In this document: in pieces, positions 1-64,000 of the stretch
Numbering within the stretch: position 1 is the first letter of the stretch
Layout of the letters: every line of letters starts with the position of its first letter
Source: Enterocytospora artemiae
Lineage: Eukaryota; Microsporidia
Direction of reading: 5' to 3'
Assembly: GCA_038659295.1 (NCBI GenBank)
Contig: JASNGC010000002.1
Coordinates: forward strand, 62,001 to 126,000
Length of the DNA stretch: 64,000 bases
Translations under genes and position numbers: made by a program
The notes under the pieces: generated by a model
Seen by the model: the letters and a program-made list of their open reading frames with translations, nothing else
Databases searched by the model: none
Told to the model about the DNA's origin: nothing

Positions 1-2
1 TA

Positions 3-488
3 AAAATTCTCAAGAACTTTGATTTCATTTCAGATTTCGAGAGTGACCTGGCTGAAATTACAAATTCAACGAATTATAGATATCGATTGGTAATAATCCC
101 ACTTTTGGTTGAATATGATAAAAAATTTGGTACGGGATTGGCTGAGACTTTAAAAAAAGATCCAATTGATGTGGTAAAATTTTCATTGAAAGAATATGTT
201 TGTGACGGTATCATTACCGGCTCATGGGCCATAAATTCGACCATAGATCAAATAAATGAACAGATTAATAATTGTGTTAAGAAGATGCCGAAGCAAGAAT
301 CGAATAAAAAACCTTTGGAATCTGGTGGTGATCAATGGGCAGGCCAAACTGATTCAGGTATGATCAATAATTTTTCGGAAGAAAAAGATGTTGATGTATC
401 AATAGGATTAAACAATACTTCTGAATACAAATCCGATGGCTCAGGTAAGCAATTGAAAATTTCACAGCTGGAAAACAAATTAAAGTAA
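3..488 (+). CDS. Unknown protein, 5'-truncated by window edge
   Basis: This reading frame is open from the first bases of the window to a TAA at 486-488, so only the C-terminal part (about 161 residues) is present; the true start lies outside. The visible part begins with a charged helix-prone stretch, has a short hydrophobic run (residues around VIIPLLV), and ends in a Lys/Asn/Ser-rich low-complexity tail. I recognise no domain. The internal TTG at 87 is not a credible start. The next gene is on the same strand about 265 bases downstream. Confidence 0.6.
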   Translation, partial: KILKNFDFISDFESDLAEITNSTNYRYRLVIIPLLVEYDKKFGTGLAETLKKDPIDVVKFSLKEYVCDGIITGSWAINSTIDQINEQINNCVKKMPKQESNKKPLESGGDQWAGQTDSGMINNFSEEKDVDVSIGLNNTSEYKSDGSGKQLKISQLENKLK

Positions 489-753
489 ATTTAATTTTTT
501 TCTTACAAAAGATTTACTTTATCAATATCCATGCAAAAGAATATAGCCTCCAACGTATTGCATTTGTGCTAATCATGTCCTCATAATGTTTGATATCTAA
601 AATTTTGTGGAAATTCACCCGGGAATGGTATTTGTAAACTCAACCAATCTTGTTTCTTTTTCATAGATTCTAAGAGTTGTAAATTTCGTGAAAAATTTCG
701 TTGCTTTTCATTATCATTCTTATAAATATATTTTTTATGGTCCCAGGATATCT

Positions 754-1875
754 ATGAGTAACTATTCTGAAAACTTTAATCTTTGCGAAGGTGTGACTAA
801 TTCCAAAAAAATGCCGAAAAATATAAAGGGACGGTTGTTAGAATCGGCAGTACCGGAGGTAATGGATGAAATACTTGAACAATGGAAAAATTCCAAAGAA
901 GTTGGAGAAATTAAGGAAAACGAAGGAGTTTTACCAAAATTTGGTGCTATAGACACATCAATATCAAAAACTGAATCGACTTTGGCCAATATATCACAGA
1001 GAAATAGTACCTGCGATATTGGACAAACAAAAATTTCGAAATCGGTTTGTAAACTTGGAAATATTCAAGAAGATACATGTGATATTGGTGATAATATTTA
1101 CGGTATAGGAACCAACCCTATATTACGGAGCACTAGCCTGGTAAGTGATGTTATAACCACGGCCCGTGACAAAAAATCCTCTTCGGACGAAATAATTTTG
1201 AGTGATTCTGAAGATTCTTCTTTTTACACAGAACCTCTCAGTATACCAAATCAGAGAATCAAAAATTCATCTACTATGTCCATATATTTGAAGAATATTA
1301 AAAAAATAGAAAGAAATGGTGTCGTTTTATATTCTGATGATCTAAGAAGACTTGAAAACAACAGATGGCTAAATGACAAAATAATAAATGTTTATTTGGA
1401 CTTAATGAATCGAGATAATAGTGAGATATTTTGCTTTGATACATTTTTTAGCGGATCCTTGTTAAAGCACGGAGTAGATCAGGTTGTTAAATGGATAGTA
1501 GAAGATAAACGAATTTGTAAGATTTTTAACTGCAAATACTTAGTGTTTCCAATCCATTCAAACTCTCATTGGTCCACCCTTATATTTCAGAATGAAGTTC
1601 TCTGTGTATATGATAGCTTAAATGCCTTGGATTATCGTTCATTTCTGTGCATAAGGTCTCTACTCCTCAACGTTTTAGGAGTTAAGTTTATAAAAGGAAA
1701 AAAAATGAGTAATATTCCCAGACAAATGAATTGCGATGACTGTGGTGTATTTGCTTGTATGTATGCTAAATTTGTTGGATATGATTTACAGATGTTTGAA
1801 AGTTTCCAGGTTCCAAAGCTAAGAAACCAAATGCTACATGAAATATTAGCATGTAAAATACTTTATAAAGAGTAA
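754..1875 (+). CDS. ULP1: Ulp1/SENP-type SUMO protease
   Basis: Cysteine protease of the C48 family, which matures SUMO and removes it from substrates, usually at the nuclear pore or in the nucleus. The 373-residue protein has a variable N-terminal half of about 180 residues and a C-terminal catalytic domain. The fold signature WLNDKIIN is present, and the catalytic set reads His272 (SNSHWS), Asp287 (VYDS), Gln324 and Cys330 (DDCGVFAC). The order and spacing of H-D-Q-C match the family. The ATG at 754 is chosen because the frame extends upstream only through GTG, and a CCC run lies about 12 bases before it (741-745 area). The N-terminal half is probably targeting or disordered sequence. Family assignment is firm; the yeast-type ULP1 versus ULP2 assignment is inferred. 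Confidence 0.9.
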   Translation: MSNYSENFNLCEGVTNSKKMPKNIKGRLLESAVPEVMDEILEQWKNSKEVGEIKENEGVLPKFGAIDTSISKTESTLANISQRNSTCDIGQTKISKSVCKLGNIQEDTCDIGDNIYGIGTNPILRSTSLVSDVITTARDKKSSSDEIILSDSEDSSFYTEPLSIPNQRIKNSSTMSIYLKNIKKIERNGVVLYSDDLRRLENNRWLNDKIINVYLDLMNRDNSEIFCFDTFFSGSLLKHGVDQVVKWIVEDKRICKIFNCKYLVFPIHSNSHWSTLIFQNEVLCVYDSLNALDYRSFLCIRSLLLNVLGVKFIKGKKMSNIPRQMNCDDCGVFACMYAKFVGYDLQMFESFQVPKLRNQMLHEILACKILYKE

Positions 1876-2420
1876 AGATAAACTATTGAATGTGTTTTTA
1901 GATGTATAATTATTTTATTGAACTAAAAATAGTCTTGGTTCTATTGTTAATGTATTTACATTTCGAGGCTGGGAATTTTTTTAATTTCGTATAAATTAAT
2001 TAAGAATATAACAAATATTCACGGCATGTCTTTCACTTTAAATGAACTAACTGGTCCAAATCCCCCAGCCAGCTGTCTTATATTCTAATTTGTTCGTTTA
2101 TTCTTCATTACATATTTAAGATTGTTTTTAAGAATCATCTGAAATATTAAAAAATATCGTAAAAGACTAGGTTGTAAGATATATCATACTAATTCTTTAT
2201 TATAAAATAATTTTTTCGATGAATATATATGTTATAATAAACAACACCAAGTAAACACTATACTTAGTTAATAAAAAGGAAATCCCTAGAATTCTGAAAA
2301 GTATGATTTCATAAGTAACAGTTTTATAATAATATTTCTCCACATTACTTAATATAGATAATACATAATCTTCTAAAATAAATCCAGATTGTATGAAGAA
2401 GTGTTTGAATTAAATAGAAT
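1876..2420. other. Intergenic, no gene seen
   Basis: AT-rich convergent spacer between the stops of the Ulp1-like gene and the eIF3b-like gene. It holds one GC-rich patch near 2052-2075 containing CCCCC, but no ATG follows it and no tRNA can be folded by eye. Probably 3' flanks of both genes. Confidence 0.5.
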
Positions 2421-3932
2421 TTAATCATTTACTGCCATCTCTTGAATTTTTGACATTAGATATCCCTTCCACGCGGACAATAGAGAGCTTTGATCATCTT
2501 CATTATCTTCACTGTCAACCTCAATCTCATCAAGTTTAATATCTTTGAGTAACTCACTCTTTTTCTCTTCTGATGCCTCTACATATGGTCTCCAGATCAA
2601 TGAAGATAGGCGGGTATACACTTTCTTGAAGATTAATTTTCCATTACAATTGAACACTTGAACCATTCCTCCAGTTGAATCAGTTTTTGAATATGTAGCG
2701 AAATATAGGCCTGACTGGCTCCACGAAATACCAGTACATACCTTGTGATTGAAAAGCGATCTTAATTTTCCACAATCGTATATTTCTAAATTTGAACTAT
2801 TATAGTCATAAACTACTGTTATGGAATTTCTGCAAGAAATTATTACATCAGAATCCTTTTTGATTGATTTGATCAGACTAAAAGCATATTTCTTCTTTTC
2901 ATAGAACAGAAGATGCTTGTCCTCCGTTAGCACAACAAAGTTATTTTTGGAGGCAAAGAATTTAATTGGTTTACTTTCTAAGTTAGTTATGGTAATTTCT
3001 TTACCATGATACGACTCAATAATATGATGAACCATAGAGTTTATCGATTTTGACAGGAGCACAAACAATTTATTTCCTGAAAAGAAAAATTTGTAACTTG
3101 TGACATTGCTGTGTGTTTTCTCTGATACGATTGATTCCTTTGGATTTATTTTGTCGGACGAAGAATTATCCATCGATTTCAAATTGTCTTGTAAAACTTC
3201 AAAGATAATTTTTTGTAATTTCCCCTCAATGAATTTAGCAACCCTATTTCCTGCCCATTCCTGTACGTTTTCATAGGAATCTTCTGAGTTTGTCTCAAAA
3301 CAGTAGATTATCTTGTCTTTAGATAGTTTTAGTTTACTTTCAGAAATTTGAAATTCCTGATTTCTGAACTTATAAACCAATTCTCCGGTCTGTATGTTAT
3401 AAACATGTGCTTTTTTGTTTGTATGAAATACCACAAACCTATCGGTTAAGCTAAATCGAGCACCTAAAATCTCATCATCCATCTCCGCCTCAAACAGCTT
3501 GTTTAAATCTTCGTTTGCATAAAATATAATTTTGTTATTCTTCATAAAGGCAAAGATATTTCCACAGTGACTTATTTCAAATTTGGGGATTCCTGGTATT
3601 ACAAACTTAGAAATAATTTCTTTCTTTTCAATTTCTAGTATTTCAAATTTCCCGGAGTACCCAATAACTAAATTTTCATTGTTTTGCCAAGAATAGTCAT
3701 AAGTGATTTTTTCCAGACTCTCGTATTTCATTTCCTTTGGCTTCTTGTAAAATTGAGAAAAAGTCATCGCAATAACTCCGAGCTCTTTTAAAGAATTAAT
3801 TAGTTTTGGAGTTTCTATATTTGTAGTAGTAAACACGGCAATCTTTGACTCCTCATCATAGACGGAGATACGGTCTTTGATAGTGCTTTTAATTTTTTCT
3901 AAGTCACCAATTGCAATAACTTTCGAGTCCAT
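2421..3932 (-). CDS. Translation initiation factor eIF3 subunit B (PRT1-like)
   Basis: Scaffold subunit of eIF3, binding the 40S ribosome and other eIF3 subunits. The 503-residue protein is shorter than the usual 700-800. The N-terminal ~80 residues could be a reduced RRM; the middle is a series of beta-propeller blades; the C-terminal part carries the family's most recognisable segment (ISWSQSGLYFAT, DSTGGMVQVFNCNGKL, LSSLIWRPY, then an acidic/charged helix), which corresponds to the last blade and the C-terminal helix that contacts eIF3i/g. eIF2A is the main alternative, as it shares the propeller, but the WRP segment followed by EEKKSELLKDIK fits eIF3b better. No CCC signal is visible; the nearest C-rich sequence is TCC before the ATG. 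Confidence 0.75.
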   Translation of the reverse strand: MDSKVIAIGDLEKIKSTIKDRISVYDEESKIAVFTTTNIETPKLINSLKELGVIAMTFSQFYKKPKEMKYESLEKITYDYSWQNNENLVIGYSGKFEILEIEKKEIISKFVIPGIPKFEISHCGNIFAFMKNNKIIFYANEDLNKLFEAEMDDEILGARFSLTDRFVVFHTNKKAHVYNIQTGELVYKFRNQEFQISESKLKLSKDKIIYCFETNSEDSYENVQEWAGNRVAKFIEGKLQKIIFEVLQDNLKSMDNSSSDKINPKESIVSEKTHSNVTSYKFFFSGNKLFVLLSKSINSMVHHIIESYHGKEITITNLESKPIKFFASKNNFVVLTEDKHLLFYEKKKYAFSLIKSIKKDSDVIISCRNSITVVYDYNSSNLEIYDCGKLRSLFNHKVCTGISWSQSGLYFATYSKTDSTGGMVQVFNCNGKLIFKKVYTRLSSLIWRPYVEASEEKKSELLKDIKLDEIEVDSEDNEDDQSSLLSAWKGYLMSKIQEMAVND

Positions 3933-4409
3933 GGATAAAAAAGGAAGGTACTTTAAAAGTGCGAATTTTTATACAGATTTTGGAAATTGGACAAATAGCT
4001 ACAGTTAAACTTTATGATATTATTCGGTCTGCATTTATAGTTCATAATTCATCACAAATGCTTTTTGAAAGAATTTGCATCAATAGTATTAATATATGAA
4101 GAATGAGGTTATAGAAAAGAATCCTATGGTTCTAATATTATACCTATTAGATGATATCTATATGCTATTGTATCATAATGCCCTGGCCCATTCCATTTGG
4201 GGACTACCAGAGTTATTAAAACAGGACATATTTTGGAATATACCTCTGATCAGTGGAATCTGGTTAATTGGATGTAACCCCTGCACAAACCAGCTATAAA
4301 ATAGCTTATTATAATAAAAAATCTTTGATGTTATTGCGACCAAACAAAAAGTTATTAAATAATCAAACTGATGAAATTCTCAAATTTATTACAAATAATT
4401 TAACTATAT
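3933..4409. other. Intergenic, no convincing gene
   Basis: Lies between the 5' end of the eIF3b-like gene and the 3' end of the Tom40-like gene, both on the minus strand. A 67-codon plus-strand frame (4096-4299) exists but has no start signal and no recognisable content. No tRNA seen. Confidence 0.5.
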
Positions 4410-5303
4410 TTAATCATCATATACCATCGAAACCCCATAGTTAAAGTCTTCAAAGTCGTATTCTCCACAAAACCCAACAGTGAGATTCTCACATAGTTTC
4501 TCTTCCCAACTAAATCCTACAGTTGCAAAATTATCAATACTACACTTTATTTCACTCCTGTTATTTTTGATTCTGGATCCAATTTGGATACCTTTATTTT
4601 CTTTCGACTTTTTCAATTCTACTCCCAACTCAAGGCCGCAAATATTCATAAACTTTTTATAGAAGGACATAGTTAGCAAATTAAATTTCTGTAAGCTTAT
4701 GCAGCTGACAAAGTTATTGTGCTCCACTCTGCCACACAGTCCTATTGTAAGATGGCTATTTAAACTAACAATTTCGAATCCACAGTTCAATATTCCGAAG
4801 GACTTCCAGCAATTTCCTATATAGATCAAGCTTGAAGCCTCAAAAGCTGGCTTGACCAACTTTATTGCAATATTATAAAGATTAGAATTGTATATGTACT
4901 CCAATTGGGAGAATATTTCCTTGTTTTTACTTACAATAGATTGATATTTGGTGATATAAGAAGAAATTGTGCCATTATGTTCGTGAGGCTTATTCCTACC
5001 CTTATCACAACTTTTATTATTGCCATTTCTGATAATTAATGAACTTTTTATTTGAAATGATCCGGTTGGTTCAAAGCCAAACTGAAATATATTTTGACAG
5101 TTACTTTTGTGACTTAAATTTCTTTCTCCAAAAAGTGTTGCGAAATACTGTTTTGAACTATTATTGATTATTCCTGTGAGCTGAATATTCTTGGTAAATG
5201 TTTTATTTACCTCTGTTCGGATTCCAAAGTTGATATTAGGATGAAGGATCGACTGTATCTCATAATTATAGGAATCATAAGAAGTTTTTAGAAAGTCAGC
5301 CAT
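4410..5303 (-). CDS. Tom40-like mitosomal outer-membrane pore
   Basis: A 297-residue protein made almost wholly of alternating polar/hydrophobic strands with glycine/aromatic patterns, as in 19-stranded eukaryotic porins. The ends of the strands (VGFSWEEKLCENLTVGFCGEYDF, split over the last 35 residues) resemble Tom40, and its length fits reduced microsporidian Tom40. If correct it is the protein-import pore of the mitosome outer membrane. There is no cleavable signal. The ATG has CCC about 10 bases upstream (minus strand; GGG at 5314-5316). VDAC is the alternative, but most microsporidia are thought to keep only Tom40. Assignment rests on strand pattern and length, so it is moderate. Confidence 0.6.
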   Translation of the reverse strand: MADFLKTSYDSYNYEIQSILHPNINFGIRTEVNKTFTKNIQLTGIINNSSKQYFATLFGERNLSHKSNCQNIFQFGFEPTGSFQIKSSLIIRNGNNKSCDKGRNKPHEHNGTISSYITKYQSIVSKNKEIFSQLEYIYNSNLYNIAIKLVKPAFEASSLIYIGNCWKSFGILNCGFEIVSLNSHLTIGLCGRVEHNNFVSCISLQKFNLLTMSFYKKFMNICGLELGVELKKSKENKGIQIGSRIKNNRSEIKCSIDNFATVGFSWEEKLCENLTVGFCGEYDFEDFNYGVSMVYDD

Positions 5304-5698
5304 TGAAAAATGGGTATGCTAAAAAGTATGTTTAAAAAGGATGATAATCATTGATTAAAAGGCTAAATATCTAATGGATAAACAATATAGTAGTTGTATA
5401 TAAGTCTACACTAATCAATGTTATCCTAAAAATTTATTGTGAATATCTTTCATAATTGTATTACAATGGAAGAGCTAATACCATTACTCCATATAATAAA
5501 TATCCTGTTATACTTGAAGAGTTGTTCTTAATATATGAAATTTGTCCAATAATCTATTTCAACTCTATTCGATTAATAGTTAAATATATTTTTTCTCGTA
5601 CACAAACTGCTTGTTGTTAAAGATAGAGCTTATTAAGAGAAAAGTTAAAAAACCTGAGCAAGTTAGTTTACTTGTGCTTTTTCCAGCCCCTTTATAAA
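5304..5698. other. Divergent intergenic region, nothing else seen
   Basis: Separates the divergent starts of the Tom40-like and Mpe1-like genes. It holds their two CCC signals (GGG near 5314 and CCCC at 5687-5690) and otherwise AT-rich sequence. Confidence 0.5.
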
Positions 5699-6484
5699 AT
5701 GTATTCTATAATAAACTACAGATTCAAGTCTTGCAAAAACTACTCAACGATTAAGTTTGAGGGTGCTTCAATCAGTCTGTGGGAGTTAAAGTACGAAATT
5801 GTTAATGCAAGGAAAATGAATGCAAAAGATTTCGATCTTATTTTTTTTGACGAATTCGACGAGAAAATTGAAGATGAGTATGCAAAAATCCCCAAAAACA
5901 CCAATATCATAATAACAAGGGTTCCCTCGTGGATGACAAATAATACCATTAAGTTCAATAAAACCTCCCAGAGCAAGTTTAGAGAACCTCCAGAATCTTA
6001 TACATGCTTTCGTTGTGGAATGAAAGGCCATTTTATACAGCACTGTCCCACTAACGACGATAAGAATTTTGATGTAATTCGTGTTAAAGCACCTTCCGGA
6101 ATTCCTAAAGAGTTTTTGGAAAAAGTTGAGATTAAAGAGGAAGCTTTAGGTAGTGGCACAAATCCAAATAATACGAATATTACAAAATCCGTCACAAAGT
6201 CCATTCTTTACGATGGAACCTTTGTGCAAGCTAGACCACAGCTGCAAGAGTGGAAGAAGTTAACGAATATAGGCAAGAAGAGATCTCAAAACATTCCAGA
6301 ACAATTCAAGTGTAATGAATGTCTTGGTGTCCTTTCGAAGCCACATAGAGCCTCATGCAGGCATTATTATTGTGAAGGCTGTGCGTTCATTGGGGAAAGG
6401 TGTGTAAAGTGTAGAAAATTAATCAATTTTTTAGATTTCGACGAAAATTTAGAGAGGGAGATAGAACAAAAACTTGGAAAGTAG
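5699..6484 (+). CDS. MPE1: Mpe1/RBBP6-type pre-mRNA 3'-end processing factor
   Basis: Subunit of the cleavage and polyadenylation factor with E3-like architecture. The 261 residues contain, in order: an N-terminal ubiquitin-like DWNN domain (residues 1-75, starting MYSIINYRFKS), a CCHC zinc knuckle (C103-F-R-C ... C116), and a RING/U-box-like zinc domain near residues 200-245 (CNEC ... C-HYYC-GC ... CVKC). This triple order is diagnostic of Mpe1/RBBP6. The human-type C-terminal extension is absent, as in yeast. The ATG at 5699 follows CCCC at 5687-5690; the upstream TTG frame is not used. Confidence 0.92.
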   Translation: MYSIINYRFKSCKNYSTIKFEGASISLWELKYEIVNARKMNAKDFDLIFFDEFDEKIEDEYAKIPKNTNIIITRVPSWMTNNTIKFNKTSQSKFREPPESYTCFRCGMKGHFIQHCPTNDDKNFDVIRVKAPSGIPKEFLEKVEIKEEALGSGTNPNNTNITKSVTKSILYDGTFVQARPQLQEWKKLTNIGKKRSQNIPEQFKCNECLGVLSKPHRASCRHYYCEGCAFIGERCVKCRKLINFLDFDENLEREIEQKLGK

Positions 6485-7800
6485 AAGACATGAATGGAGA
6501 ATGCACGATACCACCATTCAAGCTGTTAAATGACATAAAATAAATGACCTAATACCGGGAAGTGTACCTGAGTTCCAAATCTAATAACAATTTTTGAAAT
6601 ATTATTTATCCGAAAACAAGCCTTAATGCATAGTAAACCAAGAGATACATACTAAAAATAGTTTGCCAAATACATTTCTTAAAAGTGTCCTGTTAAAACT
6701 ATTTTGCTAGCTTAAACAATTTGATTGTTATTCTCTGGAACGAACACTACAGAAAACTGCAGCTTCAATGAGAGAATGGGGTTCGAAAAACGATAAAAAA
6801 TTTGTAAAAAACAGTTTGAAGGACTCCATACAAGATTCCAAGAGATCAGTCACATACATAAAAAATAGTATAGATCCTGTGTTGTAAAATCCCTCAAGAT
6901 ATTGAGGTATGTTTCATTGTATCTAATATACTCAAAAATTATGTTTTGACCTTAGTTGGTCTTTAGAACTAATCCAATGATAGATAGAACTGTAGTATTT
7001 AGTAGTAAGATCACATTTAAACTACACTTATAAAAAACCCAGTAGTCAAAAGCTTGAAACGATACAAAATGATAATTACAACACTTTAATTTGAGAATTT
7101 TTTCCGATACTCCAGTATGCAATTCCCCACTAGAAATTTTCAAAAAGTGATCATGATGCTTATCTCTGAATGATGTTTTAGGACGCAATAATATGTTTGG
7201 ATTGTATTTCACTTACCAACTCAAACACATCAAATATTCAGAAAATATATGGTGGCTGAGTTTGGCAACACCTAAAATTTATTTTGATTATCCAAACTAA
7301 TGCCGACAGATCTTAGTTAGTTAAAATCTGTATAAAGTTAAAATTAATAATTTTTAATTAAAATAATTTCTTGAAAATTTTCTAACTAAATAATTTTATT
7401 TTAAGAAATAAATTTTTTAATTTTCAAATAGTCCAGTGTTATTTCTATGCAAAGGTCTATTTTGAAATTCTACTTTTTGTTGATGTGTTCTGATCGCATA
7501 AATAAATAACTTATCAGAAAGCTGTTTTAATTTAACAAGCATTAGCTGCTGAACATTCCAACAAACTATTACTGCAAACGAACTTGTATTTTTGAAGCAT
7601 TGTGATTTTAATATAGTAAATAATTACTGATTTTTTTGGAAAGAGTTGCTGATGTCTTAACTCTTCAATTATTGGAAAATATTTTCTGAGTGGGTATAAA
7701 TCCTAATTATTTTTAACTTTCTATTATTTTTTAATTAAAATTCAAATCAATATTTTGAAATTTAAAATATCATTCTTTATCATGAGTTTCCCCTTTGAAG
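6485..7800. other. Gene-poor 1.3 kb region
   Basis: The longest stretch without a supported gene. It is AT-rich with some moderately mixed sequence between 6700 and 7230. A minus-strand 86-codon frame (6952-7212) has only a GTG start and no ATG. I looked for tRNA arms, snRNA cores (U6 ACAGAGA, U2 branch-site sequence) and other structured RNA and found none by eye. A diverged ncRNA cannot be excluded. Confidence 0.5.
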
Positions 7801-8274
7801 ATGAAATTAAAGCCTAAAAAAATCTTAAAGTCTGATGCTCTATTAGGCTTACTCAAACTTCAAGCCCAAGATAAGAAAGATTCGACATACCCAAATTGTA
7901 GAAAAAATAAATTTCAGCTGTCACTTTTGGAACATATTTTTTCTACAACTCGATATCCAAATCAGAAAACCAAAGAAGACCTGTCATACATATTAAATAT
8001 GAATGTTAGGACTATTGGAGTTTGGTTTCAAAACACTCGAAACGAAAGATTTTTGAACCAATGTAATAGATGCTCACTGTGTATTCAGAATGGACAGTCA
8101 CGCAGACTCAAGTGTAACCACTTAGAAAATGATATCAAAAGACAGATTTATTTTAGCAAATCACAGAGTAAAATGACTGCGAATGAACTAAACTCATATA
8201 TGTTATTTGAGTTTGCGTATTCTTATTTTTCAGAAAATACAAAAAAGGCATATGATGATTTTTTCAATGGATAG
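7801..8274 (+). CDS. Homeodomain transcription factor
   Basis: A 157-residue protein with one homeodomain at about residues 27-85: helix 1/2 region (QLSLLEHIFSTTRYPNQKTKEDLSYIL), then recognition helix core WFQNTRNERF. W-F-x-N and the basic residues after it are the DNA-contact hallmark. Following the homeodomain is a Cys-containing stretch (CSLCIQNG ... LKCNH) whose two CxxC/CxxH-like pairs might bind metal. Microsporidia keep a small set of such homeobox genes; some lie in mating-type-like loci, but no HMG gene or sugar transporter neighbour is seen here. The start follows CCC at 7791-7793. Confidence 0.88.
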   Translation: MKLKPKKILKSDALLGLLKLQAQDKKDSTYPNCRKNKFQLSLLEHIFSTTRYPNQKTKEDLSYILNMNVRTIGVWFQNTRNERFLNQCNRCSLCIQNGQSRRLKCNHLENDIKRQIYFSKSQSKMTANELNSYMLFEFAYSYFSENTKKAYDDFFNG

Positions 8275-8485
8275 TTTGTTTGCTTTGAATTACAGATCAA
8301 AGTTTAAAGACAGTAAATAAACAAAACTGCATATTTGTTTGATGGGATTTATTTTAAAGATTAAAACTTCGTAAAGCTAAGTTTCAAGCAAGCTCGTCCG
8401 TGACTAATTTCATTGAACTATAAACTAAAATCTTAGATGAACCACTATTTATTTCCAAACACTTTTGATATACTACATATTTTTG

Positions 8486-8890
8486 TTACTTATTGATAAA
8501 CTCATTTAGCCTATAATATAGTCTATTTGGGCCACAATATCTTTTCCGCATTCTATTTACTATAATCATAAAATATACTTGTAATCCAAAGAATATTAAA
8601 ATAAGGCACGTTGGAACATAAAGTACTAGAAAAGTAGGAACATAAGGAATATTGACAAAGTATCCCAGGTGAAGTAGAACAAATGAAATTGTAGAGATGA
8701 CAATAATCATTGAACCATAAAATTGTCTAGCCAGTTTTAAATTGTTAATCATTAATAAGAGGGGGTATTTTACAATAAACACAGAGATTAGTCGAAACAT
8801 ATAAAATACTTCATATGTTGTTGTTTGCAGGAGAAAATTTCTTACTGACCATATTAGGGAGAATATATCATACTTTCTACCAGTATACAT
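8486..8890 (-). CDS. Multispan membrane protein, family uncertain
   Basis: A 134-residue protein with three or four hydrophobic segments (roughly residues 35-50, 58-78, 82-112). The arrangement Phe-Arg near FYMFRLISVF followed by two long spans and a basic tail (VNRMRKRYCG) is reminiscent of the last half of TLC-domain proteins (Lag1/TRAM), but the catalytic HH motif of ceramide synthase is absent, so I do not assign it. The ATG has no CCC signal, and no upstream exon can be found in the 300 bases before it. Confidence 0.5.
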   Translation of the reverse strand: MYTGRKYDIFSLIWSVRNFLLQTTTYEVFYMFRLISVFIVKYPLLLMINNLKLARQFYGSMIIVISTISFVLLHLGYFVNIPYVPTFLVLYVPTCLILIFFGLQVYFMIIVNRMRKRYCGPNRLYYRLNEFINK

Positions 8891-9201
8891 CTAACTAATC
8901 ACAAATTAATCCTAACATTTCATAAATATGCATTCAAATACCCAAAGACATGGCATATTAGTTTAGGAACTTTGAAATATTTTTAGCATTACTAACAATA
9001 TTGCTCAGTGAATGATGGAGAAAACCCATTTATTTCTTACTGCAAAGTTAGATACTTCAACTCTTAGACATGTATCACATACTAGTTATATTAGATTTTT
9101 CCAAAAAGTTCATTAATTTAAAATGAAAAGGTCTACAATATAGTACAAATATCTGTATCAGATGAGATCAATGAAGATTTTGAACCATTTTTATTGGAGA
9201 A
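8891..9201. other. Intergenic, nothing supported
   Basis: AT-rich. A 34-codon plus-strand frame from an ATG near 9013 is open to a TAA, but has no signal and no recognisable composition. Confidence 0.45.
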
Positions 9202-10314
9202 TCAATCGATTTTATCACTAGGTCCCTGAAGTCTTGGCTCATATGGGTTATCCGAATAATTATTAACTCCAGTATCCCTGACAAATTTTCCTTCATACAC
9301 CTCTCTGAGATCATATCCTTCCATAAGCACAATTTCCTCTATTTTCTGCAAGGCAAAGTGTTTGATTCGATAGCTGTTGGAGCAGTCATCCGGAAACATT
9401 TTGAAAATCACTGATAGACACTTGTTCTTTATAATTTCAGAAGGCTCATAATAGTAAAAACGCAAATATTTCACAATGAAATCTAAAAACAGATCGACAA
9501 TGTTCGGAAAGGATTGAAACAAAAACAATCTAGATTCACTGGTTGTGGTTTGTTTGGGATCATGCATAATTTTAGAATCTGTTGAGGTTACAGATTTAGA
9601 CTTTTTAGTGGGTGGTAGCAAACTCTTTTCTTTCAGCTTTAGTCTATATCTTGTATTATCCAAAAGAATATCTTTAATCAATTTATGGATGGTCTTTAGG
9701 TCTTCTTTTAATTGGTTGAGATATTCATCCAAATCATCAGAACAAGGAGCTGGATTCTTATTTGGAATTGAAAGAATTATCCCATCTATATACTCATGTA
9801 TCACTAAAGTCTTGGTATCTCGGATAGAGTGTGGATCATATAGTCTAATCCATTGGTTGTGTACATTGAATATCAGAAAATCAATCAAATTAAAAAATTT
9901 CGTGTCTTTTTTGTATATTTTGGTCAAGTTCGTCTCAAACTCGAACGTACAATTAGCTTCTTTAGCCATAAAGTTATTGAATTTCTTTAAAACCTTTTTG
10001 GGGTCTTCCGTCATTACTCCCTTATAAATAAAGAAATTATCTAACTTACACTCTAATTCTACTGCTTCTGTTTCACCTTCGAATGGCTCTAAGAAGTCAT
10101 CGTCATAGTCGTACTCCTCTATTCGTTGTCTTCTCTTTTTCACAGGATTTAAATCAATCTCCTTGCTTGAAAATAAATCCACTTCATACTTTTGAGCTAC
10201 ATATGCTTGGTCTGAAGATTTTAAAGGTGGTACTCTCATGAATATTGCGGGTGAAAATATTTTTAATTTTTGGTTTAAAGTGGGATAAACATTCGTGCAT
10301 AATAAAACTGCCAT
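9202..10314 (-). CDS. HPC2: Ubinuclein/Hpc2-like subunit of the HIRA histone chaperone
   Basis: A 370-residue protein. Around residues 65-100 it has a sequence closely following the Hpc2-related domain: RIEEYDYDDDFLEPFE, an acidic spacer, then LDNFFIYKGVM. In Hpc2/UBN1 this motif (YDxxDxFID...GFFVYxG) binds Hir1/HIRA, and the complex deposits H3.3-H4 independently of replication. The rest, about residues 100-340, is helical with a basic linker (PPTKKSKSVTS) and a helical C-terminal part; the conserved middle domain of ubinuclein could lie here but I cannot confirm it. The frame extends 20 codons upstream from a TTG; ATG at 10314 is preferred. No CCC signal is seen. Confidence 0.68.
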   Translation of the reverse strand: MAVLLCTNVYPTLNQKLKIFSPAIFMRVPPLKSSDQAYVAQKYEVDLFSSKEIDLNPVKKRRQRIEEYDYDDDFLEPFEGETEAVELECKLDNFFIYKGVMTEDPKKVLKKFNNFMAKEANCTFEFETNLTKIYKKDTKFFNLIDFLIFNVHNQWIRLYDPHSIRDTKTLVIHEYIDGIILSIPNKNPAPCSDDLDEYLNQLKEDLKTIHKLIKDILLDNTRYRLKLKEKSLLPPTKKSKSVTSTDSKIMHDPKQTTTSESRLFLFQSFPNIVDLFLDFIVKYLRFYYYEPSEIIKNKCLSVIFKMFPDDCSNSYRIKHFALQKIEEIVLMEGYDLREVYEGKFVRDTGVNNYSDNPYEPRLQGPSDKID

Positions 10315-10451
10315 GACAAAATCCTCATAAAAGAAAAAGGCTCTTTGAATGATAAAAGTAAAACTTTTGACCAATATATTAATACTTCAACCATATACTC
10401 AAAAAAATTGATAATTTTAAAACATTAATTAAAGATGAATTATTTATTTGG

Positions 10452-11999
10452 TTATATTGTTCGTCCATGCTTTCTAGAAACTGCCCTAAATGCATGCTTT
10501 GGTGTTTTATCATAATATGTTTCGAGTCCTGATCTTGATTTCTTATTGAAATCCACAGTGTTCCTATTTGGAGTAGCTAGGCCAGAATAGTCGACTCGAG
10601 ATATATCAATCTGGTGATTTTTAACAGGTGCATTAGATCTTTTATTGAAAATAGATTTCATATTTGCGCTGATACGTGCATTATTAACATCCTCATACAG
10701 TTTCTGTTCTTCATTGTTGAGTGTGTCAAATTGTCTTAGTGTTGGAACCTCAATGTTTGACAGTTTTTCATATATATTATCGCCTACGAAATCTGAAATA
10801 TTTTTCCCATTCATGATTTCGGGAATAATATCGTACTTATGCTCAGTAAAGTACGATTCTCTCTCATCAACATCACGAAACCTGTTAACGCCCAAATGGA
10901 CATTATCATACTTTGGATTAATCTCGTTTGGCTGAGTAACACGAATCCTATGGGTAAAATGATTGATCTTTTCCCTTTTGTCCTCAAATCGTTCATTCAG
11001 GAGCATTTCACAGGCCATCTTCTTGGCAATTTCAACATTAATATCTTCTGTCGTAGATAGTGTGATATATTGCTTACCAGAGATAAAGTTTCTGATTATC
11101 TCATTTTGATTGAAATCAAAATCAATCAAGTCGCATTTTGAAAATACAATCAAAATCTTTGAATTCAAAAGAGGTGATATGTTCTCAAATAGACCAATTT
11201 GATCCTCAATGGAATATCCACAACTCTCACTCAAATCCATAAAGTACATCACTGATGATTTCAAGTGTGCCAAGGCAGTAATAGAAAGCATTTCCACTTT
11301 ATTTCTATCTTCTAACTCGTGGTCCAAAATACCTGGAGTATCGATGATTTGATATTTCAGCTGATCTTCTTCAAAGTGACCCACAAACAAACTTTTTGTA
11401 GTAAATGCATATGGCTGGACTTCTGTTTTACAATTTGTAATTGAGTTTATGAATGAACTCTTCCCTACATTCGGAAATCCAGACACTATAATAGTTCTAA
11501 ACAGCGGATCAATAGAAGGTAGTCGACTTAAATGTTGTCGAACAGACTCTAAATATGTAAGTGAGTCTTTAATCTTCATGACATATGTGACCATCTGACC
11601 CAATGAAGCTCTTTTTAAACACTTACACCTGTAGAGACTATCTCCAAACTTTATTAGCTTTATGGAATTAGCCATTATAGAATTAATTTTACTTTTTGTT
11701 GAATTGACATGGCCCAGAGCAATTTTGTAGGAATCTCTGTCGTAAAGAATGGAAATCAAGTCACCGTAGAATGGATGAATATCCTCCATTACAGGGAAAT
11801 CTGCAACAATGATCGACAACTTTTTTGTAAATTCTTCTGCAGTATGTTTTACTTTTCTAATGTAAAAATCTCTAATTCTATTAATTTCATAAGATGGATG
11901 TGTAACGGTAGGTGTTTTCCTATTTGTATTACTTAAACAAATATCTATCAAATCTTTAGATTGTGGAACTTGATTAATGTAGCCGAAAGATCTGTGCAT
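10452..11999 (-). CDS. NOG1: Nucleolar GTPase Nog1
   Basis: Essential GTPase of pre-60S ribosome assembly. The 515-residue protein has the NOG1 N-terminal helical bundle (residues 1-160), then a G domain with G1 GFPNVGKS (174-181), G3 DTPG (220-223) and G4 SKCD, and a reduced basic C-terminal tail. Usual length is about 640, so the C-terminus is shortened. The ATG is five codons inside the open frame and follows CCCC (GGGG at 12002-12005 on the plus strand). It is divergent from RPF2, another 60S assembly factor, with only 197 bases between the starts, which suggests shared control. Confidence 0.95.
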   Translation of the reverse strand: MHRSFGYINQVPQSKDLIDICLSNTNRKTPTVTHPSYEINRIRDFYIRKVKHTAEEFTKKLSIIVADFPVMEDIHPFYGDLISILYDRDSYKIALGHVNSTKSKINSIMANSIKLIKFGDSLYRCKCLKRASLGQMVTYVMKIKDSLTYLESVRQHLSRLPSIDPLFRTIIVSGFPNVGKSSFINSITNCKTEVQPYAFTTKSLFVGHFEEDQLKYQIIDTPGILDHELEDRNKVEMLSITALAHLKSSVMYFMDLSESCGYSIEDQIGLFENISPLLNSKILIVFSKCDLIDFDFNQNEIIRNFISGKQYITLSTTEDINVEIAKKMACEMLLNERFEDKREKINHFTHRIRVTQPNEINPKYDNVHLGVNRFRDVDERESYFTEHKYDIIPEIMNGKNISDFVGDNIYEKLSNIEVPTLRQFDTLNNEEQKLYEDVNNARISANMKSIFNKRSNAPVKNHQIDISRVDYSGLATPNRNTVDFNKKSRSGLETYYDKTPKHAFRAVSRKHGRTI

Positions 12000-12197
12000 T
12001 TGGGGATCCAAAAATTTTCAATAAAATTTTTTAGTTACAAAGTTTTAAATATGTAAAAAGTAATATTATGGAGATTTTGAGTGTAAAAACATTTGTGTTG
12101 TCTTAACTATTGTGTATTAAACTTCAAATATTTTTACCATGTAAAATTACTGGCTTTGATAATATTTAAAAATTGGTATTACACACTCCCCTTTAAA
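11999..12197. promoter_or_regulatory. Shared divergent promoter of NOG1 and RPF2
   Basis: 197 bases between the two ATGs, with a CCCC signal next to each (GGGG at 12002-12005 for NOG1 and CCCC at 12188-12191 for RPF2). Both products act in pre-60S assembly, so co-regulation from this region is likely. Confidence 0.6.
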
Positions 12198-12946
12198 TGG
12201 CCAGAATAAAGAGAAGAGAAGAAAGAAAGACTGTCCTAAATATAAACAATAACCCATCCCGTGGGCTCAAGGAATTGCTAGAGATCCGTGGGGATTGTTT
12301 AAAAATACAGGAGGAGTTTGATTTCTACAAGAATGCCGATAGATGTATCAAAATGTGTTCTAAGAAAAACTCTAATATCTTTCTAAGTGAGCAGAATGGC
12401 TTCCTAGTCTTAGGAAGGATTTATGAGCACGAAATAATCGATTTAATTAAGTTTGAAATTTTGGAGCAGAAATCCTCTGCAGATTTTCCAAATATTATTT
12501 CATCGGAGCTTTGGTGCAAGTACGCATTGGTTTGTATAAATGTGACTGATAAGAGGCTTGAAAATATCTTTATTGATTTGTTTAATCAGAAATCACGGAA
12601 ACTTAATTTAGGCTTTCAATATGCATGGATTTTGGAGGGAATAAACAGTGAAGATGGCGGAGATAATAAGATGGAATGTCAGAGTTATTCTTTGAAATAT
12701 GTTAGAATTTTGAAGAACGATGACTATGAAGAAGTTGGCCCCTCTTTCAAATTGAGAGTCAGCCAACACTTTTATTCTGAGGATGTATTTGAAGCTGCCA
12801 CAAAAATGAAGGTAGCAAAAAAAGTTAAGAATATTTCTAAGACAGATCTTAAGGATAAGATTGGGAGGGTATATGTTGATAAACAAGATTTAAAAAATAT
12901 AAGGATTAAGAAAACAATAAAGCAGGTGGGAAAAATATCGAAGTAA
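12197..12946 (+). CDS. RPF2: Ribosome production factor 2 (Brix family)
   Basis: Rpf2 with Rrs1 brings the 5S RNP into the pre-60S particle. The 249 residues align along the whole family: N-terminal basic region with NNPSRGLKEL, the FLVLGRIYEHEIIDLIKFEI segment of the Brix fold, EVGPSFKLRV, and the C-terminal GRVYVDKQDLKNIRIKKTIK, which is specific to Rpf2 (human GRIHMQKQDLSKLQTRK) and separates it from Brx1, Imp4, Ssf1 and Rpf1. The ATG follows CCCC at 12188-12191. Divergent with NOG1. Confidence 0.92.
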   Translation: MARIKRREERKTVLNINNNPSRGLKELLEIRGDCLKIQEEFDFYKNADRCIKMCSKKNSNIFLSEQNGFLVLGRIYEHEIIDLIKFEILEQKSSADFPNIISSELWCKYALVCINVTDKRLENIFIDLFNQKSRKLNLGFQYAWILEGINSEDGGDNKMECQSYSLKYVRILKNDDYEEVGPSFKLRVSQHFYSEDVFEAATKMKVAKKVKNISKTDLKDKIGRVYVDKQDLKNIRIKKTIKQVGKISK

Positions 12947-13362
12947 ACAGAATAAAATATTTTATTATTTAGCTACACTTAGTTATTATAACAGGACTCT
13001 ATTATGACCATTTTAGGAACTAGTATATTACTTTTCTTGTGTATAAATGGATACGTATGATGATTTTAATTAATAGTGTTGGCTTAAAACATATCTCCTT
13101 CCACTTTCTTGGAATATTGAATAACATTTGAATAAACTACATTAAACATACTGATAATGTTGGGATGTCTTTTTATCAAACATAATTAATATCCTGGTAA
13201 CTGTTGAGTAGTGAAAAGACTCTTATTTTACATTTATTCACAAAAGTATAGCATCTGTAATACGCTTAATTATACTATACATCTTATAAAATTGATGTAA
13301 TGTTTCAGTTTGTCGATTTACTCTTGTAACGTTATAAAGCTATTCCATAATATTCCCTTAAA
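12947..13362. other. Intergenic, nothing else seen
   Basis: AT-rich. It contains a single GTTTCA at 13302-13307, 55 bases before the next ATG, and the CCC (13355-13357) of the next gene. Confidence 0.5.
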
Positions 13363-13920
13363 ATGTTTGTTTTCCAGGGTCAAATTATAGAAACCTTTCC
13401 CGTAGATTGTGATTTCATCGAAGTTAAATTCTACTCTACTTTCTATTATAAACCCTCCAAATTCATCAGAATTCCTTGTTCAACCCAGCAAACAGGCTTT
13501 GAAAGCGGTTTGATAGTAAACTATTACAAAAAAAAAAGAATGCTATACAATGAGGAAGGCAAGTCTAAAATAAACACATCCTTATCAACTAAGCACATTA
13601 TGAGCACCAATATGCCAAGAGATTTCATAGAAACACCAAAAAATCCATCATTTTTTGATTTTGAAGAAGTACATGTTAGCTACCTGGATTATCTGCTTGT
13701 AAAGTGCCAAACATTTTTGGTTAGGAAACCTTTCAAAATTATTAAGAGTGATAAAAGTTTATCAATTATCAATTTCTCAAATATGAACTATGAAATTATA
13801 GAACAATTTGGAATATTTTTACAAGAGAGTGGAGCCGGAGAATATTTGATAAAGGGCAAAGAAATGAAAAAAATAATTCTAAGATGTGGACCTGTATTTT
13901 ATACAGAAGAACTTTACTAG
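13363..13920 (+). CDS. Conserved-looking protein of unknown function
   Basis: A 185-residue soluble protein with mixed strands and helices, no signal peptide and no membrane segment. The N-terminal half (GQIIETFPVDCDFIEVKFYSTF) is beta-rich. I recognise no family. A CCC run at 13355-13357, six bases before the ATG, supports this start and supports it being a true gene. It lies between RPF2 and MCM6 on the same strand. Confidence 0.65.
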   Translation: MFVFQGQIIETFPVDCDFIEVKFYSTFYYKPSKFIRIPCSTQQTGFESGLIVNYYKKKRMLYNEEGKSKINTSLSTKHIMSTNMPRDFIETPKNPSFFDFEEVHVSYLDYLLVKCQTFLVRKPFKIIKSDKSLSIINFSNMNYEIIEQFGIFLQESGAGEYLIKGKEMKKIILRCGPVFYTEELY

Positions 13921-14205
13921 AGAGTTAAAAAACAAGAAATCTGATTAGGGTTTTGAATTTACCAGATAATGAATTGATTTATCAGATAGTAATTAAGATT
14001 CACCATCTATAAGTTAATCTTATAAATATATTCTTTGAATTTCTATAAAACCACTCTTTCATCAAATATAAACTCTGGTTTATCCGGCAAAATTTCATTT
14101 GGGCATTAGATACAGTGAACTTGATGGATTTACCTGCGGTCTTTATCATTCAACACTGCTTAACTTTTAATAACATTTTTTTATTTTATAAAATTTTACC
14201 CAAAG

Positions 14206-16302
14206 ATGGAAAACCTACAGATGAGCTTTTATGATTATTTAGAAAATTCTGAATCAATTAAACAGAGGGTTTCCGAAGTAATTCAAGGGAATGGAGAAAC
14301 TTATTTCCTAGATCTAAATAGTGTCACAAATCCGATGCTCTATAGGCAAATCCACAAGAATTTTCGTAATAATTATTTGGGACTTTGCAAGTCATTTGAG
14401 GTATTCTGCTTGAAGCATTTTAATAAGAAGATTGATCTGTCTTTCTATAATCCTTCAATTCATGTAGCAATTAGAGAAATTAAATCTAATTTGTTGGGGA
14501 ATTTGATATCATTCAATGGAACAGTCACAAGAACAACCCAGGTAAGGCCAGAGCTGATTAGGGCATCATTCAAGTGTAAAAATTGTGCAACAGTCATAAA
14601 CAATGTAGAGCAACAATATAAGTATACTGAACCAGTATTCTGTCCCAATCACTTATGCTCAAATCGGACTAATTTTGAGATAATTACTGAGAAGTGTGAA
14701 TTTTCAAACTGGCAGAGAATACATATTCAAGAATCCACAGAAGAGATTCCTAAAGGAAGCCTTCCCAGAAATGTGGATCTAATAGTTAGAAATGAGCTGT
14801 GTGAACAGATCAAGCCGGGTCAACATCTGAGGTTTACAGGATATCCGGTTGTTATTCCGGATGTTGGATCTATGGGCACATCCACAAAGTCCATTGGAGA
14901 GTTTCGTGGTGTTTTAGATGAGAACAGATCCACAAAGGCTCCAATTGGAAAGGAGTTGAATTATAAGATATCGTTTTTTTGTATTCACGCCAATATTGAA
15001 AATCATGTTGAAAATATTGATCCATCACTGCTGAACAGGATCCAAATAACTCCAGATTTATACAACAAATTAGCTGAGTCACTATTTCCCACAATTCATG
15101 GGCACTCCAACATTAAATGTGCAATCTTATTAATGCTGGTCTCCGGATGTTCCAAAAAGAATGAAGACATTAAACTAAGAGGAGATATTAATGTATTGTT
15201 GGTTGGAGATCCAGGAACTGCTAAAAGCCAGTTTTTAAAACAAACGTCTTCTCTTTTACCATCATCTGTTTACACAAGTGGTAAATCCAGTAGTGCAGCT
15301 GGATTGACTGCTGCAGTTGTCAAAGATTCATCGGGAGAGTTTTCTATTGAGGCTGGAGCACTCATGCTGAGTGACGAAGGAATATGCTGTATTGATGAGT
15401 TTGATAAGATGACATTTAAGGATCAGGTTTCCATTCATGAGGCTATGGAACAGCAAACCATTACAATTGCGAAGGCCGGGATCAATGCAACTCTAAATTC
15501 CAGAACATCTATCTTAGCTGCAGCAAATCCTATCAGAGGCAGATATGATAATAGGAAAACTCTTCGGCAGAATGTCAATCTCAGCCCAGCAATAATGAGT
15601 AGATTTGATTTATATTTTGTACTGATTGATAGGGTTGATGCAGAGAACGATAGAAACATCAGCAAGTATATACTATCAAATCATCGTCGATTCAATGGCA
15701 ATGATTCTTTGAATGCTAGCATTGTCACTCCTTTTACTGTGGACGAGGTAGTAGTATTTATAAAGCATGTCCGAAAGAGAAATCCCAAGATGTCAGAGGA
15801 TGCCAAAGCCGAATTGACTGGTAAATATATTAAGTTAAGGCAGGAATCTCTAATCAACACGAACAACTATAGGATGACGGTTAGACATTTGGAGAGTTTG
15901 ATTAGGCTTAGTGAGGCACTCGCCAAGATTCATAACTCGGATGTTACGGTTCAGCATATAAACGAGGCATACAGACTGTTGAAATCTTCTTTGATTGAAA
16001 TTAAAAGTGACGATATCATTCTGAGTGTACAGGGTGATGTAGAAACAGGATATTCAATCAGCAACAAGGATTATCTCCGAATTACAAATAACCTGATCTA
16101 TCTTATAAAGTCAAACGATTTGCCTAAAGAAGCAATTGTTATTAAATATTTAGAAATGATTGAGGATACACTTGAGAGCTCAGATATGCTGGAAATGGAA
16201 AAGGACAGAGCAGAAAGAGTTATTGGATTTTTAATGAATAATGAAGGTGTTCTCTATGAATTAGAAGGTAACATATATGTCCATCCGAATTATGACTGTT
16301 GA
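14206..16302 (+). CDS. MCM6: DNA replication licensing helicase subunit Mcm6
   Basis: Subunit of the MCM2-7 replicative helicase. The 698-residue protein has the N-terminal MCM domain with a Cys4 zinc finger (C124, C127, C146, C151) in an Mcm6-specific context (TRTTQVRPEL, NVEQQYKYTEP, WQRIHIQESTEEIPKGSLPR), and the AAA+ core: Walker A GDPGTAKS (334-341), Walker B IDEFDK (396-401), arginine finger Arg466 in SRFDL. The C-terminal winged-helix region is present. Shorter than yeast Mcm6 (about 1,017), mainly from loss of N- and C-terminal extensions. CCC precedes the ATG by a few bases. Confidence 0.96.
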   Translation: MENLQMSFYDYLENSESIKQRVSEVIQGNGETYFLDLNSVTNPMLYRQIHKNFRNNYLGLCKSFEVFCLKHFNKKIDLSFYNPSIHVAIREIKSNLLGNLISFNGTVTRTTQVRPELIRASFKCKNCATVINNVEQQYKYTEPVFCPNHLCSNRTNFEIITEKCEFSNWQRIHIQESTEEIPKGSLPRNVDLIVRNELCEQIKPGQHLRFTGYPVVIPDVGSMGTSTKSIGEFRGVLDENRSTKAPIGKELNYKISFFCIHANIENHVENIDPSLLNRIQITPDLYNKLAESLFPTIHGHSNIKCAILLMLVSGCSKKNEDIKLRGDINVLLVGDPGTAKSQFLKQTSSLLPSSVYTSGKSSSAAGLTAAVVKDSSGEFSIEAGALMLSDEGICCIDEFDKMTFKDQVSIHEAMEQQTITIAKAGINATLNSRTSILAAANPIRGRYDNRKTLRQNVNLSPAIMSRFDLYFVLIDRVDAENDRNISKYILSNHRRFNGNDSLNASIVTPFTVDEVVVFIKHVRKRNPKMSEDAKAELTGKYIKLRQESLINTNNYRMTVRHLESLIRLSEALAKIHNSDVTVQHINEAYRLLKSSLIEIKSDDIILSVQGDVETGYSISNKDYLRITNNLIYLIKSNDLPKEAIVIKYLEMIEDTLESSDMLEMEKDRAERVIGFLMNNEGVLYELEGNIYVHPNYDC

Positions 16303-16681
16303 TATAGCATCTTATTAATCATTGATAGTAATAACTTTAGAAATTAACCATACGGGTAGCATTCTGGTTTATATATTTTAATATACGATGAACACTTCAA
16401 TATAGAATCTAGGATTTTTCTATGAGAAAACAATTCCCTTTTAGTCAGAAAAATACATTATCTTTGTCTTGTATTTCATACGGCTATTGTTCGTTTATAA
16501 AAAACATCCTATGATACAATTTTACCTTTAAATTATAATAATCTTAAGATAAGGAATTCATGCACATGTGAAAAAAAATCAAATATATTTCAACATTATG
16601 ATTGTGGTCATTTTTCAATGTTAGGTTTTTGGTGATTTTGGACTACTCGAGTGAAATTATTTTATTCAAGGGATATTTACT
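16303..16681. other. Convergent intergenic region, nothing seen
   Basis: AT-rich 3' flanks of MCM6 and of the minus-strand secreted protein gene. No RNA gene or small frame with a start signal. Confidence 0.5.
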
Positions 16682-17794
16682 TCATTCACAGTCGTCAAAA
16701 TCGATTACTTCTACACCGAAATATGTTAATAAAATAAGGGCAACGTTGACTACAGTTAATGTAAAAACCAAGCCCAATACTGCATAAACAGTGTATAGAC
16801 GAACTTTTTTAGAATATTTTGATTTAGAAGTAGACTGAGATACCATGTCCGGAGTATCATTACTTTCTCCATTTGTATTAGGAATAGTTTTTATAAACTT
16901 GTCAATAATACGATGGGTTTTTTCGCTCTTTGTCTTTAGATAATCTTCCACAGTTATTAATTGGTTACTTGCAAAGTTGTTGGATGAAATGTGAGAAGAA
17001 TTTAAGTATATGCTGTTTTTTGTATAGTACTTAAAGGAATTGGATGATAAACTTTTGAATTCGCCATCATATTGGGATTGAAGTTGTATTTGATTTTGGT
17101 TGAGTGGAAAAAGTATGATACTTGTAGCTACAGTGGGTGTTCTCACACTACCATTTAAACATACAACATATTCCCTTTCATCTATGATGATAGACACGAT
17201 ATTTTCTTCTAAGTTTTCCAAGAGTTTGATTCCTTCGTATTCTGGCCGCTTACATTGACTTGCCAATTCTAAAATACTTCCAAAAGAAGCGATATTCCCC
17301 AGCTGAATACCATTCTTTATAGTTAAAAGATTTGCACATCTAAAACATATTTGATCATTTTGTGGGTCGTGTTGGTTGAGTTGAGATGCTAAAAACTCCG
17401 GAAACATTGATATTGAAAGTTTGACAATCGTAGGAGAACTATAAATGAAACTTTTCATCCATTTAAACATACCATCCTGCGACTGTTTTTCCTGAATAAA
17501 CTCGGATTCCATTATTTTTTTTAAAAACAAATTTCGTTTTTCAGAGGTGATATTGCCAGGAATCTTACTTTTAGCTAATGATCCATCATTTATAGCCTTT
17601 CTTAACTCTCCTAGTACCCCAGAGTATCGACAGCATGGACGTTTATGCTTGTAATGATCTTCATAACTCTTTAGAAACTTTTCGTCAGGAGTAACACCGT
17701 TTTCTATTGAATATATAACATCCCTGAAATCTGAAGTCTTGTTGTTTGCGCCTCCAGCTAGTAGAAGACTTGCATAATAATAGAATATAAGCAT
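16682..17794 (-). CDS. Predicted secreted type-I membrane protein, unknown
   Basis: A 370-residue protein with an N-terminal signal peptide (MLIFYYYASLLLAGG), a long lumenal/extracellular part with several Cys (including RPCCRY and CFRCANL pairs) and N-glycosylation-type sites, and one C-terminal transmembrane helix (about residues 335-357, AVLGLVFTLTVVNVALILLTYF) followed by a short acidic tail. No known domain. The start is placed at the ATG directly after CCCC (GGGG at 17799-17802); the open frame goes ten codons further to a TTG, which would mask the signal peptide. It has the same overall plan as the 719-residue protein at 38325-40484. Confidence 0.75.
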   Translation of the reverse strand: MLIFYYYASLLLAGGANNKTSDFRDVIYSIENGVTPDEKFLKSYEDHYKHKRPCCRYSGVLGELRKAINDGSLAKSKIPGNITSEKRNLFLKKIMESEFIQEKQSQDGMFKWMKSFIYSSPTIVKLSISMFPEFLASQLNQHDPQNDQICFRCANLLTIKNGIQLGNIASFGSILELASQCKRPEYEGIKLLENLEENIVSIIIDEREYVVCLNGSVRTPTVATSIILFPLNQNQIQLQSQYDGEFKSLSSNSFKYYTKNSIYLNSSHISSNNFASNQLITVEDYLKTKSEKTHRIIDKFIKTIPNTNGESNDTPDMVSQSTSKSKYSKKVRLYTVYAVLGLVFTLTVVNVALILLTYFGVEVIDFDDCE

Positions 17795-18119
17795 TTTAGG
17801 GGATTCGTAAAGAATGAAATTCAAGGAGAATAAAAAGGATTAATTGAAAAACCAAGATCTAGGAATGTGAAAATTTGTTAAAATCACTATATTGTTATGG
17901 AAGAAACTTTTAATAACAATCTAACATAAAATTGTCTAACAGATTTCATAAAACAAGGCTTTTTTGAATAACAGTGGATTTGTAGTAGAGTTCTGAGAAA
18001 TATGTTGATTATTATAAATAGAGTAAATAATATTACACCAAGCATCATGTATCTTCTTTTCGATATGGCCGAAAATTTTATAATTTTTGGATATTTGATA
18101 TACTTTCGACCCCTTTTCA
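17795..18119. other. Divergent intergenic region
   Basis: Separates two divergent starts, each with a CCCC signal (GGGG at 17799-17802 and CCCC at 18110-18113). A 119-codon minus-strand frame overlaps this region and the next gene but lacks a start signal and is treated as a shadow. Confidence 0.5.
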
Positions 18120-18536
18120 ATGGTATGTTCAGAAGATATTGTGACTTTTGTGGAGTACAAATATCTGTGCTACAAAGTTGGTAGAAAATGTGAAAGGAGT
18201 GGTTTGTTCTTGAAACTGAGTGACACAGAAGCAGGAATTCTTGCACGCTTGAAAAGTACTGATTTCGAAGATACTAATCAGAAAATCAACAATCTGATTG
18301 AATCAGGAAATAAATGTAATGAAGTAATACCTTGTAACATTTCACTTGGCTGCTCCTCCTTAGATGAGGCTAAATCATTATTCAATCATATTTGTGATCC
18401 TAGTGGATTTATAACAAAATATTCCTTGGAAAAGTGTTTGAAAAAATTACATTTGAGTAAAATGGAATATGACGCCTTCAAAGTTTTAAATATTGAGAAA
18501 ATTGATTTTGAGTGTTTTGTGAAGAACCTTTTATAA
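18120..18536 (+). CDS. Small protein with a degenerate EF-hand
   Basis: A 138-residue protein. Near residues 85-112 it shows a helix-loop-helix (DEAKSLFNHICDPSGFITKYSLEKCLKKL) resembling an EF-hand in which Asp-Pro-Ser-Gly-Phe-Ile replaces the canonical DxDxSGxI loop, so calcium binding is doubtful. The last 25 residues could form a second, non-binding hand. It may be a light-chain or centrin-like adaptor. The ATG follows CCCC at 18110-18113, which rules out the longer opposite-strand frame as the main gene here. Confidence 0.65.
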   Translation: MVCSEDIVTFVEYKYLCYKVGRKCERSGLFLKLSDTEAGILARLKSTDFEDTNQKINNLIESGNKCNEVIPCNISLGCSSLDEAKSLFNHICDPSGFITKYSLEKCLKKLHLSKMEYDAFKVLNIEKIDFECFVKNLL

Positions 18537-18739
18537 TATGAATGAGCATAATTTTTTTGTAAATTAGATTATTCTTACAAAATATATTTCTACCGATATT
18601 CACGAATTTATCTTGTTATTCAAAATGATTCTTTAGTGGACATATCATTTATGACGAAATAGACGGCTTTTAACAAATAAATCTATACTAGGGAAACAAC
18701 ACTTTAAAAATCTCTGATCCCAATTTCAACATAAATTGT

Positions 18740-19915
18740 TTATTCTTCAACTGTATAAATTTCTTGAAAATTTTTAAAAAGGAATTTACAAAATTCTACA
18801 AGCTCTAAAACAACCTCAATTGGGATGTTCTGATCTGGCTCTAAGAATAAGTTTGGCATCATAATTGTACATATCCCATCTAAATCTAACTGCTCAGTTT
18901 TATTTTCCATTTCACCGGTCTTCTGAACAATTTTATAGCACATAAAAATATTTGATTCCAATACACATCTGTTTATGTTGGGTAGGGCATAGAATATAGC
19001 CTTAGTGCAAATAATCTTTTCCTCTCTATCCTCCATCTTTGAAATCTTTAAAATAGTCTGGACAAATGAAAATGGAATAATTGCAGAGTTGAAGGATCTT
19101 AATAATTCCTTATACAATTCACAACAGTCAATTAAATCGAAATTTTTGTCAAACAGCTCCTTTCCTCTCTCTAGATTAACTCGTTTTTCAATAATATCGT
19201 ACAAGAGTGCAGTAGCAGTACGCATACGCTGTTTTGTTGTTGGAACCCTAAAAAGTCCCTTTTGGTTGAATTCTTTCTCTAGAATGATATTTCCGATGAG
19301 ATTTAGAGTATTCGGTATCTGAAATGTATCTTTACAAAATCTAAATTTTGTATTTTCCAAATTCTTTTGGATCACTCTTAAACTTATTGGCTCAAAGAAT
19401 AAATGGTTAATAAAGTTTTGTTTGATTTTTGATGTTCTAAAACAGCCTAAATTTTTCCTAAGAATTTGTTTGTGCAAATCAATAAAATTATTACAGACTG
19501 TCTCTTGCTCTTCTAGTGTTAAAGAGCAAAATCCTTTCTTTTGGACTATGGATGGGACCACATTTTCTATACTTTCTGTAGAATGTCTCTTAGAAGCAAT
19601 ATTATCATCAATGGACGATACTGTTAAAAAATCTTTTTTGGATTCCACATTGTTAGGCAAATCTTCTTCGTGATCTTCACTAATGTTAGTTCCAGACTTT
19701 GTATGGGTTGTGAGTCCGTCTTGATTTGATGGAAATTCCGAATTATGTACCTTTTTCGTGTCGTCTTTTTTATTTTTCTTTTTTTGAATGTTTTCTGCTT
19801 CGTTTGTATCCATTTTAAAAAAACAAGGAAATTTTATTTTTTGGAAAACAAAGTAAACAAACACAACAACAAAAGTGGAACTTAACAAACCCAGAGTTTG
19901 CTTCAAATAGATCAT
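18740..19915 (-). CDS. RhoGAP-domain protein
   Basis: Predicted GTPase-activating protein for Rho/Cdc42-type GTPases. The RhoGAP domain covers about residues 197-375, with arginine finger Arg223 in GLFRVPT (family G-x-[FY]-R-x-[SP]-G), the following TALLYDII helix, DLIDCCELYKELLRSF and LDLDGICTIMMPNLF, matching the usual LK..LRELPEPL and LA.vf.PNLl positions. The full frame from the ATG at 19915 begins with a hydrophobic segment (residues 8-25) that could anchor the protein in a membrane; an alternative ATG at residue 35 (19813) would give a soluble protein of 357 residues. Neither has a CCC signal, so the start is open. Confidence 0.8.
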   Translation of the reverse strand: MIYLKQTLGLLSSTFVVVFVYFVFQKIKFPCFFKMDTNEAENIQKKKNKKDDTKKVHNSEFPSNQDGLTTHTKSGTNISEDHEEDLPNNVESKKDFLTVSSIDDNIASKRHSTESIENVVPSIVQKKGFCSLTLEEQETVCNNFIDLHKQILRKNLGCFRTSKIKQNFINHLFFEPISLRVIQKNLENTKFRFCKDTFQIPNTLNLIGNIILEKEFNQKGLFRVPTTKQRMRTATALLYDIIEKRVNLERGKELFDKNFDLIDCCELYKELLRSFNSAIIPFSFVQTILKISKMEDREEKIICTKAIFYALPNINRCVLESNIFMCYKIVQKTGEMENKTEQLDLDGICTIMMPNLFLEPDQNIPIEVVLELVEFCKFLFKNFQEIYTVEE

Positions 19916-20233
19916 GCTTTCAGTTAGATTTTATGGGCTTATTTAGTAAAATAGATAGGTTAAAATAACTGATGATATTTTGGCTTACTTTTGCAACTTG
20001 AATTCTTTAACTTCTGGTTAGTGCGTACATCTAATCAATTATCCACAGCATAATTTAGTAAATTTGATCGTAACCTAGTAATAATACGTTGAAAATTTAT
20101 CATGAAACTTTGATTAGTCCTGATAATTCTTGTGAAGTAAATGTTTGAAGAAGAAACAACCAAATAAGCCATATTCAACAATTTACATTTAATTAACTTC
20201 TAGGAATCACATCTTTTTGATCCAGATTGAAAT
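19916..20233. other. Intergenic, nothing seen
   Basis: AT-rich spacer between the RhoGAP gene start and the 3' end of the gamma-tubulin complex gene, both minus strand. Confidence 0.45.
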
Positions 20234-22126
20234 CTAATGAATAATACTTGGGCGAAACTTGATATCTTCACAATACAGTTTTTCCTTTACTATGTACTTT
20301 CTGTAGTTTAAGGATTGAATATATTCTCCTATTTTATTGTTAGAACATCTTACAATTTTATCTAAAATATTAATAATATTTTTATAAATAGGAACCATAT
20401 GTGATGCATTGCTATTGGGGTTATCTTTACAGTCAATCATACTGTTGTGCTCAATAGCTGTCTCATTGTCTGTAGCCACACTTTTCCTTACATCATTACC
20501 ATTAATTTCAATAAATTTCTTAACTGTATTGTGTAGGTTTGCCCAATGAACGAAACTACTCCCATTTGTTAATGAAATATGAGTCAACAGCTCCTTAATT
20601 TGCTTCTTCAGAACTTGACCAATTTCCACGATTGAACAATGACCCGACAGATTATCTTTATACTCTATATTCAAATCCATAATGCAGTTTCTTAAAACCA
20701 GCAAAACAATTTTCATCGATCTAAAATCCCTGACTTGATCATCTGTTGTCCTATTCTGATCAGCGATAGCCCTGTTTTGGTCAATGATCATGCTTAAATC
20801 ATGTTCCATAAAATATGCCTGTATTAAGAATCTGCTTAAAATATTGATTTCTTGAAGCAACTGAGGAGTTAAGAAGAACTTCAACAACCTCGGGGTGAAA
20901 TTAAGAAAAATATTGGACCCAATATAGCTGCCAGTACCAGTCGTTGGAAAATTCATATTATGCAGCTGCAGTATATACTCATCAATGCTCTGAGTATATT
21001 TAGAAATTTCAACCAAGTCTGTTGCATTATTGTTTTTGAAGAACCCTTTAATTCTATCAAAATTAGATGTAATGTTATCTTCTACCGCATTCGAACGAGT
21101 TACCCTCTTATCAATAATAGTGGTTGCCTCATTCTGTAAATCATTTATTTCTCGAAATATTTCATACAGAAAAGTGGCTTGTCTTAATAAAATGTAGTCA
21201 TACAAGCACTGTAATTCCTTTAGATACATTTCAGCTGTAATGGATCCCAAGATATTCCTCAAACTGGATAGTCTATCTCTTATAGGAGCTAGTGAGGTGA
21301 TATTTGATAAATCCAAAAATGAAGGATTCTTAGTGTTACTGGAGACATTATCTGCATCCACACCTTTGTTGCTACTCACATCTATTTCATAAACACTACG
21401 CATGAAATATACTATTTTACCACATTCCAAGATGGAATCCATAACCGGTAAAATATTGCCAAAGCTGTCATCTGATATACTCTTATTCACAGTGAACATG
21501 TCATCATAAAGACACTTATTGAATTCACAATAATTGTTAACTGAGATAATTTCTGGTTTAGAGATAATTCCATAGTTGATCCAGTTTGTAGCTGACATCA
21601 AAACATAATAATAATTCAAATTGCAAATTGTGTCTACATTATCACTACAATAATTAAATGAATTGTTGTCATGATTGGGTGCTATTCTAAGACCAATAGC
21701 GCTAGTATTTTCTGCTGCCTTACTTATATCATCCCCTTTCTGAAGAATCTTTTGAAATATCTCAAAATACTCTTCAACTCCCAAATACAGTTGTTCAATC
21801 AAAGAATTGCCGCTGGTGTTTATGGTCTGTCTTAATTTTCTTAACTTATTAAAATACTGATCAATTATTGGCTCTAGCAGAGGTGCGTTCATAAATCTAC
21901 GAACATTTATAATCAAAAAAGAGAATGGTGAAACGGATTCAAAATCTAGAGTCGAAACAGACAATTCCAAATCATCACACTCCTGACCACCTAGAAGATT
22001 CTCGCTGGCTTGGCAGTTCACTTTCCCACTCTTGTTTACTTTTATATACGTCGTGTCAACTCCTGCAAGTGCGAAGAAAAGATGGTCTAAAATAGGTGAA
22101 GAAAATGAGGAAAGTGGAATCGTCAT
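20234..22126 (-). CDS. Gamma-tubulin complex component (GCP/Spc97-Spc98 family)
   Basis: Structural subunit that binds gamma-tubulin and nucleates microtubules at the spindle plaque. The 630-residue protein starts with the GCP N-terminal signature ILDHLFFALAGVDTTYIKV and has in its C-terminal half FTPRLLKFFLTPQLLQEINILSRFL followed by AYFMEHDLSMI, equivalent to the conserved 'LT..mL..Y..lf.fLl.lkr.e..L' of GRIP2. GCP2 versus GCP3 cannot be settled by eye. The ATG follows CCCCC (GGGGG at 22131-22135). Confidence 0.85.
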   Translation of the reverse strand: MTIPLSSFSSPILDHLFFALAGVDTTYIKVNKSGKVNCQASENLLGGQECDDLELSVSTLDFESVSPFSFLIINVRRFMNAPLLEPIIDQYFNKLRKLRQTINTSGNSLIEQLYLGVEEYFEIFQKILQKGDDISKAAENTSAIGLRIAPNHDNNSFNYCSDNVDTICNLNYYYVLMSATNWINYGIISKPEIISVNNYCEFNKCLYDDMFTVNKSISDDSFGNILPVMDSILECGKIVYFMRSVYEIDVSSNKGVDADNVSSNTKNPSFLDLSNITSLAPIRDRLSSLRNILGSITAEMYLKELQCLYDYILLRQATFLYEIFREINDLQNEATTIIDKRVTRSNAVEDNITSNFDRIKGFFKNNNATDLVEISKYTQSIDEYILQLHNMNFPTTGTGSYIGSNIFLNFTPRLLKFFLTPQLLQEINILSRFLIQAYFMEHDLSMIIDQNRAIADQNRTTDDQVRDFRSMKIVLLVLRNCIMDLNIEYKDNLSGHCSIVEIGQVLKKQIKELLTHISLTNGSSFVHWANLHNTVKKFIEINGNDVRKSVATDNETAIEHNSMIDCKDNPNSNASHMVPIYKNIINILDKIVRCSNNKIGEYIQSLNYRKYIVKEKLYCEDIKFRPSIIH

Positions 22127-22297
22127 TTGTGGGGGTAAAAGAAAACAAAAGTGATAGAAATCTTACAATCAATCGACAGAATCCTGTTCTTCCAAAGATA
22201 CTACACCAACTGTTTTCAAATAATCATTGAGGATTTATATTTACAAGCAATTTAGATTACCTGACTAAAGTAACATCTTGAAAAAATTTGGCCCCAA
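22127..22297. promoter_or_regulatory. Divergent promoter of the GCP gene and the 50-residue gene
   Basis: 171 bases with GGGGG at 22131-22135 (CCCCC for the gamma-tubulin complex gene, minus strand) and CCCC at 22292-22295 for the small plus-strand gene. The second signal is the main reason for calling the small gene. Confidence 0.6.
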
Positions 22298-22450
22298 ATG
22301 GAAAGAATAGATCTATGTATTGAAAAGATCAAGGAGATAATGAATGATCTAGATTTGATCATAGAGATGAAAAGTTGTGAGGATATGCTCAGAGCAAATA
22401 AGAAAATTGTAAAGTATTTAAAAGAAATAAGAGAAGAAGTTTCTAAATAA
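22298..22450 (+). CDS. Small helical protein (50 residues), newly recognised
   Basis: A 50-codon gene too short for usual ORF thresholds. CCCC at 22292-22295 lies two bases before its ATG, exactly as in neighbouring ribosomal genes, and it ends in TAA at 22448-22450. The product is highly charged (ERIDLCIEKIKEIMNDLDL ... YLKEIREEVSK), lacks Pro and Gly, and should be one or two amphipathic helices that can form a coiled coil. It is divergent from the gamma-tubulin complex gene (171 bases between starts). Small kinetochore or spindle subunits (for example DASH Dad-type) have this size and composition, but there is no specific match, so function is unassigned. Confidence 0.7.
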   Translation: MERIDLCIEKIKEIMNDLDLIIEMKSCEDMLRANKKIVKYLKEIREEVSK

Positions 22451-23009
22451 AAGCCTTTGATGTGAACCATATGATTACTACATCCGTAAAAGAATTTTAA
22501 AATAACATTTTGTCACAAAATATTTATAATTTTTAATCAGAAAAGTTTTAGTCTGATTACAAATTAAATGTATCAGTGCAGTGTGAAAATATCATTGGTT
22601 TTTTGATAAAATTTCAGCTCTGGATCGAGCACCAATATAACTTGAAATAACTAGCTTTCCTGGATCAGAACAAACCTAAGCAAAAATTTTATAGGAAGAT
22701 GAGTGGTGTTTATTTTTATTGTAGAGAACTTTACAAATGAATTAAAAGGCGATGTTGGGATACAATATATTTCTTGAATATCCCTATCCATCTCCACACC
22801 AATATTTAGCATGTTCTAGTTTTTTTGCCATTGGAATAAGAGATAATAACTCATATGGACACCGTTTTATCATCTACATCAAGGCATTCTTGTTCATGCA
22901 CTTAATTTCAAAAGGTCATTTCTAAATCTCTACATAATCTTTTCGTGGTAGTGTTCATTGTTTTATTTTAAAATTTTCTCAAAATTTTCTAATTTCTTTT
23001 GTTGCCCCT
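22451..23009. other. Intergenic upstream of eS6, nothing else seen
   Basis: AT-rich with the CCCC signal of eS6 at 23005-23008. No RNA gene or short frame with a start signal. Confidence 0.5.
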
Positions 23010-23669
23010 ATGAAGTTAAATATTGCATATCCAGCAAATGGAACTCAACTTTGCAAAGAAATCAAGACTAAGGACGAGCAGAAGCTATATGGTAAAAAAA
23101 TTGGTGAGCAATTCGATGGAGCTCTGATTGGTGAAGAATTCAAGAATTGTGTTCTCCAAATCAATGGTGGTAATGACTATCAGGGTGTATGTATGGTTCC
23201 AAAGCAAGATACACCAAAAAGGATTAGATTACTTCTGCGCAAAAATGATGTAGGTTACAGGTGTAGGAGATTTGGTGTAAGAGTTAGAAAAACCGTCAGG
23301 GGATCTGTCATCTCCACCGAAACACAAGTTGTTAATTTGGTTCTTGTAAAGGTTGATGAAGCCACCCTTGTCCCAGGATTGACAGATGAATTCAAGAATA
23401 AGACCAGTCTGCCAAAGAAGATTCACAAATTGAGAGCAGCTCTCGGAATGGCTGAAGATGATGATAACGTGAATGAATTTTTAAAGAAGCTTTTTGTTGA
23501 GAATGGACAGTCGATAGAGGAGGTTCCAAACATTAAAGTTAAGGGACTTGATAGGGAAAAGAAGAAGAAGCAATATGAGGAGTATCAGAAACAGAAAGTC
23601 GCTAGAAAGGAGAAGTTTATGAAAGAAAAGGCTGCTTTTGAAGCCAAGTATGGAGTTGTTTCTAAATAA
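23010..23669 (+). CDS. RPS6: 40S ribosomal protein eS6
   Basis: Whole-length match to eS6: MKLNIAYPANGTQ, GEEFKNCVLQINGGNDYQG, RLLLRKNDVGYRCRRFGVRVRKTVRG and the C-terminal Lys/Glu-rich helix. 219 residues, close to the usual 236-249 with the phosphorylated Ser-rich tail reduced. CCCC directly precedes the ATG (23005-23008). Confidence 0.97.
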   Translation: MKLNIAYPANGTQLCKEIKTKDEQKLYGKKIGEQFDGALIGEEFKNCVLQINGGNDYQGVCMVPKQDTPKRIRLLLRKNDVGYRCRRFGVRVRKTVRGSVISTETQVVNLVLVKVDEATLVPGLTDEFKNKTSLPKKIHKLRAALGMAEDDDNVNEFLKKLFVENGQSIEEVPNIKVKGLDREKKKKQYEEYQKQKVARKEKFMKEKAAFEAKYGVVSK

Positions 23670-23734
23670 ACTACTTATCAAGCAAAAAGTAAGGTATCCC
23701 ACTAGTGTCCATAATTTTCAACTATTGGATATAT

Positions 23735-24649
23735 TTATTTTTCAGGCGAATCTTCATTCGTAATGTTTAAGATGTTTTCTGTTAATTGCATTTCTTCTTC
23801 TCTCAGCTCCATTTCCAACTCTTGTGATAATTTTTTTAAACCTTCCTCTACAGCTTCTTGAGCACTCGCTAATAGTGACACATCTGCGTTTGCAATAATG
23901 TATCTTATTAACTCTATCTTCTCATCCGGAATAAATATTCTTCGATCTTCCAGATAGGCACTGATTTCATCACAAAAGTGTCCGCTAAATACCTCCACGT
24001 AATAGTTCTCTCTTCTGTTACTTGGTTTCAATCTCTTTATTCGGGTACAACTACAGCATTTGTGCTGAAAAAATGTTTCATAGAAGATGGAGTTGTTTCC
24101 CAATTCGGATCTCGATTCATCTAGAATGTTTTCATCCTTGGTATTTTGTGATAGAAGAGATAGATTTTCGGATAGAAGGTTGGTTTTTCGAATAGCGGAA
24201 TTGTGATGAGATCTCTTGTCTGAAGCTCCTATATTTATACGTTCTGAGCATTTCTCGTGACCGGAATTTACTTTTCCACACACTGCACAGAAAATAAATT
24301 TGATATTTTCCTTCAATTCTATACAGAGAGCCTTACAAGTGCAATGAAAATTACAAATAGCATTGAATTTGGCTCTGTTTTTGACTATGTGTATGTTGTA
24401 AATCAGACATTTATCTTCTTGGTGGGATAAAAATGGATCATCATTAATGCGCCATGGATTACTAATTTTTTTACAGTAGATGCACATAGACTTATGAATA
24501 AATGAATTTTCTTCTGATACTGAAAACTGGCCCATAATAGCCAATTTATGAATAAACTGAACTGGAAAGCGTCGAGGCCAAGTTTTAAATGTTTCTAATC
24601 TTCTTTGATAGCTTCTCATTTGGGATAACAGCTTTTCATGATTAGCCAT
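23735..24649 (-). CDS. BIR-domain protein, survivin/Bir1-like
   Basis: A 304-residue protein whose N-terminus is a baculoviral IAP repeat at residues 14-90: RLETFKTWPRRFP, an aromatic/Gly position LAIMGQFSV, and zinc ligands C56, C59, H76, C81 with PWRINDDPFLSH between them. In fungi such proteins are chromosomal passenger complex subunits at centromeres. The rest contains a second Cys/His-rich stretch (about residues 100-135), a further CCSC cluster near 205 and an acidic coiled-coil C-terminus (about 255-300), which could pair with INCENP. CCCC (GGGG at 24657-24660 area) precedes the ATG. Convergent with eS6. Confidence 0.83.
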   Translation of the reverse strand: MANHEKLLSQMRSYQRRLETFKTWPRRFPVQFIHKLAIMGQFSVSEENSFIHKSMCIYCKKISNPWRINDDPFLSHQEDKCLIYNIHIVKNRAKFNAICNFHCTCKALCIELKENIKFIFCAVCGKVNSGHEKCSERINIGASDKRSHHNSAIRKTNLLSENLSLLSQNTKDENILDESRSELGNNSIFYETFFQHKCCSCTRIKRLKPSNRRENYYVEVFSGHFCDEISAYLEDRRIFIPDEKIELIRYIIANADVSLLASAQEAVEEGLKKLSQELEMELREEEMQLTENILNITNEDSPEK

Positions 24650-24822
24650 CTTTCAAGGGGTGTGTTTGAAGTTACTTTATGCAGTATTGGACTGGGATAC
24701 AATTAACATTTGGAAAGTAATTTTTATGAATCTGCATAAATAAGTTTTAATACAACCAGAATATTGATATTATTTCTTTAACTATGTAAACAAAAACAAA
24801 CGATAGTGCCTAGCAAGTTTTA

Positions 24823-26430
24823 TTAATAATTGATCTCCCTCAATAGATTTTTTGTACTCTCATCCATTTCACCTTTGTTTTCGTATATCTCCATAGCCAG
24901 TTTTTTACCTAATTGTACACCAAACTGGTCAAAGGAATTTATCTTCCAATACATACCTTCAATAAATATCTTATGCTCATAGGTTGCAATAATAAATCCT
25001 AACACCTCTGGAGTTAGCTTGGTATAGAGAATGGTGGTACTGGGTTTGTTTCCCTTAAACTTAAGCCAGTTAGGGGTATTGTCATCTAGTTCCTTTCCAA
25101 TCATAAGTGCCCTGGTTTGTGCTAAACAGTTTGCTATTAACAGTCTGTGATGTTTCTTCACTAAGCTGTTCCTACCATCATACAAACACTCCTTTGGCAA
25201 TAATACCTCCAAATATATTTTCTCATCATTTTGATGCAACATTTGAAAGAAGGAATGCTGTACGTCAGTTCCAGTTCCACCCCAAATAATTTTTTGGCCT
25301 GAATGCTCCTTACCGTTTGACTCCATTTCTGCCTGTTGCAAATACTTGTGTAATAGGCTCAAATGACTATCATAGGCCACAATGCACTTGTTGTTCCAAT
25401 AACTAGAATATTTAATTTCACTGCTGATACTCTCGTGCTTCTGATCATCAACCACTTTTCTATAGTATATCTCCGTAATAGCCATCATTGCTGGTATACT
25501 GTCTAATTTTTTATCAAAAAAGTGCTCATCAGCTTGTCGTCCACCAAAAAGTAACTTTTCAAACACATCGAATCCCACACCAAGAACTATACTCAATCCT
25601 ACAGCAGACCATAGCGAATACCTACCTCCAACAAAATCCCACATAGCAAAACGAGTAATTGGAATATTGAATATTTCAGGTGATTCAACGGCCGTTACGG
25701 CAATAAAGTGTAATTTAATAAAATCTTCGACTTTCTTGTTATCGGAACTGTTATTAGTTAGACACTTGGCAATGTTGTTTACTCTCTTAAATTCTTCAAC
25801 TATTAATTTCATATTTTCAATAGTTTCTATCGTGGTAAAACTCTTACTCACTATAATAAAGAGTGTACTTTCTAAGGAACTACCATTACACTCATTGCTT
25901 TTGCATTGGGTTTCATTTCTAAAATAGTCACTACTATCAACATTAGAAAAAAACTGTACGTCCCTCTTTTTGTAATAAGACAATGCATCATTTATAAATC
26001 TTGGACCTAAATCAGAGCCTCCGATTCCAATGTTTACTATTCTGCTCAAAGGCTTACCGGTATATCCTTTCATATTCTCGAAATTTTCTTCGAACTGCTT
26101 CATTTTAGACAATTCCTGATCAATAACTCTGGAATAGTTATCATTTATCTTGTGGTTGGTTCCTATGTTTTTTCTTAGCCTATAATGTAGCACAGGTCTT
26201 CCTTCAGTATAATTCACACACTCTCCTCCCATCAGATCCCTCAATTTCTGATCAAATTCGCCTCTGGAAATTTCCTCTTTGATTTTATTAAATTCTTGAT
26301 CAGTGAAATGGGTTTTACTAAAATCATACAAAATGGACAAATTATTGTTATTTTCCAATTCCATAACTGGGATTTCCTTCGTATATGTCTTTACTCTTTC
26401 CTTGGTTAGATGTTCTATTATTTGACGCAT
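24823..26430 (-). CDS. PGI1: Glucose-6-phosphate isomerase
   Basis: Interconverts glucose-6-phosphate and fructose-6-phosphate in glycolysis. The 535-residue protein shows the sugar-phosphate site (IGIGGSDLGPRFI), SKSFTTIET, the PGI signature region WDFVGGRYSLWSAVGLSI, and the GGTGTDVQHSFFQ segment with the catalytic His region, plus EHKIFIEGMYWKINSFDQFGV near the C-terminus with the active-site Lys region GVQLGKKLA. Usual length is 550-560. GGCCC occurs 10 bases before the ATG. Its presence argues against a species that has lost glycolysis. Confidence 0.96.
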   Translation of the reverse strand: MRQIIEHLTKERVKTYTKEIPVMELENNNNLSILYDFSKTHFTDQEFNKIKEEISRGEFDQKLRDLMGGECVNYTEGRPVLHYRLRKNIGTNHKINDNYSRVIDQELSKMKQFEENFENMKGYTGKPLSRIVNIGIGGSDLGPRFINDALSYYKKRDVQFFSNVDSSDYFRNETQCKSNECNGSSLESTLFIIVSKSFTTIETIENMKLIVEEFKRVNNIAKCLTNNSSDNKKVEDFIKLHFIAVTAVESPEIFNIPITRFAMWDFVGGRYSLWSAVGLSIVLGVGFDVFEKLLFGGRQADEHFFDKKLDSIPAMMAITEIYYRKVVDDQKHESISSEIKYSSYWNNKCIVAYDSHLSLLHKYLQQAEMESNGKEHSGQKIIWGGTGTDVQHSFFQMLHQNDEKIYLEVLLPKECLYDGRNSLVKKHHRLLIANCLAQTRALMIGKELDDNTPNWLKFKGNKPSTTILYTKLTPEVLGFIIATYEHKIFIEGMYWKINSFDQFGVQLGKKLAMEIYENKGEMDESTKNLLREINY

Positions 26431-26651
26431 AAACGAATTATGGGCCTAAAATATTTTTAAATAAGTTCAAACAAACAAAAAATACATAATACGTAATATT
26501 ATTTATTGATCTATAATAACAAGGACCTTTTCTCATGTAATATCTTCATATTAGTTTCCTTAATTCATTTAAAGTATTAATAAATGCACAACTAGTACAT
26601 CCAATAATAATCACTTAAGTAGCGCCAATTATATGAATACGTGTTTTTTGG

Positions 26652-26843
26652 TTATTTTCTTTTCAGTATATAATACCCATCTACCTCTTCACAAGGGTTT
26701 CCCTCATCAGCCACTTTATAGTTACAATCTGACTTGCTCAAGATATACTCCATCCCATTTATCACAAATATTTTATCTATCGGGATTTCATCTGGAAGCA
26801 TAGACAGTGGAATTCCCTTGGGTGCTTGAATAATAAAATTCAT
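26652..26843 (-). CDS. Small protein of unknown function (63 residues)
   Basis: A 63-residue protein with beta-rich character, Pro/Ile-rich N-terminus (APKGIPLSMLPDEIPIDKIF) and a basic end. The ATG is preceded by CCC (GGG at 26848-26850), supporting a real gene despite its size. No family recognised. Confidence 0.6.
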   Translation of the reverse strand: MNFIIQAPKGIPLSMLPDEIPIDKIFVINGMEYILSKSDCNYKVADEGNPCEEVDGYYILKRK

Positions 26844-26937
26844 GGAAGGGCTAAAAAAATAAAAAATAAGATCAAGTTTGTACTTTGCTTCAGTTACGGT
26901 TCTGTCTTTTATATCGCTTTATTCCACCAAAAACTTC

Positions 26938-27579
26938 TCAATGATTTATTACGTACTTCCCCTCCTTATTTTTTATTACACCTGAAAACAACAAACTTTT
27001 TATAACAGAATCTAGCCTAGAAATATCATCCCTATTTCCATACTCTTTGGTAATCTCCTCCCTTATTTCACTCAAACTCCCTGGTGTTTTTTTTAATAAT
27101 TTAAAAACTATGTGAACCAATGAATTCTTCGTTAAATAAAGAGAAGGACAATGTAAAGAAGAAAAAATAGAGGAGATGATATCAGGTGAAAATGAAAGAC
27201 TAAGAACCCTGTCCTTGTGGTTAGCTACTTTATTGTCTGTAGTTTTATTGCAGAGGATTTTGTACTTTCTCTCTAATTCCAGATACTTTTCTACTCTATC
27301 TTTTAGCATATATTCTACTCTAGTTTTTACTAAATCCTCTTCAGAATACCTTTCATATCTCACATCTTTGATGTATCTCAGTTTATACAGAAAATATTCC
27401 ATATTCTTTGCACATACGACAACAGTTTTATTAGTAAGAGATAAGTCTGCAAGTAGACGAATAGTGACTTTCCCTGTGGTAAATACCAAGCATGTATTTG
27501 ATGAGAGAGATACATTGCGCGTATTATCAGTAATGGGAGTAAACCCTGGTGGTATGTGAGTTGCAAGGCGGATTAGCAT
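26938..27579 (-). CDS. Unknown protein with possible C-terminal winged helix
   Basis: A 213-residue protein. The CCCC four bases before the ATG (GGGG at 27586-27589 area) supports the minus-strand frame over a 127-codon plus-strand shadow. N-terminal 70 residues look beta-rich; residues 75-115 are a charged helix; residues 150-210 (NSLVHIVFKLLKKTPGSL ... VIKSLLFSGVIKNKEGKYV) have the helix-helix-strand pattern of a winged helix ending in a beta-wing. That would suit a small transcription or replication factor subunit (TFIIF-beta or RPA2-like plans), but I see no specific signature. Confidence 0.6.
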   Translation of the reverse strand: MLIRLATHIPPGFTPITDNTRNVSLSSNTCLVFTTGKVTIRLLADLSLTNKTVVVCAKNMEYFLYKLRYIKDVRYERYSEEDLVKTRVEYMLKDRVEKYLELERKYKILCNKTTDNKVANHKDRVLSLSFSPDIISSIFSSLHCPSLYLTKNSLVHIVFKLLKKTPGSLSEIREEITKEYGNRDDISRLDSVIKSLLFSGVIKNKEGKYVINH

Positions 27580-27796
27580 TGGTAAAGGGGCATCGTGATT
27601 AAAAATTAGTATACCAAGGAAAAGATTGAAATATTATTTTAAAATAAAAAATTATGAGCTTTGTAAAGATATTTCACAAATTCCCGTAGCATGCAACTAA
27701 TTTCAACATATATAGCCAGTACACAGTTTTATAATAGCATGGAATTATTGGCTCCACGGAAAGTTATTTTGTAAAAAATTTGCTGGCTACCCCAAA

Positions 27797-28405
27797 ATGG
27801 TTTTGGGTAAATCGGACAAGAGAATTAAAGTGGTAAAGAAGGAGGATCCAGTCTTGAGGGAGGAAGCTCTTCAAAATAAACTATCCAAATTGAGAACTGC
27901 CATTAAAATCCCGGCTCCTATAAATCAATTTAACACAAAGTTAGAAAGTGTTGAATTCGATAGAATCATGAATCTGTTTAAAAAATATTCAAAAGAAACC
28001 AAGCTTGAAAAGAAAGAAAGATTAAGCAAGGAAAATCCAAAGGAGGGTCCTAAGCCACTTCTATTAAAGTCAGGTCTTAAGCACTTAGTAGAATTGATCA
28101 CTCAAAAAAAGGTGACTTTTGTTGTTATTGCCGCAAATGTTACTCCCATAACGACAGTTATATTCTTACCAACCTTATGTAAGAAGCTAAATATTCCTTA
28201 TGCTATTGTCGACTCCAAGGAGAAGTTGGGTTCTCTAGTACATCTGAAGAAGACTTGTGCAGTAGCCATAGAAAAAGTTAGGCCGGAAGATCAGGCTGAG
28301 CTGGATGATATTATCAGAATAAGTAATGCTATGTTTTCTGAGCAGTATGAAAAGCATATGACTACTATCGGGGGTAACATCCATAAAGTTAAGAAATTAG
28401 AATAA
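27797..28405 (+). CDS. RPL8: 60S ribosomal protein eL8 (L7a)
   Basis: Ribosomal protein of the L7Ae family. The 202-residue protein contains the basic N-terminal extension specific to eL8 and the L7Ae fold: LKHLVELITQKKVTFVVIAANVTPI, LPTLCKKLNIPYAIVDSKEKLGSLVHLKKTCAVAI. Shorter than the usual 250-266. CCCC at 27791-27794 precedes the ATG. Confidence 0.95.
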   Translation: MVLGKSDKRIKVVKKEDPVLREEALQNKLSKLRTAIKIPAPINQFNTKLESVEFDRIMNLFKKYSKETKLEKKERLSKENPKEGPKPLLLKSGLKHLVELITQKKVTFVVIAANVTPITTVIFLPTLCKKLNIPYAIVDSKEKLGSLVHLKKTCAVAIEKVRPEDQAELDDIIRISNAMFSEQYEKHMTTIGGNIHKVKKLE

Positions 28406-28658
28406 ACTAATTTAAGGAAGCTGTTGAAAACATTGTAAGTTTTTTTAAATTGTAATATCATATGTAGTCATTTATGTATTGCTGCTATGTGATTTCATCG
28501 ATGAAGCATGGTAGAATGTGAATCTGATCGATTGCGATCTTGTTATTCAACAATCCTTACGCTTAATATTGCTATACTAGTCATTTAAGAAAGGTATACA
28601 CACATTTAGTGACTTATTATATACACTTACACAATCTTAAGAAGATAAATCATAAACC

Positions 28659-29216
28659 TCAACTAGCGAACATTTCATAAACAAAACCAATGAAGTAAGT
28701 CCCTATATTTCCGGTCAATAGCACCTCGCTGCCAATAAACCCTACACCAATTTCATTTGCAAATGTTAAATCCATAAGTATTCCATTCTTAAAACTAAAG
28801 GCGCCCTTACAAAAATCACCAAGTTCACGCCTTTTTCCTTTAGGAATAAAGATAAATGGAACGGGGGCGTATTTCAAAATAGAAAAGAAATAGTCGCCAC
28901 TAACCTCATCCAATAATTTAATATCGTTACAATCAACATCTGATTTATAAACACCCTCAACATCATTAATGGTAACATGTCTTGTATGCTTCAGCGCAGA
29001 GGAATAAAAAAACGTATACATATAATACTCGTGAGTTTGCTTAAAAAAGTTGCATAAAGTTTTGGGCTGATTCATGTGTCTTTTTATGAGCTCTGGAAAT
29101 AAAAATACTGGGATTGTAGATTTTTCAACGACCCTAGAAATCCACCGTCCCTTGACTAGAGATGATTCATGTAAAGCAACACCAGCTTTTTTTTTCTTAT
29201 CTACAAATTTTTCCAT
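28659..29216 (-). CDS. Unknown protein
   Basis: A 185-residue protein starting with a Lys-rich segment (KFVDKKKKAG), then mixed alpha/beta sequence and a Gly/Phe-rich C-terminal third (NEIGVGFIGSEVLLTGNIGTYFIGFVYEMF) that might be a short hydrophobic hairpin. CCC precedes the ATG (GGG at 29219-29221). No family recognised. Confidence 0.6.
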   Translation of the reverse strand: MEKFVDKKKKAGVALHESSLVKGRWISRVVEKSTIPVFLFPELIKRHMNQPKTLCNFFKQTHEYYMYTFFYSSALKHTRHVTINDVEGVYKSDVDCNDIKLLDEVSGDYFFSILKYAPVPFIFIPKGKRRELGDFCKGAFSFKNGILMDLTFANEIGVGFIGSEVLLTGNIGTYFIGFVYEMFAS

Positions 29217-29231
29217 AAGGGAAAAACAAAA

Positions 29232-29435
29232 TTAATTTTTATAAACTAATTTCTGTACAGGAGCGCTTATGTAGTACAATAAACTGTACCAAATAAAGCC
29301 TATGAAACACAGCATCTCAGTATTTACCGGTACAATTAGGGGTTTAATATCAAGACACACCATCAGATGATTATTCCTAACAACTGTGGTGTTGAAGGCT
29401 TTAGATAAGGAAATATTGTTGAAACAGCTCATCAT
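29232..29435 (-). CDS. Possible small single-span membrane protein
   Basis: A 67-codon frame with one hydrophobic segment near residues 42-56 (MLCFIGFIWYSLLYYI) and a basic C-terminus. It sits neatly between SEC11 and the next minus-strand gene, ending 15 bases before that gene's ATG. Small one-span subunits of ER complexes have this shape. No CCC signal, so it may be a chance frame. Confidence 0.35.
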   Translation of the reverse strand: MMSCFNNISLSKAFNTTVVRNNHLMVCLDIKPLIVPVNTEMLCFIGFIWYSLLYYISAPVQKLVYKN

Positions 29436-29516
29436 ATAAAACAACTATAATTCAAAGTAGTTAGGATCTTGACAAAAGCATTTATTTCCATAAAATATAA
29501 GAATTTCAGCACACCA

Positions 29517-30044
29517 CTAATTTTTTGACTCTCGGATAAAATACATTGACATTCCTGCAGCTACTATAATCAGAATTCTCAGCCCTGGCACAGAACTAAT
29601 CCAAATCGTCGGCAAACCAAAATATGGAATATATCCTAAGACTCCAGAAATGCAATCAGACGGAGGGAGCATTCTTTGTCCTTTCCTATACAGTGGTACA
29701 TCATCACCAAAGTTATTATCTCCCTTGGTAAGCACATTATCCCCTATTTTCTTGATAACTCTATGAACAATGGGTATGCTTCCCTTTTTGACACTGTAAA
29801 CCACCATATCTCCACATTTTATCTCTTGAGGACGTAAAAATAAAATATCTCCTCGTTTAAAACCTGGCTCCATAGATTGTGTAAGAACACAGACTATTGG
29901 AATATCATTGCTTAAAAAAAGACAAATCAACTTCCAAACCATGTAGCTTCCAAAAATAGAATAACCGGTCTGAACCAATTGATGAGTGTGCTGTCTAAAA
30001 CTAAGGCGCTTGATATAGTCAAATTGCTGCTGAAATAAAAACAT
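29517..30044 (-). CDS. SEC11: Signal peptidase complex catalytic subunit Sec11
   Basis: ER membrane serine protease that removes signal peptides. The 175-residue protein has an N-terminal membrane segment (about 28-45) and the eukaryotic Ser-His-Asp set: Ser57 (TQSMEPGF), His94 (PIVHRVI) and Asp109 (KGDNN). Length is typical (167-180). The open frame runs 21 codons further upstream from TTG, but CCC (GGG at 30050-30052) places the start at the ATG of MFLFQQQF. Its activity is needed for the many secreted proteins encoded in this window. Confidence 0.95.
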   Translation of the reverse strand: MFLFQQQFDYIKRLSFRQHTHQLVQTGYSIFGSYMVWKLICLFLSNDIPIVCVLTQSMEPGFKRGDILFLRPQEIKCGDMVVYSVKKGSIPIVHRVIKKIGDNVLTKGDNNFGDDVPLYRKGQRMLPPSDCISGVLGYIPYFGLPTIWISSVPGLRILIIVAAGMSMYFIRESKN

Positions 30045-30454
30045 TTGAAGGGTAAGAAGCAATTGTGAATTTATTGTGAAAAACATCTTGGACCAGAGAT
30101 ACAACATGCCATGCCCCGAAATCTCTGAGGGCTTTCAAAAACACAATTTGTATTAAGTGAATAGGTAGTTCTGCACATTTTCACCATGGTTGGATATGAT
30201 TAAGTGCTGTAGTAAAAAAGGTTACATCTAGATGCTGGTAATTTAGTTTGATCCTTTATTTCTTGTATCCCGAAAAAATTATATCAATCCTTAAGTTGCT
30301 TGAAATGTGAATGTTTATCTATACAGATCATTTAAATCAGGTAATGTGAAAGTGTACAGGATCACCCAAAGATGAAAAATCGTTCCACGAGAAATGTTGA
30401 AAAATTATGAGAAGAGCATTGTAAGAAAACTAAAAATAAAGTAATCAATAGAAT
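30045..30454. other. Intergenic, nothing else seen
   Basis: AT-rich, carries the CCC signal of SEC11 at its left end and the 3' flank of eS17 at the right. Short frames here have no more than 13 codons. Confidence 0.5.
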
Positions 30455-30817
30455 TTAATTGTCTACCTCTACGAAATTACCCTCAATATTGTAGTGTTCG
30501 ATCATACTGTAAGTGACTGAATCAACAATGATCTTTTCAACGTCCAAAACACCAACCTTTGGAATGAATGATTCATTTTTCTCCTTTTCTTCTTCATGAG
30601 CCTTAATATGAATGCCTTTAACAACCCCGTTTTGAATTCGATTGTACAGATGAGTTACATATCCACCCAACTGATTTCTGACCTTCTTGTTCTGAGTAAT
30701 GGTGACATCTCTCACTACAGCCAAGTTATTCTCAAAATCATTGTTGATCCTGCTAAAATATCCCTCAATAATCTGTCTAGAAGCTGTTTTAATAGATCTT
30801 CCTCTGATTCTGCCCAT
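30455..30817 (-). CDS. RPS17: 40S ribosomal protein eS17
   Basis: Full-length match to eS17: MGRIRGRSIKTASRQIIEGYF, RINNDFENN, KKVRNQLGGYVTHLYNRIQNG and GIHIKAHEEEKEKN. 120 residues against the usual 130-136. CCCC lies three bases before the ATG (GGGG at 30820-30823). Confidence 0.97.
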   Translation of the reverse strand: MGRIRGRSIKTASRQIIEGYFSRINNDFENNLAVVRDVTITQNKKVRNQLGGYVTHLYNRIQNGVVKGIHIKAHEEEKEKNESFIPKVGVLDVEKIIVDSVTYSMIEHYNIEGNFVEVDN

Positions 30818-31372
30818 TTGGGGTAAAAAACGAAAAATAAATTTGTTGAAAATTTTTAGAAAAATAAATGGTCAAAAAATCGCTTCAATGTGGTATACAG
30901 ATCATGAAATAGAATTCATAATTCCGGCCTTTGACATAATTAGGTCAAAAATTAAGCCATTGTCCAATAATAGAGATGTAGTGTTCTTTTGTCCCGCAAG
31001 GCATTAAAAAGTGATTTTCTCATGTAATGTTTAGAAACTGAACTTTGGATTCTTAAGTAGAATTTTGAAATTATTTTTGTTTATCAAGATCCATAGTACG
31101 GTTTGTTGAACAATGTATATACATTTCATTCAAGATTATTATGTTACAATTCTTCTCTTTAATTAGATTAAACTCGTCAGGAACATCTAATGGATATTTA
31201 TAACCACATAGTATATTACAATCTACTGTAGTTAAACTTGTATTGAAAACAACTACTGAATTCTACTTTGATATTCAAGGTTTTGGGATATTTTAGCTCA
31301 ATAAAAATTTTATTTGAAATCAACATGTTTAACTTGTGAACCTTCCAGAGTTTATATTGATCAGCCCAATAA
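30818..31372. other. Intergenic, no supported gene
   Basis: A 39-codon plus-strand frame from an ATG near 30889 has protein-like composition but no signal and no match. Otherwise AT-rich. Confidence 0.45.
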
Positions 31373-32755
31373 TTAAGCATTCCTGGCTTTATAAACTGAT
31401 ATTGATTTTTCAATTTCTAGAATTTCACCTTCTATTGCCAAATCATAATCATCCAAGGATTTGGCAATATTCAGCCAGTAAAGTGCCAGGAGAACATTCT
31501 TTTCGGTACCACATCCATTGATGTAACACTTGGCAAGCAATGGCATAGCCATTGAAAGGCCACAGTTTGCTGCCTTTTGGACCATTTCAAAAACCATATG
31601 TCCATTGAACCCAAATGCACCGGAGGATGTATCTGCCAAATATGCAACCTTAAATTGACCCAATGGAAAATTCATTTCTGCAGCAGATTTATAATATTTA
31701 TAGGCATTAAATAAATTTTTTTTAACAACTCCGCCTTTTTCATAGTACTCCCCAACAACACACATGCAATATTTACAACCAAAATCTGCCCCAAGTTTAA
31801 ACATTTTAAATGCATATTTCTCGTCCTTTTGCATCTCAGGGTAACCTGTTCTATATATACAACCCAGGTCATAGAAAATTATCGGACAGGGGACTCGGTT
31901 TCCTTTCTTTAGGGCTAAAATCCTCTGGGATGCAAGGCGCAGAAGCTGAATTCCCAGGATTAGATCTTCATTTCTAATGACCATAAGTGAATATTTATAT
32001 ATTGCCTTGGGATAGCCCAGCTTGGATGCAACTCTGTAGAGAATGTAAGCCTTGTCTAAGTTCTTTGTAGTGCCGATTCCAAATTCAAAGCATCTCGCAT
32101 AGTAGTATGCAGCCATTGGATATTTTCTTATGGCTGAAATGGTATAGTACTCTAATGCTATTTTTTTGTCGATAGATAATCCAAATAATCCCAATTCGCA
32201 TGCTCTACCATAAATCCCATCTACCTTTTCATTATAGGAATTTATTCTTTTAGTCAAAAAATCCCTAATAAAACTGTTAAATTTTTCAAACTCATTCCTG
32301 AGATCGATAATTTTTTTTTGCGAGAGATCATTGGAAGTTTCATGGACTAAAGATATTTCAGAGTTTATAAACTTAAAAGAAGCGTGTTCCTCATCTGCTT
32401 CCGCATCTGATTGCACCGGCAATGAATTGGGTAAGTTGTGTTTGGAATCCATTCCATCAATTGTTGCAGCCCCGGCTGTAACAAGTAAAACTTCCTGTAA
32501 ATTCATTTTACTAGTTGCATCAATTTCCTCTTGGGAATAGAGTGATTTGAGCTTGTCGGAATTTATTCGAATTTCCGAATATTCGTTTCTTTTCGATTGA
32601 TTGGTGGCATTCCTTCGATCACTTTTAACTTCAAAATCTTCTCCAACATCGAACTCCAGGTATTCTTCGAGGAATGTTACCAGGCTATTACAGTTGCTTC
32701 CTACCTGTTTATATCTTAGAAACCCTGTATTGTTTTGGTTATTCACTCCATCCAT
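31373..32755 (-). CDS. Sel1-repeat protein, possible chitin-synthase regulator
   Basis: A 460-residue protein. Residues ~180-440 are six or so Sel1-like (SLR) repeats with the A-x-x-x-Y/L...G-x-G-x-x-K-(N/D) pattern (YYYARCFEFGIGTTKNLDKAYILY; YCMCVVGEYYEKGGVVKKNLFNAYKYY; LLAKCYINGCGTEKNVLLALYWL). The N-terminal 170 residues are acidic and low-complexity. Sel1 arrays of this length occur in fungal Skt5/Chs4, which activates chitin synthase, and in Hrd3 of ER-associated degradation; no signal peptide or membrane segment is present, which favours a Skt5-like role. Chitin synthase itself is at 49979-52351. No CCC signal. Confidence 0.8.
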   Translation of the reverse strand: MDGVNNQNNTGFLRYKQVGSNCNSLVTFLEEYLEFDVGEDFEVKSDRRNATNQSKRNEYSEIRINSDKLKSLYSQEEIDATSKMNLQEVLLVTAGAATIDGMDSKHNLPNSLPVQSDAEADEEHASFKFINSEISLVHETSNDLSQKKIIDLRNEFEKFNSFIRDFLTKRINSYNEKVDGIYGRACELGLFGLSIDKKIALEYYTISAIRKYPMAAYYYARCFEFGIGTTKNLDKAYILYRVASKLGYPKAIYKYSLMVIRNEDLILGIQLLRLASQRILALKKGNRVPCPIIFYDLGCIYRTGYPEMQKDEKYAFKMFKLGADFGCKYCMCVVGEYYEKGGVVKKNLFNAYKYYKSAAEMNFPLGQFKVAYLADTSSGAFGFNGHMVFEMVQKAANCGLSMAMPLLAKCYINGCGTEKNVLLALYWLNIAKSLDDYDLAIEGEILEIEKSISVYKARNA

Positions 32756-33295
32756 TCCGACGAAGTATTAGGCAGCCCTTTATTTTTTTAAACACAACTG
32801 TCCAATTAAAACATTTCTATCAAAACGGAGTTTGGTGAAAATTTCTGTGGAATTTAGGTCAGCAATAGATGTCTTTGGCAAAACTAGCCATTCTAATTTA
32901 CCAAATCTCTTTTCTATCTAAGATATCATGTTCTACAAGTACTAGAAAATGATACTCTTTGACTTAATAGCAGTGCCAAAAACAGTGAATATATTGTGAT
33001 ATATCCTAACCCATCCAATATTGAAATTCCTTTACAACTCGTACTGTTTTACTTTGACTATTTAACTTAACTATTGATCAAATTAAACTTATGAATCAAT
33101 TATATGAACTATAGAGGCTTTATGTTATTTATACTAGATTGTACAAGATATCTAAGAGTGTACAAGGGAAAATTATTACTTTATCACTCTCGCAACTAAC
33201 TACAATATACACTTATGCTATAGGTCGATTAATTGCTAAACCTTACTGTAAAGCATCAAACATAGCTTATAGTTCTATTTATTTACTGGTCTGTA
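32756..33295. other. Intergenic, nothing seen
   Basis: AT-rich sequence between two minus-strand genes. No frames with start signals, no tRNA features. Confidence 0.5.
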
Positions 33296-34429
33296 TTAGG
33301 GTCTACTTCTTTCAATAGATTCTCCCATGGTATTTATATCACTGGTAACTTCTGTTATTTGCTCGTAGGTATCAACCGATGCTGTATCGGCTTGAGAGTG
33401 GCTACCATCTATTGAATGGTTTAGGGAGAACTTGCGTTTATAGTACTCACAGGCGCTCTCATAGAACAATTTGTCAATCCAATCTTCATTGATGTTGGCA
33501 ATGGAATTGATAATTGATTGCACCTTAGCTTCCGACATACCTCTATAAATAAAAGCCATAATACAATTTAAAGAATTTCTAGCCTCATCTGAATCATATT
33601 CCAGTGAAAAAAATTTCTTAAAACTTTCCATCTCACAAAATATAAATAGCTTGTAATTAAGCTTAAACTCTCCAATGCAAGCATTAATATTTGATTTCTG
33701 CTGTAGTTTTCTCCATCTACTATAAATATTTAACAACTCGGACTTATCATGGCAAATACTATAAAATTTACAAATATCTTCAGTCTGATTGTTTTGGAAG
33801 CATTCAGTACAAATGCTTAATGCTGCCTTTTCTAATTTATCTTTGATCAGGGGAATAGTCTTTAAATACGCTTCATTTCCAGAAATCGAATCATAGGATA
33901 TTCTGGTTCTTCCTAAATCTTCCTGTAATATTGAACCAGGTGATACAATATTCTCCTCTGCCAGCTTTATTCTGGGTAATAGATCATTAATATCCGCCAA
34001 TTGTAGGGTTTTTATTTTGATTTTTGAAAGACTATCTATAAAATCATAATGTGAAAGTAGTAAATTAATTTGATTTAATTCTTCAGCAAGATCATTTAAA
34101 ACAAAAATCCTCTTGTTAATTGTTGAATTAATCTGGGAGAGTTTTTTTACATTCTCTTCATTCTGCCTGTTTTCTTCCAGCAACCTTTCAAGTTTTTCTA
34201 TAAACTCCAATGTGGCTTCTGGTTTAAACCTATCATTGTGATTTATTAATGGGCTTATATTGGAATTTTGCTCCGAAAGATTAGCAATTTTACCAAAGTG
34301 GTCTACCCCACCGCCTGAGGATACTGTACTTCTAGAATCACTCAGTAACATAATGGCATATTTTTTACCTTGCTTCGCATCTGCTGTTTTTTCCAAACTA
34401 TCACTGTTCTTCGAAATTTCTATGTTCAT
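33296..34429 (-). CDS. Coiled-coil protein, possible vesicle-tethering subunit
   Basis: A 377-residue protein with a coiled coil at about residues 72-125 (LEFIEKLERLLEENRQNEENVKKL, split) followed by helical sequence such as LLSHYDFIDSLSKIKIKTLQLADINDLLPRIKLAEENI, and a Ser/Thr-rich end. An N-terminal coiled coil leading into 'seq Y-x-x-L ... l-k-l-a' helices is the plan of CATCHR tethers (COG, exocyst, GARP), but I cannot point to one family. CCC lies about 4 bases before the ATG (GGG at 34434-34436). Confidence 0.6.
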   Translation of the reverse strand: MNIEISKNSDSLEKTADAKQGKKYAIMLLSDSRSTVSSGGGVDHFGKIANLSEQNSNISPLINHNDRFKPEATLEFIEKLERLLEENRQNEENVKKLSQINSTINKRIFVLNDLAEELNQINLLLSHYDFIDSLSKIKIKTLQLADINDLLPRIKLAEENIVSPGSILQEDLGRTRISYDSISGNEAYLKTIPLIKDKLEKAALSICTECFQNNQTEDICKFYSICHDKSELLNIYSRWRKLQQKSNINACIGEFKLNYKLFIFCEMESFKKFFSLEYDSDEARNSLNCIMAFIYRGMSEAKVQSIINSIANINEDWIDKLFYESACEYYKRKFSLNHSIDGSHSQADTASVDTYEQITEVTSDINTMGESIERSRP

Positions 34430-34738
34430 CTGAAGGGTGAGCCTAACAAATATTATGTGTTATGATGAAAAAAAATAATTCAACCAAATTGAAATGTGAC
34501 TGATAAGGCTGCTACAAGGATAAATATAATTGCATATTACAGTGAATTCTTAGATAAATATCGAAATCTTTGGGGTTATTCGGCCGCATGAAAGAATCTA
34601 AAATTTGTCAATTTTTCTGCAACGGGATGCAAAGTGTTGTTGTTTTAAACATCACAAGGCAGTGACTATTTATTCAAGGAAATGTTTATTTATAGTTTTG
34701 AAACATGTATATTTAAGAAGATTTGTATGTAAACAACA
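34430..34738. other. Divergent intergenic region with one TGAAAC element
   Basis: Contains the CCC signal of the minus-strand gene at its left edge and TGAAAC at 34699-34704, 34 bases before the next plus-strand ATG. Confidence 0.5.
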
Positions 34739-35536
34739 ATGTCTCCAATTCATACAGTAGTTGAGCTGGTTTTTGCAACTTTTTATGTATTTCGGAAGGT
34801 CTTTGCCAGAAACAGCAAGGAGTCTTTGGGGAAATATGTTCTTATAATCTCCATCATGGCAATGCTAAACCATTATTTACTGATGTATAACTCCGACAAA
34901 TTCGTTGAATATGGCGAATATAGAATTCAGATGTCTAAAAGTGCAGAGTTTGCTAAGAAGTTAAGTGGGATCCTATTGGCTAGTTCAATATTCATGGTGA
35001 ACACCAGTAGCATTAGTCGAATATATGGGTTTGTTCGTATACCAGTTTTGATATATTTGGACAGCATCAGGTACATGATGGATCCAAATGTAATCGTATT
35101 TTTCACAAGACTGATATTTGGAATAGAGATGCTGTTGGGTGCATTTTTAATTCTATTGAACAAGATTTACTTGGCAACAAAGGCAAATCAAGCCAGGAAA
35201 ATGACTAACTTCGATATGCAAAGTGATGCCCAAGAGTATGCCAAACAACCAACTCAAGGAATCAAAAATGATGGAACATTAATGCTTTTAGTTGTGGCAT
35301 ATGCATTCGTTAAATATCTGATGAATCTATTTCAACTACCGTTTGAAATGAACGAAACTAATAAAAATACCATCCTTGAGATTTCTCACATAATCAATCT
35401 TGCCTTATACTTGGTACTTGCAAATTCAATGTGCAAATCAAAGGACAAGCAAACAGTAACAATCAAAAATCCAGATCTGGTATACGAAAAGTGCAATCAG
35501 CACATGAAATCGCTGATAGAATTTCCAGAAGCATAA
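34739..35536 (+). CDS. Multispan membrane protein, unknown
   Basis: A 265-residue protein with about five hydrophobic segments (around residues 5-18, 33-50, 75-95, 118-142 and 180-200, plus one near 222-235) and hydrophilic loops, ending in a charged tail. No signal-type cleavage site. Its Pro-Val-Leu-Ile-Tyr segment faintly recalls TMEM33/Pom33 proteins of the nuclear envelope/ER, but this is only a suggestion. It lacks a CCC signal and instead has a TGAAAC element 34 bases upstream of the ATG, like the secreted-protein genes further right. Confidence 0.65.
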   Translation: MSPIHTVVELVFATFYVFRKVFARNSKESLGKYVLIISIMAMLNHYLLMYNSDKFVEYGEYRIQMSKSAEFAKKLSGILLASSIFMVNTSSISRIYGFVRIPVLIYLDSIRYMMDPNVIVFFTRLIFGIEMLLGAFLILLNKIYLATKANQARKMTNFDMQSDAQEYAKQPTQGIKNDGTLMLLVVAYAFVKYLMNLFQLPFEMNETNKNTILEISHIINLALYLVLANSMCKSKDKQTVTIKNPDLVYEKCNQHMKSLIEFPEA

Positions 35537-35723
35537 TAGATGATTGGTTGAAGAAATTGAAATTAATTATTCGAGATTCATTCAACATCCCCTCTTGTTG
35601 TTTTGCAACATATACTAATTCTAGTTAAGCCATTTAATATCTACACTGCCCATAAGACATATGCACCAATTCATAAGGTGTTAGGATTGTTTTTCAAAAT
35701 TATTTTTTGTTTTTTCACCCTGA

Positions 35724-36383
35724 ATGGAATATACTGATGAAGTTGGGATTTTTAGCCCAGATGGTAGATTGTACCAGGTTGAGTATGCGCAACATGCATC
35801 AACACAAGGATCCACAGTTTGCATAAACATAGTCGGAGATAAATTACGTGTTTTTTATGAAAACAGAATTCCAAGTAACCTTTATATTCCCAACAGAAAA
35901 ATATTTGATGTTAGGAACAATTTTTACATATTATACAGTGGGCTAAGGCCAGATTCCTATTTAATTACACGTCAGGCCAGGTTGATTGCAGCAAATTACA
36001 AATTAAGAACTTCTGAAGAGATTGAAATTGGGGTACTGGCCAGAAAAATTGCAGAATATAAGCAAAAATACACAGTTAACGAGCAAATGAGGCCTCTTGG
36101 GCTCAGGACAGTTTTGTTGGGAATTGAAGACAAGCAGCCAAAATTATTTATAATTGAGGCTGATGGAAACTATGCGGAATACTCCAAATGTGCGATTGGA
36201 TATAAAAGTGACTTATCTATCGATTATCTGTTGAAAAATGATGGAGAGTTCGCTGCACTGAGTGCATTGTTAGAAGTTGTACAAAAGGATTACAAAAAGA
36301 TTGTAGGTTATGATATATCGAGCAACGGCTGCATAGAAATTAACTCTGACGAGATCAAGAGACTAGTTGAGCAACAGATATAG
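35724..36383 (+). CDS. SCL1: 20S proteasome subunit alpha1
   Basis: Alpha-ring subunit of the 20S proteasome. The N-terminal alpha signature GIFSPDGRLYQVEYAQHA is clear. Features favour alpha1 (PSMA6/Scl1): RLYQVEYA, ARLIAANYKLRTSEEIEIGVLARKIAEYKQKYTVNEQMRPLG, aligning with alpha1's ARYEAANWKYKYGYEIPVD...QNAEMRPLG. The 219 residues are shorter than the usual 246. CCC three bases before the ATG (35718-35720 region). Confidence 0.9.
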   Translation: MEYTDEVGIFSPDGRLYQVEYAQHASTQGSTVCINIVGDKLRVFYENRIPSNLYIPNRKIFDVRNNFYILYSGLRPDSYLITRQARLIAANYKLRTSEEIEIGVLARKIAEYKQKYTVNEQMRPLGLRTVLLGIEDKQPKLFIIEADGNYAEYSKCAIGYKSDLSIDYLLKNDGEFAALSALLEVVQKDYKKIVGYDISSNGCIEINSDEIKRLVEQQI

Positions 36384-36496
36384 GAAATAAACTCTAGTGA
36401 AAATTGTTGATTTGTGAATGTGCATAACTACTTCGAATTTTTATCCTTCAATCTTACAACCATAATCGTAAAATCTGATTCTTGTTTGTTATTTTA

Positions 36497-36518
36497 GTTT
36501 CAGGTGTAATTCTGAAAC
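36497..36518 (+). promoter_or_regulatory. Paired GTTTCA element, inverted repeat
   Basis: GTTTCAG, an 8-base spacer, then CTGAAAC: an exact 7-base inverted repeat ending 47 bases before the ATG of the secreted-protein gene at 36566. That gene has no CCC signal. The same hexamer recurs upstream of other genes of this class. Confidence 0.6.
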
Positions 36519-36565
36519 TAAAAATTAGAAACGCCATCATAAAAATAATTTTGTTAGTATAATGT

Positions 36566-38005
36566 ATGAAGCGTATTACTCTTTTAATTTTCTGGACACT
36601 TTGTGGCCTTCATCATTTAAGAACAGGAGATCAATATTTAACAATAGAGAAGAATGAAGGCCATCTAAAGTTAGGAAGTTTAGATAAAGCTTCTAAATTT
36701 TCCTTTGTATATAGATCCAAATCGCAAGATACAAAAAATGATATCCCAGATAAATCTAATATTGTTGTGGGAATAATAGTAAATGGAAAAAATATATTAA
36801 AGGTAAATAACGAAACTGGAGAGATTAAAGCTGTACCATTTGAAACCACTGATGCAAATTATAATTCAGAAACTGGATATGAAGATGATATTTCTGGTAA
36901 CATTTCCACCAAAGATGCTCAATTCGATGTCCATAAACTTGGTACTAGTGGATCAACCTTAAAGAACGGTGATGAAATTAAAATTCATACAGATACGGAC
37001 AATGTGACTATGTTTGAGGGCAATCTTAAAGCAGTAGGTGGCTCTAAGTCTACTGAATTTAAACTAGAGGCTTATGATCCGGCCAAAAAAAAGAATACTG
37101 TTGAAACAAAGGAGGAAACTAATAAGTCGTCAGGTTCTGATGGAAAGAATGATGATAGTAATGGAAATAGCTCCAAGTCATCAGAAATTCTTATAAAACC
37201 TCAGCAAACCAGTGTAAGTGAGCGAGAAGAGCATAATATAATTAATAAAACTACAGAATCACATTCATCGGGAAATTTATCCTCACTTAAAAGGGAAGAA
37301 GATGCAACTGCAGATTTAGTAGCAGAAAAAGTAGTGGAGAAGATGATGATTGAACTAAAGAAGAAAGATACAAGTCTAGAGGTGGACCAAATGAACGAGA
37401 TAGATAATTTAGGATTGCCCAGCAATATAAGAATTCCTTTATCAAGAAAACGAAGTCAGGATAGGGTGGAAGATGATGATTCACAGCCACCACCCAAAAA
37501 AAACAAAATCATGAGGCTTTTTGGTAGACTTCCATTTTCAAAAAACAAGATTTCAAGTCAGAGTCCAATACCACAAGGTGAATTTGAAGAAGAATTTCAA
37601 ACAGAAGAAGATGCTGATTTAGAAAGACCTCCTAAGAAAAGTAAAAACTATCTTAAAAAATTCAAAGACTCAGTCCACCGTCGTCTCCCTTTTTTAGGAA
37701 AAAAGAAACCAAAACCACCAGCAAAATTTAAAGAAGAGTCATCTCTGGATAGTAATGAGGAAGGATATGGTACAAGGGAATCATTTAATGAATATGGGGG
37801 TCAAACTATTCCTGTACCTTCAAGCCCACCCTTACAACAAGCTCCTCCATATCAACTCCAAGTCCCAAGACCAAGACTCCAAGGACCACCACAAATACAT
37901 AAGGGAATGTTCCCTGTGCCTCGTCCCCTCTATCATCCCCCCTATTTTCCTCCTATATATCCACCCATTAATAATGGATATGCTAATCAAATTCCAGTTC
38001 ATTAA
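36566..38005 (+). CDS. Secreted protein with trefoil-like N-terminus and basic/Pro-rich tail
   Basis: A 479-residue protein: signal peptide (MKRITLLIFWTLCGLHHLRTG), a region of about 150 residues with short repeated strands (GDQYLTIEKNEGHLKLGS and following) that resembles the ricin-B/beta-trefoil proteins secreted by microsporidia, a Ser/Lys-rich linker, a coiled-coil-like segment near 245-275, two related basic blocks (MRLFGRLPFSKNK and HRRLPFLGKKK) and a Pro-rich C-terminus (about 405-479). No membrane anchor. Likely spore-wall, polar-tube associated or secreted into the host. Two overlapping ATGs occur; only this one is in frame. Confidence 0.72.
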   Translation: MKRITLLIFWTLCGLHHLRTGDQYLTIEKNEGHLKLGSLDKASKFSFVYRSKSQDTKNDIPDKSNIVVGIIVNGKNILKVNNETGEIKAVPFETTDANYNSETGYEDDISGNISTKDAQFDVHKLGTSGSTLKNGDEIKIHTDTDNVTMFEGNLKAVGGSKSTEFKLEAYDPAKKKNTVETKEETNKSSGSDGKNDDSNGNSSKSSEILIKPQQTSVSEREEHNIINKTTESHSSGNLSSLKREEDATADLVAEKVVEKMMIELKKKDTSLEVDQMNEIDNLGLPSNIRIPLSRKRSQDRVEDDDSQPPPKKNKIMRLFGRLPFSKNKISSQSPIPQGEFEEEFQTEEDADLERPPKKSKNYLKKFKDSVHRRLPFLGKKKPKPPAKFKEESSLDSNEEGYGTRESFNEYGGQTIPVPSSPPLQQAPPYQLQVPRPRLQGPPQIHKGMFPVPRPLYHPPYFPPIYPPINNGYANQIPVH

Positions 38006-38324
38006 GTGTATGTAATAATTCATTATATTCCAGCAGTTTCTTTACGTTAATAATTTGGAAACCACCTCTATATTGAGAGAAACTTGCTTATTATAGCAAT
38101 CCTGAGCAGTATTAATTAGATTTTCGGATAGTTCATAATATTTAAAGTTATTAATAAATCTATAATCAAGAAATTATGATTTTGATAAGTGTATATAATG
38201 CTCAAATCTATGCATCTCAAGGTGTTTACATATATTCATTTCCATATTTGTAAGTCTTCTCTAAAATCTCTTTTGAGATTTATTGCCTTTTGCTCCTTAA
38301 AGTTAACTTTATTTGTCCATCAAT
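38006..38324. other. Intergenic with an inverted repeat
   Basis: AT-rich. It contains AAATCTC-TTTT-GAGATTT (38264-38281), an exact 7-base inverted repeat ending 43 bases before the next ATG, at the same distance as the GTTTCA pairs of neighbouring genes. Confidence 0.5.
38264..38281. repeat. Inverted repeat AAATCTC/GAGATTT
   Basis: Perfect 7-base arms with a TTTT loop, 43 bases upstream of the start of the 719-residue secreted protein. The following bases are not a T run, and the position is 5' of a gene, so a promoter element is more likely than a terminator. Confidence 0.45.
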
Positions 38325-40484
38325 ATGATGACAGCCTTGTTAGGGATTTGTTCAATTATTAAGATTGTATTAGCTACAAATGAAGGGGATATTATTTATA
38401 AACCACTTTATTTGAAACTTTCTAAACCTGGTGTGAACACTTGCTGTTCGTCAGATCCTTTAATAACATGTTGTTTCCACAAACTTAGTGGTATTTTGGG
38501 GCCAATAGACTATAGAAATGAAGACAGATGCATTGCGAATCAATATCTGCAGGCTATTGAGCCAAACAAGAAAGACATCTACTATGCGCCTTTTGGGATT
38601 GCATTCTGCCCATATAATCGCATTCAAAAAAGTTACGTTGAACAAGCATATATGATAGATGGATGTGCTGCATGCCTAGAGAAGCTGCCACTTATTTCCA
38701 AAATAAAAGACTTGCAGTTTCTAAGCAATATGAATCGATTGATTGAAGTTAATCAAAAAGTACTATTGAGGTATTTTAACATCAAGAAATCTGTAAATTT
38801 TTACCAAAATATGAAAAACGAGATTATGATCTTGAAAGAATATGGCAATATAACCGATAAGTGTGCTGCTAGATGGTTTATTTCAAAGAGAATTCTTATA
38901 CTGGGCCAATGTAATGACAAATTAATAGCTATTGATGTAGAGAATTTAAAGATTATTCCATGGAACAGATTCACAATGGATGCAACAGTAGACACAATTA
39001 CCTTAGACAATCTGCACAAGTATATTCCTGAAAGTATATTTGATCAGTATTGGGTCAGCGAAACTAATGCTATCCATGAGGAAATCCCAACTGTGAATAA
39101 GTATAGGAGTGAAAAAATAATACCAGTATTGAAAGATGAGCATGATGTTTCAAACATTGTTTTTCAAAAATCTTCTGTCCCTGACAATTCCAAATCAGAT
39201 TCTGTTCTTATAAACACAGATAAAATTTGGAGTTTTTATTCAGAACAAATGATTCTGAAGGTTGCCAATTTGATATTACGAAATGATGAAGGTTTAGGAG
39301 ATCTGGGTACAGAAAATAGCAACTATTGTTGTGAGTTTAAAGAGAATGAGCAAAATATTGTCTATGCAAGTTTAATCAAAGATAATACATCCAGAAAATC
39401 AAAAACCGGAAATGAATTTATTGGAAATTGCTTCGCACAAAACTATATTCAAAATGAAGTTACAATCTGTATGAATTGTAAAAATAAGATTAACATATTG
39501 TTCGTACCAATCTTGGAAATAATCTATCGTTTTAATATGAACTGCACGGTTTCACTGATTGGTATGAAGCATTGCAGGTTAATCTTTAATGATTTAAGAG
39601 AGGTCTTAGGAGTAGAAAATGTAATGATAGAGGAATCAATAAAGAAATTTCTTTTCCTGGGACTCCAGAATAACCATTACATATTCTTTGATTTAGTTGA
39701 AGAGCAATCATATCCATTATCTGTATTGTCTGATATTAATGAAATAAGGGCTTTAGAAATTGACAAGTTAAATAATATCGATTGTAGAAAGACGATTACT
39801 AAAATTATCAGCTCTACATCTAACCTTAGTGTAGTCAACGACAAAATGCCAATTAGAATGAAATTTGGATTTGAAAGAGTCATCCCTAAGTTGATTCCAA
39901 ATGAAAAAGGACTTTATGCAAAGTTTGTGGATAGGAAAGAATTGAATGATTTGATAGTTTTGGAAACTGGAGTTGATGTTTTTGAATTTTCAAGTGAACT
40001 ATATGATAAAAAAGAAAGCACTGAATTTATAATATCATCTTCTATGGAAAATAAAGACTTGATATATTCACCGTCACATACCACGTCAAAAATAAAATTA
40101 CCTAGAAAAGGTATTTTAAAACACAATAAAAGCGGTGAAATATCAAAGAGACCAAGGAAATCAGTAAAATTTGTAGATATATCCGATGAAAATTTAGAAA
40201 ATGTTGAAGATACTTCTTTTGATGAAAATTTAAATGCAAATAACCCTGAGGTGGTTACATACCATCCAGAGGTAAAATATTCGGAAAGTGAAAAACAAAT
40301 CAAAAACCCACATAAAAAAGATCAGTGGTGTGATGGTAAGAAACCAATAGTCCAAACTTCCAAAAATCCAATTTCGAGATCCCTTTCAAATTTTTGGACT
40401 TTGAAAGTGTTTATCTTGGCTATAATAGGCGGAGTAATAATAACACTACTATATGTGTATAAAGTTCAATATATTAGACATTAA
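38325..40484 (+). CDS. Large Cys-rich type-I membrane protein, unknown
   Basis: A 719-residue protein with a signal peptide (MMTALLGICSIIKIVLA), a Cys-rich first 100 residues (CC...CC, HCFxKL-type pairs, CAAC), a second Cys pair (CMNC) around residue 385, a long region rich in Lys/Asp/Ser (about 530-690) and one C-terminal transmembrane helix (VFILAIIGGVIITLLYVY) followed by a short basic tail. No recognised domain. The frame opens at a TTG four codons earlier; ATG at 38325 is chosen because it starts the signal peptide. Same plan as the protein at 16682-17794, though shared ancestry is not shown. Confidence 0.75.
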   Translation: MMTALLGICSIIKIVLATNEGDIIYKPLYLKLSKPGVNTCCSSDPLITCCFHKLSGILGPIDYRNEDRCIANQYLQAIEPNKKDIYYAPFGIAFCPYNRIQKSYVEQAYMIDGCAACLEKLPLISKIKDLQFLSNMNRLIEVNQKVLLRYFNIKKSVNFYQNMKNEIMILKEYGNITDKCAARWFISKRILILGQCNDKLIAIDVENLKIIPWNRFTMDATVDTITLDNLHKYIPESIFDQYWVSETNAIHEEIPTVNKYRSEKIIPVLKDEHDVSNIVFQKSSVPDNSKSDSVLINTDKIWSFYSEQMILKVANLILRNDEGLGDLGTENSNYCCEFKENEQNIVYASLIKDNTSRKSKTGNEFIGNCFAQNYIQNEVTICMNCKNKINILFVPILEIIYRFNMNCTVSLIGMKHCRLIFNDLREVLGVENVMIEESIKKFLFLGLQNNHYIFFDLVEEQSYPLSVLSDINEIRALEIDKLNNIDCRKTITKIISSTSNLSVVNDKMPIRMKFGFERVIPKLIPNEKGLYAKFVDRKELNDLIVLETGVDVFEFSSELYDKKESTEFIISSSMENKDLIYSPSHTTSKIKLPRKGILKHNKSGEISKRPRKSVKFVDISDENLENVEDTSFDENLNANNPEVVTYHPEVKYSESEKQIKNPHKKDQWCDGKKPIVQTSKNPISRSLSNFWTLKVFILAIIGGVIITLLYVYKVQYIRH

Positions 40485-40815
40485 ATTTTTAATGGATGTA
40501 ATACAAGATTAATATTTTTCCTATTAAGAGTGTAGATACTAGAAATGCTGATTACAGCAGAATTATTGAATAGCATCATAAAATAACAATATTTTAACAA
40601 ACATTTAAAATTCTAAAGAGTTTCTACTCAGAGACGTTTGAAAAGTCCTTAAAATTCATTGTGAGGTCTATAATTATTTCTGCTTCTACGAAATAGAGGT
40701 TTCTACAGTTACCACATACTCTTGCAAATAATATTATCAATATGCTTTTTATGTTTCATTGATTCCCTGTACACTCTGAAACATAACTTTAAAAACATAA
40801 CATTCTGAACAAGGA
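40485..40815. other. Intergenic with paired GTTTCA element
   Basis: AT-rich; the only notable sequence is the inverted repeat at 40751-40784. Confidence 0.5.
40751..40784 (+). promoter_or_regulatory. Paired GTTTCA element, inverted repeat
   Basis: ATGTTTCA (40751-40758) and its exact reverse complement TGAAACAT (40777-40784), 8-base arms with an 18-base spacer, ending 31 bases before the ATG at 40816. The gene has no CCC start signal. Confidence 0.6.
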
Positions 40816-42129
40816 ATGTATTTTTTTGACTTACTGACTTTCGCTATTGCAATCTATACTAAAACGAATATCAGTAGGATAGTATTACATGCACAAGACA
40901 AGTTTGTAAAAATTAATGAAGGTAAGCTATCTATAGGGGAGCCGGGAGAACACCCCAGTATCTTTAATGTCATAAAAATTAAAGAAAAAAGATTCCAAAT
41001 TCAAGTAGCAGATAGTGGACTAAATTTAACTACTAATCTTTCGCTTCATAATCCCAAAGACAATAGCGAGAAAGGCAATAAAGCTAAAATATGGAGATTT
41101 GTGAAAAGGGGAGGTATCACTGAACTTCAAACAGAGGATGGGAAATGTATGATGGTACTAGAAAATGGAAGTTTAGGTATTCAAGAATGTCCAAGTAATT
41201 CAGAAGCTAAAGGTGGTAATAGACAAGTTATTGAAGTAAGTAGACTCCATGATGAAAATTCAAAGGCGAATACATTGAAAAATAAGAAAGACGGAGAGAT
41301 TGGACTTAGTGGCATAAAATCAATATTAATACCCTCATCACGTTCTCCTTATACGCAAGCACCTCCTCCTCACTTACAGACACCATCTCCTACTTATTCA
41401 GATGAATCTCCCCCTTCCTACACACCAGGACCCCCTCCTCCCTACACACAGATACCATCTCCTTACTTACAGACACCATCTCCTACTTATTCAGATGAAT
41501 CTCCCTCTTCCTACACACCAGGACTCCCTCCTCCCTACACACAGACACCATCTCCTACTTATTCAGATGAATCTCCTCCTCCCTACACACCAGGATCCCC
41601 TCCTCCTTACACAGAGGAATATAATTATGGTTTTCTAGATCCTTATTTACCATACTATGGATACTATTCCCCTATCTTACCTCCTTATTCGTCAAAAGCA
41701 AGTGACAGTGAGGAAGACGATAGTAGTGAAGAAAATGATGAAGGTTATGAATCAGAAGAATTAGAGACTGCCAGTAGTATGGTCAAACCTCTGAGTTATT
41801 ATTATCCTGGTCAACCAACGCTTTATAATGGTGCAGAAATGATAGTTGCGGATAAAAAAGCAGCCAAGAAAGCAGCAAGAAAAGCAGCCAAGAAAGCTAT
41901 TAAAAGAAAGCTTGATGCATATCACATGGAAGAACAAGATAAAAAAATACAAGAAATAGCACTTAACCAAAAGATTCTGGAGAGAAAGCCTAATGAGCCC
42001 AATAAGCCTAATGAGCCCAATCATCCTAATCCTACCCCATCCAAAAAGAAAGGTGGATTATTTGGTGGCTTACCAGGAATGACTCCTGCAGGTATAGCTG
42101 CAAATGCAGCTGAGGATGCAATGGGTTGA
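40816..42129 (+). CDS. Secreted ricin-B-like protein with Pro-rich repeats
   Basis: A 437-residue protein: hydrophobic N-terminus (MYFFDLLTFAIAIYT, signal peptide), a beta-trefoil-like region to about residue 140 with a ricin-type motif (TEDGKCMMVLENGSLGIQECPSN), then Pro/Tyr/Ser-rich tandem repeats (units containing TPSPTYSDESPPSYTPG) at about 187-268, an acidic patch, a Lys/Ala helix (KAAKKAARKAAKKAIKRKL) at about 350-370, a short Asn/Glu/Pro repeat (NEPNKPNEPN) and a Gly-rich hydrophobic end. This mosaic suits an extracellular structural or adhesive protein such as a polar-tube or spore-wall component; it is not a recognisable PTP1 or PTP2. Confidence 0.75.
   Translation: MYFFDLLTFAIAIYTKTNISRIVLHAQDKFVKINEGKLSIGEPGEHPSIFNVIKIKEKRFQIQVADSGLNLTTNLSLHNPKDNSEKGNKAKIWRFVKRGGITELQTEDGKCMMVLENGSLGIQECPSNSEAKGGNRQVIEVSRLHDENSKANTLKNKKDGEIGLSGIKSILIPSSRSPYTQAPPPHLQTPSPTYSDESPPSYTPGPPPPYTQIPSPYLQTPSPTYSDESPSSYTPGLPPPYTQTPSPTYSDESPPPYTPGSPPPYTEEYNYGFLDPYLPYYGYYSPILPPYSSKASDSEEDDSSEENDEGYESEELETASSMVKPLSYYYPGQPTLYNGAEMIVADKKAAKKAARKAAKKAIKRKLDAYHMEEQDKKIQEIALNQKILERKPNEPNKPNEPNHPNPTPSKKKGGLFGGLPGMTPAGIAANAAEDAMG
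41377..41616 (+). repeat. Tandem minisatellite in the secreted-protein gene
   Basis: Three copies of a unit beginning CAGACACCATCTCCTACTTA, at 41377, 41470 and 41542 (spacings 93 and 72, both multiples of three). They encode the TPSPTYSDES repeats in frame. The unequal spacing shows that units have been gained or lost in whole codons, so length variation between isolates is likely. Confidence 0.85.
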
Positions 42130-42507
42130 CATTGACCTAATTAACATTATGATCTAAATATCTATGCAGTTGTATAGGAATAAATGATCTTTAATTAAGA
42201 ATTGAATTACATTAGTTGAGATTTTGCAGAAATGCATTTTATTTAAATATCCTCTGGATTGGTATTCCTAATAAGATTTAATATTCAGGAGAAACTTAAC
42301 CCCAGAATATGTCCATGGTGTAATTATCTACCAAGAAAATCTTTTTAAACTAATCTGTAAAAACAGTCATTGTAGCAAGTATTATGGGGTTGTAGACTAA
42401 TTATAAGCAAGCTTTAATTCTGGAAATTGTAACCCATCCAGTTTGTTTTGAATGTGTTTCATTCGTGTTTCAGCTTTTTTTTTAAAAACTCTTTAGAATT
42501 TGAGCCA
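42130..42507. other. Intergenic with two GTTTCA copies
   Basis: AT-rich. Two direct GTTTCA copies lie at 42456-42461 and 42467-42472. Confidence 0.5.
42456..42472 (+). promoter_or_regulatory. Paired GTTTCA element, direct repeat
   Basis: GTGTTTCA occurs twice, 11 bases apart (one helical turn), ending 35 bases before the ATG at 42508. No CCC signal is present before this gene. Confidence 0.6.
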
Positions 42508-43911
42508 ATGTTCCAATTACTTTGCTTATTACTTCTTAAGGGATATTCAAAAAAGGTTGCGATTTCTCCATATAAAGTAGGTAGACCAGAATACCTCAAT
42601 CACGATTTGGATCTAAATAGAAAATATAAGCAAAATGTCCCGTTGTGGACAATGGAATTTGATGGGTCGTTTTTTAGATTCCGAGCAGGTAGGAGATATA
42701 TGAAACCTCACGGAAAGTATGTTAAAATAGCTGACGGAGGCGATGACTTGGAAAAGATTGATAGGGATGAGCGAATACGGTCCATAGAAAGAATGCTGAA
42801 AACTAGGCAGGGAATAGATGACGATAGTAGTGAGAACAATGATAGGCATCAGCCGAGAAAATCCACGTCATCCACCAACAGGGAAAGACCAAGCAGTTCA
42901 ACAAGGTCGTCAAGAGATTCTGGAGATGAGAATCCGGTTGTTATAAGTTCTGGAAATTCAGAGCTAAAGGGATCCAGCTTGAAAAATAATCCACCACTAA
43001 AATCAGATAATCTGCAAAGCATGATAACAGAAGCAGTCGAGAAAATATTGGAAAAGAAGCTCTCTATAAAGAATAAAGGGGCAGTTTCAAAGGAGAGCAA
43101 TGATAAGACAAAGTTGTCCAACCTACTAGAGAAGTTGCCAGTACCTGATAAGTCAGGTAGTTCTGGAAACAAATCTAGTTTGATAGAACAATCAAGTTTA
43201 GTGAAATCTTCAAACGACAAATCAAACCTATTGAATCCCTCCAGTATTGTTAATGAAGTTAAGGATTCCATTTCAAAGAGTCAATTAACATCAATGTCAG
43301 AATCAATGAGATCAAGCTTAGGTAGCCAGTATTATAATGAAAATGCAAACAATAATTCCCACAACATTGGATTCGATTTCAATGTCTTTCCAGTATTTAT
43401 CAGTAAGATAGATAAGAAAAGTGTAATTGTGTACAAAGGAAAATGTATGGATCACAACCTAAGATTGGAAATATGTGACTTTGAAGACTGGTGGGATCTG
43501 GAAAATAGATTCTACTGGGCCATATACTCTATGGGAGATATCGAAAATATAGAATTGATGAAGAAAGCCGTAATTGATACAGAAAGGAAGAACTACAGGT
43601 TCCACGAGAAAAATAGGGTGGATCTGAACAGATGTCCGAAAATTGAGTTTGACTCCAGTAGTTATGAAGATGAGGAAAGGGCTGTAGGAAGTTCTAGGGA
43701 GATATATCCGTTAGACAGTATGGCATATTCAAATGGGGGTGCCACTTTCCAGGTTCCAGTACAACAACAGGTCATACAACAACCTATGGGAACAGTGACT
43801 GGATTTGAGACTCAGCAGATTCAGCCAAGAAAGGTACTACAGGGCAACACAGGAACTATTTTTTCAGGAAATTTTTTGGAGGCAATAGAAAATGCTGTGA
43901 ATAATAGATAA
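42508..43911 (+). CDS. Secreted protein with ricin-type C-terminal region
   Basis: A 467-residue protein: signal peptide (MFQLLCLLLLKGYS), an N-terminal conserved-looking stretch (DGSFFRFRAGRRYMKPHGKYVKIADG), a long Ser/Asn/Lys-rich linker (about 80-300) and a C-terminal region with a ricin-like QxW-type pattern (VYKGKCMDHNLRLEICDF ... FYWAIY) and Cys further on (VDLNRCPKIEF), ending in a Gln-rich tail. The ATG at 42508 begins the signal peptide; the 20 upstream codons of open frame would hide it. Its C-terminal Cys region resembles the downstream frame at 46573-46854. Confidence 0.7.
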   Translation: MFQLLCLLLLKGYSKKVAISPYKVGRPEYLNHDLDLNRKYKQNVPLWTMEFDGSFFRFRAGRRYMKPHGKYVKIADGGDDLEKIDRDERIRSIERMLKTRQGIDDDSSENNDRHQPRKSTSSTNRERPSSSTRSSRDSGDENPVVISSGNSELKGSSLKNNPPLKSDNLQSMITEAVEKILEKKLSIKNKGAVSKESNDKTKLSNLLEKLPVPDKSGSSGNKSSLIEQSSLVKSSNDKSNLLNPSSIVNEVKDSISKSQLTSMSESMRSSLGSQYYNENANNNSHNIGFDFNVFPVFISKIDKKSVIVYKGKCMDHNLRLEICDFEDWWDLENRFYWAIYSMGDIENIELMKKAVIDTERKNYRFHEKNRVDLNRCPKIEFDSSSYEDEERAVGSSREIYPLDSMAYSNGGATFQVPVQQQVIQQPMGTVTGFETQQIQPRKVLQGNTGTIFSGNFLEAIENAVNNR

Positions 43912-44370
43912 ATTAATTAAAACTACTTCCAAAAAGTATTTATTTTAAAAAGAATTAGTGTTAAAATTAATGCCATTATAAGTGAGCAAAATATAATTTT
44001 GAAATACCATCATATGAGAACTAAGTAAAATTATTGGCCCGCTCCTAAAATAGAGATAGCACATGATTACATACAAAGCTACATAGAACATTTTCTCATT
44101 AATATTTCAGGTTATACCAAAAAAATCTCTTTCAAATTGATGATTTTAATAAGGCCAAATATTGAATTAATCATCAAATATGAAAATTTAGTTGGAATGA
44201 AATAAACTAAATTGATTATCTAGACATCGCTGAGATAGGTTATATAGCAAATACTATCTGAAAGCAGGGAGAAATTGACTTTATTACTTTTATAACATTT
44301 TCATAGTTTTAATAATAGAAATTGGGCAGATTTTTGTCGAATATTTCCTGTGGTTTTTAAATCATTTTAA
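43912..44370. other. Convergent intergenic region, nothing seen
   Basis: AT-rich 3' flanks of two secreted-protein genes. CCC at about 44038 is followed by only a seven-codon frame. Confidence 0.5.
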
Positions 44371-45057
44371 TTAATATTGTCCCTTCAGAGCTATATTGTT
44401 TTTTCTACCCATTTCAGGCTCCATGCTCTTGTCATTCAGATCAAACAATGTTGATTCAATATTAGTAATTTGGTATGTTTCATCAGGATAGCTCTGATGA
44501 TTTAGTGTTTTTAAGACGGTATATTCTGGAATGGCAGACCAAACTTGGTTTCTTTCAAGAGTACAAGGCTTGAATGAAATATACTTTCTGTTGCTCCTAT
44601 CTTTTGGTTGAATAGAGTCTTTGTTCGATTTTTCGTCTGCTGAAGCACTAAGTCCATCATCCATGGTCATACACTCATTATTTGAAATTATTTGAAATGG
44701 ACTTTTGATATTCTTATTTTTCTGATCAACAAATTTTAGAAACAATTCCGATATGGCATTCTGATCTTCCGTAACTTGCAAAGTTCCTGAGTTTTTCACC
44801 GATCTATATTTTTTATCCACGTCCTTTAGCACTAAGTGGCCACTTTTATCCATGTGAAACAGGAAAAGTCCTTGACCTATGGAATTTATAGTTAAAGGAG
44901 CCACATGAATTTCCCTGTTTTTTGGATTAACAATATCCTCATTTCCAAACACTAAAAAATCGTTTGGAAATTGACTATTCATGATCACAGCTGGCGTTTC
45001 CATAAGATTTCTAGGCAAAATAGAAAAAATCAGAGAAGTGAAGAGCATCACCAGCAT
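44371..45057 (-). CDS. Secreted ricin-B-like protein
   Basis: A 228-residue protein with a signal peptide (MLVMLFTSLIFSILP) and a beta-trefoil-like body with strand repeats (GQGLFLFHMDKSGHLVLKDVD) and a ricin-type segment (NNECMTMDDG ... FKPCTLERNQVWSAIPEY), in which the Cys-Cys spacing and the Q-x-W are the family hallmark. No anchor. The only member of the main island on the minus strand. Start at the ATG of the signal peptide; upstream TTG ignored. Confidence 0.72.
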   Translation of the reverse strand: MLVMLFTSLIFSILPRNLMETPAVIMNSQFPNDFLVFGNEDIVNPKNREIHVAPLTINSIGQGLFLFHMDKSGHLVLKDVDKKYRSVKNSGTLQVTEDQNAISELFLKFVDQKNKNIKSPFQIISNNECMTMDDGLSASADEKSNKDSIQPKDRSNRKYISFKPCTLERNQVWSAIPEYTVLKTLNHQSYPDETYQITNIESTLFDLNDKSMEPEMGRKNNIALKGQY

Positions 45058-45094
45058 TGAAAACAAACAAAACAATGATTATAAAAGCCAGATG

Positions 45095-45119
45095 AAACAG
45101 TGTAATAAACTTGAAACAA
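45095..45119 (-). promoter_or_regulatory. Paired GTTTCA element, direct repeat
   Basis: On the minus strand GTTTCA occurs at 45119-45114 and 45100-45095, the nearer copy ending 37 bases before the ATG at 45057. The gene lacks a CCC signal. Confidence 0.55.
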
Positions 45120-45173
45120 AATACTATAGGCAAATACATGGCACCAGTACGGTTCGCACAAGGATCTTCTTAA

Positions 45174-45446
45174 TCAGATGAATTTATTAAATGACTTGAT
45201 CAGAGCACTATAAGTTCGCCCAGAAGCACTGCTTGGAGCATACGCAGCCCCTGCAAACTGATGTTTGCAACTTTTACAACTCCAAATACCAACCACGGAT
45301 CTCCTGACAGAAGTCTTCCCACAGCAAGAACAAAGATATTTCTTGTGTTGTGATTCCTCTATCGACTTTATTGTTTTTCTCAAAGTACTTCCGTATCTAC
45401 ATCCATATTTCCCGGTTACACCAGCCTTCTTCGTTCCTCTTGACAT
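45174..45446 (-). CDS. RPL43: 60S ribosomal protein eL43 (L37A)
   Basis: A 90-residue match to eL43: SRGTKKAGVTGKYGCRYGSTLRK, a zinc ribbon with CSCC and CKSC knuckles, RRSVVGIW and GGAxxx-type tail. The start is the ATG following CCC (GGG at 45450-45452); seven more upstream codons exist but belong to the leader. One of the two housekeeping genes within the secreted island. Confidence 0.95.
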   Translation of the reverse strand: MSRGTKKAGVTGKYGCRYGSTLRKTIKSIEESQHKKYLCSCCGKTSVRRSVVGIWSCKSCKHQFAGAAYAPSSASGRTYSALIKSFNKFI

Positions 45447-45995
45447 GGAGGGCAGAAAAATTGGCAAAATTTTGTAGCAAAAATAATTTAAGATGAGTTC
45501 TGAAACTTACGTGTGATAAGTCTTGATTTATTATATTTTACAGTATGAAAGAATTACCCGTGGCAGAAGATTAGTTCTAAAATTTACTAACATAAATCAA
45601 ATATTTGTAATATGATATTCTTAAGCCTGATCAAATCATTCTGTTTAGAATTAGTGTACAACAAATAATAATTTTGTGTTATGTATTAATAACAAATACC
45701 TCCCAAAATCACTATATGCCCAAGAGCTGGTTTATTAATATTTCTAAAGAACAACTAAACCAATAACCATAGATAGTGTGATTCAGATGCAACTACGACT
45801 CTAGATAGATTAATATGCCATGGTAGATCTTTGTTCACTACTATATCTAAGATAGTAGACTAATGCCACTTCATTAGCTTGTTGATATAATATTTATCAA
45901 ATATGCAGGGGAATACCATCTAAATATTCGGATTTTTGTTATGTTTTACCTTATTTATTTGTATCCAAATTTGAGTTACCCAAAACATCTTTTGT
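45447..45995. other. Divergent intergenic region, nothing else seen
   Basis: AT-rich. One TGAAAC at 45501-45506 upstream of eL43, and the CCC of the following gene at about 45979-45981. No RNA gene seen. Confidence 0.5.
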
Positions 45996-46598
45996 ATGAT
46001 CTACCTCTACATTGCCGCATTTTTTATTAATTCCAAACTTTCCTCAAGGAGTACCGTTGGGTATTTATATTTTCCCTACAAGAATGCCTTCATAAACCTG
46101 TATCAAAATAGGCTAATTCTCTCATCAATACCAATAGAAATATTTGTTACAGAAATTACTAATCAGAATAATCCCAGAAACAGTCTTAACTTGGCAATTA
46201 CTAAAATTGGGAATAAGATAGCCCACAGATTTAGAATAAAGATTGATCATACTGGTGCAGCCAGGTTTATCACGAGGAATATGTGTATCACTGTAGGTGA
46301 CAAGGTGTACAAGAATAGATGTATATGTGCTGATTCGGAAATGAACAATAATCCGAAAGATCGCAGTATTCAGGATAATACTCAAACATTTCTGTTTGTT
46401 CCCAGGTCGATGGATAAAAGGAACGATGAATTCTTAAATTCTGAGGAACTGGAGTTGGATTTAAATACGGATTTTTATAACTGGATATCTTCTGATTTCA
46501 ACGATGTGAAGAGCGATACTCAGGAATATAGAAGATCTAGCATACCAAGGATTAACAGAAATTACAGTCAAAATGGATTGGGAGACATTTTTAACTGA
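45996..46598 (+). CDS. Secreted ricin-B-like protein, probably frameshifted
   Basis: A 200-residue frame with a hydrophobic N-terminus (MIYLYIAAFFINS) and strand-rich sequence with a Cys pair typical of these secreted trefoils (MCITVGDKVYKNRCICADSE). It stops at 46596-46598 in the middle of charged sequence, while an overlapping +1 frame continues with Cys-containing sequence to 46854. One extra base, for example in the T5 run at 46588-46592, would explain this, giving an ancestral protein of about 285 residues. CCC lies about 15 bases before the ATG, unlike its secreted neighbours. Confidence 0.65.
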   Translation: MIYLYIAAFFINSKLSSRSTVGYLYFPYKNAFINLYQNRLILSSIPIEIFVTEITNQNNPRNSLNLAITKIGNKIAHRFRIKIDHTGAARFITRNMCITVGDKVYKNRCICADSEMNNNPKDRSIQDNTQTFLFVPRSMDKRNDEFLNSEELELDLNTDFYNWISSDFNDVKSDTQEYRRSSIPRINRNYSQNGLGDIFN

Positions 46599-46854
46599 TA
46601 TTAAAAATAAAATAACCAAGATTAGTAGGGTTGTCGCAAGTATTCGGGAAAACTCGAAAATAAGAGCAGTTGAAAAGGAATATTTAGAGAGCGGATGTAT
46701 TAGAAATCCCAAGAATGGAGAATGTTTTTATAAGGTAAATATAAATGGTCAATATACTCCAATAACTAACAGAAATGAAGTTAATATAGACAAAAATCTG
46801 CCTAACTGTAAGCTAAAGAACTCACTGGACAGAGATATATGTGAATTGTTGTAA
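46573..46854 (+). pseudogene. C-terminal part of the preceding secreted protein in the +1 frame
   Basis: This frame is open from 46510 (after a TGA at 46507-46509) to a TAA at 46852-46854. The 93 codons from the internal ATG encode charged helical sequence and then a Cys-rich end (GCIRNPKNGECFYKVN, NLPNCKLKNSLDRDIC). It has no signal peptide or CCC signal of its own. The Cys-rich end resembles the C-terminal region of the protein at 42508-43911, so it is best read as the displaced C-terminus of the protein at 45996. A sequencing error, a real disabling mutation or programmed slippage are all possible. Confidence 0.55.
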
Positions 46855-47374
46855 AAAATCCAGGTTCACATTTGAAATATGCCTTATGATCAATTATCAG
46901 GATGGATATGGGCTACAACATTATTATAACACTTTGAAGAAAAAATGTTTAAAGTAAATCCAAAATTAAAAATCATTTGGAATCTATCAACTAATCAGAT
47001 ATTTTAATTTATATATTGTTTGTGAGTGTCCTCTTCATACAGTATTAATTTGATCAAAAACTCCCCACAGCATTTTCAAAATAAAATTAGTTTTCTTCAA
47101 TTATACCCCATGAAAACGGTTAAACCAACCAAATATTAATATTTATAATATATTGTACCATTTACCAATATTAAATATAGGTGTTTAAAGTATAATGTGT
47201 TTGTAAGGTCAATATAAAAAATCAAATCACTTTAAGTGTGAATGATCGTTTTAACCAGGTTCAAAATTTTACTGGTCTTTTAGCAACAGTTTAATACCAA
47301 ATTATTATATATCTCATGCTTATTTCCTAATTATTCTTGTAATTTATTTTAATTTTTTACAAATTTTTTTGCCC
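46855..47374. other. Intergenic upstream of POB3
   Basis: AT-rich. CCCC-ATG at 47106-47112 opens a frame of only nine codons, so it is not a gene. The CCC of POB3 is at 47372-47374. Confidence 0.5.
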
Positions 47375-48613
47375 ATGGAAATTTTAAACTTAGAATCTGT
47401 CTACTTCGACAAGTTCCCGGCTAATTTGAGACTCTCAAGTGACGGGATCGTCATCAAGACAGACAATAGTTCTATTTCATTGCAGAAGGATCAATTGAGG
47501 CATTTAGAGCTATTCCGATCCATTAGGTATTTTAATCTGAGGATTTTTGCGGAAAATCATGTCTATGATATATGTAATATTCAGGAACAGAATATTCCCA
47601 AGATAAAGGATTTTTCTACTTCTCAACTTGGAATGGTTTTGACGACGACAGAGTTGGAGAGAATCAACACCACAGAAGGTAATTTTGATTTTTCGAATGG
47701 TGTTTTGACGCTCCAGAATTCTAAAACTATATTTTCCATTCCCAAAGGAAAAATTGATAAGATTTTAGAAATTGATAATGAACTACAATTCCACGTCGCA
47801 GACCTTGAAATTGTGTTCAATACAACCAGTAATTTGCCGTCGTTCCTGAAGAATAAAGTGTCGGAAGAAATCTGTATTATAAATAACGTAAACTGCATCT
47901 ATCCTAGATCTAAGTCGACCTTGGTTTTCTTCGATGATTATTTCGAAGTTAGGGGTTCGTCTTATGATCATCATGTATTTTACAAGAACGTAAGAGAGAT
48001 TCTATACCTAGACAACGATAGTGAGCATTATCTAGTGATAAAATTAGAGAATCCAATCTTACAAGGACAGACAAAATATGAGTCTCTAGTTTTCCTGCTA
48101 GATTCTAAGGAGATTGAAGTCGCATCAAAGTCGGAGTTAAACGATTTAGATCATCGCACAAAGCGCAACATTAAAGCATACTATAAAGGGGATCAATGCG
48201 ATGTTGTTACGGAGATTATTGAGAATATGGTGGGCTTGAGAATTGAAAAGAGTGACTTGCACTTCAGGTGCACGTCAAAGGTTCATGAGGGTCATTTATA
48301 TCTTATGGAGTCCGGCTTACAGTTTCTCCCAAAGGCCATTTCCATTCCACTCAACTCAATCAACTATATAGAGTTCAGCAGAATTAATATCAGCACTGCA
48401 CAGGCAAAGACATTTGACATTACTGTGTATGCCGGCAAGGTCTACAATTTCAATGGAATTAACAAGAATCATTTTAATGGTATTGAGGTGTATTTTAATA
48501 AAAATTCTGTTAGGATTGTAAGTGAAGTCATTGAGGATTCATATTCATCGGAATCCGAAGAACACACTGATGACGGGTCCGACATATCCGATATTATCGC
48601 ATCCGATGAATAA
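47375..48613 (+). CDS. POB3: FACT histone chaperone subunit Pob3
   Basis: Partner of Spt16 in the FACT complex that reorganises nucleosomes in transcription and replication. The 412-residue protein covers the N-terminal PH-like dimerisation domain, the middle tandem PH domains (GRVFFxxYFEVRG-type strand, here VFFDDYFEVRGSSYDHHVFYKNVREILYL; then HEGHLYLMESGLQFLPKAISIPLNSINYIEFSR) and an acidic C-terminus (SEEHTDDGSDISDI). The HMG box of animal SSRP1 is absent, as in fungi. CCC immediately precedes the ATG; two upstream codons of open frame are ignored. Confidence 0.93.
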   Translation: MEILNLESVYFDKFPANLRLSSDGIVIKTDNSSISLQKDQLRHLELFRSIRYFNLRIFAENHVYDICNIQEQNIPKIKDFSTSQLGMVLTTTELERINTTEGNFDFSNGVLTLQNSKTIFSIPKGKIDKILEIDNELQFHVADLEIVFNTTSNLPSFLKNKVSEEICIINNVNCIYPRSKSTLVFFDDYFEVRGSSYDHHVFYKNVREILYLDNDSEHYLVIKLENPILQGQTKYESLVFLLDSKEIEVASKSELNDLDHRTKRNIKAYYKGDQCDVVTEIIENMVGLRIEKSDLHFRCTSKVHEGHLYLMESGLQFLPKAISIPLNSINYIEFSRINISTAQAKTFDITVYAGKVYNFNGINKNHFNGIEVYFNKNSVRIVSEVIEDSYSSESEEHTDDGSDISDIIASDE

Positions 48614-48706
48614 ATTAATGAAATATGCAAGTCATCCTATAATTCCGGATTTTTTCAATGTCCTATTGCTTGATTTTATAACTCTTCTGATGTATATCAA
48701 ATATTT

Positions 48707-48758
48707 GTTTCATCGTTGTAATATTGTATCTAATTGGTATGCTTTGGATTTTGTTTCA
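48707..48758 (+). promoter_or_regulatory. Two GTTTCA elements
   Basis: GTTTCA at 48707-48712 and 48753-48758, the second ending 39 bases before the ATG at 48798. The gene has no CCC signal. Confidence 0.5.
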
Positions 48759-48797
48759 AGAACATTAATAAATACTCATACTATGTAATTATAAAAC

Positions 48798-49178
48798 ATG
48801 CTACTCATGTACTTTTTCAATAATTTTTGTCTTATTAATGCTCTTGACCCCATGAGTCCTGATGGTGTTGAAAACCCGACAATTTCGACGGGTTCTTCCT
48901 CATCCCAATACAAATTGCCAAATCATCTGGCCTCACTAAATCATGACACATATTCTCTTCCTCCAGTTCAACATGATGGAACCATAACATACATTCTGAA
49001 TGGAAAAACTACTCACTATGATCCGCCTGTAAGTATCACACATGTTCCAATATTTTTCCCCGACAAATTTAAATTTTATCGTAGATCAGATCTATCAGCA
49101 CATCCAGACCATGTTATTGATTCCAGATGGACTGCCAACTATAGACATCATGACAATAACATGCATGTGTTAAATTAG
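48798..49178 (+). CDS. Small His-rich secreted protein
   Basis: A 126-residue protein with a short signal-like N-terminus (MLLMYFFNNFCLINA) and a hydrophilic, strand/turn-rich body with many His (about 11, including HHD and NNMHV near the end), Pro and Tyr and no Cys after the signal. No domain recognised. Histidine-rich secreted proteins are found among microsporidian spore-coat and polar-tube components, but that is only an analogy. The paired GTTTCA elements upstream place it in the same regulatory class as the other secreted genes. Confidence 0.58.
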   Translation: MLLMYFFNNFCLINALDPMSPDGVENPTISTGSSSSQYKLPNHLASLNHDTYSLPPVQHDGTITYILNGKTTHYDPPVSITHVPIFFPDKFKFYRRSDLSAHPDHVIDSRWTANYRHHDNNMHVLN

Positions 49179-49274
49179 TAATAAATCATTATACAAAGTA
49201 TTAAGAGTATATTTTCAGGGACCCTCACTCAGAAACAAAGGATTGCCGATGTGCCAGACCAAAAACTTCTCAAA

Positions 49275-49406
49275 ATGGCAGTGGGCCGAGACATATTAAA
49301 ATATTTAAGGTATCTAAATGGTAAATTTCTTCCCTCCGAGACATCAGCCCTAAATATAGAAAAAATTATGGCCGATTTTATAAAGTATATTTCTATAAGT
49401 ATTTAG
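49275..49406 (+). other. Short open frame of unclear status
   Basis: A 43-codon frame from an ATG (MAVGRDILKYLRYLNGKFL...), open upstream for about 30 more codons without an ATG and preceded by TTTTCAG. Composition is protein-like. It lies between a secreted-protein gene and uS8 and ends eight bases before the uS8 stop. Could be a relic or an exon, but no partner was found. Confidence 0.25.
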
Positions 49407-49413
49407 TTTATTT

Positions 49414-49797
49414 CTAATAGAAAAATCCCATGATTTTACCTCCAGCTCTCACAGCATTGGCCTCGTTATGATCAATAACACCCTTACATGTCTTAAATAT
49501 TACATGTCCAAACTGCCTAGCGGGTTTTAATCTGTTGGCTGTAGCTTGGATATCGTCACACTTATACGTGAATCTGGGACAAATTGCTCCGCACTTTGTA
49601 AGACGACCATTCAGCCCTATAACAACCTTTTCTTTGTCCACACTCTGAATAAATGTCAGTGTACTTATATACCCATGCTTCTTCATCTCGATTAAGAAGT
49701 CCTTCAACTCCTTACTGGTATGTAAAATTGACACCTGTGATTTTTTTGCTCTAACAGCATTATTTATGGCCTTACATGCATTTGCAAGTGCACTCAT
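49414..49797 (-). CDS. RPS22: 40S ribosomal protein uS8 (S15a/S22)
   Basis: A 127-residue full-length uS8: LANACKAINNAVRAKKSQVSI, LIEMKKHGYISTL, KVVIGLNGRLTKCGAICPRF, LKPARQFGHVIFKTCKGVIDHNEA and GGKIMGFFY at the C-terminus. Usual length 130. CCCC lies three bases before the ATG (GGGG at 49800-49803). Confidence 0.97.
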   Translation of the reverse strand: MSALANACKAINNAVRAKKSQVSILHTSKELKDFLIEMKKHGYISTLTFIQSVDKEKVVIGLNGRLTKCGAICPRFTYKCDDIQATANRLKPARQFGHVIFKTCKGVIDHNEANAVRAGGKIMGFFY

Positions 49798-49978
49798 TTG
49801 GGGTGAAAACGGATTGAAAAAATTTTACAAAATTTTATGAAAATTCAATGGTTAGCTAGATTATTAAGAATGCACACCACTTAAATTCATCCAGTTATTT
49901 GGGCTGGCCTCTTCCGAACAATCATATGCTACTATGTTTTTGATACATTAATTTTCCACAAAATCTTTACAATTCTAT

Positions 49979-52351
49979 TTATTTAGTCTTGGCTTCAAAT
50001 TCTTTCAAGATATCTTCCTTTAACTCCTCTAGCTCCATAAAGGTTATACTCGTGGCATCAAATTCACCTTTCTCATCCTTTTTTGAAGAATCGCTCTCGG
50101 TTTTACGAGTATCTCCCCAAGAAAAATCATCAAAATGCCAAAAGGCATAGACAGGCAAGAAGAAGTTCCATACAGGTAAGTTAACAATGTAGATCAGGAG
50201 CCATCCGAAATATTGAAGCTGAAAGGTCGTCAGTGCTATCAATACAGCTGGAAGCCCTAATATGAGAGCCAGCATCACGAGTGGAATCCATGCAGGCTCT
50301 CCAACGAATGCCTTTACCAATAAAACTCCAGTAAAGAATATTGCAGCCGGGAGGGTTAACGTTCCAAAAAGCTCAAAAAGTATAATAAACTGCATGGAGA
50401 AACAGTTTGTCCCACATAATTTATCCACCAAAACCAACTCAAACATATTATGAATCGTGGAATTTATCCATCTTCTTCGTTGTGACTGTAGAGTCTTATA
50501 ATCATTGGGAACACAGGTTGAACATTTTGCAGCTGCCAAAAATATCAGTTTTCTTTTATAGAAGTTTTTCATCAGCAGAGTGGTCAGGTATCTGTCCTCT
50601 CCCAGGTGCAGCAAATTCTGTTCGTGTAGTGTTTTGGCCTCGAAGACCGAATATGGATTTACAATTATGGGGTTTGCTAAAATTGGAACACATGTCCATG
50701 TTTCGTCATAAATCTTTTTATCAGAATGGTTTTTAATGTTACCATGCTGATCTGTTACTATCTTGATTCTATAAATACAAAAGCATCCTGGAAGACATGT
50801 TACCCCTCCAAAGACACTTTCAAAATTCTTGGCCAGGTGGTGACTAATATAATACTCAAATACCTGCAATGCGGTTACCCACGATTCACATTTATTAGAT
50901 ATCTGTGTCTCCCCACATAGCCCCATGATCTTGTTGTCTTTCTCAAATGCAGAAACCATCTTGACCACGGCGTCAGGCTCAACAATGGTATCTGCATCTA
51001 CCATCAACAAAATTTCAAAGTCCTCAGGACTAAATTTGTCGAACATCCGCTTCATTTTTCGATATATTTCACAATCTAAGTCACTCATACGATCGCTGTA
51101 TAGAATTTTGGAAAAGAAGGACATGAGAATGACCTGGCTATCCCTCTTCCCACGATTACCTGCCTTTACAACCTCTCCAGGGTTTCCTACTTTGTTAATT
51201 ACCATTATTCTAGATTTCTTACCATTGTGCTTATACCACCCTGTATGGACTTTAGCTCTATTAAATCTTTTGTGACCGGGAGCAAGAGATACATAGGCCA
51301 TGGGCTCCACATCCTGCTCAATGTCACAAATATCCAATAAGATTTGTGGGGTTGACTTCTCTTCCCCAGCACCCTTAATTTGGCCATCTGCAATAACAAT
51401 TATTAGCTTGTAGTCATCATCATATTCTAAGGCAGTTAATGAATCTAAGGTGGATCTCAGACCTGCTTCTCCTTCAGAATAGCATGCAACCTGTAGAATT
51501 ACGGGGGTATTACCACGAATAGAAACAGTTCTTTTCTTCTCATGCCAAGCATAGAATAATGCTAGGAAAAAGCGGGTTAGGATTAGTCCAAATATAATTA
51601 CAGTGCCCATCCAAAGTACGATATCTCCAAGTATACAGCCATTAGATTTAAATGATACTTCCCCAGAATAAAACGAATCTTTAAAGCATTCGATGCAATC
51701 GCTATCATACTTCTCCAAATGGGTTTTACTTGCTGCAGATCCCCTAAAATCTTGAATGAATTGACTCAGGCCCTCTTCATCGCAATAGCTTGGATCATAC
51801 ACCTTATTGTCAATCACAATAAATCCATTGTCTTGGATGTAACTCCAATCAAAGTACACCTTATCTCTCTCTTCAAAATTGCTTTCCGAAAGAGTTCCTG
51901 ATGAGATCTGGTGGCCAAATGCTCTTTTACAGGCTTCAGACCTCTTCCTAAACAAATGAGTGCTATTCTCCAGTGGATACTCTTTGTTTGTTCCATACAA
52001 CTTACCATTTGCAACAATGATATTGTCTTCAAAGTTTTCAGGTTTTAGTTTATTGAAAATCAAAATCGTGGATGTGTTACATATAAATATATTCATGAAG
52101 AATGTGATTCCAGCCAGAAAAAAACACGCAAGAGAAATCAGCATACAGAGTGTTACCTTTTCTCTCCATGCCTGTCGTTGTTCAGGTGTTTCCTTCTTTG
52201 CAAAAATCCTAATCATACAATCAGGTACTAAGAATGTCATAACTCTGGAAAATTTGTACCAAAATGATGGACCACTTGCTGCTTTTGTTTTTGGTGGAGC
52301 AGGGAGGGTGGTTCTACTACTATTTCTTATGAACTCACCTTGGTTTGGCAT
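49979..52351 (-). CDS. CHS: Chitin synthase
   Basis: Membrane glycosyltransferase (GT2) making chitin of the spore wall from UDP-GlcNAc. The 790-residue protein has two N-terminal membrane segments (LISLACFFLAGITFFMNIFI and VLWMGTVIIFGLILTRFFLALFYA), the catalytic domain with ADG (IVIADGQ), VDADT (451-455), GCF-type CLPGCFCIYR, EDRYLT and QRRRW (624-628), and three or more C-terminal membrane helices. The N-terminal myosin domain of some fungal enzymes is missing. The start is the ATG directly after CCCCC (GGGGG at 52352-52356); the open frame continues 16 codons upstream. Confidence 0.97.
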   Translation of the reverse strand: MPNQGEFIRNSSRTTLPAPPKTKAASGPSFWYKFSRVMTFLVPDCMIRIFAKKETPEQRQAWREKVTLCMLISLACFFLAGITFFMNIFICNTSTILIFNKLKPENFEDNIIVANGKLYGTNKEYPLENSTHLFRKRSEACKRAFGHQISSGTLSESNFEERDKVYFDWSYIQDNGFIVIDNKVYDPSYCDEEGLSQFIQDFRGSAASKTHLEKYDSDCIECFKDSFYSGEVSFKSNGCILGDIVLWMGTVIIFGLILTRFFLALFYAWHEKKRTVSIRGNTPVILQVACYSEGEAGLRSTLDSLTALEYDDDYKLIIVIADGQIKGAGEEKSTPQILLDICDIEQDVEPMAYVSLAPGHKRFNRAKVHTGWYKHNGKKSRIMVINKVGNPGEVVKAGNRGKRDSQVILMSFFSKILYSDRMSDLDCEIYRKMKRMFDKFSPEDFEILLMVDADTIVEPDAVVKMVSAFEKDNKIMGLCGETQISNKCESWVTALQVFEYYISHHLAKNFESVFGGVTCLPGCFCIYRIKIVTDQHGNIKNHSDKKIYDETWTCVPILANPIIVNPYSVFEAKTLHEQNLLHLGEDRYLTTLLMKNFYKRKLIFLAAAKCSTCVPNDYKTLQSQRRRWINSTIHNMFELVLVDKLCGTNCFSMQFIILFELFGTLTLPAAIFFTGVLLVKAFVGEPAWIPLVMLALILGLPAVLIALTTFQLQYFGWLLIYIVNLPVWNFFLPVYAFWHFDDFSWGDTRKTESDSSKKDEKGEFDATSITFMELEELKEDILKEFEAKTK

Positions 52352-52356
52352 GGGGG
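52352..52356 (-). promoter_or_regulatory. CCCCC start signal of chitin synthase
   Basis: CCCCC abuts the ATG on the minus strand and decides the start 16 codons inside the open frame. The same rule trims the starts of SEC11, eL43, the kinase, 6PGL, SUN, PUS3 and eS19. Confidence 0.65.
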
Positions 52357-53123
52357 TAATTTGTTTGTTAAATTTAGAGGTAGTATATATAATAAACAAA
52401 TGATTTAATCCAAAAGGTAAAGTAAAAAAATAGCCCCTGAAATCTCACATAAATTTGGGAAAAATCCACCCACGATATATTATAATGGACTCAGTGTATA
52501 CAAAGAGTTTTTAATAAGTTGGTGCTATAAACAATATTTTAAATCAATACATCATATGAGATCAAATAGTATTAAAAGATTCTTGTTCCTTGAACCTTTG
52601 GATATGAAGGATAAGTAAGTAACTTGAAGATACTTTTAATTTGATAATAGGCACTATTTAAAACCTCTATAAGAGGATAAAAATATTTTATATTATTGAG
52701 ATGTTGTGATTATTGAAAAGCCCTATAATTTATGGATGAGTATGAAAACAATCACCGCCATGTGTCTCATCTTTAATTTAAACTTGCAAAAAATCCTCTT
52801 ACTAAGTAGATTCCTCTGTCAGAATCAAGATTACTGGATAATCAAGATGAAACTTTAATATGTTTTATTTAAATTTTCATAAGTGCATATATATTACAAC
52901 CAAATATTTTTAAGAAGATATAATCTTTCTTAATATAATCGACAAACCATTTTCCTGTGGATATGTCCTCTCCTTGAATCAAATGATAAAATGATTTTAA
53001 AAAACAGCATCAGCCCGATGGGTAATTACCAAGGTCAAGGACAAAGATAATGTAAATTCCTCCTCCATATTGCTGCGGAGAGAAATTGGGATGACGCGAA
53101 TCTTGATAAATCTTTAGAATTTA
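52352..53123. other. Intergenic, possible decayed coding relic
   Basis: Mostly very AT-rich. A locally GC-richer block at 52997-53113 is open on the minus strand for 39 codons without an early ATG and ends in SLTLVITHRADAVF, recalling the H-loop end of ABC ATPases; it may be a relic or chance. On the plus strand a fragment GGATGACGCGAAT recalls U6 snRNA but the ACAGAGA box is missing. Confidence 0.35.
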
Positions 53124-54071
53124 TCACTCACCTTTCCGTATCTTGAAAATTCGTCTATAGCTGTTAAATGTTTTGGTAGGCAATTTTTCCCTCTCTAAAT
53201 CTTCATCCTGGAGAACCTCAAATTGATTGATCTCTACATGAAAAGGCGATTTGTAGTCTGAGTCTTTCACTCGATTCCAATCCACCCCATGAAAAAAAGG
53301 GTGTTTCATAATTTCTTCAGTTCCATTAAAACCCAGTCTATTACATCTATTCTTTGCAAGCAATCGTATCAATAGGTCTTTTGCCTCTGAAGAAAGTCCA
53401 TAAGGAATTTTCACTTCTTCACTTATTACTTTCTTGTAAATTAGCTGTGGTACTTCAGCATAAAATGGGGGCTCTCCCAAGAGCATTTCGTATATCAGGC
53501 ATCCCAAGGACCAGTAGTCTGTAACTGTAGAATCACCATTGCCCAGCAATTTTTCCGGTGCCATGTACTCTGGAGTACCACATAGAGTAAATACATTCTC
53601 GTTCATTCTCGTTGCAAACCCAAAGTCTGCTAATTTGATGTGCCCATTTTCAGTTAACAAAATATTTTCGGGCTTTAAGTCCCTATAGAGAATTCCTCTG
53701 TCATGCATATACTTAAGGGCAATGATAATTTCACCAGCGAAGAACTGTACCGCAAACACTGGCAAGGTGTTGTATTTTTTCAGATAGTAGAACAACTCCC
53801 CACCCTTAACATATTCCATCACGATAAATATGTGCTCTTTCGTATGAATTGTATTTAAAAATTTTACAATAAATGGGCAAGAACGAACCTCTTCCAAAAT
53901 TGAAGATTCGTTGACAATACTGTCCATCTGTCTGTTGAGCTTCAGAGATAAGATTTCCATCTGCTTAATTGCAAAATAACTGTCGTTTCTCTTATATTTA
54001 GCCAAAAACACCTTTCCAAATGCCCCAGATCCAATAATACGTAAAAATTCAAAATCATCTGGTGATAGCAT
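53124..54071 (-). CDS. AGC-family protein kinase, PKA catalytic-like
   Basis: A 315-residue Ser/Thr kinase, complete for catalysis: Gly loop GSGAFGK (14-20), ATP Lys36 (AIK), catalytic Asp131 (YRDLKPEN), DFG at 149-151, activation-loop Thr162 in FTLCGTPEYMAPE as in PKA, and the AGC Asn/Arg elements (RLLAKNRCNRLG). The start is the ATG directly after CCC (GGG at 54072-54074), giving only about 10 residues before the kinase fold; the open frame extends 24 codons more. The C-tail is present but the PKA-type terminal FxxF is not clear. cAMP dependence is not shown. Confidence 0.88.
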   Translation of the reverse strand: MLSPDDFEFLRIIGSGAFGKVFLAKYKRNDSYFAIKQMEILSLKLNRQMDSIVNESSILEEVRSCPFIVKFLNTIHTKEHIFIVMEYVKGGELFYYLKKYNTLPVFAVQFFAGEIIIALKYMHDRGILYRDLKPENILLTENGHIKLADFGFATRMNENVFTLCGTPEYMAPEKLLGNGDSTVTDYWSLGCLIYEMLLGEPPFYAEVPQLIYKKVISEEVKIPYGLSSEAKDLLIRLLAKNRCNRLGFNGTEEIMKHPFFHGVDWNRVKDSDYKSPFHVEINQFEVLQDEDLEREKLPTKTFNSYRRIFKIRKGE

Positions 54072-54919
54072 GGGTACATCCGTAAAATTTTTTATGTGCC
54101 ATTTTACACATTTTAAACAGGCTAAATCAAAAAACCAGCACATTTGTTTGATTCAGCTTAATACTAACGTCTAAATATCTTCTGGCACGGGTCTGTAATT
54201 CATGAAATTTACTAATACTTTTTTCAAAATCAATTAAATAATTTATTTAGTATGAGAGTTTAATTAATTATCTTATTTTCAAAGTCTCTAATGACAAAGT
54301 GATGTGTGTTTGTATTATCTTTAATATATTCACTTTTATATTAAAATAAAAATTATTTTTTTAATATTCAAAAAACGAAGGAACTCCAGATATCAATTTC
54401 ATAAAGTAATAGATTTGTGAATAAATCAATATCTAATTACAAGATATGTGTTGGTCTATAAGTTAAAACAATTCCTCAAAAGCAAATATAGTAAATTTTC
54501 AAATTCTTTATTAGAAAATTTATTGATAGAATTAAAATGGTTTTGTTTACTTTCCACGAAATATTGCTGAATTTTTAACACCAATGTTGAAACACTTCCT
54601 CACTGATGGATCAGATAAAACAATATATATTGTGTTTGATGCTGCCCTAGTACCAAAAACCACTATCATCTTTATCTCATCAACTCATTTTCATTTAGCT
54701 TAATGAATTTCTCTTGAAATGGTATGTACTGCTGTAATCAAGGTTGACAACTATTTTTTCGATAATCCGCAGTATGTCATTGGATTTGAAAATGTTATAT
54801 TGCTTATTTGTTATAATTAAAAAAGCATATTACAAAATACTCAAAAAAACTAATTGTTCTGGAAACAAGAATTAAAATAAGCTCTATACATATTTACAAC
54901 ACTAAACTGAACAAATTTA
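54072..54919. other. Intergenic, nothing supported
   Basis: A long AT-rich spacer of 848 bases between two minus-strand genes. No tRNA, snRNA core or short frame with a start signal found. One TGAAAC near 54593. Confidence 0.45.
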
Positions 54920-55594
54920 CTAGGTATTTGTTGGCTTCAATTCTGTTTTCACCTGATAAACTGTGGTATATTTCTTGTTTATTAGTCTCCTTATGCTTAA
55001 GTGAGGCTCTGAAACAACCTTTGGCATTCCATTTTTAAATGGTAGAATAAAATAAATCTTGCCAATACAGTTGTTTATAAACTTAATCGTGGTAGTAACT
55101 CTTTTTGGAATTTTATCCTCTACACTCACCGAAATAACATACCTTTCACTTTGAAGGCTATCGGATTCTGGCCAAAGAGAACAAATATGGCCATTTTCAC
55201 CGATACCTAGCAGGGCAACATCTATTAAAGGGCTGGTGTTGGTATTCTTATCCTGTCCTGCTACAGCTTCGTTTCTCAAAGTTTCTTCGTAAAGCTCATC
55301 TGCATTGTCCAAATGTGTTTCTATTGGGAACACCTCCGCACTTCTAATTAGATTTAAAAATACCTTAGAACCCTCATAGTTCAAATTGTCCCTGTCACAT
55401 CTTTCATCTGCATAAAATATTTTCCACTGTGAAGAATTAAGTTCACTGTATCCTGAATAATTTAGCATATCTAAAAGAGAACCTCCAGAAATCATCAGGT
55501 TACACCTGCTATTATCAAACTCTTTGAGAATATTAAACAAATCGAGCCTTAGATTATCTGAATTAATTTGTGTGTTTTTGTTGTCCAGGAACAT
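54920..55594 (-). CDS. SOL1: 6-phosphogluconolactonase
   Basis: Second enzyme of the oxidative pentose phosphate pathway, hydrolysing 6-phosphogluconolactone. The 224-residue protein contains the sugar-isomerase-like fold signatures NLMISGGSLLDML, FYADERCDR and the family-specific LLGIGENGHICSLWPE, and a C-terminal ISVSVEDKIPKRVTTT segment. Length is typical (about 240). The start is the ATG after CCCC (GGGG at 55603-55606), nine codons inside the frame opened by a TTG. With PGI it shows that glucose-6-phosphate is used in both pathways. Confidence 0.92.
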   Translation of the reverse strand: MFLDNKNTQINSDNLRLDLFNILKEFDNSRCNLMISGGSLLDMLNYSGYSELNSSQWKIFYADERCDRDNLNYEGSKVFLNLIRSAEVFPIETHLDNADELYEETLRNEAVAGQDKNTNTSPLIDVALLGIGENGHICSLWPESDSLQSERYVISVSVEDKIPKRVTTTIKFINNCIGKIYFILPFKNGMPKVVSEPHLSIRRLINKKYTTVYQVKTELKPTNT

Positions 55595-55810
55595 CGATTT
55601 TAGGGGTACTTTTCTTAACAACCTGATTAATCAGATATTTATGTGGTTTATATCTATGAACTACAAAGCAGAAGAATTTAAGGAATATAAAATCTAAGGT
55701 TGTATTAACACCTTTTTGCCAAAATATAAGGAGTATTGCATTTATTGATTTTTTAAATTAACCAATGTTTATTTGGGCTTAATATAAAAATTCACTGCGA
55801 TTAAACAGCT

Positions 55811-55836
55811 GTTTCAAATAATTTGATTTGTGAAAC
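55811..55836 (+). promoter_or_regulatory. Paired GTTTCA element, inverted repeat
   Basis: GTTTCA at 55811-55816 and its exact reverse complement TGAAAC at 55831-55836, ending 33 bases before the ATG at 55870. No CCC signal occurs before this gene. Confidence 0.6.
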
Positions 55837-55869
55837 AATATTTAAAAATAATTGTTTTGTTTTGTCTTT

Positions 55870-57060
55870 ATGTGTAAGAACAGTTGTACTTTGTCAATGA
55901 GCCATTCAAAATCTGTCCAATTTTCTGAGCCTAATCCTCACAAAAATCATCCTGCTTCTGACTATAATCAGCATGATCATGATATTCAAAAGATTCAGCA
56001 AGTAGCTGTTGTAATAGTGATATTCATGGTATTAGAGCTGTGGGGGCATTTCAAAACCAACAGCCTAAGTCTTTTGGCAGATGCCTTACACTTGATAGTA
56101 GATATTTCTGGATTTGTGGTGAGCTTAGCCACCCTTAAATTGGCAAAGAAAAGACCAAACAATCGTTACACCTTTGGATATCAGCGTTATGAAATTCTAG
56201 GGGCCCTTATCTCGGTAATTTTAATTTGGGTTGCTGTAATATACCTGGTATCCGAATCAATTCACAAAATTCTTCATCCAAAGGAGATCGATGGAAAAGT
56301 TTTTGTGGGAATTTCCATCATTGGGCTGTTAGTGAATTTATTCTGTGTGTTTATTTTGCACTCTGATCATTTAAACCATCATGGAGATTCTGATCAAAAA
56401 CACCCAAACCAAGAAAATAGCAGCTATTCCAACAAAATCTCCAGTGATGAACCCACATCAAACTTATCTGCTGATGGTTTTCCTAAGACTGCTTATCCGT
56501 TTTCACAGGAGATTAAAGAATTTACGACAGCTCAAAAACCATTTAAAAATAAGAAAAAAAGTAACTTGAACCTGAGAGCAACATATATCCATGTTATTGG
56601 AGATGTTATACAGTCAATTGGAGTAATAATTGCAAGTATCATAATATACTTTTATCCGAAATGGGTTGTTGTAGATATAATCTGTACTCTATTCTTTGCA
56701 ATATTGGTTTTAGGATCCACTATTATGATTGTGAGAGATGCATGCTTTATATTGGCCGAAGGAGGAGCACCTCAGGGAATTGATCAAAATGAAATAATAT
56801 CCACATTGATGAGTTACGACAAGGTATTGAAGATCACAGACCTAAGAGTATGGTCTATTGGAGTTAATTGTGTAGCTGCTACCATAACAATGAAGGTGGA
56901 TTACATTTTAATTAAAGAATATGAAATGTTATTAAAAAATACAACGGAATATTTAAAGGTGCAGTGGAATATTGATATTATAACAATACAGATCGATACA
57001 CCATTGACATCACAGCCTGAAATATTCCATGTGGGCCACCCTACAAATGTAACAGCATGA
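55870..57060 (+). CDS. Zinc transporter, cation diffusion facilitator family
   Basis: A 396-residue CDF protein (yeast Zrc1/Cot1, animal ZnT) that moves Zn2+ out of the cytosol into a compartment. Six membrane segments are visible, with the metal-binding HxxxD/DxxxD sets in TM2 (LLADALHLIVDISG) and TM5 (YIHVIGDVIQSIG), the GYQRYEILGAL segment after TM2, and a His-containing loop (HSDHLNHHGD) between TM4 and TM5. The C-terminal domain is the usual ferredoxin-like zinc domain. Start taken as the first ATG of the frame; an alternative is the ATG at 55897 (MSHSKS). No CCC signal; the paired GTTTCA element upstream links it with the secreted-protein class. Confidence 0.93.
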   Translation: MCKNSCTLSMSHSKSVQFSEPNPHKNHPASDYNQHDHDIQKIQQVAVVIVIFMVLELWGHFKTNSLSLLADALHLIVDISGFVVSLATLKLAKKRPNNRYTFGYQRYEILGALISVILIWVAVIYLVSESIHKILHPKEIDGKVFVGISIIGLLVNLFCVFILHSDHLNHHGDSDQKHPNQENSSYSNKISSDEPTSNLSADGFPKTAYPFSQEIKEFTTAQKPFKNKKKSNLNLRATYIHVIGDVIQSIGVIIASIIIYFYPKWVVVDIICTLFFAILVLGSTIMIVRDACFILAEGGAPQGIDQNEIISTLMSYDKVLKITDLRVWSIGVNCVAATITMKVDYILIKEYEMLLKNTTEYLKVQWNIDIITIQIDTPLTSQPEIFHVGHPTNVTA

Positions 57061-57285
57061 AGGGCTGTGGAGGTTGAATAAAGCATTAATACTTAATGAG
57101 GAGATTATTTCCCTAGTTTAATCTATAATTTATTTAATTGTGGAGCATAGTGTTCATTTTTGTCATAATATTTGAGGGTCAAGCTTGCTCAAAAATATCA
57201 CTAGTTTTAACTGTCATATTCGTAAAAGTTCCATTGAACTATACCAAAATCAGATATTTTTAGAGTATGTGAAAACTCAATTTAT

Positions 57286-59229
57286 TTATGTGAAAAAGTA
57301 GGAATTGGATTCCTTCTGCTCTCTATCCTTAGAGCTATCAGGCTTATTAACCCTAGGTCTATAGTTAGTACTGTCTCTTCTGAATGTAACATCTAAGGTT
57401 TTTAAAAATCGATTCATTCCAGTTCTTACATCCAATGGCTCAGAAGCCTGCGAATGAACACCAGGCACCCCCTCAAATACAACCACTCTATCTGCCAAAT
57501 ACGTTGCAACAACCAAATCATGTTCAACAATAAATGCAGATTTCTTTTTCGAATAGACGAATTTCTTAATAATTTTACTAATGATAATTCTCTGATCAGA
57601 ATCTAAAAATGCGGCTGGTTCATCGAATAGATAAATATCAGCATCTTTTCCCAAGCAAAGAATGATTGCAATTCTTTGCAACTCCCCTCCAGAGAGTGAG
57701 GAGATATCACAGTCAAACAGATAATCAACTCTTAGGGGTTTAATTACTTCGGTATAGAACGATTGATCCATAAACCTCGCTTTCATCTTTAGATTGAGTA
57801 GATCCCTGACTGACCCACGGAACTTGGGCAGAATTTTCTGGGGTTTTAAACTTACTGACGAGGTGGAGGAAACAGTGAATCCAGTATCATCTGTAATCAA
57901 GCCAGCCAATAAGTTGACTAGTGTAGTCTTCCCCATACCATTTTCGCCTAAAAAAACAGTTATTTCACTATTGCTGAAAGTACCACCGGAAACATCCAAC
58001 TTAAAGAAATTCTTAGAGGCTAAGTCTTTATTTCTGTCCAAATTCAAAGTATCATTTCTTGTTGCTGCTCTAATGGACATTTTCTCCACATTCGCAACCA
58101 ATTCTCCAGAGGTATTTTTCAAAGAACCTGCATATGTTTTAGAACATGCAGGGTATGAAAACTGCATCTTTTCGCCCTTGCCCAGATCCTCAACATCCTG
58201 TATATTAAATTTCAGGGCGGTTTCTCTAAATCTCATATTTTCAGTGGGAATAAACCCATCCAAAAAAATATTTATGGCTGCTTTAATCGTAAAGGGAGCT
58301 GAGATTACTCCGTAGGCCCCAGATTGTCCATACAGAACACAACCATAATCACTCATCAGATCCAAAATTGCCAAGTCATGTTCAACAACAATAACATATT
58401 TGTCGGTATTCTCTGCAATCTTTCTTATTTCCCTTGCTGCAGTAAGACGCTGCTTGACGTCCAAAAATGATGTAGGCTCATCAAAGACGTAAACCTCTGC
58501 CTCTTGCATACAAGCTAGTGCAAGGGATAACCTCTGCAGTTCTCCACCAGACAGATCTCTCAAGTTACGATTCATTATGCAACCCAGCTCAAACTTGTCT
58601 GTATAGTACTCTCTCATCTTTCTACCATCCATTATATTCAATACAAATTCCACGGTTAAAGAATCTTTCTTATAGCGTTTTTCTAAAATCCTGGGGATTT
58701 TGTCAATATATTGTATTTTGTTGCTTGTAGTCAGTTTGTTCTCCAATAGTTTGGTAAAGTATCCATGTAATTCGGATCCTCGATAATTTTTCAAAATATC
58801 TTGCCATTCGGGTTCGTTTTCAAAGTTTCCCAGGTTTGGCTTAATTTTTCCGCTGAGAATTTTTAATGCTGTGGATTTTCCAATTCCATTTGTTCCTACG
58901 AGACCAAGGATCTTTCCCGGACGCGGAACAGGCAGTCTATGTAACTTGAAGGAATTTGGACCATAGCGATGAGAGCAATCCTTATCAATATTAGTCGGAA
59001 TATTTATGATACTAATCGCATGAAAAGGACACTTTTTCTCACATGCACTGCAACCAATACAAAGACTTTCTGAGATATGTGCCTTTTTATCAACCTCTAT
59101 GCACAACTTACCAATTCTGTTGACAGGACAGGATCTTCTACACTCTTGATTGCATTTCTCTGGCTTACACAGCTCCTCATTAATAATAGCAAGTCTTTTC
59201 AAATTTGTTTTGTCGATATTTTTTGCCAT
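57286..59229 (-). CDS. RLI1: ABCE1/Rli1 ribosome-recycling ATPase
   Basis: Soluble Fe-S ABC ATPase that splits ribosomes after termination. The 647-residue protein has two [4Fe-4S] sets (Cys 26, 30, 34, 43 and 57, 60, 63, 67; one further Cys at 21), NBD1 Walker A GTNGIGKS (112-119), signature LSGGELQR, hinge with FLDGFIPTENMRF, NBD2 with GENGMGKTT and LSGGELQR, and the DEP/H-loop VEHDL in both. Length 647 exceeds human 599 slightly, from insertions. It depends on mitosomal Fe-S assembly. CCC four bases before the ATG. Confidence 0.97.
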   Translation of the reverse strand: MAKNIDKTNLKRLAIINEELCKPEKCNQECRRSCPVNRIGKLCIEVDKKAHISESLCIGCSACEKKCPFHAISIINIPTNIDKDCSHRYGPNSFKLHRLPVPRPGKILGLVGTNGIGKSTALKILSGKIKPNLGNFENEPEWQDILKNYRGSELHGYFTKLLENKLTTSNKIQYIDKIPRILEKRYKKDSLTVEFVLNIMDGRKMREYYTDKFELGCIMNRNLRDLSGGELQRLSLALACMQEAEVYVFDEPTSFLDVKQRLTAAREIRKIAENTDKYVIVVEHDLAILDLMSDYGCVLYGQSGAYGVISAPFTIKAAINIFLDGFIPTENMRFRETALKFNIQDVEDLGKGEKMQFSYPACSKTYAGSLKNTSGELVANVEKMSIRAATRNDTLNLDRNKDLASKNFFKLDVSGGTFSNSEITVFLGENGMGKTTLVNLLAGLITDDTGFTVSSTSSVSLKPQKILPKFRGSVRDLLNLKMKARFMDQSFYTEVIKPLRVDYLFDCDISSLSGGELQRIAIILCLGKDADIYLFDEPAAFLDSDQRIIISKIIKKFVYSKKKSAFIVEHDLVVATYLADRVVVFEGVPGVHSQASEPLDVRTGMNRFLKTLDVTFRRDSTNYRPRVNKPDSSKDREQKESNSYFFT

Positions 59230-59386
59230 TCGGGTTTGTGGGTTCGAAAATTTTTAAAAGCAATTGACATGAATAATATTCAAGCAAGCCCCATCACATA
59301 CCATATTTTGTGAATCGTGGGATACTCAAAAACGATGTTCAACAGTTAAAAGCCTATGTAATTCATTACATTGCACAGTATGAATA

Positions 59387-60604
59387 TCACATTCGTCCAC
59401 CAGTTCCAAATATATACAACCTGTATAGGCTAGTGTAGTCACTGCCGTAATTATCACTTATTACTATATTTATCTTATCCATGCTTTCATTAACTTCAAA
59501 TTCCTCATACCCTTCATTTTGGTATGTGAACTTCTGTATGCCCATTGGATCGTTGAATAAAAATGGTTCGATAGAGAAGTTTTTTATTGCCGAGTGCCTA
59601 TTTGCTCTACTTGGGTGATAAATGGCAATTGATTTCACAAAATATGAACAGTTAAACGAAAGAATGATAAGAATTTTCCCTGTTTGTTTGAACGATGTGC
59701 ATTTGTCGTTGTCAATTAAGAAATTATCTTCGTTTGTAGTTTTCGTCTTAAAAAATCCATAATGGAACAATTCAGGTAGGTATTGTATCTTTGAGGTTTC
59801 CAATGTACAAATATTCTTCGTCTGTTCTGGCTGCATAACCTCTAATCTATCTTTCTGAAAAAAAATCAAATAAACTATTACACCCATTAATATCATATTA
59901 ATGATTCTATGATTAAATGAACTACAGAAATAATCAAGCAGGCGATTGTATTTGGACAAGGCATTAGAAATTCTATTTTTTTGGCCGTCAGAAATGGTGG
60001 ATGAGCTTGGTAGGAGTGAACTATTCGATAAAACCCTAGATTCCAAGCCATTATGGAGGTTTTTGCCACTGATATCCCGCCATATATTATTAATAGAAAA
60101 GTTTTCTGTGATGCCTAATGAAGGGTGCGGCTTGGTTTCTTCAGCGTCATTTATTAATCTGCTAGAGTCAGACCGGGCATTAAAAGATTTCAATGACAAG
60201 TAATCCTTAAATCCTAAACAGTTACTTTTTAATTTTTCAGAGTTTTTATTGTTAAAAAGACTCTTATCTGTGCCAACCACCATTTCTGAAGAAGGATTGT
60301 CTCGAATAAAAGATTCTACTGGGGTTCTTTCATTTTTTGGACTTAAAGGGATATTCTTTTGCTGGACTTCGCAACTATTGTCTTGTAAAATACTTCGATC
60401 CTGAGCTATAGGTTCAGTTGCTAAATTACTTCCTACAATTTCTATTCCACAGGATAGCGTAGAATCCGTCAATAGATCACTGGTGAATGGCCGATTATCA
60501 TACTCCAAATTCAAAGCACTTGAACTTGGCTTATGGACAGGAGATGCATTTGGATAAGTGTTCAAATCTGACGAATTCAACTTCATTTTGTTATTTTTAT
60601 TCAT
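59387..60604 (-). CDS. SUN-domain protein (Sad1/UNC-84)
   Basis: Inner nuclear membrane protein of the LINC complex, which ties the nuclear envelope to the spindle-pole/cytoskeleton. The 405-residue protein has a long Ser/Asn-rich nucleoplasmic N-terminus (1-230), one membrane segment (234-249, INMILMGVIVYLIFF) and a C-terminal SUN domain (about 300-405): LIILSFNCSYFVKSIAIYHPS ... HSAIKNFSIEP ... TYQNEGYEEFEV ... DYTSLYRLYIFGT, matching the SUN consensus (KxxxIEH, APxxFxV, sNhGxxyTClYRfxVhG). CCC (GGG at 60608-60610) fixes the start; 11 upstream codons are ignored. Partner KASH protein not seen here. Confidence 0.85.
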   Translation of the reverse strand: MNKNNKMKLNSSDLNTYPNASPVHKPSSSALNLEYDNRPFTSDLLTDSTLSCGIEIVGSNLATEPIAQDRSILQDNSCEVQQKNIPLSPKNERTPVESFIRDNPSSEMVVGTDKSLFNNKNSEKLKSNCLGFKDYLSLKSFNARSDSSRLINDAEETKPHPSLGITENFSINNIWRDISGKNLHNGLESRVLSNSSLLPSSSTISDGQKNRISNALSKYNRLLDYFCSSFNHRIINMILMGVIVYLIFFQKDRLEVMQPEQTKNICTLETSKIQYLPELFHYGFFKTKTTNEDNFLIDNDKCTSFKQTGKILIILSFNCSYFVKSIAIYHPSRANRHSAIKNFSIEPFLFNDPMGIQKFTYQNEGYEEFEVNESMDKINIVISDNYGSDYTSLYRLYIFGTGGRM

Positions 60605-60963
60605 AAAGGGTAATGACAAACCAAAATAAAGCAACATTTACCGCGTAAATATAAAAAGTTATATACTCATGAACTTCTAATATTACAGAGAATTAACGAT
60701 TTATTTGATAAACTGAAACAATATTCTTTATTTTATTCTGATGTAGGTGATTTCGAATGAAAGAGTAATATATAACATAGAATGTTTTAGTCACCAATAT
60801 TACACATATCATCAGGGTTGATTAGTATGTACTATGCTACAATCGGTTAGTTGTCTGGGTTGTACGAGACATAATAATATTTTTACTAGGTATGAACCCA
60901 GAATCCAATGTGCATGATTACACTGAAAATTCATTATTTGAATTTCCAAAAATGTCTACTTAA
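60605..60963. other. Intergenic, nothing else seen
   Basis: AT-rich, between the SUN gene start and the PUS3 stop. A single TGAAAC at 60713-60718 is 109 bases upstream of the SUN start. No tRNA. Confidence 0.5.
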
Positions 60964-62241
60964 TTATAAGTTTAATTTGTGAATTTCCTGTTCAATTATT
61001 GATTGTTCGTATGTTCTCTTAAATTGATTTGATTCATGATCTGAGGAGGTTATAAAATTCAGCTCAAAATCAAATTTTGCATCATAAAAGACCAAGTTTT
61101 CTGGATTGGCGCAATGTACATGATCCAATTGAAGCCCAAATCCCTTTGCATACTTGTCTATGACTGTAAAGATCTTCCTGACCATATTATGAAGGAAACA
61201 GTATGCCTTTATATCCATACAAGCCAGTACTTTGGTCCTGTCCAAGTCTATGGAATGTACCTTGCTAATTGTAAGATCATCTATACTTTTGTTGTAATCA
61301 GTCCGTGGGTTACTATGCTTACTTAGTTTATAGAAATTGGTCATTTCCTTAATCTTAGCACCAGCTTCTTGATACCTATTGATATGCTCCTCTTTGCAAA
61401 TGAAGTAGTATTTGTAGTGTCTTTGCCGACATGAATGTCTTGCATTAAAATTGTCAGGCACCGGTGCCCATCCTTTTATCCGAATTTTATCTGGAAGATA
61501 TTTGTTGATAATTCTATCGTAAGGATACTCTATGAAGTCGGAATCTTTGAGTTTAAATTGATCCTCGCTATAGTGATATTTTTTTGACTTTCCGTTGAGT
61601 AAATTACTCGAGGATGCTGAATCAACGCTTTCCTCCAATCTGGTCTCTGGCATTGTTTTTGGCTCACTCAAATTACTAATAAATTGAGAAGTTTCTTCAG
61701 ACGAATTTCCAGTATTCGATAAACTATGTAGGCTGGATTTGATATTTGGCTTACACAAATTCTCTGGTTGAAGTGATATATGATCCATCAATCCATTCCA
61801 GTTGTTTATTTCAGTAGTTTTTTTTGATAATTTCGTATCTAACGAATTGTCTAATCCACAGGGAGTGATTTCAAGCTGTTTGATTCCATCAGCAAGATTA
61901 TTTAGAGATGTTTTGTTGCTTTTAACAATTAACGTGACTATCATACTAACAGCACTCACACCAGCATCTGTTCTACCACAAAATGTAAGCATGTTTTCAG
62001 GAATAGATATTCCAGATCTCAATATTGCATTGTTTAAAACCTCACTAACACTAAGACCAAGTGGGTGTTTCTGCACTCCTTTGTATTCTCTTCCATTGTA
62101 GCATATTTTGAGTGCTATTGTTCTTAGATTCTCTACATCAAAATAGCTTTTACGGGCAAATTCAACATTATTTTTATTATAAATAATTTGGATTAAATCT
62201 GATTTGGAGAGATTAGAAAGATACTCTTTAAAGGTTGTCAT
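60964..62241 (-). CDS. PUS3: tRNA pseudouridine synthase Pus3/Deg1
   Basis: Converts U38/U39 of the tRNA anticodon stem-loop to pseudouridine. The 425-residue TruA-type protein shows the YNGREYKGVQ motif, the catalytic Asp in CGRTDAGVSA, FNARHSCRQRHYKYYF and a C-terminal RNA-binding segment (LHNMVRKIF), all of the Pus3/Deg1 branch. An insertion rich in Ser/Asn (about residues 125-225) separates the two halves of the core. CCCC (GGGG at 62243-62246) places the start at the ATG of MTTFKEY, not at the ATG 17 codons further up, which would add a false hydrophobic N-terminus. Confidence 0.9.
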   Translation of the reverse strand: MTTFKEYLSNLSKSDLIQIIYNKNNVEFARKSYFDVENLRTIALKICYNGREYKGVQKHPLGLSVSEVLNNAILRSGISIPENMLTFCGRTDAGVSAVSMIVTLIVKSNKTSLNNLADGIKQLEITPCGLDNSLDTKLSKKTTEINNWNGLMDHISLQPENLCKPNIKSSLHSLSNTGNSSEETSQFISNLSEPKTMPETRLEESVDSASSSNLLNGKSKKYHYSEDQFKLKDSDFIEYPYDRIINKYLPDKIRIKGWAPVPDNFNARHSCRQRHYKYYFICKEEHINRYQEAGAKIKEMTNFYKLSKHSNPRTDYNKSIDDLTISKVHSIDLDRTKVLACMDIKAYCFLHNMVRKIFTVIDKYAKGFGLQLDHVHCANPENLVFYDAKFDFELNFITSSDHESNQFKRTYEQSIIEQEIHKLNL

Positions 62242-62435
62242 TGGGGCTATAAAACTGAATAGAAAAACTCCTAACCACAAAATAAGTAACATAGATAATG
62301 TATACTCTAAAAACTTTAAAACGCATGATGGCTCTGTAAGATTTACAGACCATCACCATGTATTGTGTGCATTAATAGCATTGATGGAATTCTACTTTTG
62401 GGCACCCAAATTTTTACAAAATTTTGAGGCCCCAG

Positions 62436-62846
62436 ATGGACAAAGTTTTCAGAGTGAACCCACATGTGTTGGTCAATGCAATTGCCGAGCATTTAACAAA
62501 AGAGGATATCACACTGCCCAATAACGTCGATTTGATAAAGACAGGGTTTGGTAAGCAATATTCTCCAAATGATGAGAAGTGGTTCTATAATAGAATGGCA
62601 AGTATCGTAAGATTGGCGATGAAAACAGGCAAAGTAAGCATTAATGGACTGGCAATGAAATACTCGGTCAGACACAACAGAGGTGTTAGACCCACAGGAT
62701 TTGCTTCTGCATCCAAGTTTGTGATAGGTTCTGCAATTGAAAACCTAAAAACCATTGGATGGTTCGACTTCCAGCAGAAGAACATTCTAACCGAGAAGGC
62801 TAGAAATGTCCTTGAGGAGATTATTGAAAAGGTTAACGAAGAATAA
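62436..62846 (+). CDS. RPS19: 40S ribosomal protein eS19
   Basis: A 136-residue full-length eS19: DKVFRVNPHVLVNAIAEHL, KTGFGKQYSPNDEKWFYNRMASIVRL, GLAMKYSVRHNRGVRPTGFASAS and the C-terminal LTEKARNVLEEI helix. Usual length is about 144. CCCC four to seven bases before the ATG (62429-62432 region) fixes the start inside a longer open frame. Divergent from PUS3 by about 195 bases. Confidence 0.96.
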   Translation: MDKVFRVNPHVLVNAIAEHLTKEDITLPNNVDLIKTGFGKQYSPNDEKWFYNRMASIVRLAMKTGKVSINGLAMKYSVRHNRGVRPTGFASASKFVIGSAIENLKTIGWFDFQQKNILTEKARNVLEEIIEKVNEE

Positions 62847-62968
62847 ACATAATTAGGCCCTAATTTTCTGATCTGTCAAACTCTTGTATATTGGCGATAG
62901 AGAGAACCCACTCTCAGTTAAATAATCTGCTTATGTGCACCTAGACAGTTTTAATCAAATAATTTTAT

Positions 62969-63235
62969 TTATATCAAAGCATCAACCTTCCTGACGGTCA
63001 TCGATGGGAAAATGCCTGCTTTATCGTTCATAATTTGTAAAACATGGTTTCCCTGCAAAACAATACATTTCCTTGTTCCAACAGTCGAAATTGATCCTCC
63101 ACATCCATATTTACTCTTCAACTTCTTAATAAGCATGTCCATCTCCTTCTCTGGATAATTATATATAATTGTAGTATCCTTGTTTTTTGTTTTCTTGAAG
63201 CAAATGCTTATCGCATTGCTTTCAGAATTTTCCAT
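62969..63235 (-). CDS. SUI1: Translation initiation factor eIF1 (SUI1 domain)
   Basis: An 88-residue protein with only a SUI1 domain: ISICFKKTKNKDTTIIYNYP, LIKKLKSKYGCGGSISTVG, CIVLQGNHVLQIMND, equivalent to eIF1's RKTLTTVQG ... FACNGTVI ... IQLQGDQR. eIF1 selects the start codon on the 40S subunit. Shorter than yeast (108) mainly at the flexible N-terminus. The SUI1 domains of DENR/eIF2D lie in larger proteins, so eIF1 is preferred. CCC directly precedes the ATG (GGG at 63236-63238). Confidence 0.86.
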   Translation of the reverse strand: MENSESNAISICFKKTKNKDTTIIYNYPEKEMDMLIKKLKSKYGCGGSISTVGTRKCIVLQGNHVLQIMNDKAGIFPSMTVRKVDALI

Positions 63236-63728
63236 GGGTGAAAATTTGCAAAAATAATTTTATTAAAAAGAATTGGGAAGCTACCACAAAATATTTTGGT
63301 TTCTAATGCAAAACTTTTTCACATTACCCCAATATTCATGTGAATTCAACAGTATAACATCTATAGCCAACTTTCAGTTTTTAGGTTTTGGACATCACAA
63401 TTTGCTCATGTCCAATTCGAACCTAACTGTAATTCATTGAAATTTTCATCAGTAAATATTAGAAATAGAATGAATTTTACCAATAAATCACTAAAGTATG
63501 TTAAATACCGCGGAATACAATATCATTGGATGTTGTGTATAGTGGTAATTAGCTAGTAAAATTAAGAAATAAATATTTTGTGAATGTGGCATTATTACAA
63601 GGGAATATAAGATATAATAATCAAGAGTTAGTTAGTTATATCGACGAGGAAGTAATTGAATTGTAGAAGTTAATTTACATCATATTGAAAACTTTAACCA
63701 GAAATCGTAGCAATTATTTATTATTAAA
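63236..63728. other. Intergenic, nothing seen
   Basis: AT-rich. T-arm-like strings (TTCGAA near 63416-63423) do not have pairing stems, so no tRNA is called. Confidence 0.5.
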
Positions 63729-63875
63729 TCAATAATATAGATAGAAGATCAGAATAGTAAGAATGGAAAGTGTGAGAATAAAAGCAGTTTGAACTAATTT
63801 ACAAGAATAACGTAATAAGGCTAAGCAGACAATTAAAACAATGGCTAGAAGGCTATCCAATGATACGTTGCTCAT
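63729..63875 (-). CDS. Possible tiny two-span membrane protein
   Basis: A 48-codon frame starting seven bases after the stop of the edge gene on the same strand. It would encode two hydrophobic stretches (LLAIVLIVCLALL and AFILTLSILTILIFYLYY) joined by RYSCKLVQ. AT-rich DNA easily gives such sequence and there is no CCC signal, so this is weak. Confidence 0.25.
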   Translation of the reverse strand: MSNVSLDSLLAIVLIVCLALLRYSCKLVQTAFILTLSILTILIFYLYY

Positions 63876-63882
63876 TCTTCTA

Positions 63883-64000
63883 TTAAACAGATGAATATCC
63901 CTCCAGTGAGTGAAGCATAGCTACTCGAATCCGGAGTGGTGATTCAGCAATTGTTAAATACCGTATTTTTCCATATATATTGGATCATCATCTTCCGCAA
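63883..64000 (-). pseudogene. 3' end of an unknown gene, apparently frameshifted, cut by window edge
   Basis: On the minus strand the frame entering from the right edge (EDDDPIYMEKYG...) stops at 63956-63954, while an overlapping frame open from 63987 continues with strongly protein-like sequence (IRYLTIAESPLRIRVAMLHS, LEGYSSV) to a TAA at 63883-63885. One added A in the A5 run (T5 at 63966-63970 on the plus strand) would join them smoothly. Function unknown. Either a homopolymer sequencing error or a true lesion. Confidence 0.5.

Follow-up and report, generated by a model that had tools for sequence, protein, structure and literature searches.

The yeast transcription factor Ste12 recognizes the word TGAAACA; binding to pairs is cooperative, and the two sites can be oriented in various ways (PMC12712937; PMC7017024). 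The Ste12 of a plant pathogen binds a TGAAACA-containing promoter stretch ahead of a secreted-effector gene (PMC10789715). For Microsporidia, CCC, GGG and AAATTT signals have been described (PMC2803860; for Nosema, PMC3726280 and PMC11592040). The available parts of the two Nosema papers name only C-rich motifs, plus TATA-like, AAATTT and GGG ones. A word search of the available text of PMC2803860 returned neither TGAAAC nor GTTTC, and two of the three MEME motifs of N. apis are not spelled out in the available part of its paper. At serpin genes of Nosema bombycis, cis-elements for NDT80, RIM101, REI1 and UGA3 have been predicted (PMC13303414). Literature on microsporidia and TGAAAC is, by title and among the matches listed, mostly detection or survey work. 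The microsporidian gene-control literature searched, as far as its text was available, describes general start-proximal signals or predicted motifs and ties no factor to both a site and a gene set.

The elements found in the window (the whole 64-kb stretch of DNA that was analysed) can be compared with each of these systems. They are very likely candidate sites of the pheromone response element (PRE) type, TGAAACA, for the Ste12-domain protein of this genome, which would drive a class of genes lacking the CCC start signal. A PRE is recognized by the word TGAAACA, usually with at least two copies per promoter, and this arrangement is found here. As in the Ste12-PRE regulon of yeast and other fungi, whose di-PREs include H-T 4, T-T 3 and others, the word is the same seven bases, pairs occur in several orientations and spacings, and an STE-domain protein is present; secreted effectors are also among the plant pathogen's described Ste12 targets (PMC10789715). 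In contrast to that regulon, the targets here include genes of the microsporidian infection apparatus, and the paired genes have a copy 30-50 bases before the ATG beside a TATA-like box. The CCC, GGG and AAATTT signals, as described, are likewise short and start-proximal in a compact genome, whereas the PRE class lacks CCC and is sited further upstream. The N. bombycis proposal also has fungal-type regulators acting on microsporidian effector genes, but in its available text it concerns one family and Ste12 is not among its factors (PMC13303414).

The features in the window are listed in Table 1. A sequence-only reading of the window had reported 13 copies of GTTTCA or TGAAAC upstream of seven genes, where base composition predicted less than one. 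All 13 copies are present, and 0.48 are expected in 7 x 100 bases. That reading placed the nearest copies 31-47 bases before the ATG. Most of its distances stand; the value of 37 for 45057 is actually 35, and the 31 at 40816 is the distance of an octamer, the hexamer-to-ATG gap being 33. The gaps for the seven genes in order are 34, 47, 33, 35, 35, 39 and 33. The core exceeds the hexamer: it reads TGAAACA/TGTTTCA in 11 of the 13 copies, and TGAAACT at both copies of 36566. The pair at 42508 has the H-T 4 arrangement described for yeast (PMC12712937). Across the whole window the hexamer count is 45 against 55.4 expected; with no overall enrichment, the signal is therefore positional. Just two genes with CCC have a copy within 100 bases, as had been claimed: 13363, with an exact TGTTTCA 55 bases upstream, and 28659, with a hexamer copy 86 bases upstream. 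A further gene, 59387-60637 on the minus strand, has no CCC at its first ATG and a copy 76 bases upstream; it was absent from the initial list.

Table 1. Candidate elements, TATA-like boxes and downstream genes in the window.
Feature	Position	Strand	Remarks
Single PRE (TGAAACA on +)	34699..34705	-	33 bases before ATG 34739
ORF, 265 aa	34739..35536	+	Membrane protein by eye; no Pfam match
Variant PRE pair	36497..36518		GTTTCA and TGAAAC inverted repeat, both TGAAACT; nearest 47 before ATG 36566
ORF, 479 aa	36566..38005	+	N-terminal hydrophobic segment by eye; no Pfam or NCBIfam match
Tail-to-tail PRE pair, TGTTTCA-18-TGAAACA	40752..40783		Nearest 32 before ATG 40816
TATA-like TTTAAAAA	40788..40795	+	Between PRE and ATG 40816
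ORF, 437 aa	40816..42129	+	N-terminal hydrophobic segment, Pro-rich stretch; no homologue at E<=0.01
Direct PRE pair, TGTTTCA-4-TGTTTCA	42455..42472	+	Nearest 35 before ATG 42508
TATA-like TTTAAAAA	42481..42488	+	Between PRE and ATG 42508
ORF, 467 aa	42508..43911	+	N-terminal hydrophobic segment; no homologue at E<=0.01
ORF, 228 aa	44371..45057	-	N-terminal hydrophobic segment; no Pfam match
Direct PRE pair, TGTTTCA-12-TGTTTCA	45093..45118	-	Nearest 35 before ATG 45057
Two PREs (TGTTTCA) with starts 46 apart	48706..48758	+	Nearest 39 before ATG 48798
ORF, 126 aa	48798..49178	+	N-terminal hydrophobic segment by eye; no Pfam match
Tail-to-tail PRE pair, TGTTTCA-14-TGAAACA	55810..55837		Nearest 32 before ATG 55870
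TATA-like TATTTAAAAA	55839..55848	+	Between PRE and ATG 55870
CDF zinc transporter	55870..57060	+	PF01545, E 4.8e-47; also PF16916

The 3.0-Mb genome contains 27 exact PRE pairs with a gap of 1-30, at 26 loci; the two PREs at 48798 exceed this gap and were left out of the count. Reversed patterns give 5 pairs in the same genome and permuted words an expected 4.8 per word, which bears out the suggestion that the copies are paired, in the manner expected of a dimeric or cooperative factor. The spacing and orientation within pairs follow no fixed rule, spacings of 4 and 14 being among those present. At 17 of the 26 loci the first ATG of an ORF is preceded by a copy at 30-50 bases, against 5 of 107 permuted-word pairs. 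The enrichment at this position that the sequence-only reading had proposed to look for is thus present genome-wide, and it holds without the window (13/22 loci, P 1.7e-12). The remaining 9 of the 26 loci are at positions that do not fit, 5 inside ORFs and 4 elsewhere.

For comparison we used a motif-blind sample of 26 stretches of 10 kb with 167 genes, in which C1 is over-represented because it supplied 20 of the stretches, C2-C5 supplying 6. The sample contains none of the 26 pair loci. ORFs shorter than 100 aa or overlapping a longer ORF by more than 60 bases were left out, as were genes that start less than 100 bases from a stretch edge or have a frame open at the 5' end. Start codons were chosen by a CCC-preferring rule in the sample and as the first ATG for targets, and the CCC count was run under both. 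The CCC-preferring rule moved 42508 and 48798 to wrong, internal starts, an effect that works against the finding.

The genome has one Ste12-domain gene, about 31 kb outside the window (E 1.9e-53 for the gene and E 3.6e-54 for the STE-domain match). Its STE DNA-binding domain (PF02200) scores 180 bits against a curated cut-off of 25, is the sole match in the genome, and spans ORF residues 51-158 and profile positions 2-109 of 109. Homologues at E<=0.001 number 1684, and the best 120 of these include Ste12-named proteins of Encephalitozoon, Nematocida, Enterospora, Ecytonucleospora and Vairimorpha. The PF02200 match and the Ste12-named homologues both place the protein in the Ste12 family. An alignment of 34 homologues shows strong conservation, and of its 53 invariant columns 51 lie within the STE match. 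Ste12 of filamentous fungi carries C-terminal C2H2 zinc fingers, and yeasts lack them. No C2H2 zinc fingers were found in the ORF, where STE is the only Pfam family at E<=0.01; such fingers are not required for membership of the family. The gene itself is without CCC, and a single TGAAACA lies 64 bases upstream of its probable ATG.

The sites could be true promoter elements that match the Ste12 word by coincidence and serve a different protein, for example a forkhead protein or the homeodomain protein encoded at 7801. The homeodomain gene lies in the window, where its domain (PF00046) is confirmed and where it had been put forward as a candidate factor, and Ste12 is a predicted binder of the sites. 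However, the exact word stands out among its single-base variants. In the sample and window together, TGAAACA has 10 copies in 57 non-CCC genes and 1 in 154 CCC genes; the next variants have 6 and 8 (TAAAACA), 5 and 4 (TGAAATA), 3 and 2 (TGAAACT), and 3 and 2 (TTAAACA). At these positions in the same genes GTAAACA is not enriched (0 and 2), nor is TAATTA, the typical homeodomain core (0 and 5). It would also be improbable for all seven bases to agree by accident with the site of a conserved factor encoded in this genome. We therefore find no support for 7801: TAATTA is unenriched, and TGAAACA is the word bound by fungal relatives of the Ste12-domain protein found here. We regard another binding factor as unlikely.

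Genes with paired PREs avoid CCC: none of the 17 has it, compared with 109 of the 167 sample genes (P 7e-8). Counted within 15 bases of the first ATG the number is 0/17, and 2/17 if early internal ATGs are allowed. The anticorrelation recurs in the motif-blind sample, where 7 of the 46 non-CCC genes carry GTTTCA at 20-60 bases, against 2 of the 121 CCC genes (P 0.0019), a contrast that ranks first among 120 permuted hexamers; for the exact heptamer the counts are 3/46 and 0/121 (P 0.02). Among all hexamers, with CCC genes as background, GTTTCA is only 8th in the non-CCC genes of the sample, and the words outranking it are mostly C/G-rich with low counts. TATA-type words at about -35 to -20 number 0.5 per PRE gene and 0.16 per CCC gene. 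These results uphold the idea that a second class of promoters exists, with its element at -30 to -50 and no CCC. This avoidance, the narrow range of distances to the ATG and the intervening TATA-like box could also be explained if the copies were a core promoter element of the general transcription machinery in CCC-less genes, with no dedicated regulator. Such an element would not be expected to occur in all orientations and often in two copies, and 39 of the 46 non-CCC genes in the blind sample are without it, which makes this explanation more doubtful still than another binding factor. That a motivated reader singled out a chance cluster in one window can practically be dismissed: the window does contain more than its share of pair loci (4 of the 26 in 2% of the genome), but both the position outside the window and the CCC avoidance in the blind sample repeat the pattern.

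Returning to Ste12 as the factor, we infer that two molecules may bind together whatever the relative orientation of their sites, one site lying 30-50 bases ahead of the start codon and immediately 5' of the TATA-like box, and that this binding would drive genes without a CCC start signal. The upstream signal is a separate matter. A genome search with a DNA pattern for the MAPK activation loop found no match at up to one mismatch, a search that divergent kinases would escape and that had no positive control. The Ste12 cofactors Kar4 (MT-A70, PF05063) and Tec1 (TEA, PF01285) had no match in the genome, but none in 14 control genomes either. The available account of E. cuniculi reports no STE-family kinases and lists no MAPK homologue (PMC2078597); if that holds here, the upstream signal must therefore differ.

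The named paired targets are polar tube protein 2, proton-ATPase subunit c, a zinc transporter and a subtilisin whose N-terminus has a hydrophobic segment. Elsewhere the genome has a second subtilisin-like gene (C3:726482-726793) and a chitin deacetylase-like gene (C2:375860-376168). Hydrophobic N-termini, measured with a Kyte-Doolittle screen rather than a trained signal-peptide predictor, are found in 12 of 17 paired genes and 34 of 167 sample genes (P 4e-5). Outside the window the numbers are 9 of 13 paired and 10 of 46 non-CCC sample genes (P 0.0023), and for these 13 genes stricter cut-offs weaken the bias (P 0.025 at 2.2 and 0.008 at 2.5). The proposed link to secretion thus holds for paired genes and is less firm for single-copy or blind-sample genes: at a cut-off of 2.5, a copy is present in 3/20 hydrophobic and 6/147 other genes of the blind sample (P 0.077, not significant), and by the same rule in 1/3 and 5/41 in the window (P 0.36, not significant). 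Not all targets are secreted: L023 and L031 are negative in the screen, and the zinc transporter and a kinesin of the blind sample are further examples. Three genes in the window (38325, 45996 and 60964) have hydrophobic N-terminal stretches by eye, yet no copy within 120 bases. The gene at 16682 looks secreted, yet bears CCC, and chitin synthase, a wall gene, belongs to the CCC class without a PRE. Given its lean towards secreted and membrane proteins, and with polar tube protein 2 and the subtilisin among its members, the class probably serves a specialized phase, such as the building of the infection apparatus or the parasite surface. For the spore-forming stage suggested by the sequence-only reading the support is indirect and comes from the presence of polar tube protein 2 among the targets.

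If the proposal is correct, one factor, one site and a target list that includes polar tube protein 2 would be open to binding and expression experiments, a fungal mating and invasion circuit would have outlasted the likely loss of its usual signalling cascade, and gene finding could gain, with CCC-less starts placeable by the PRE. A broader and much more tentative possibility is that in all Microsporidia Ste12 is the ancestral regulator that turns on the genes of the infection apparatus and the cell surface. The mating and invasion regulator of free-living fungi may have been uncoupled from its MAPK cascade yet retained as the genome shrank, and would now drive polar tube and secreted-protein genes, and perhaps itself.

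The seven window genes from which a second promoter class had been proposed lack the CCC signal near the start codon (ATG at 34739, 36566, 40816, 42508, 45057 on the minus strand, 48798 and 55870). All 13 GTTTCA/TGAAAC hexamers described upstream of them are in place (13/13). Two of the distances to the ATG were slightly off, the hexamer lying 33 bases (not 31) from 40816 and 35 (not 37) from 45057. The expectation of less than one copy holds, since by base composition these 700 bases should contain 0.48. In the whole window the hexamer shows no overall enrichment (45 observed, 55.4 expected), and the signal is therefore carried by position. Eleven of the 13 hexamers extend to TGAAACA/TGTTTCA; both 36566 copies read TGAAACT. 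TGAAACA is the pheromone response element (PRE) bound by yeast Ste12, as the accessible text of two papers describes (PMC7017024; PMC12712937), and the seven-base word is common to yeast and these promoters. The accessible text of the second paper describes weak binding of yeast Ste12 to a lone element and cooperative binding to two; these may be arranged in several orientations, and the favoured spacings are 3 or 4 plus turns of ten (PMC12712937). In the window's four exact pairs, the heptamers are separated by 18, 4, 12 and 14 bases.

The arrangement recurs genome-wide. Exact heptamer pairs with a gap of 1-30 occur at 27 places in 26 loci (head-to-head 5, tail-to-tail 9, direct 13); the reversed pattern gave 2, 1 and 2, respectively, and permuted heptamers gave 107 pairs from 209 words in 324,000 bases, or 4.8 per word genome-wide. 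We inspected all 26 loci, 4 inside and 22 outside the window, counting ORFs of at least 100 aa, some of which extend past the stretch read. At 17 of the 26, a copy lies 30-50 bases before the first ATG, a position taken by 5 of the 107 permuted pairs relative to an ORF start (binomial P 5e-17). As the sequence-only reading had anticipated, the preference extends beyond the window (13/22 loci, P 1.7e-12). The 30-50 zone was that reading's own choice; widened to 12-60, it gives P 8e-13 for all loci and 2.5e-9 outside the window. Of the other pairs, five fall within ORFs (L027, L029, L032, L033, L042) and four elsewhere (L026, L035, L037, L040); the L035 copies lie 62 and 88 bases before a CCC start.

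CCC start-proximal signals are known from Microsporidia, as the accessible text of one report describes (PMC2803860). A gene was scored as having CCC when the signal lay no more than 15 bases from its first ATG, and 167 genes in 26 motif-blind 10-kb stretches served as the reference. The expected anticorrelation is clear: CCC is present in 0/17 paired-PRE genes against 109/167 reference genes (P 7e-8), and in 0/13 outside the window (P 3e-6). When early in-frame ATGs are allowed, the counts become 2/17 and 121/167 (P 1.3e-6). Within the blind sample, GTTTCA at 20-60 bases precedes 7/46 non-CCC and 2/121 CCC genes (P 0.0019), and the exact heptamer 3/46 and 0/121 (P 0.02). Taken alone the hexamer ranking is modest, because GTTTCA, which tops the 120 permuted hexamers among non-CCC genes, has 7 genes against 6 for the runner-up, and ranks 8th among all hexamers against the CCC-gene background. 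In sample and window together, exact TGAAACA stands out from its single-base variants, with 10 copies in 57 non-CCC genes and one in 154 CCC genes, by position that at 13363.

The proposed link to secreted proteins holds for the paired genes. A Kyte-Doolittle screen (9-residue mean of at least 2.0 within residues 2-36) was passed by 12/17 paired-PRE genes and 34/167 sample genes (P 4e-5). Outside the window it was passed by 9/13 (P 4e-4; P 0.0023 against the 10/46 non-CCC sample genes). Cut-offs of 1.8, 2.2 and 2.5 gave P 3e-5, 0.0024 and 0.0022 for all 17 genes, and 2e-4, 0.025 and 0.008 outside the window. The converse tests at cut-off 2.5, comparing copies in hydrophobic and other genes, were not significant in the blind sample (3/20 vs 6/147, P 0.077) or in the window (1/3 vs 5/41, P 0.36), so the link rests on the paired genes.

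A Pfam scan covering all 17 paired-PRE genes, several as partial frames, found a family above the cut-off in 4. Five of the seven blind-sample non-CCC genes with GTTTCA were also scanned, and two of the five were without a family. The gene order PTP1-PTP2 is known, and the Pro-rich ORF whose end lies shortly before polar tube protein 2 on the same strand may, by its position, be PTP1. Chitin synthase has a CCC start and no PRE within 120 bases, which places a major wall gene outside the PRE class.

Features discussed (C, contigs; L, loci outside the window; other coordinates are window positions)
Feature	Location	Pfam or homology result	Remark
Polar tube protein 2	L039	E 1.4e-28	paired PRE
Pro-rich ORF	L039:1209-1607 (C3, about 609.2-609.6 kb)	no Pfam match	
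Subtilisin	L025	E 4.1e-9	paired PRE
Proton-ATPase subunit c, probably V-type	L038	E 1.3e-8	paired PRE
CDF zinc transporter	55870	E 4.8e-47	paired PRE
Tetraspanin-like membrane ORF	L036 (C2:144680-146300)	below cut-off	paired PRE; preceded by three consecutive GTTTCA copies
GT15 mannosyltransferase	L048	E 6.6e-100	blind sample, non-CCC
Kinesin	L007	E 3.9e-65	blind sample, non-CCC
EamA-like	L007	below cut-off	blind sample, non-CCC
Secreted-looking ORF	40816-42129	no homologue among 5.8 billion sequences (E<=0.01)	
Secreted-looking ORF	42508-43911	no homologue among 5.8 billion sequences (E<=0.01)	
Chitin synthase	49979-52351	PF03142, E 1e-198	
Eighth gene without CCC at first ATG	59387-60637 (minus)		GTTTCA copy 76 bases upstream
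Chitin deacetylase-like	C2:375860-376168		
Second subtilisin-like gene	C3:726482-726793		
STE domain	C2:157750-158073	E 3.6e-54 (profile search); 1.9e-53 (hmmscan)	

The genome (3,015,070 bases, 5 contigs; the window is C2:62001-126000) contains a single STE-domain match, in an ORF ~31 kb past the window's end. The ORF likely starts at Met22, because three close homologues begin at the corresponding residue; upstream of this start there is one TGAAACA at 64 bases, and CCC is absent. An alignment of 13 sequences (one a fragment) has 19 invariant columns, and one of 34 sequences has 53, with 51 of them within the STE match. Ste12-named proteins of several microsporidian genera were among the matches listed in a protein search, and the label already appears in the accessible part of a 2008 microsporidian EST set (PMC2474625). 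Together with the CCC signals, these homologues mark the genome as microsporidian. For E. cuniculi, the accessible text of one survey reports no STE-family kinases and does not list a MAPK homologue (PMC2078597). A MAPK activation-loop pattern had no match in the present genome, which is weak evidence. Searches for the Kar4 and Tec1 families gave no match, but the control genomes were equally silent, which makes the result uninformative.

An AT-rich, often TATA-like run separates the PRE from the ATG. AT content is highest between -20 and -30 (0.86 in 20 PRE genes, 0.81 in 121 CCC genes), and TATAAA/TTTAAA-type words at about -35 to -20 number 0.5 per PRE gene vs 0.16 per CCC gene. This layout can be read as an activator, a TATA-like box and a very short leader. 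Each of the three components, site, factor and CCC signal, was already known; in a literature search covering mostly titles and abstracts and few subscription journals, we found no paper tying Ste12 or TGAAACA to microsporidian promoters. In E. artemiae the word, its position, its pairing, the avoidance of CCC and the target bias of the paired genes occur together with the factor. On the most likely reading, Ste12 would bind the PRE pairs and thereby activate a second promoter class, whose genes probably serve a specialised stage.
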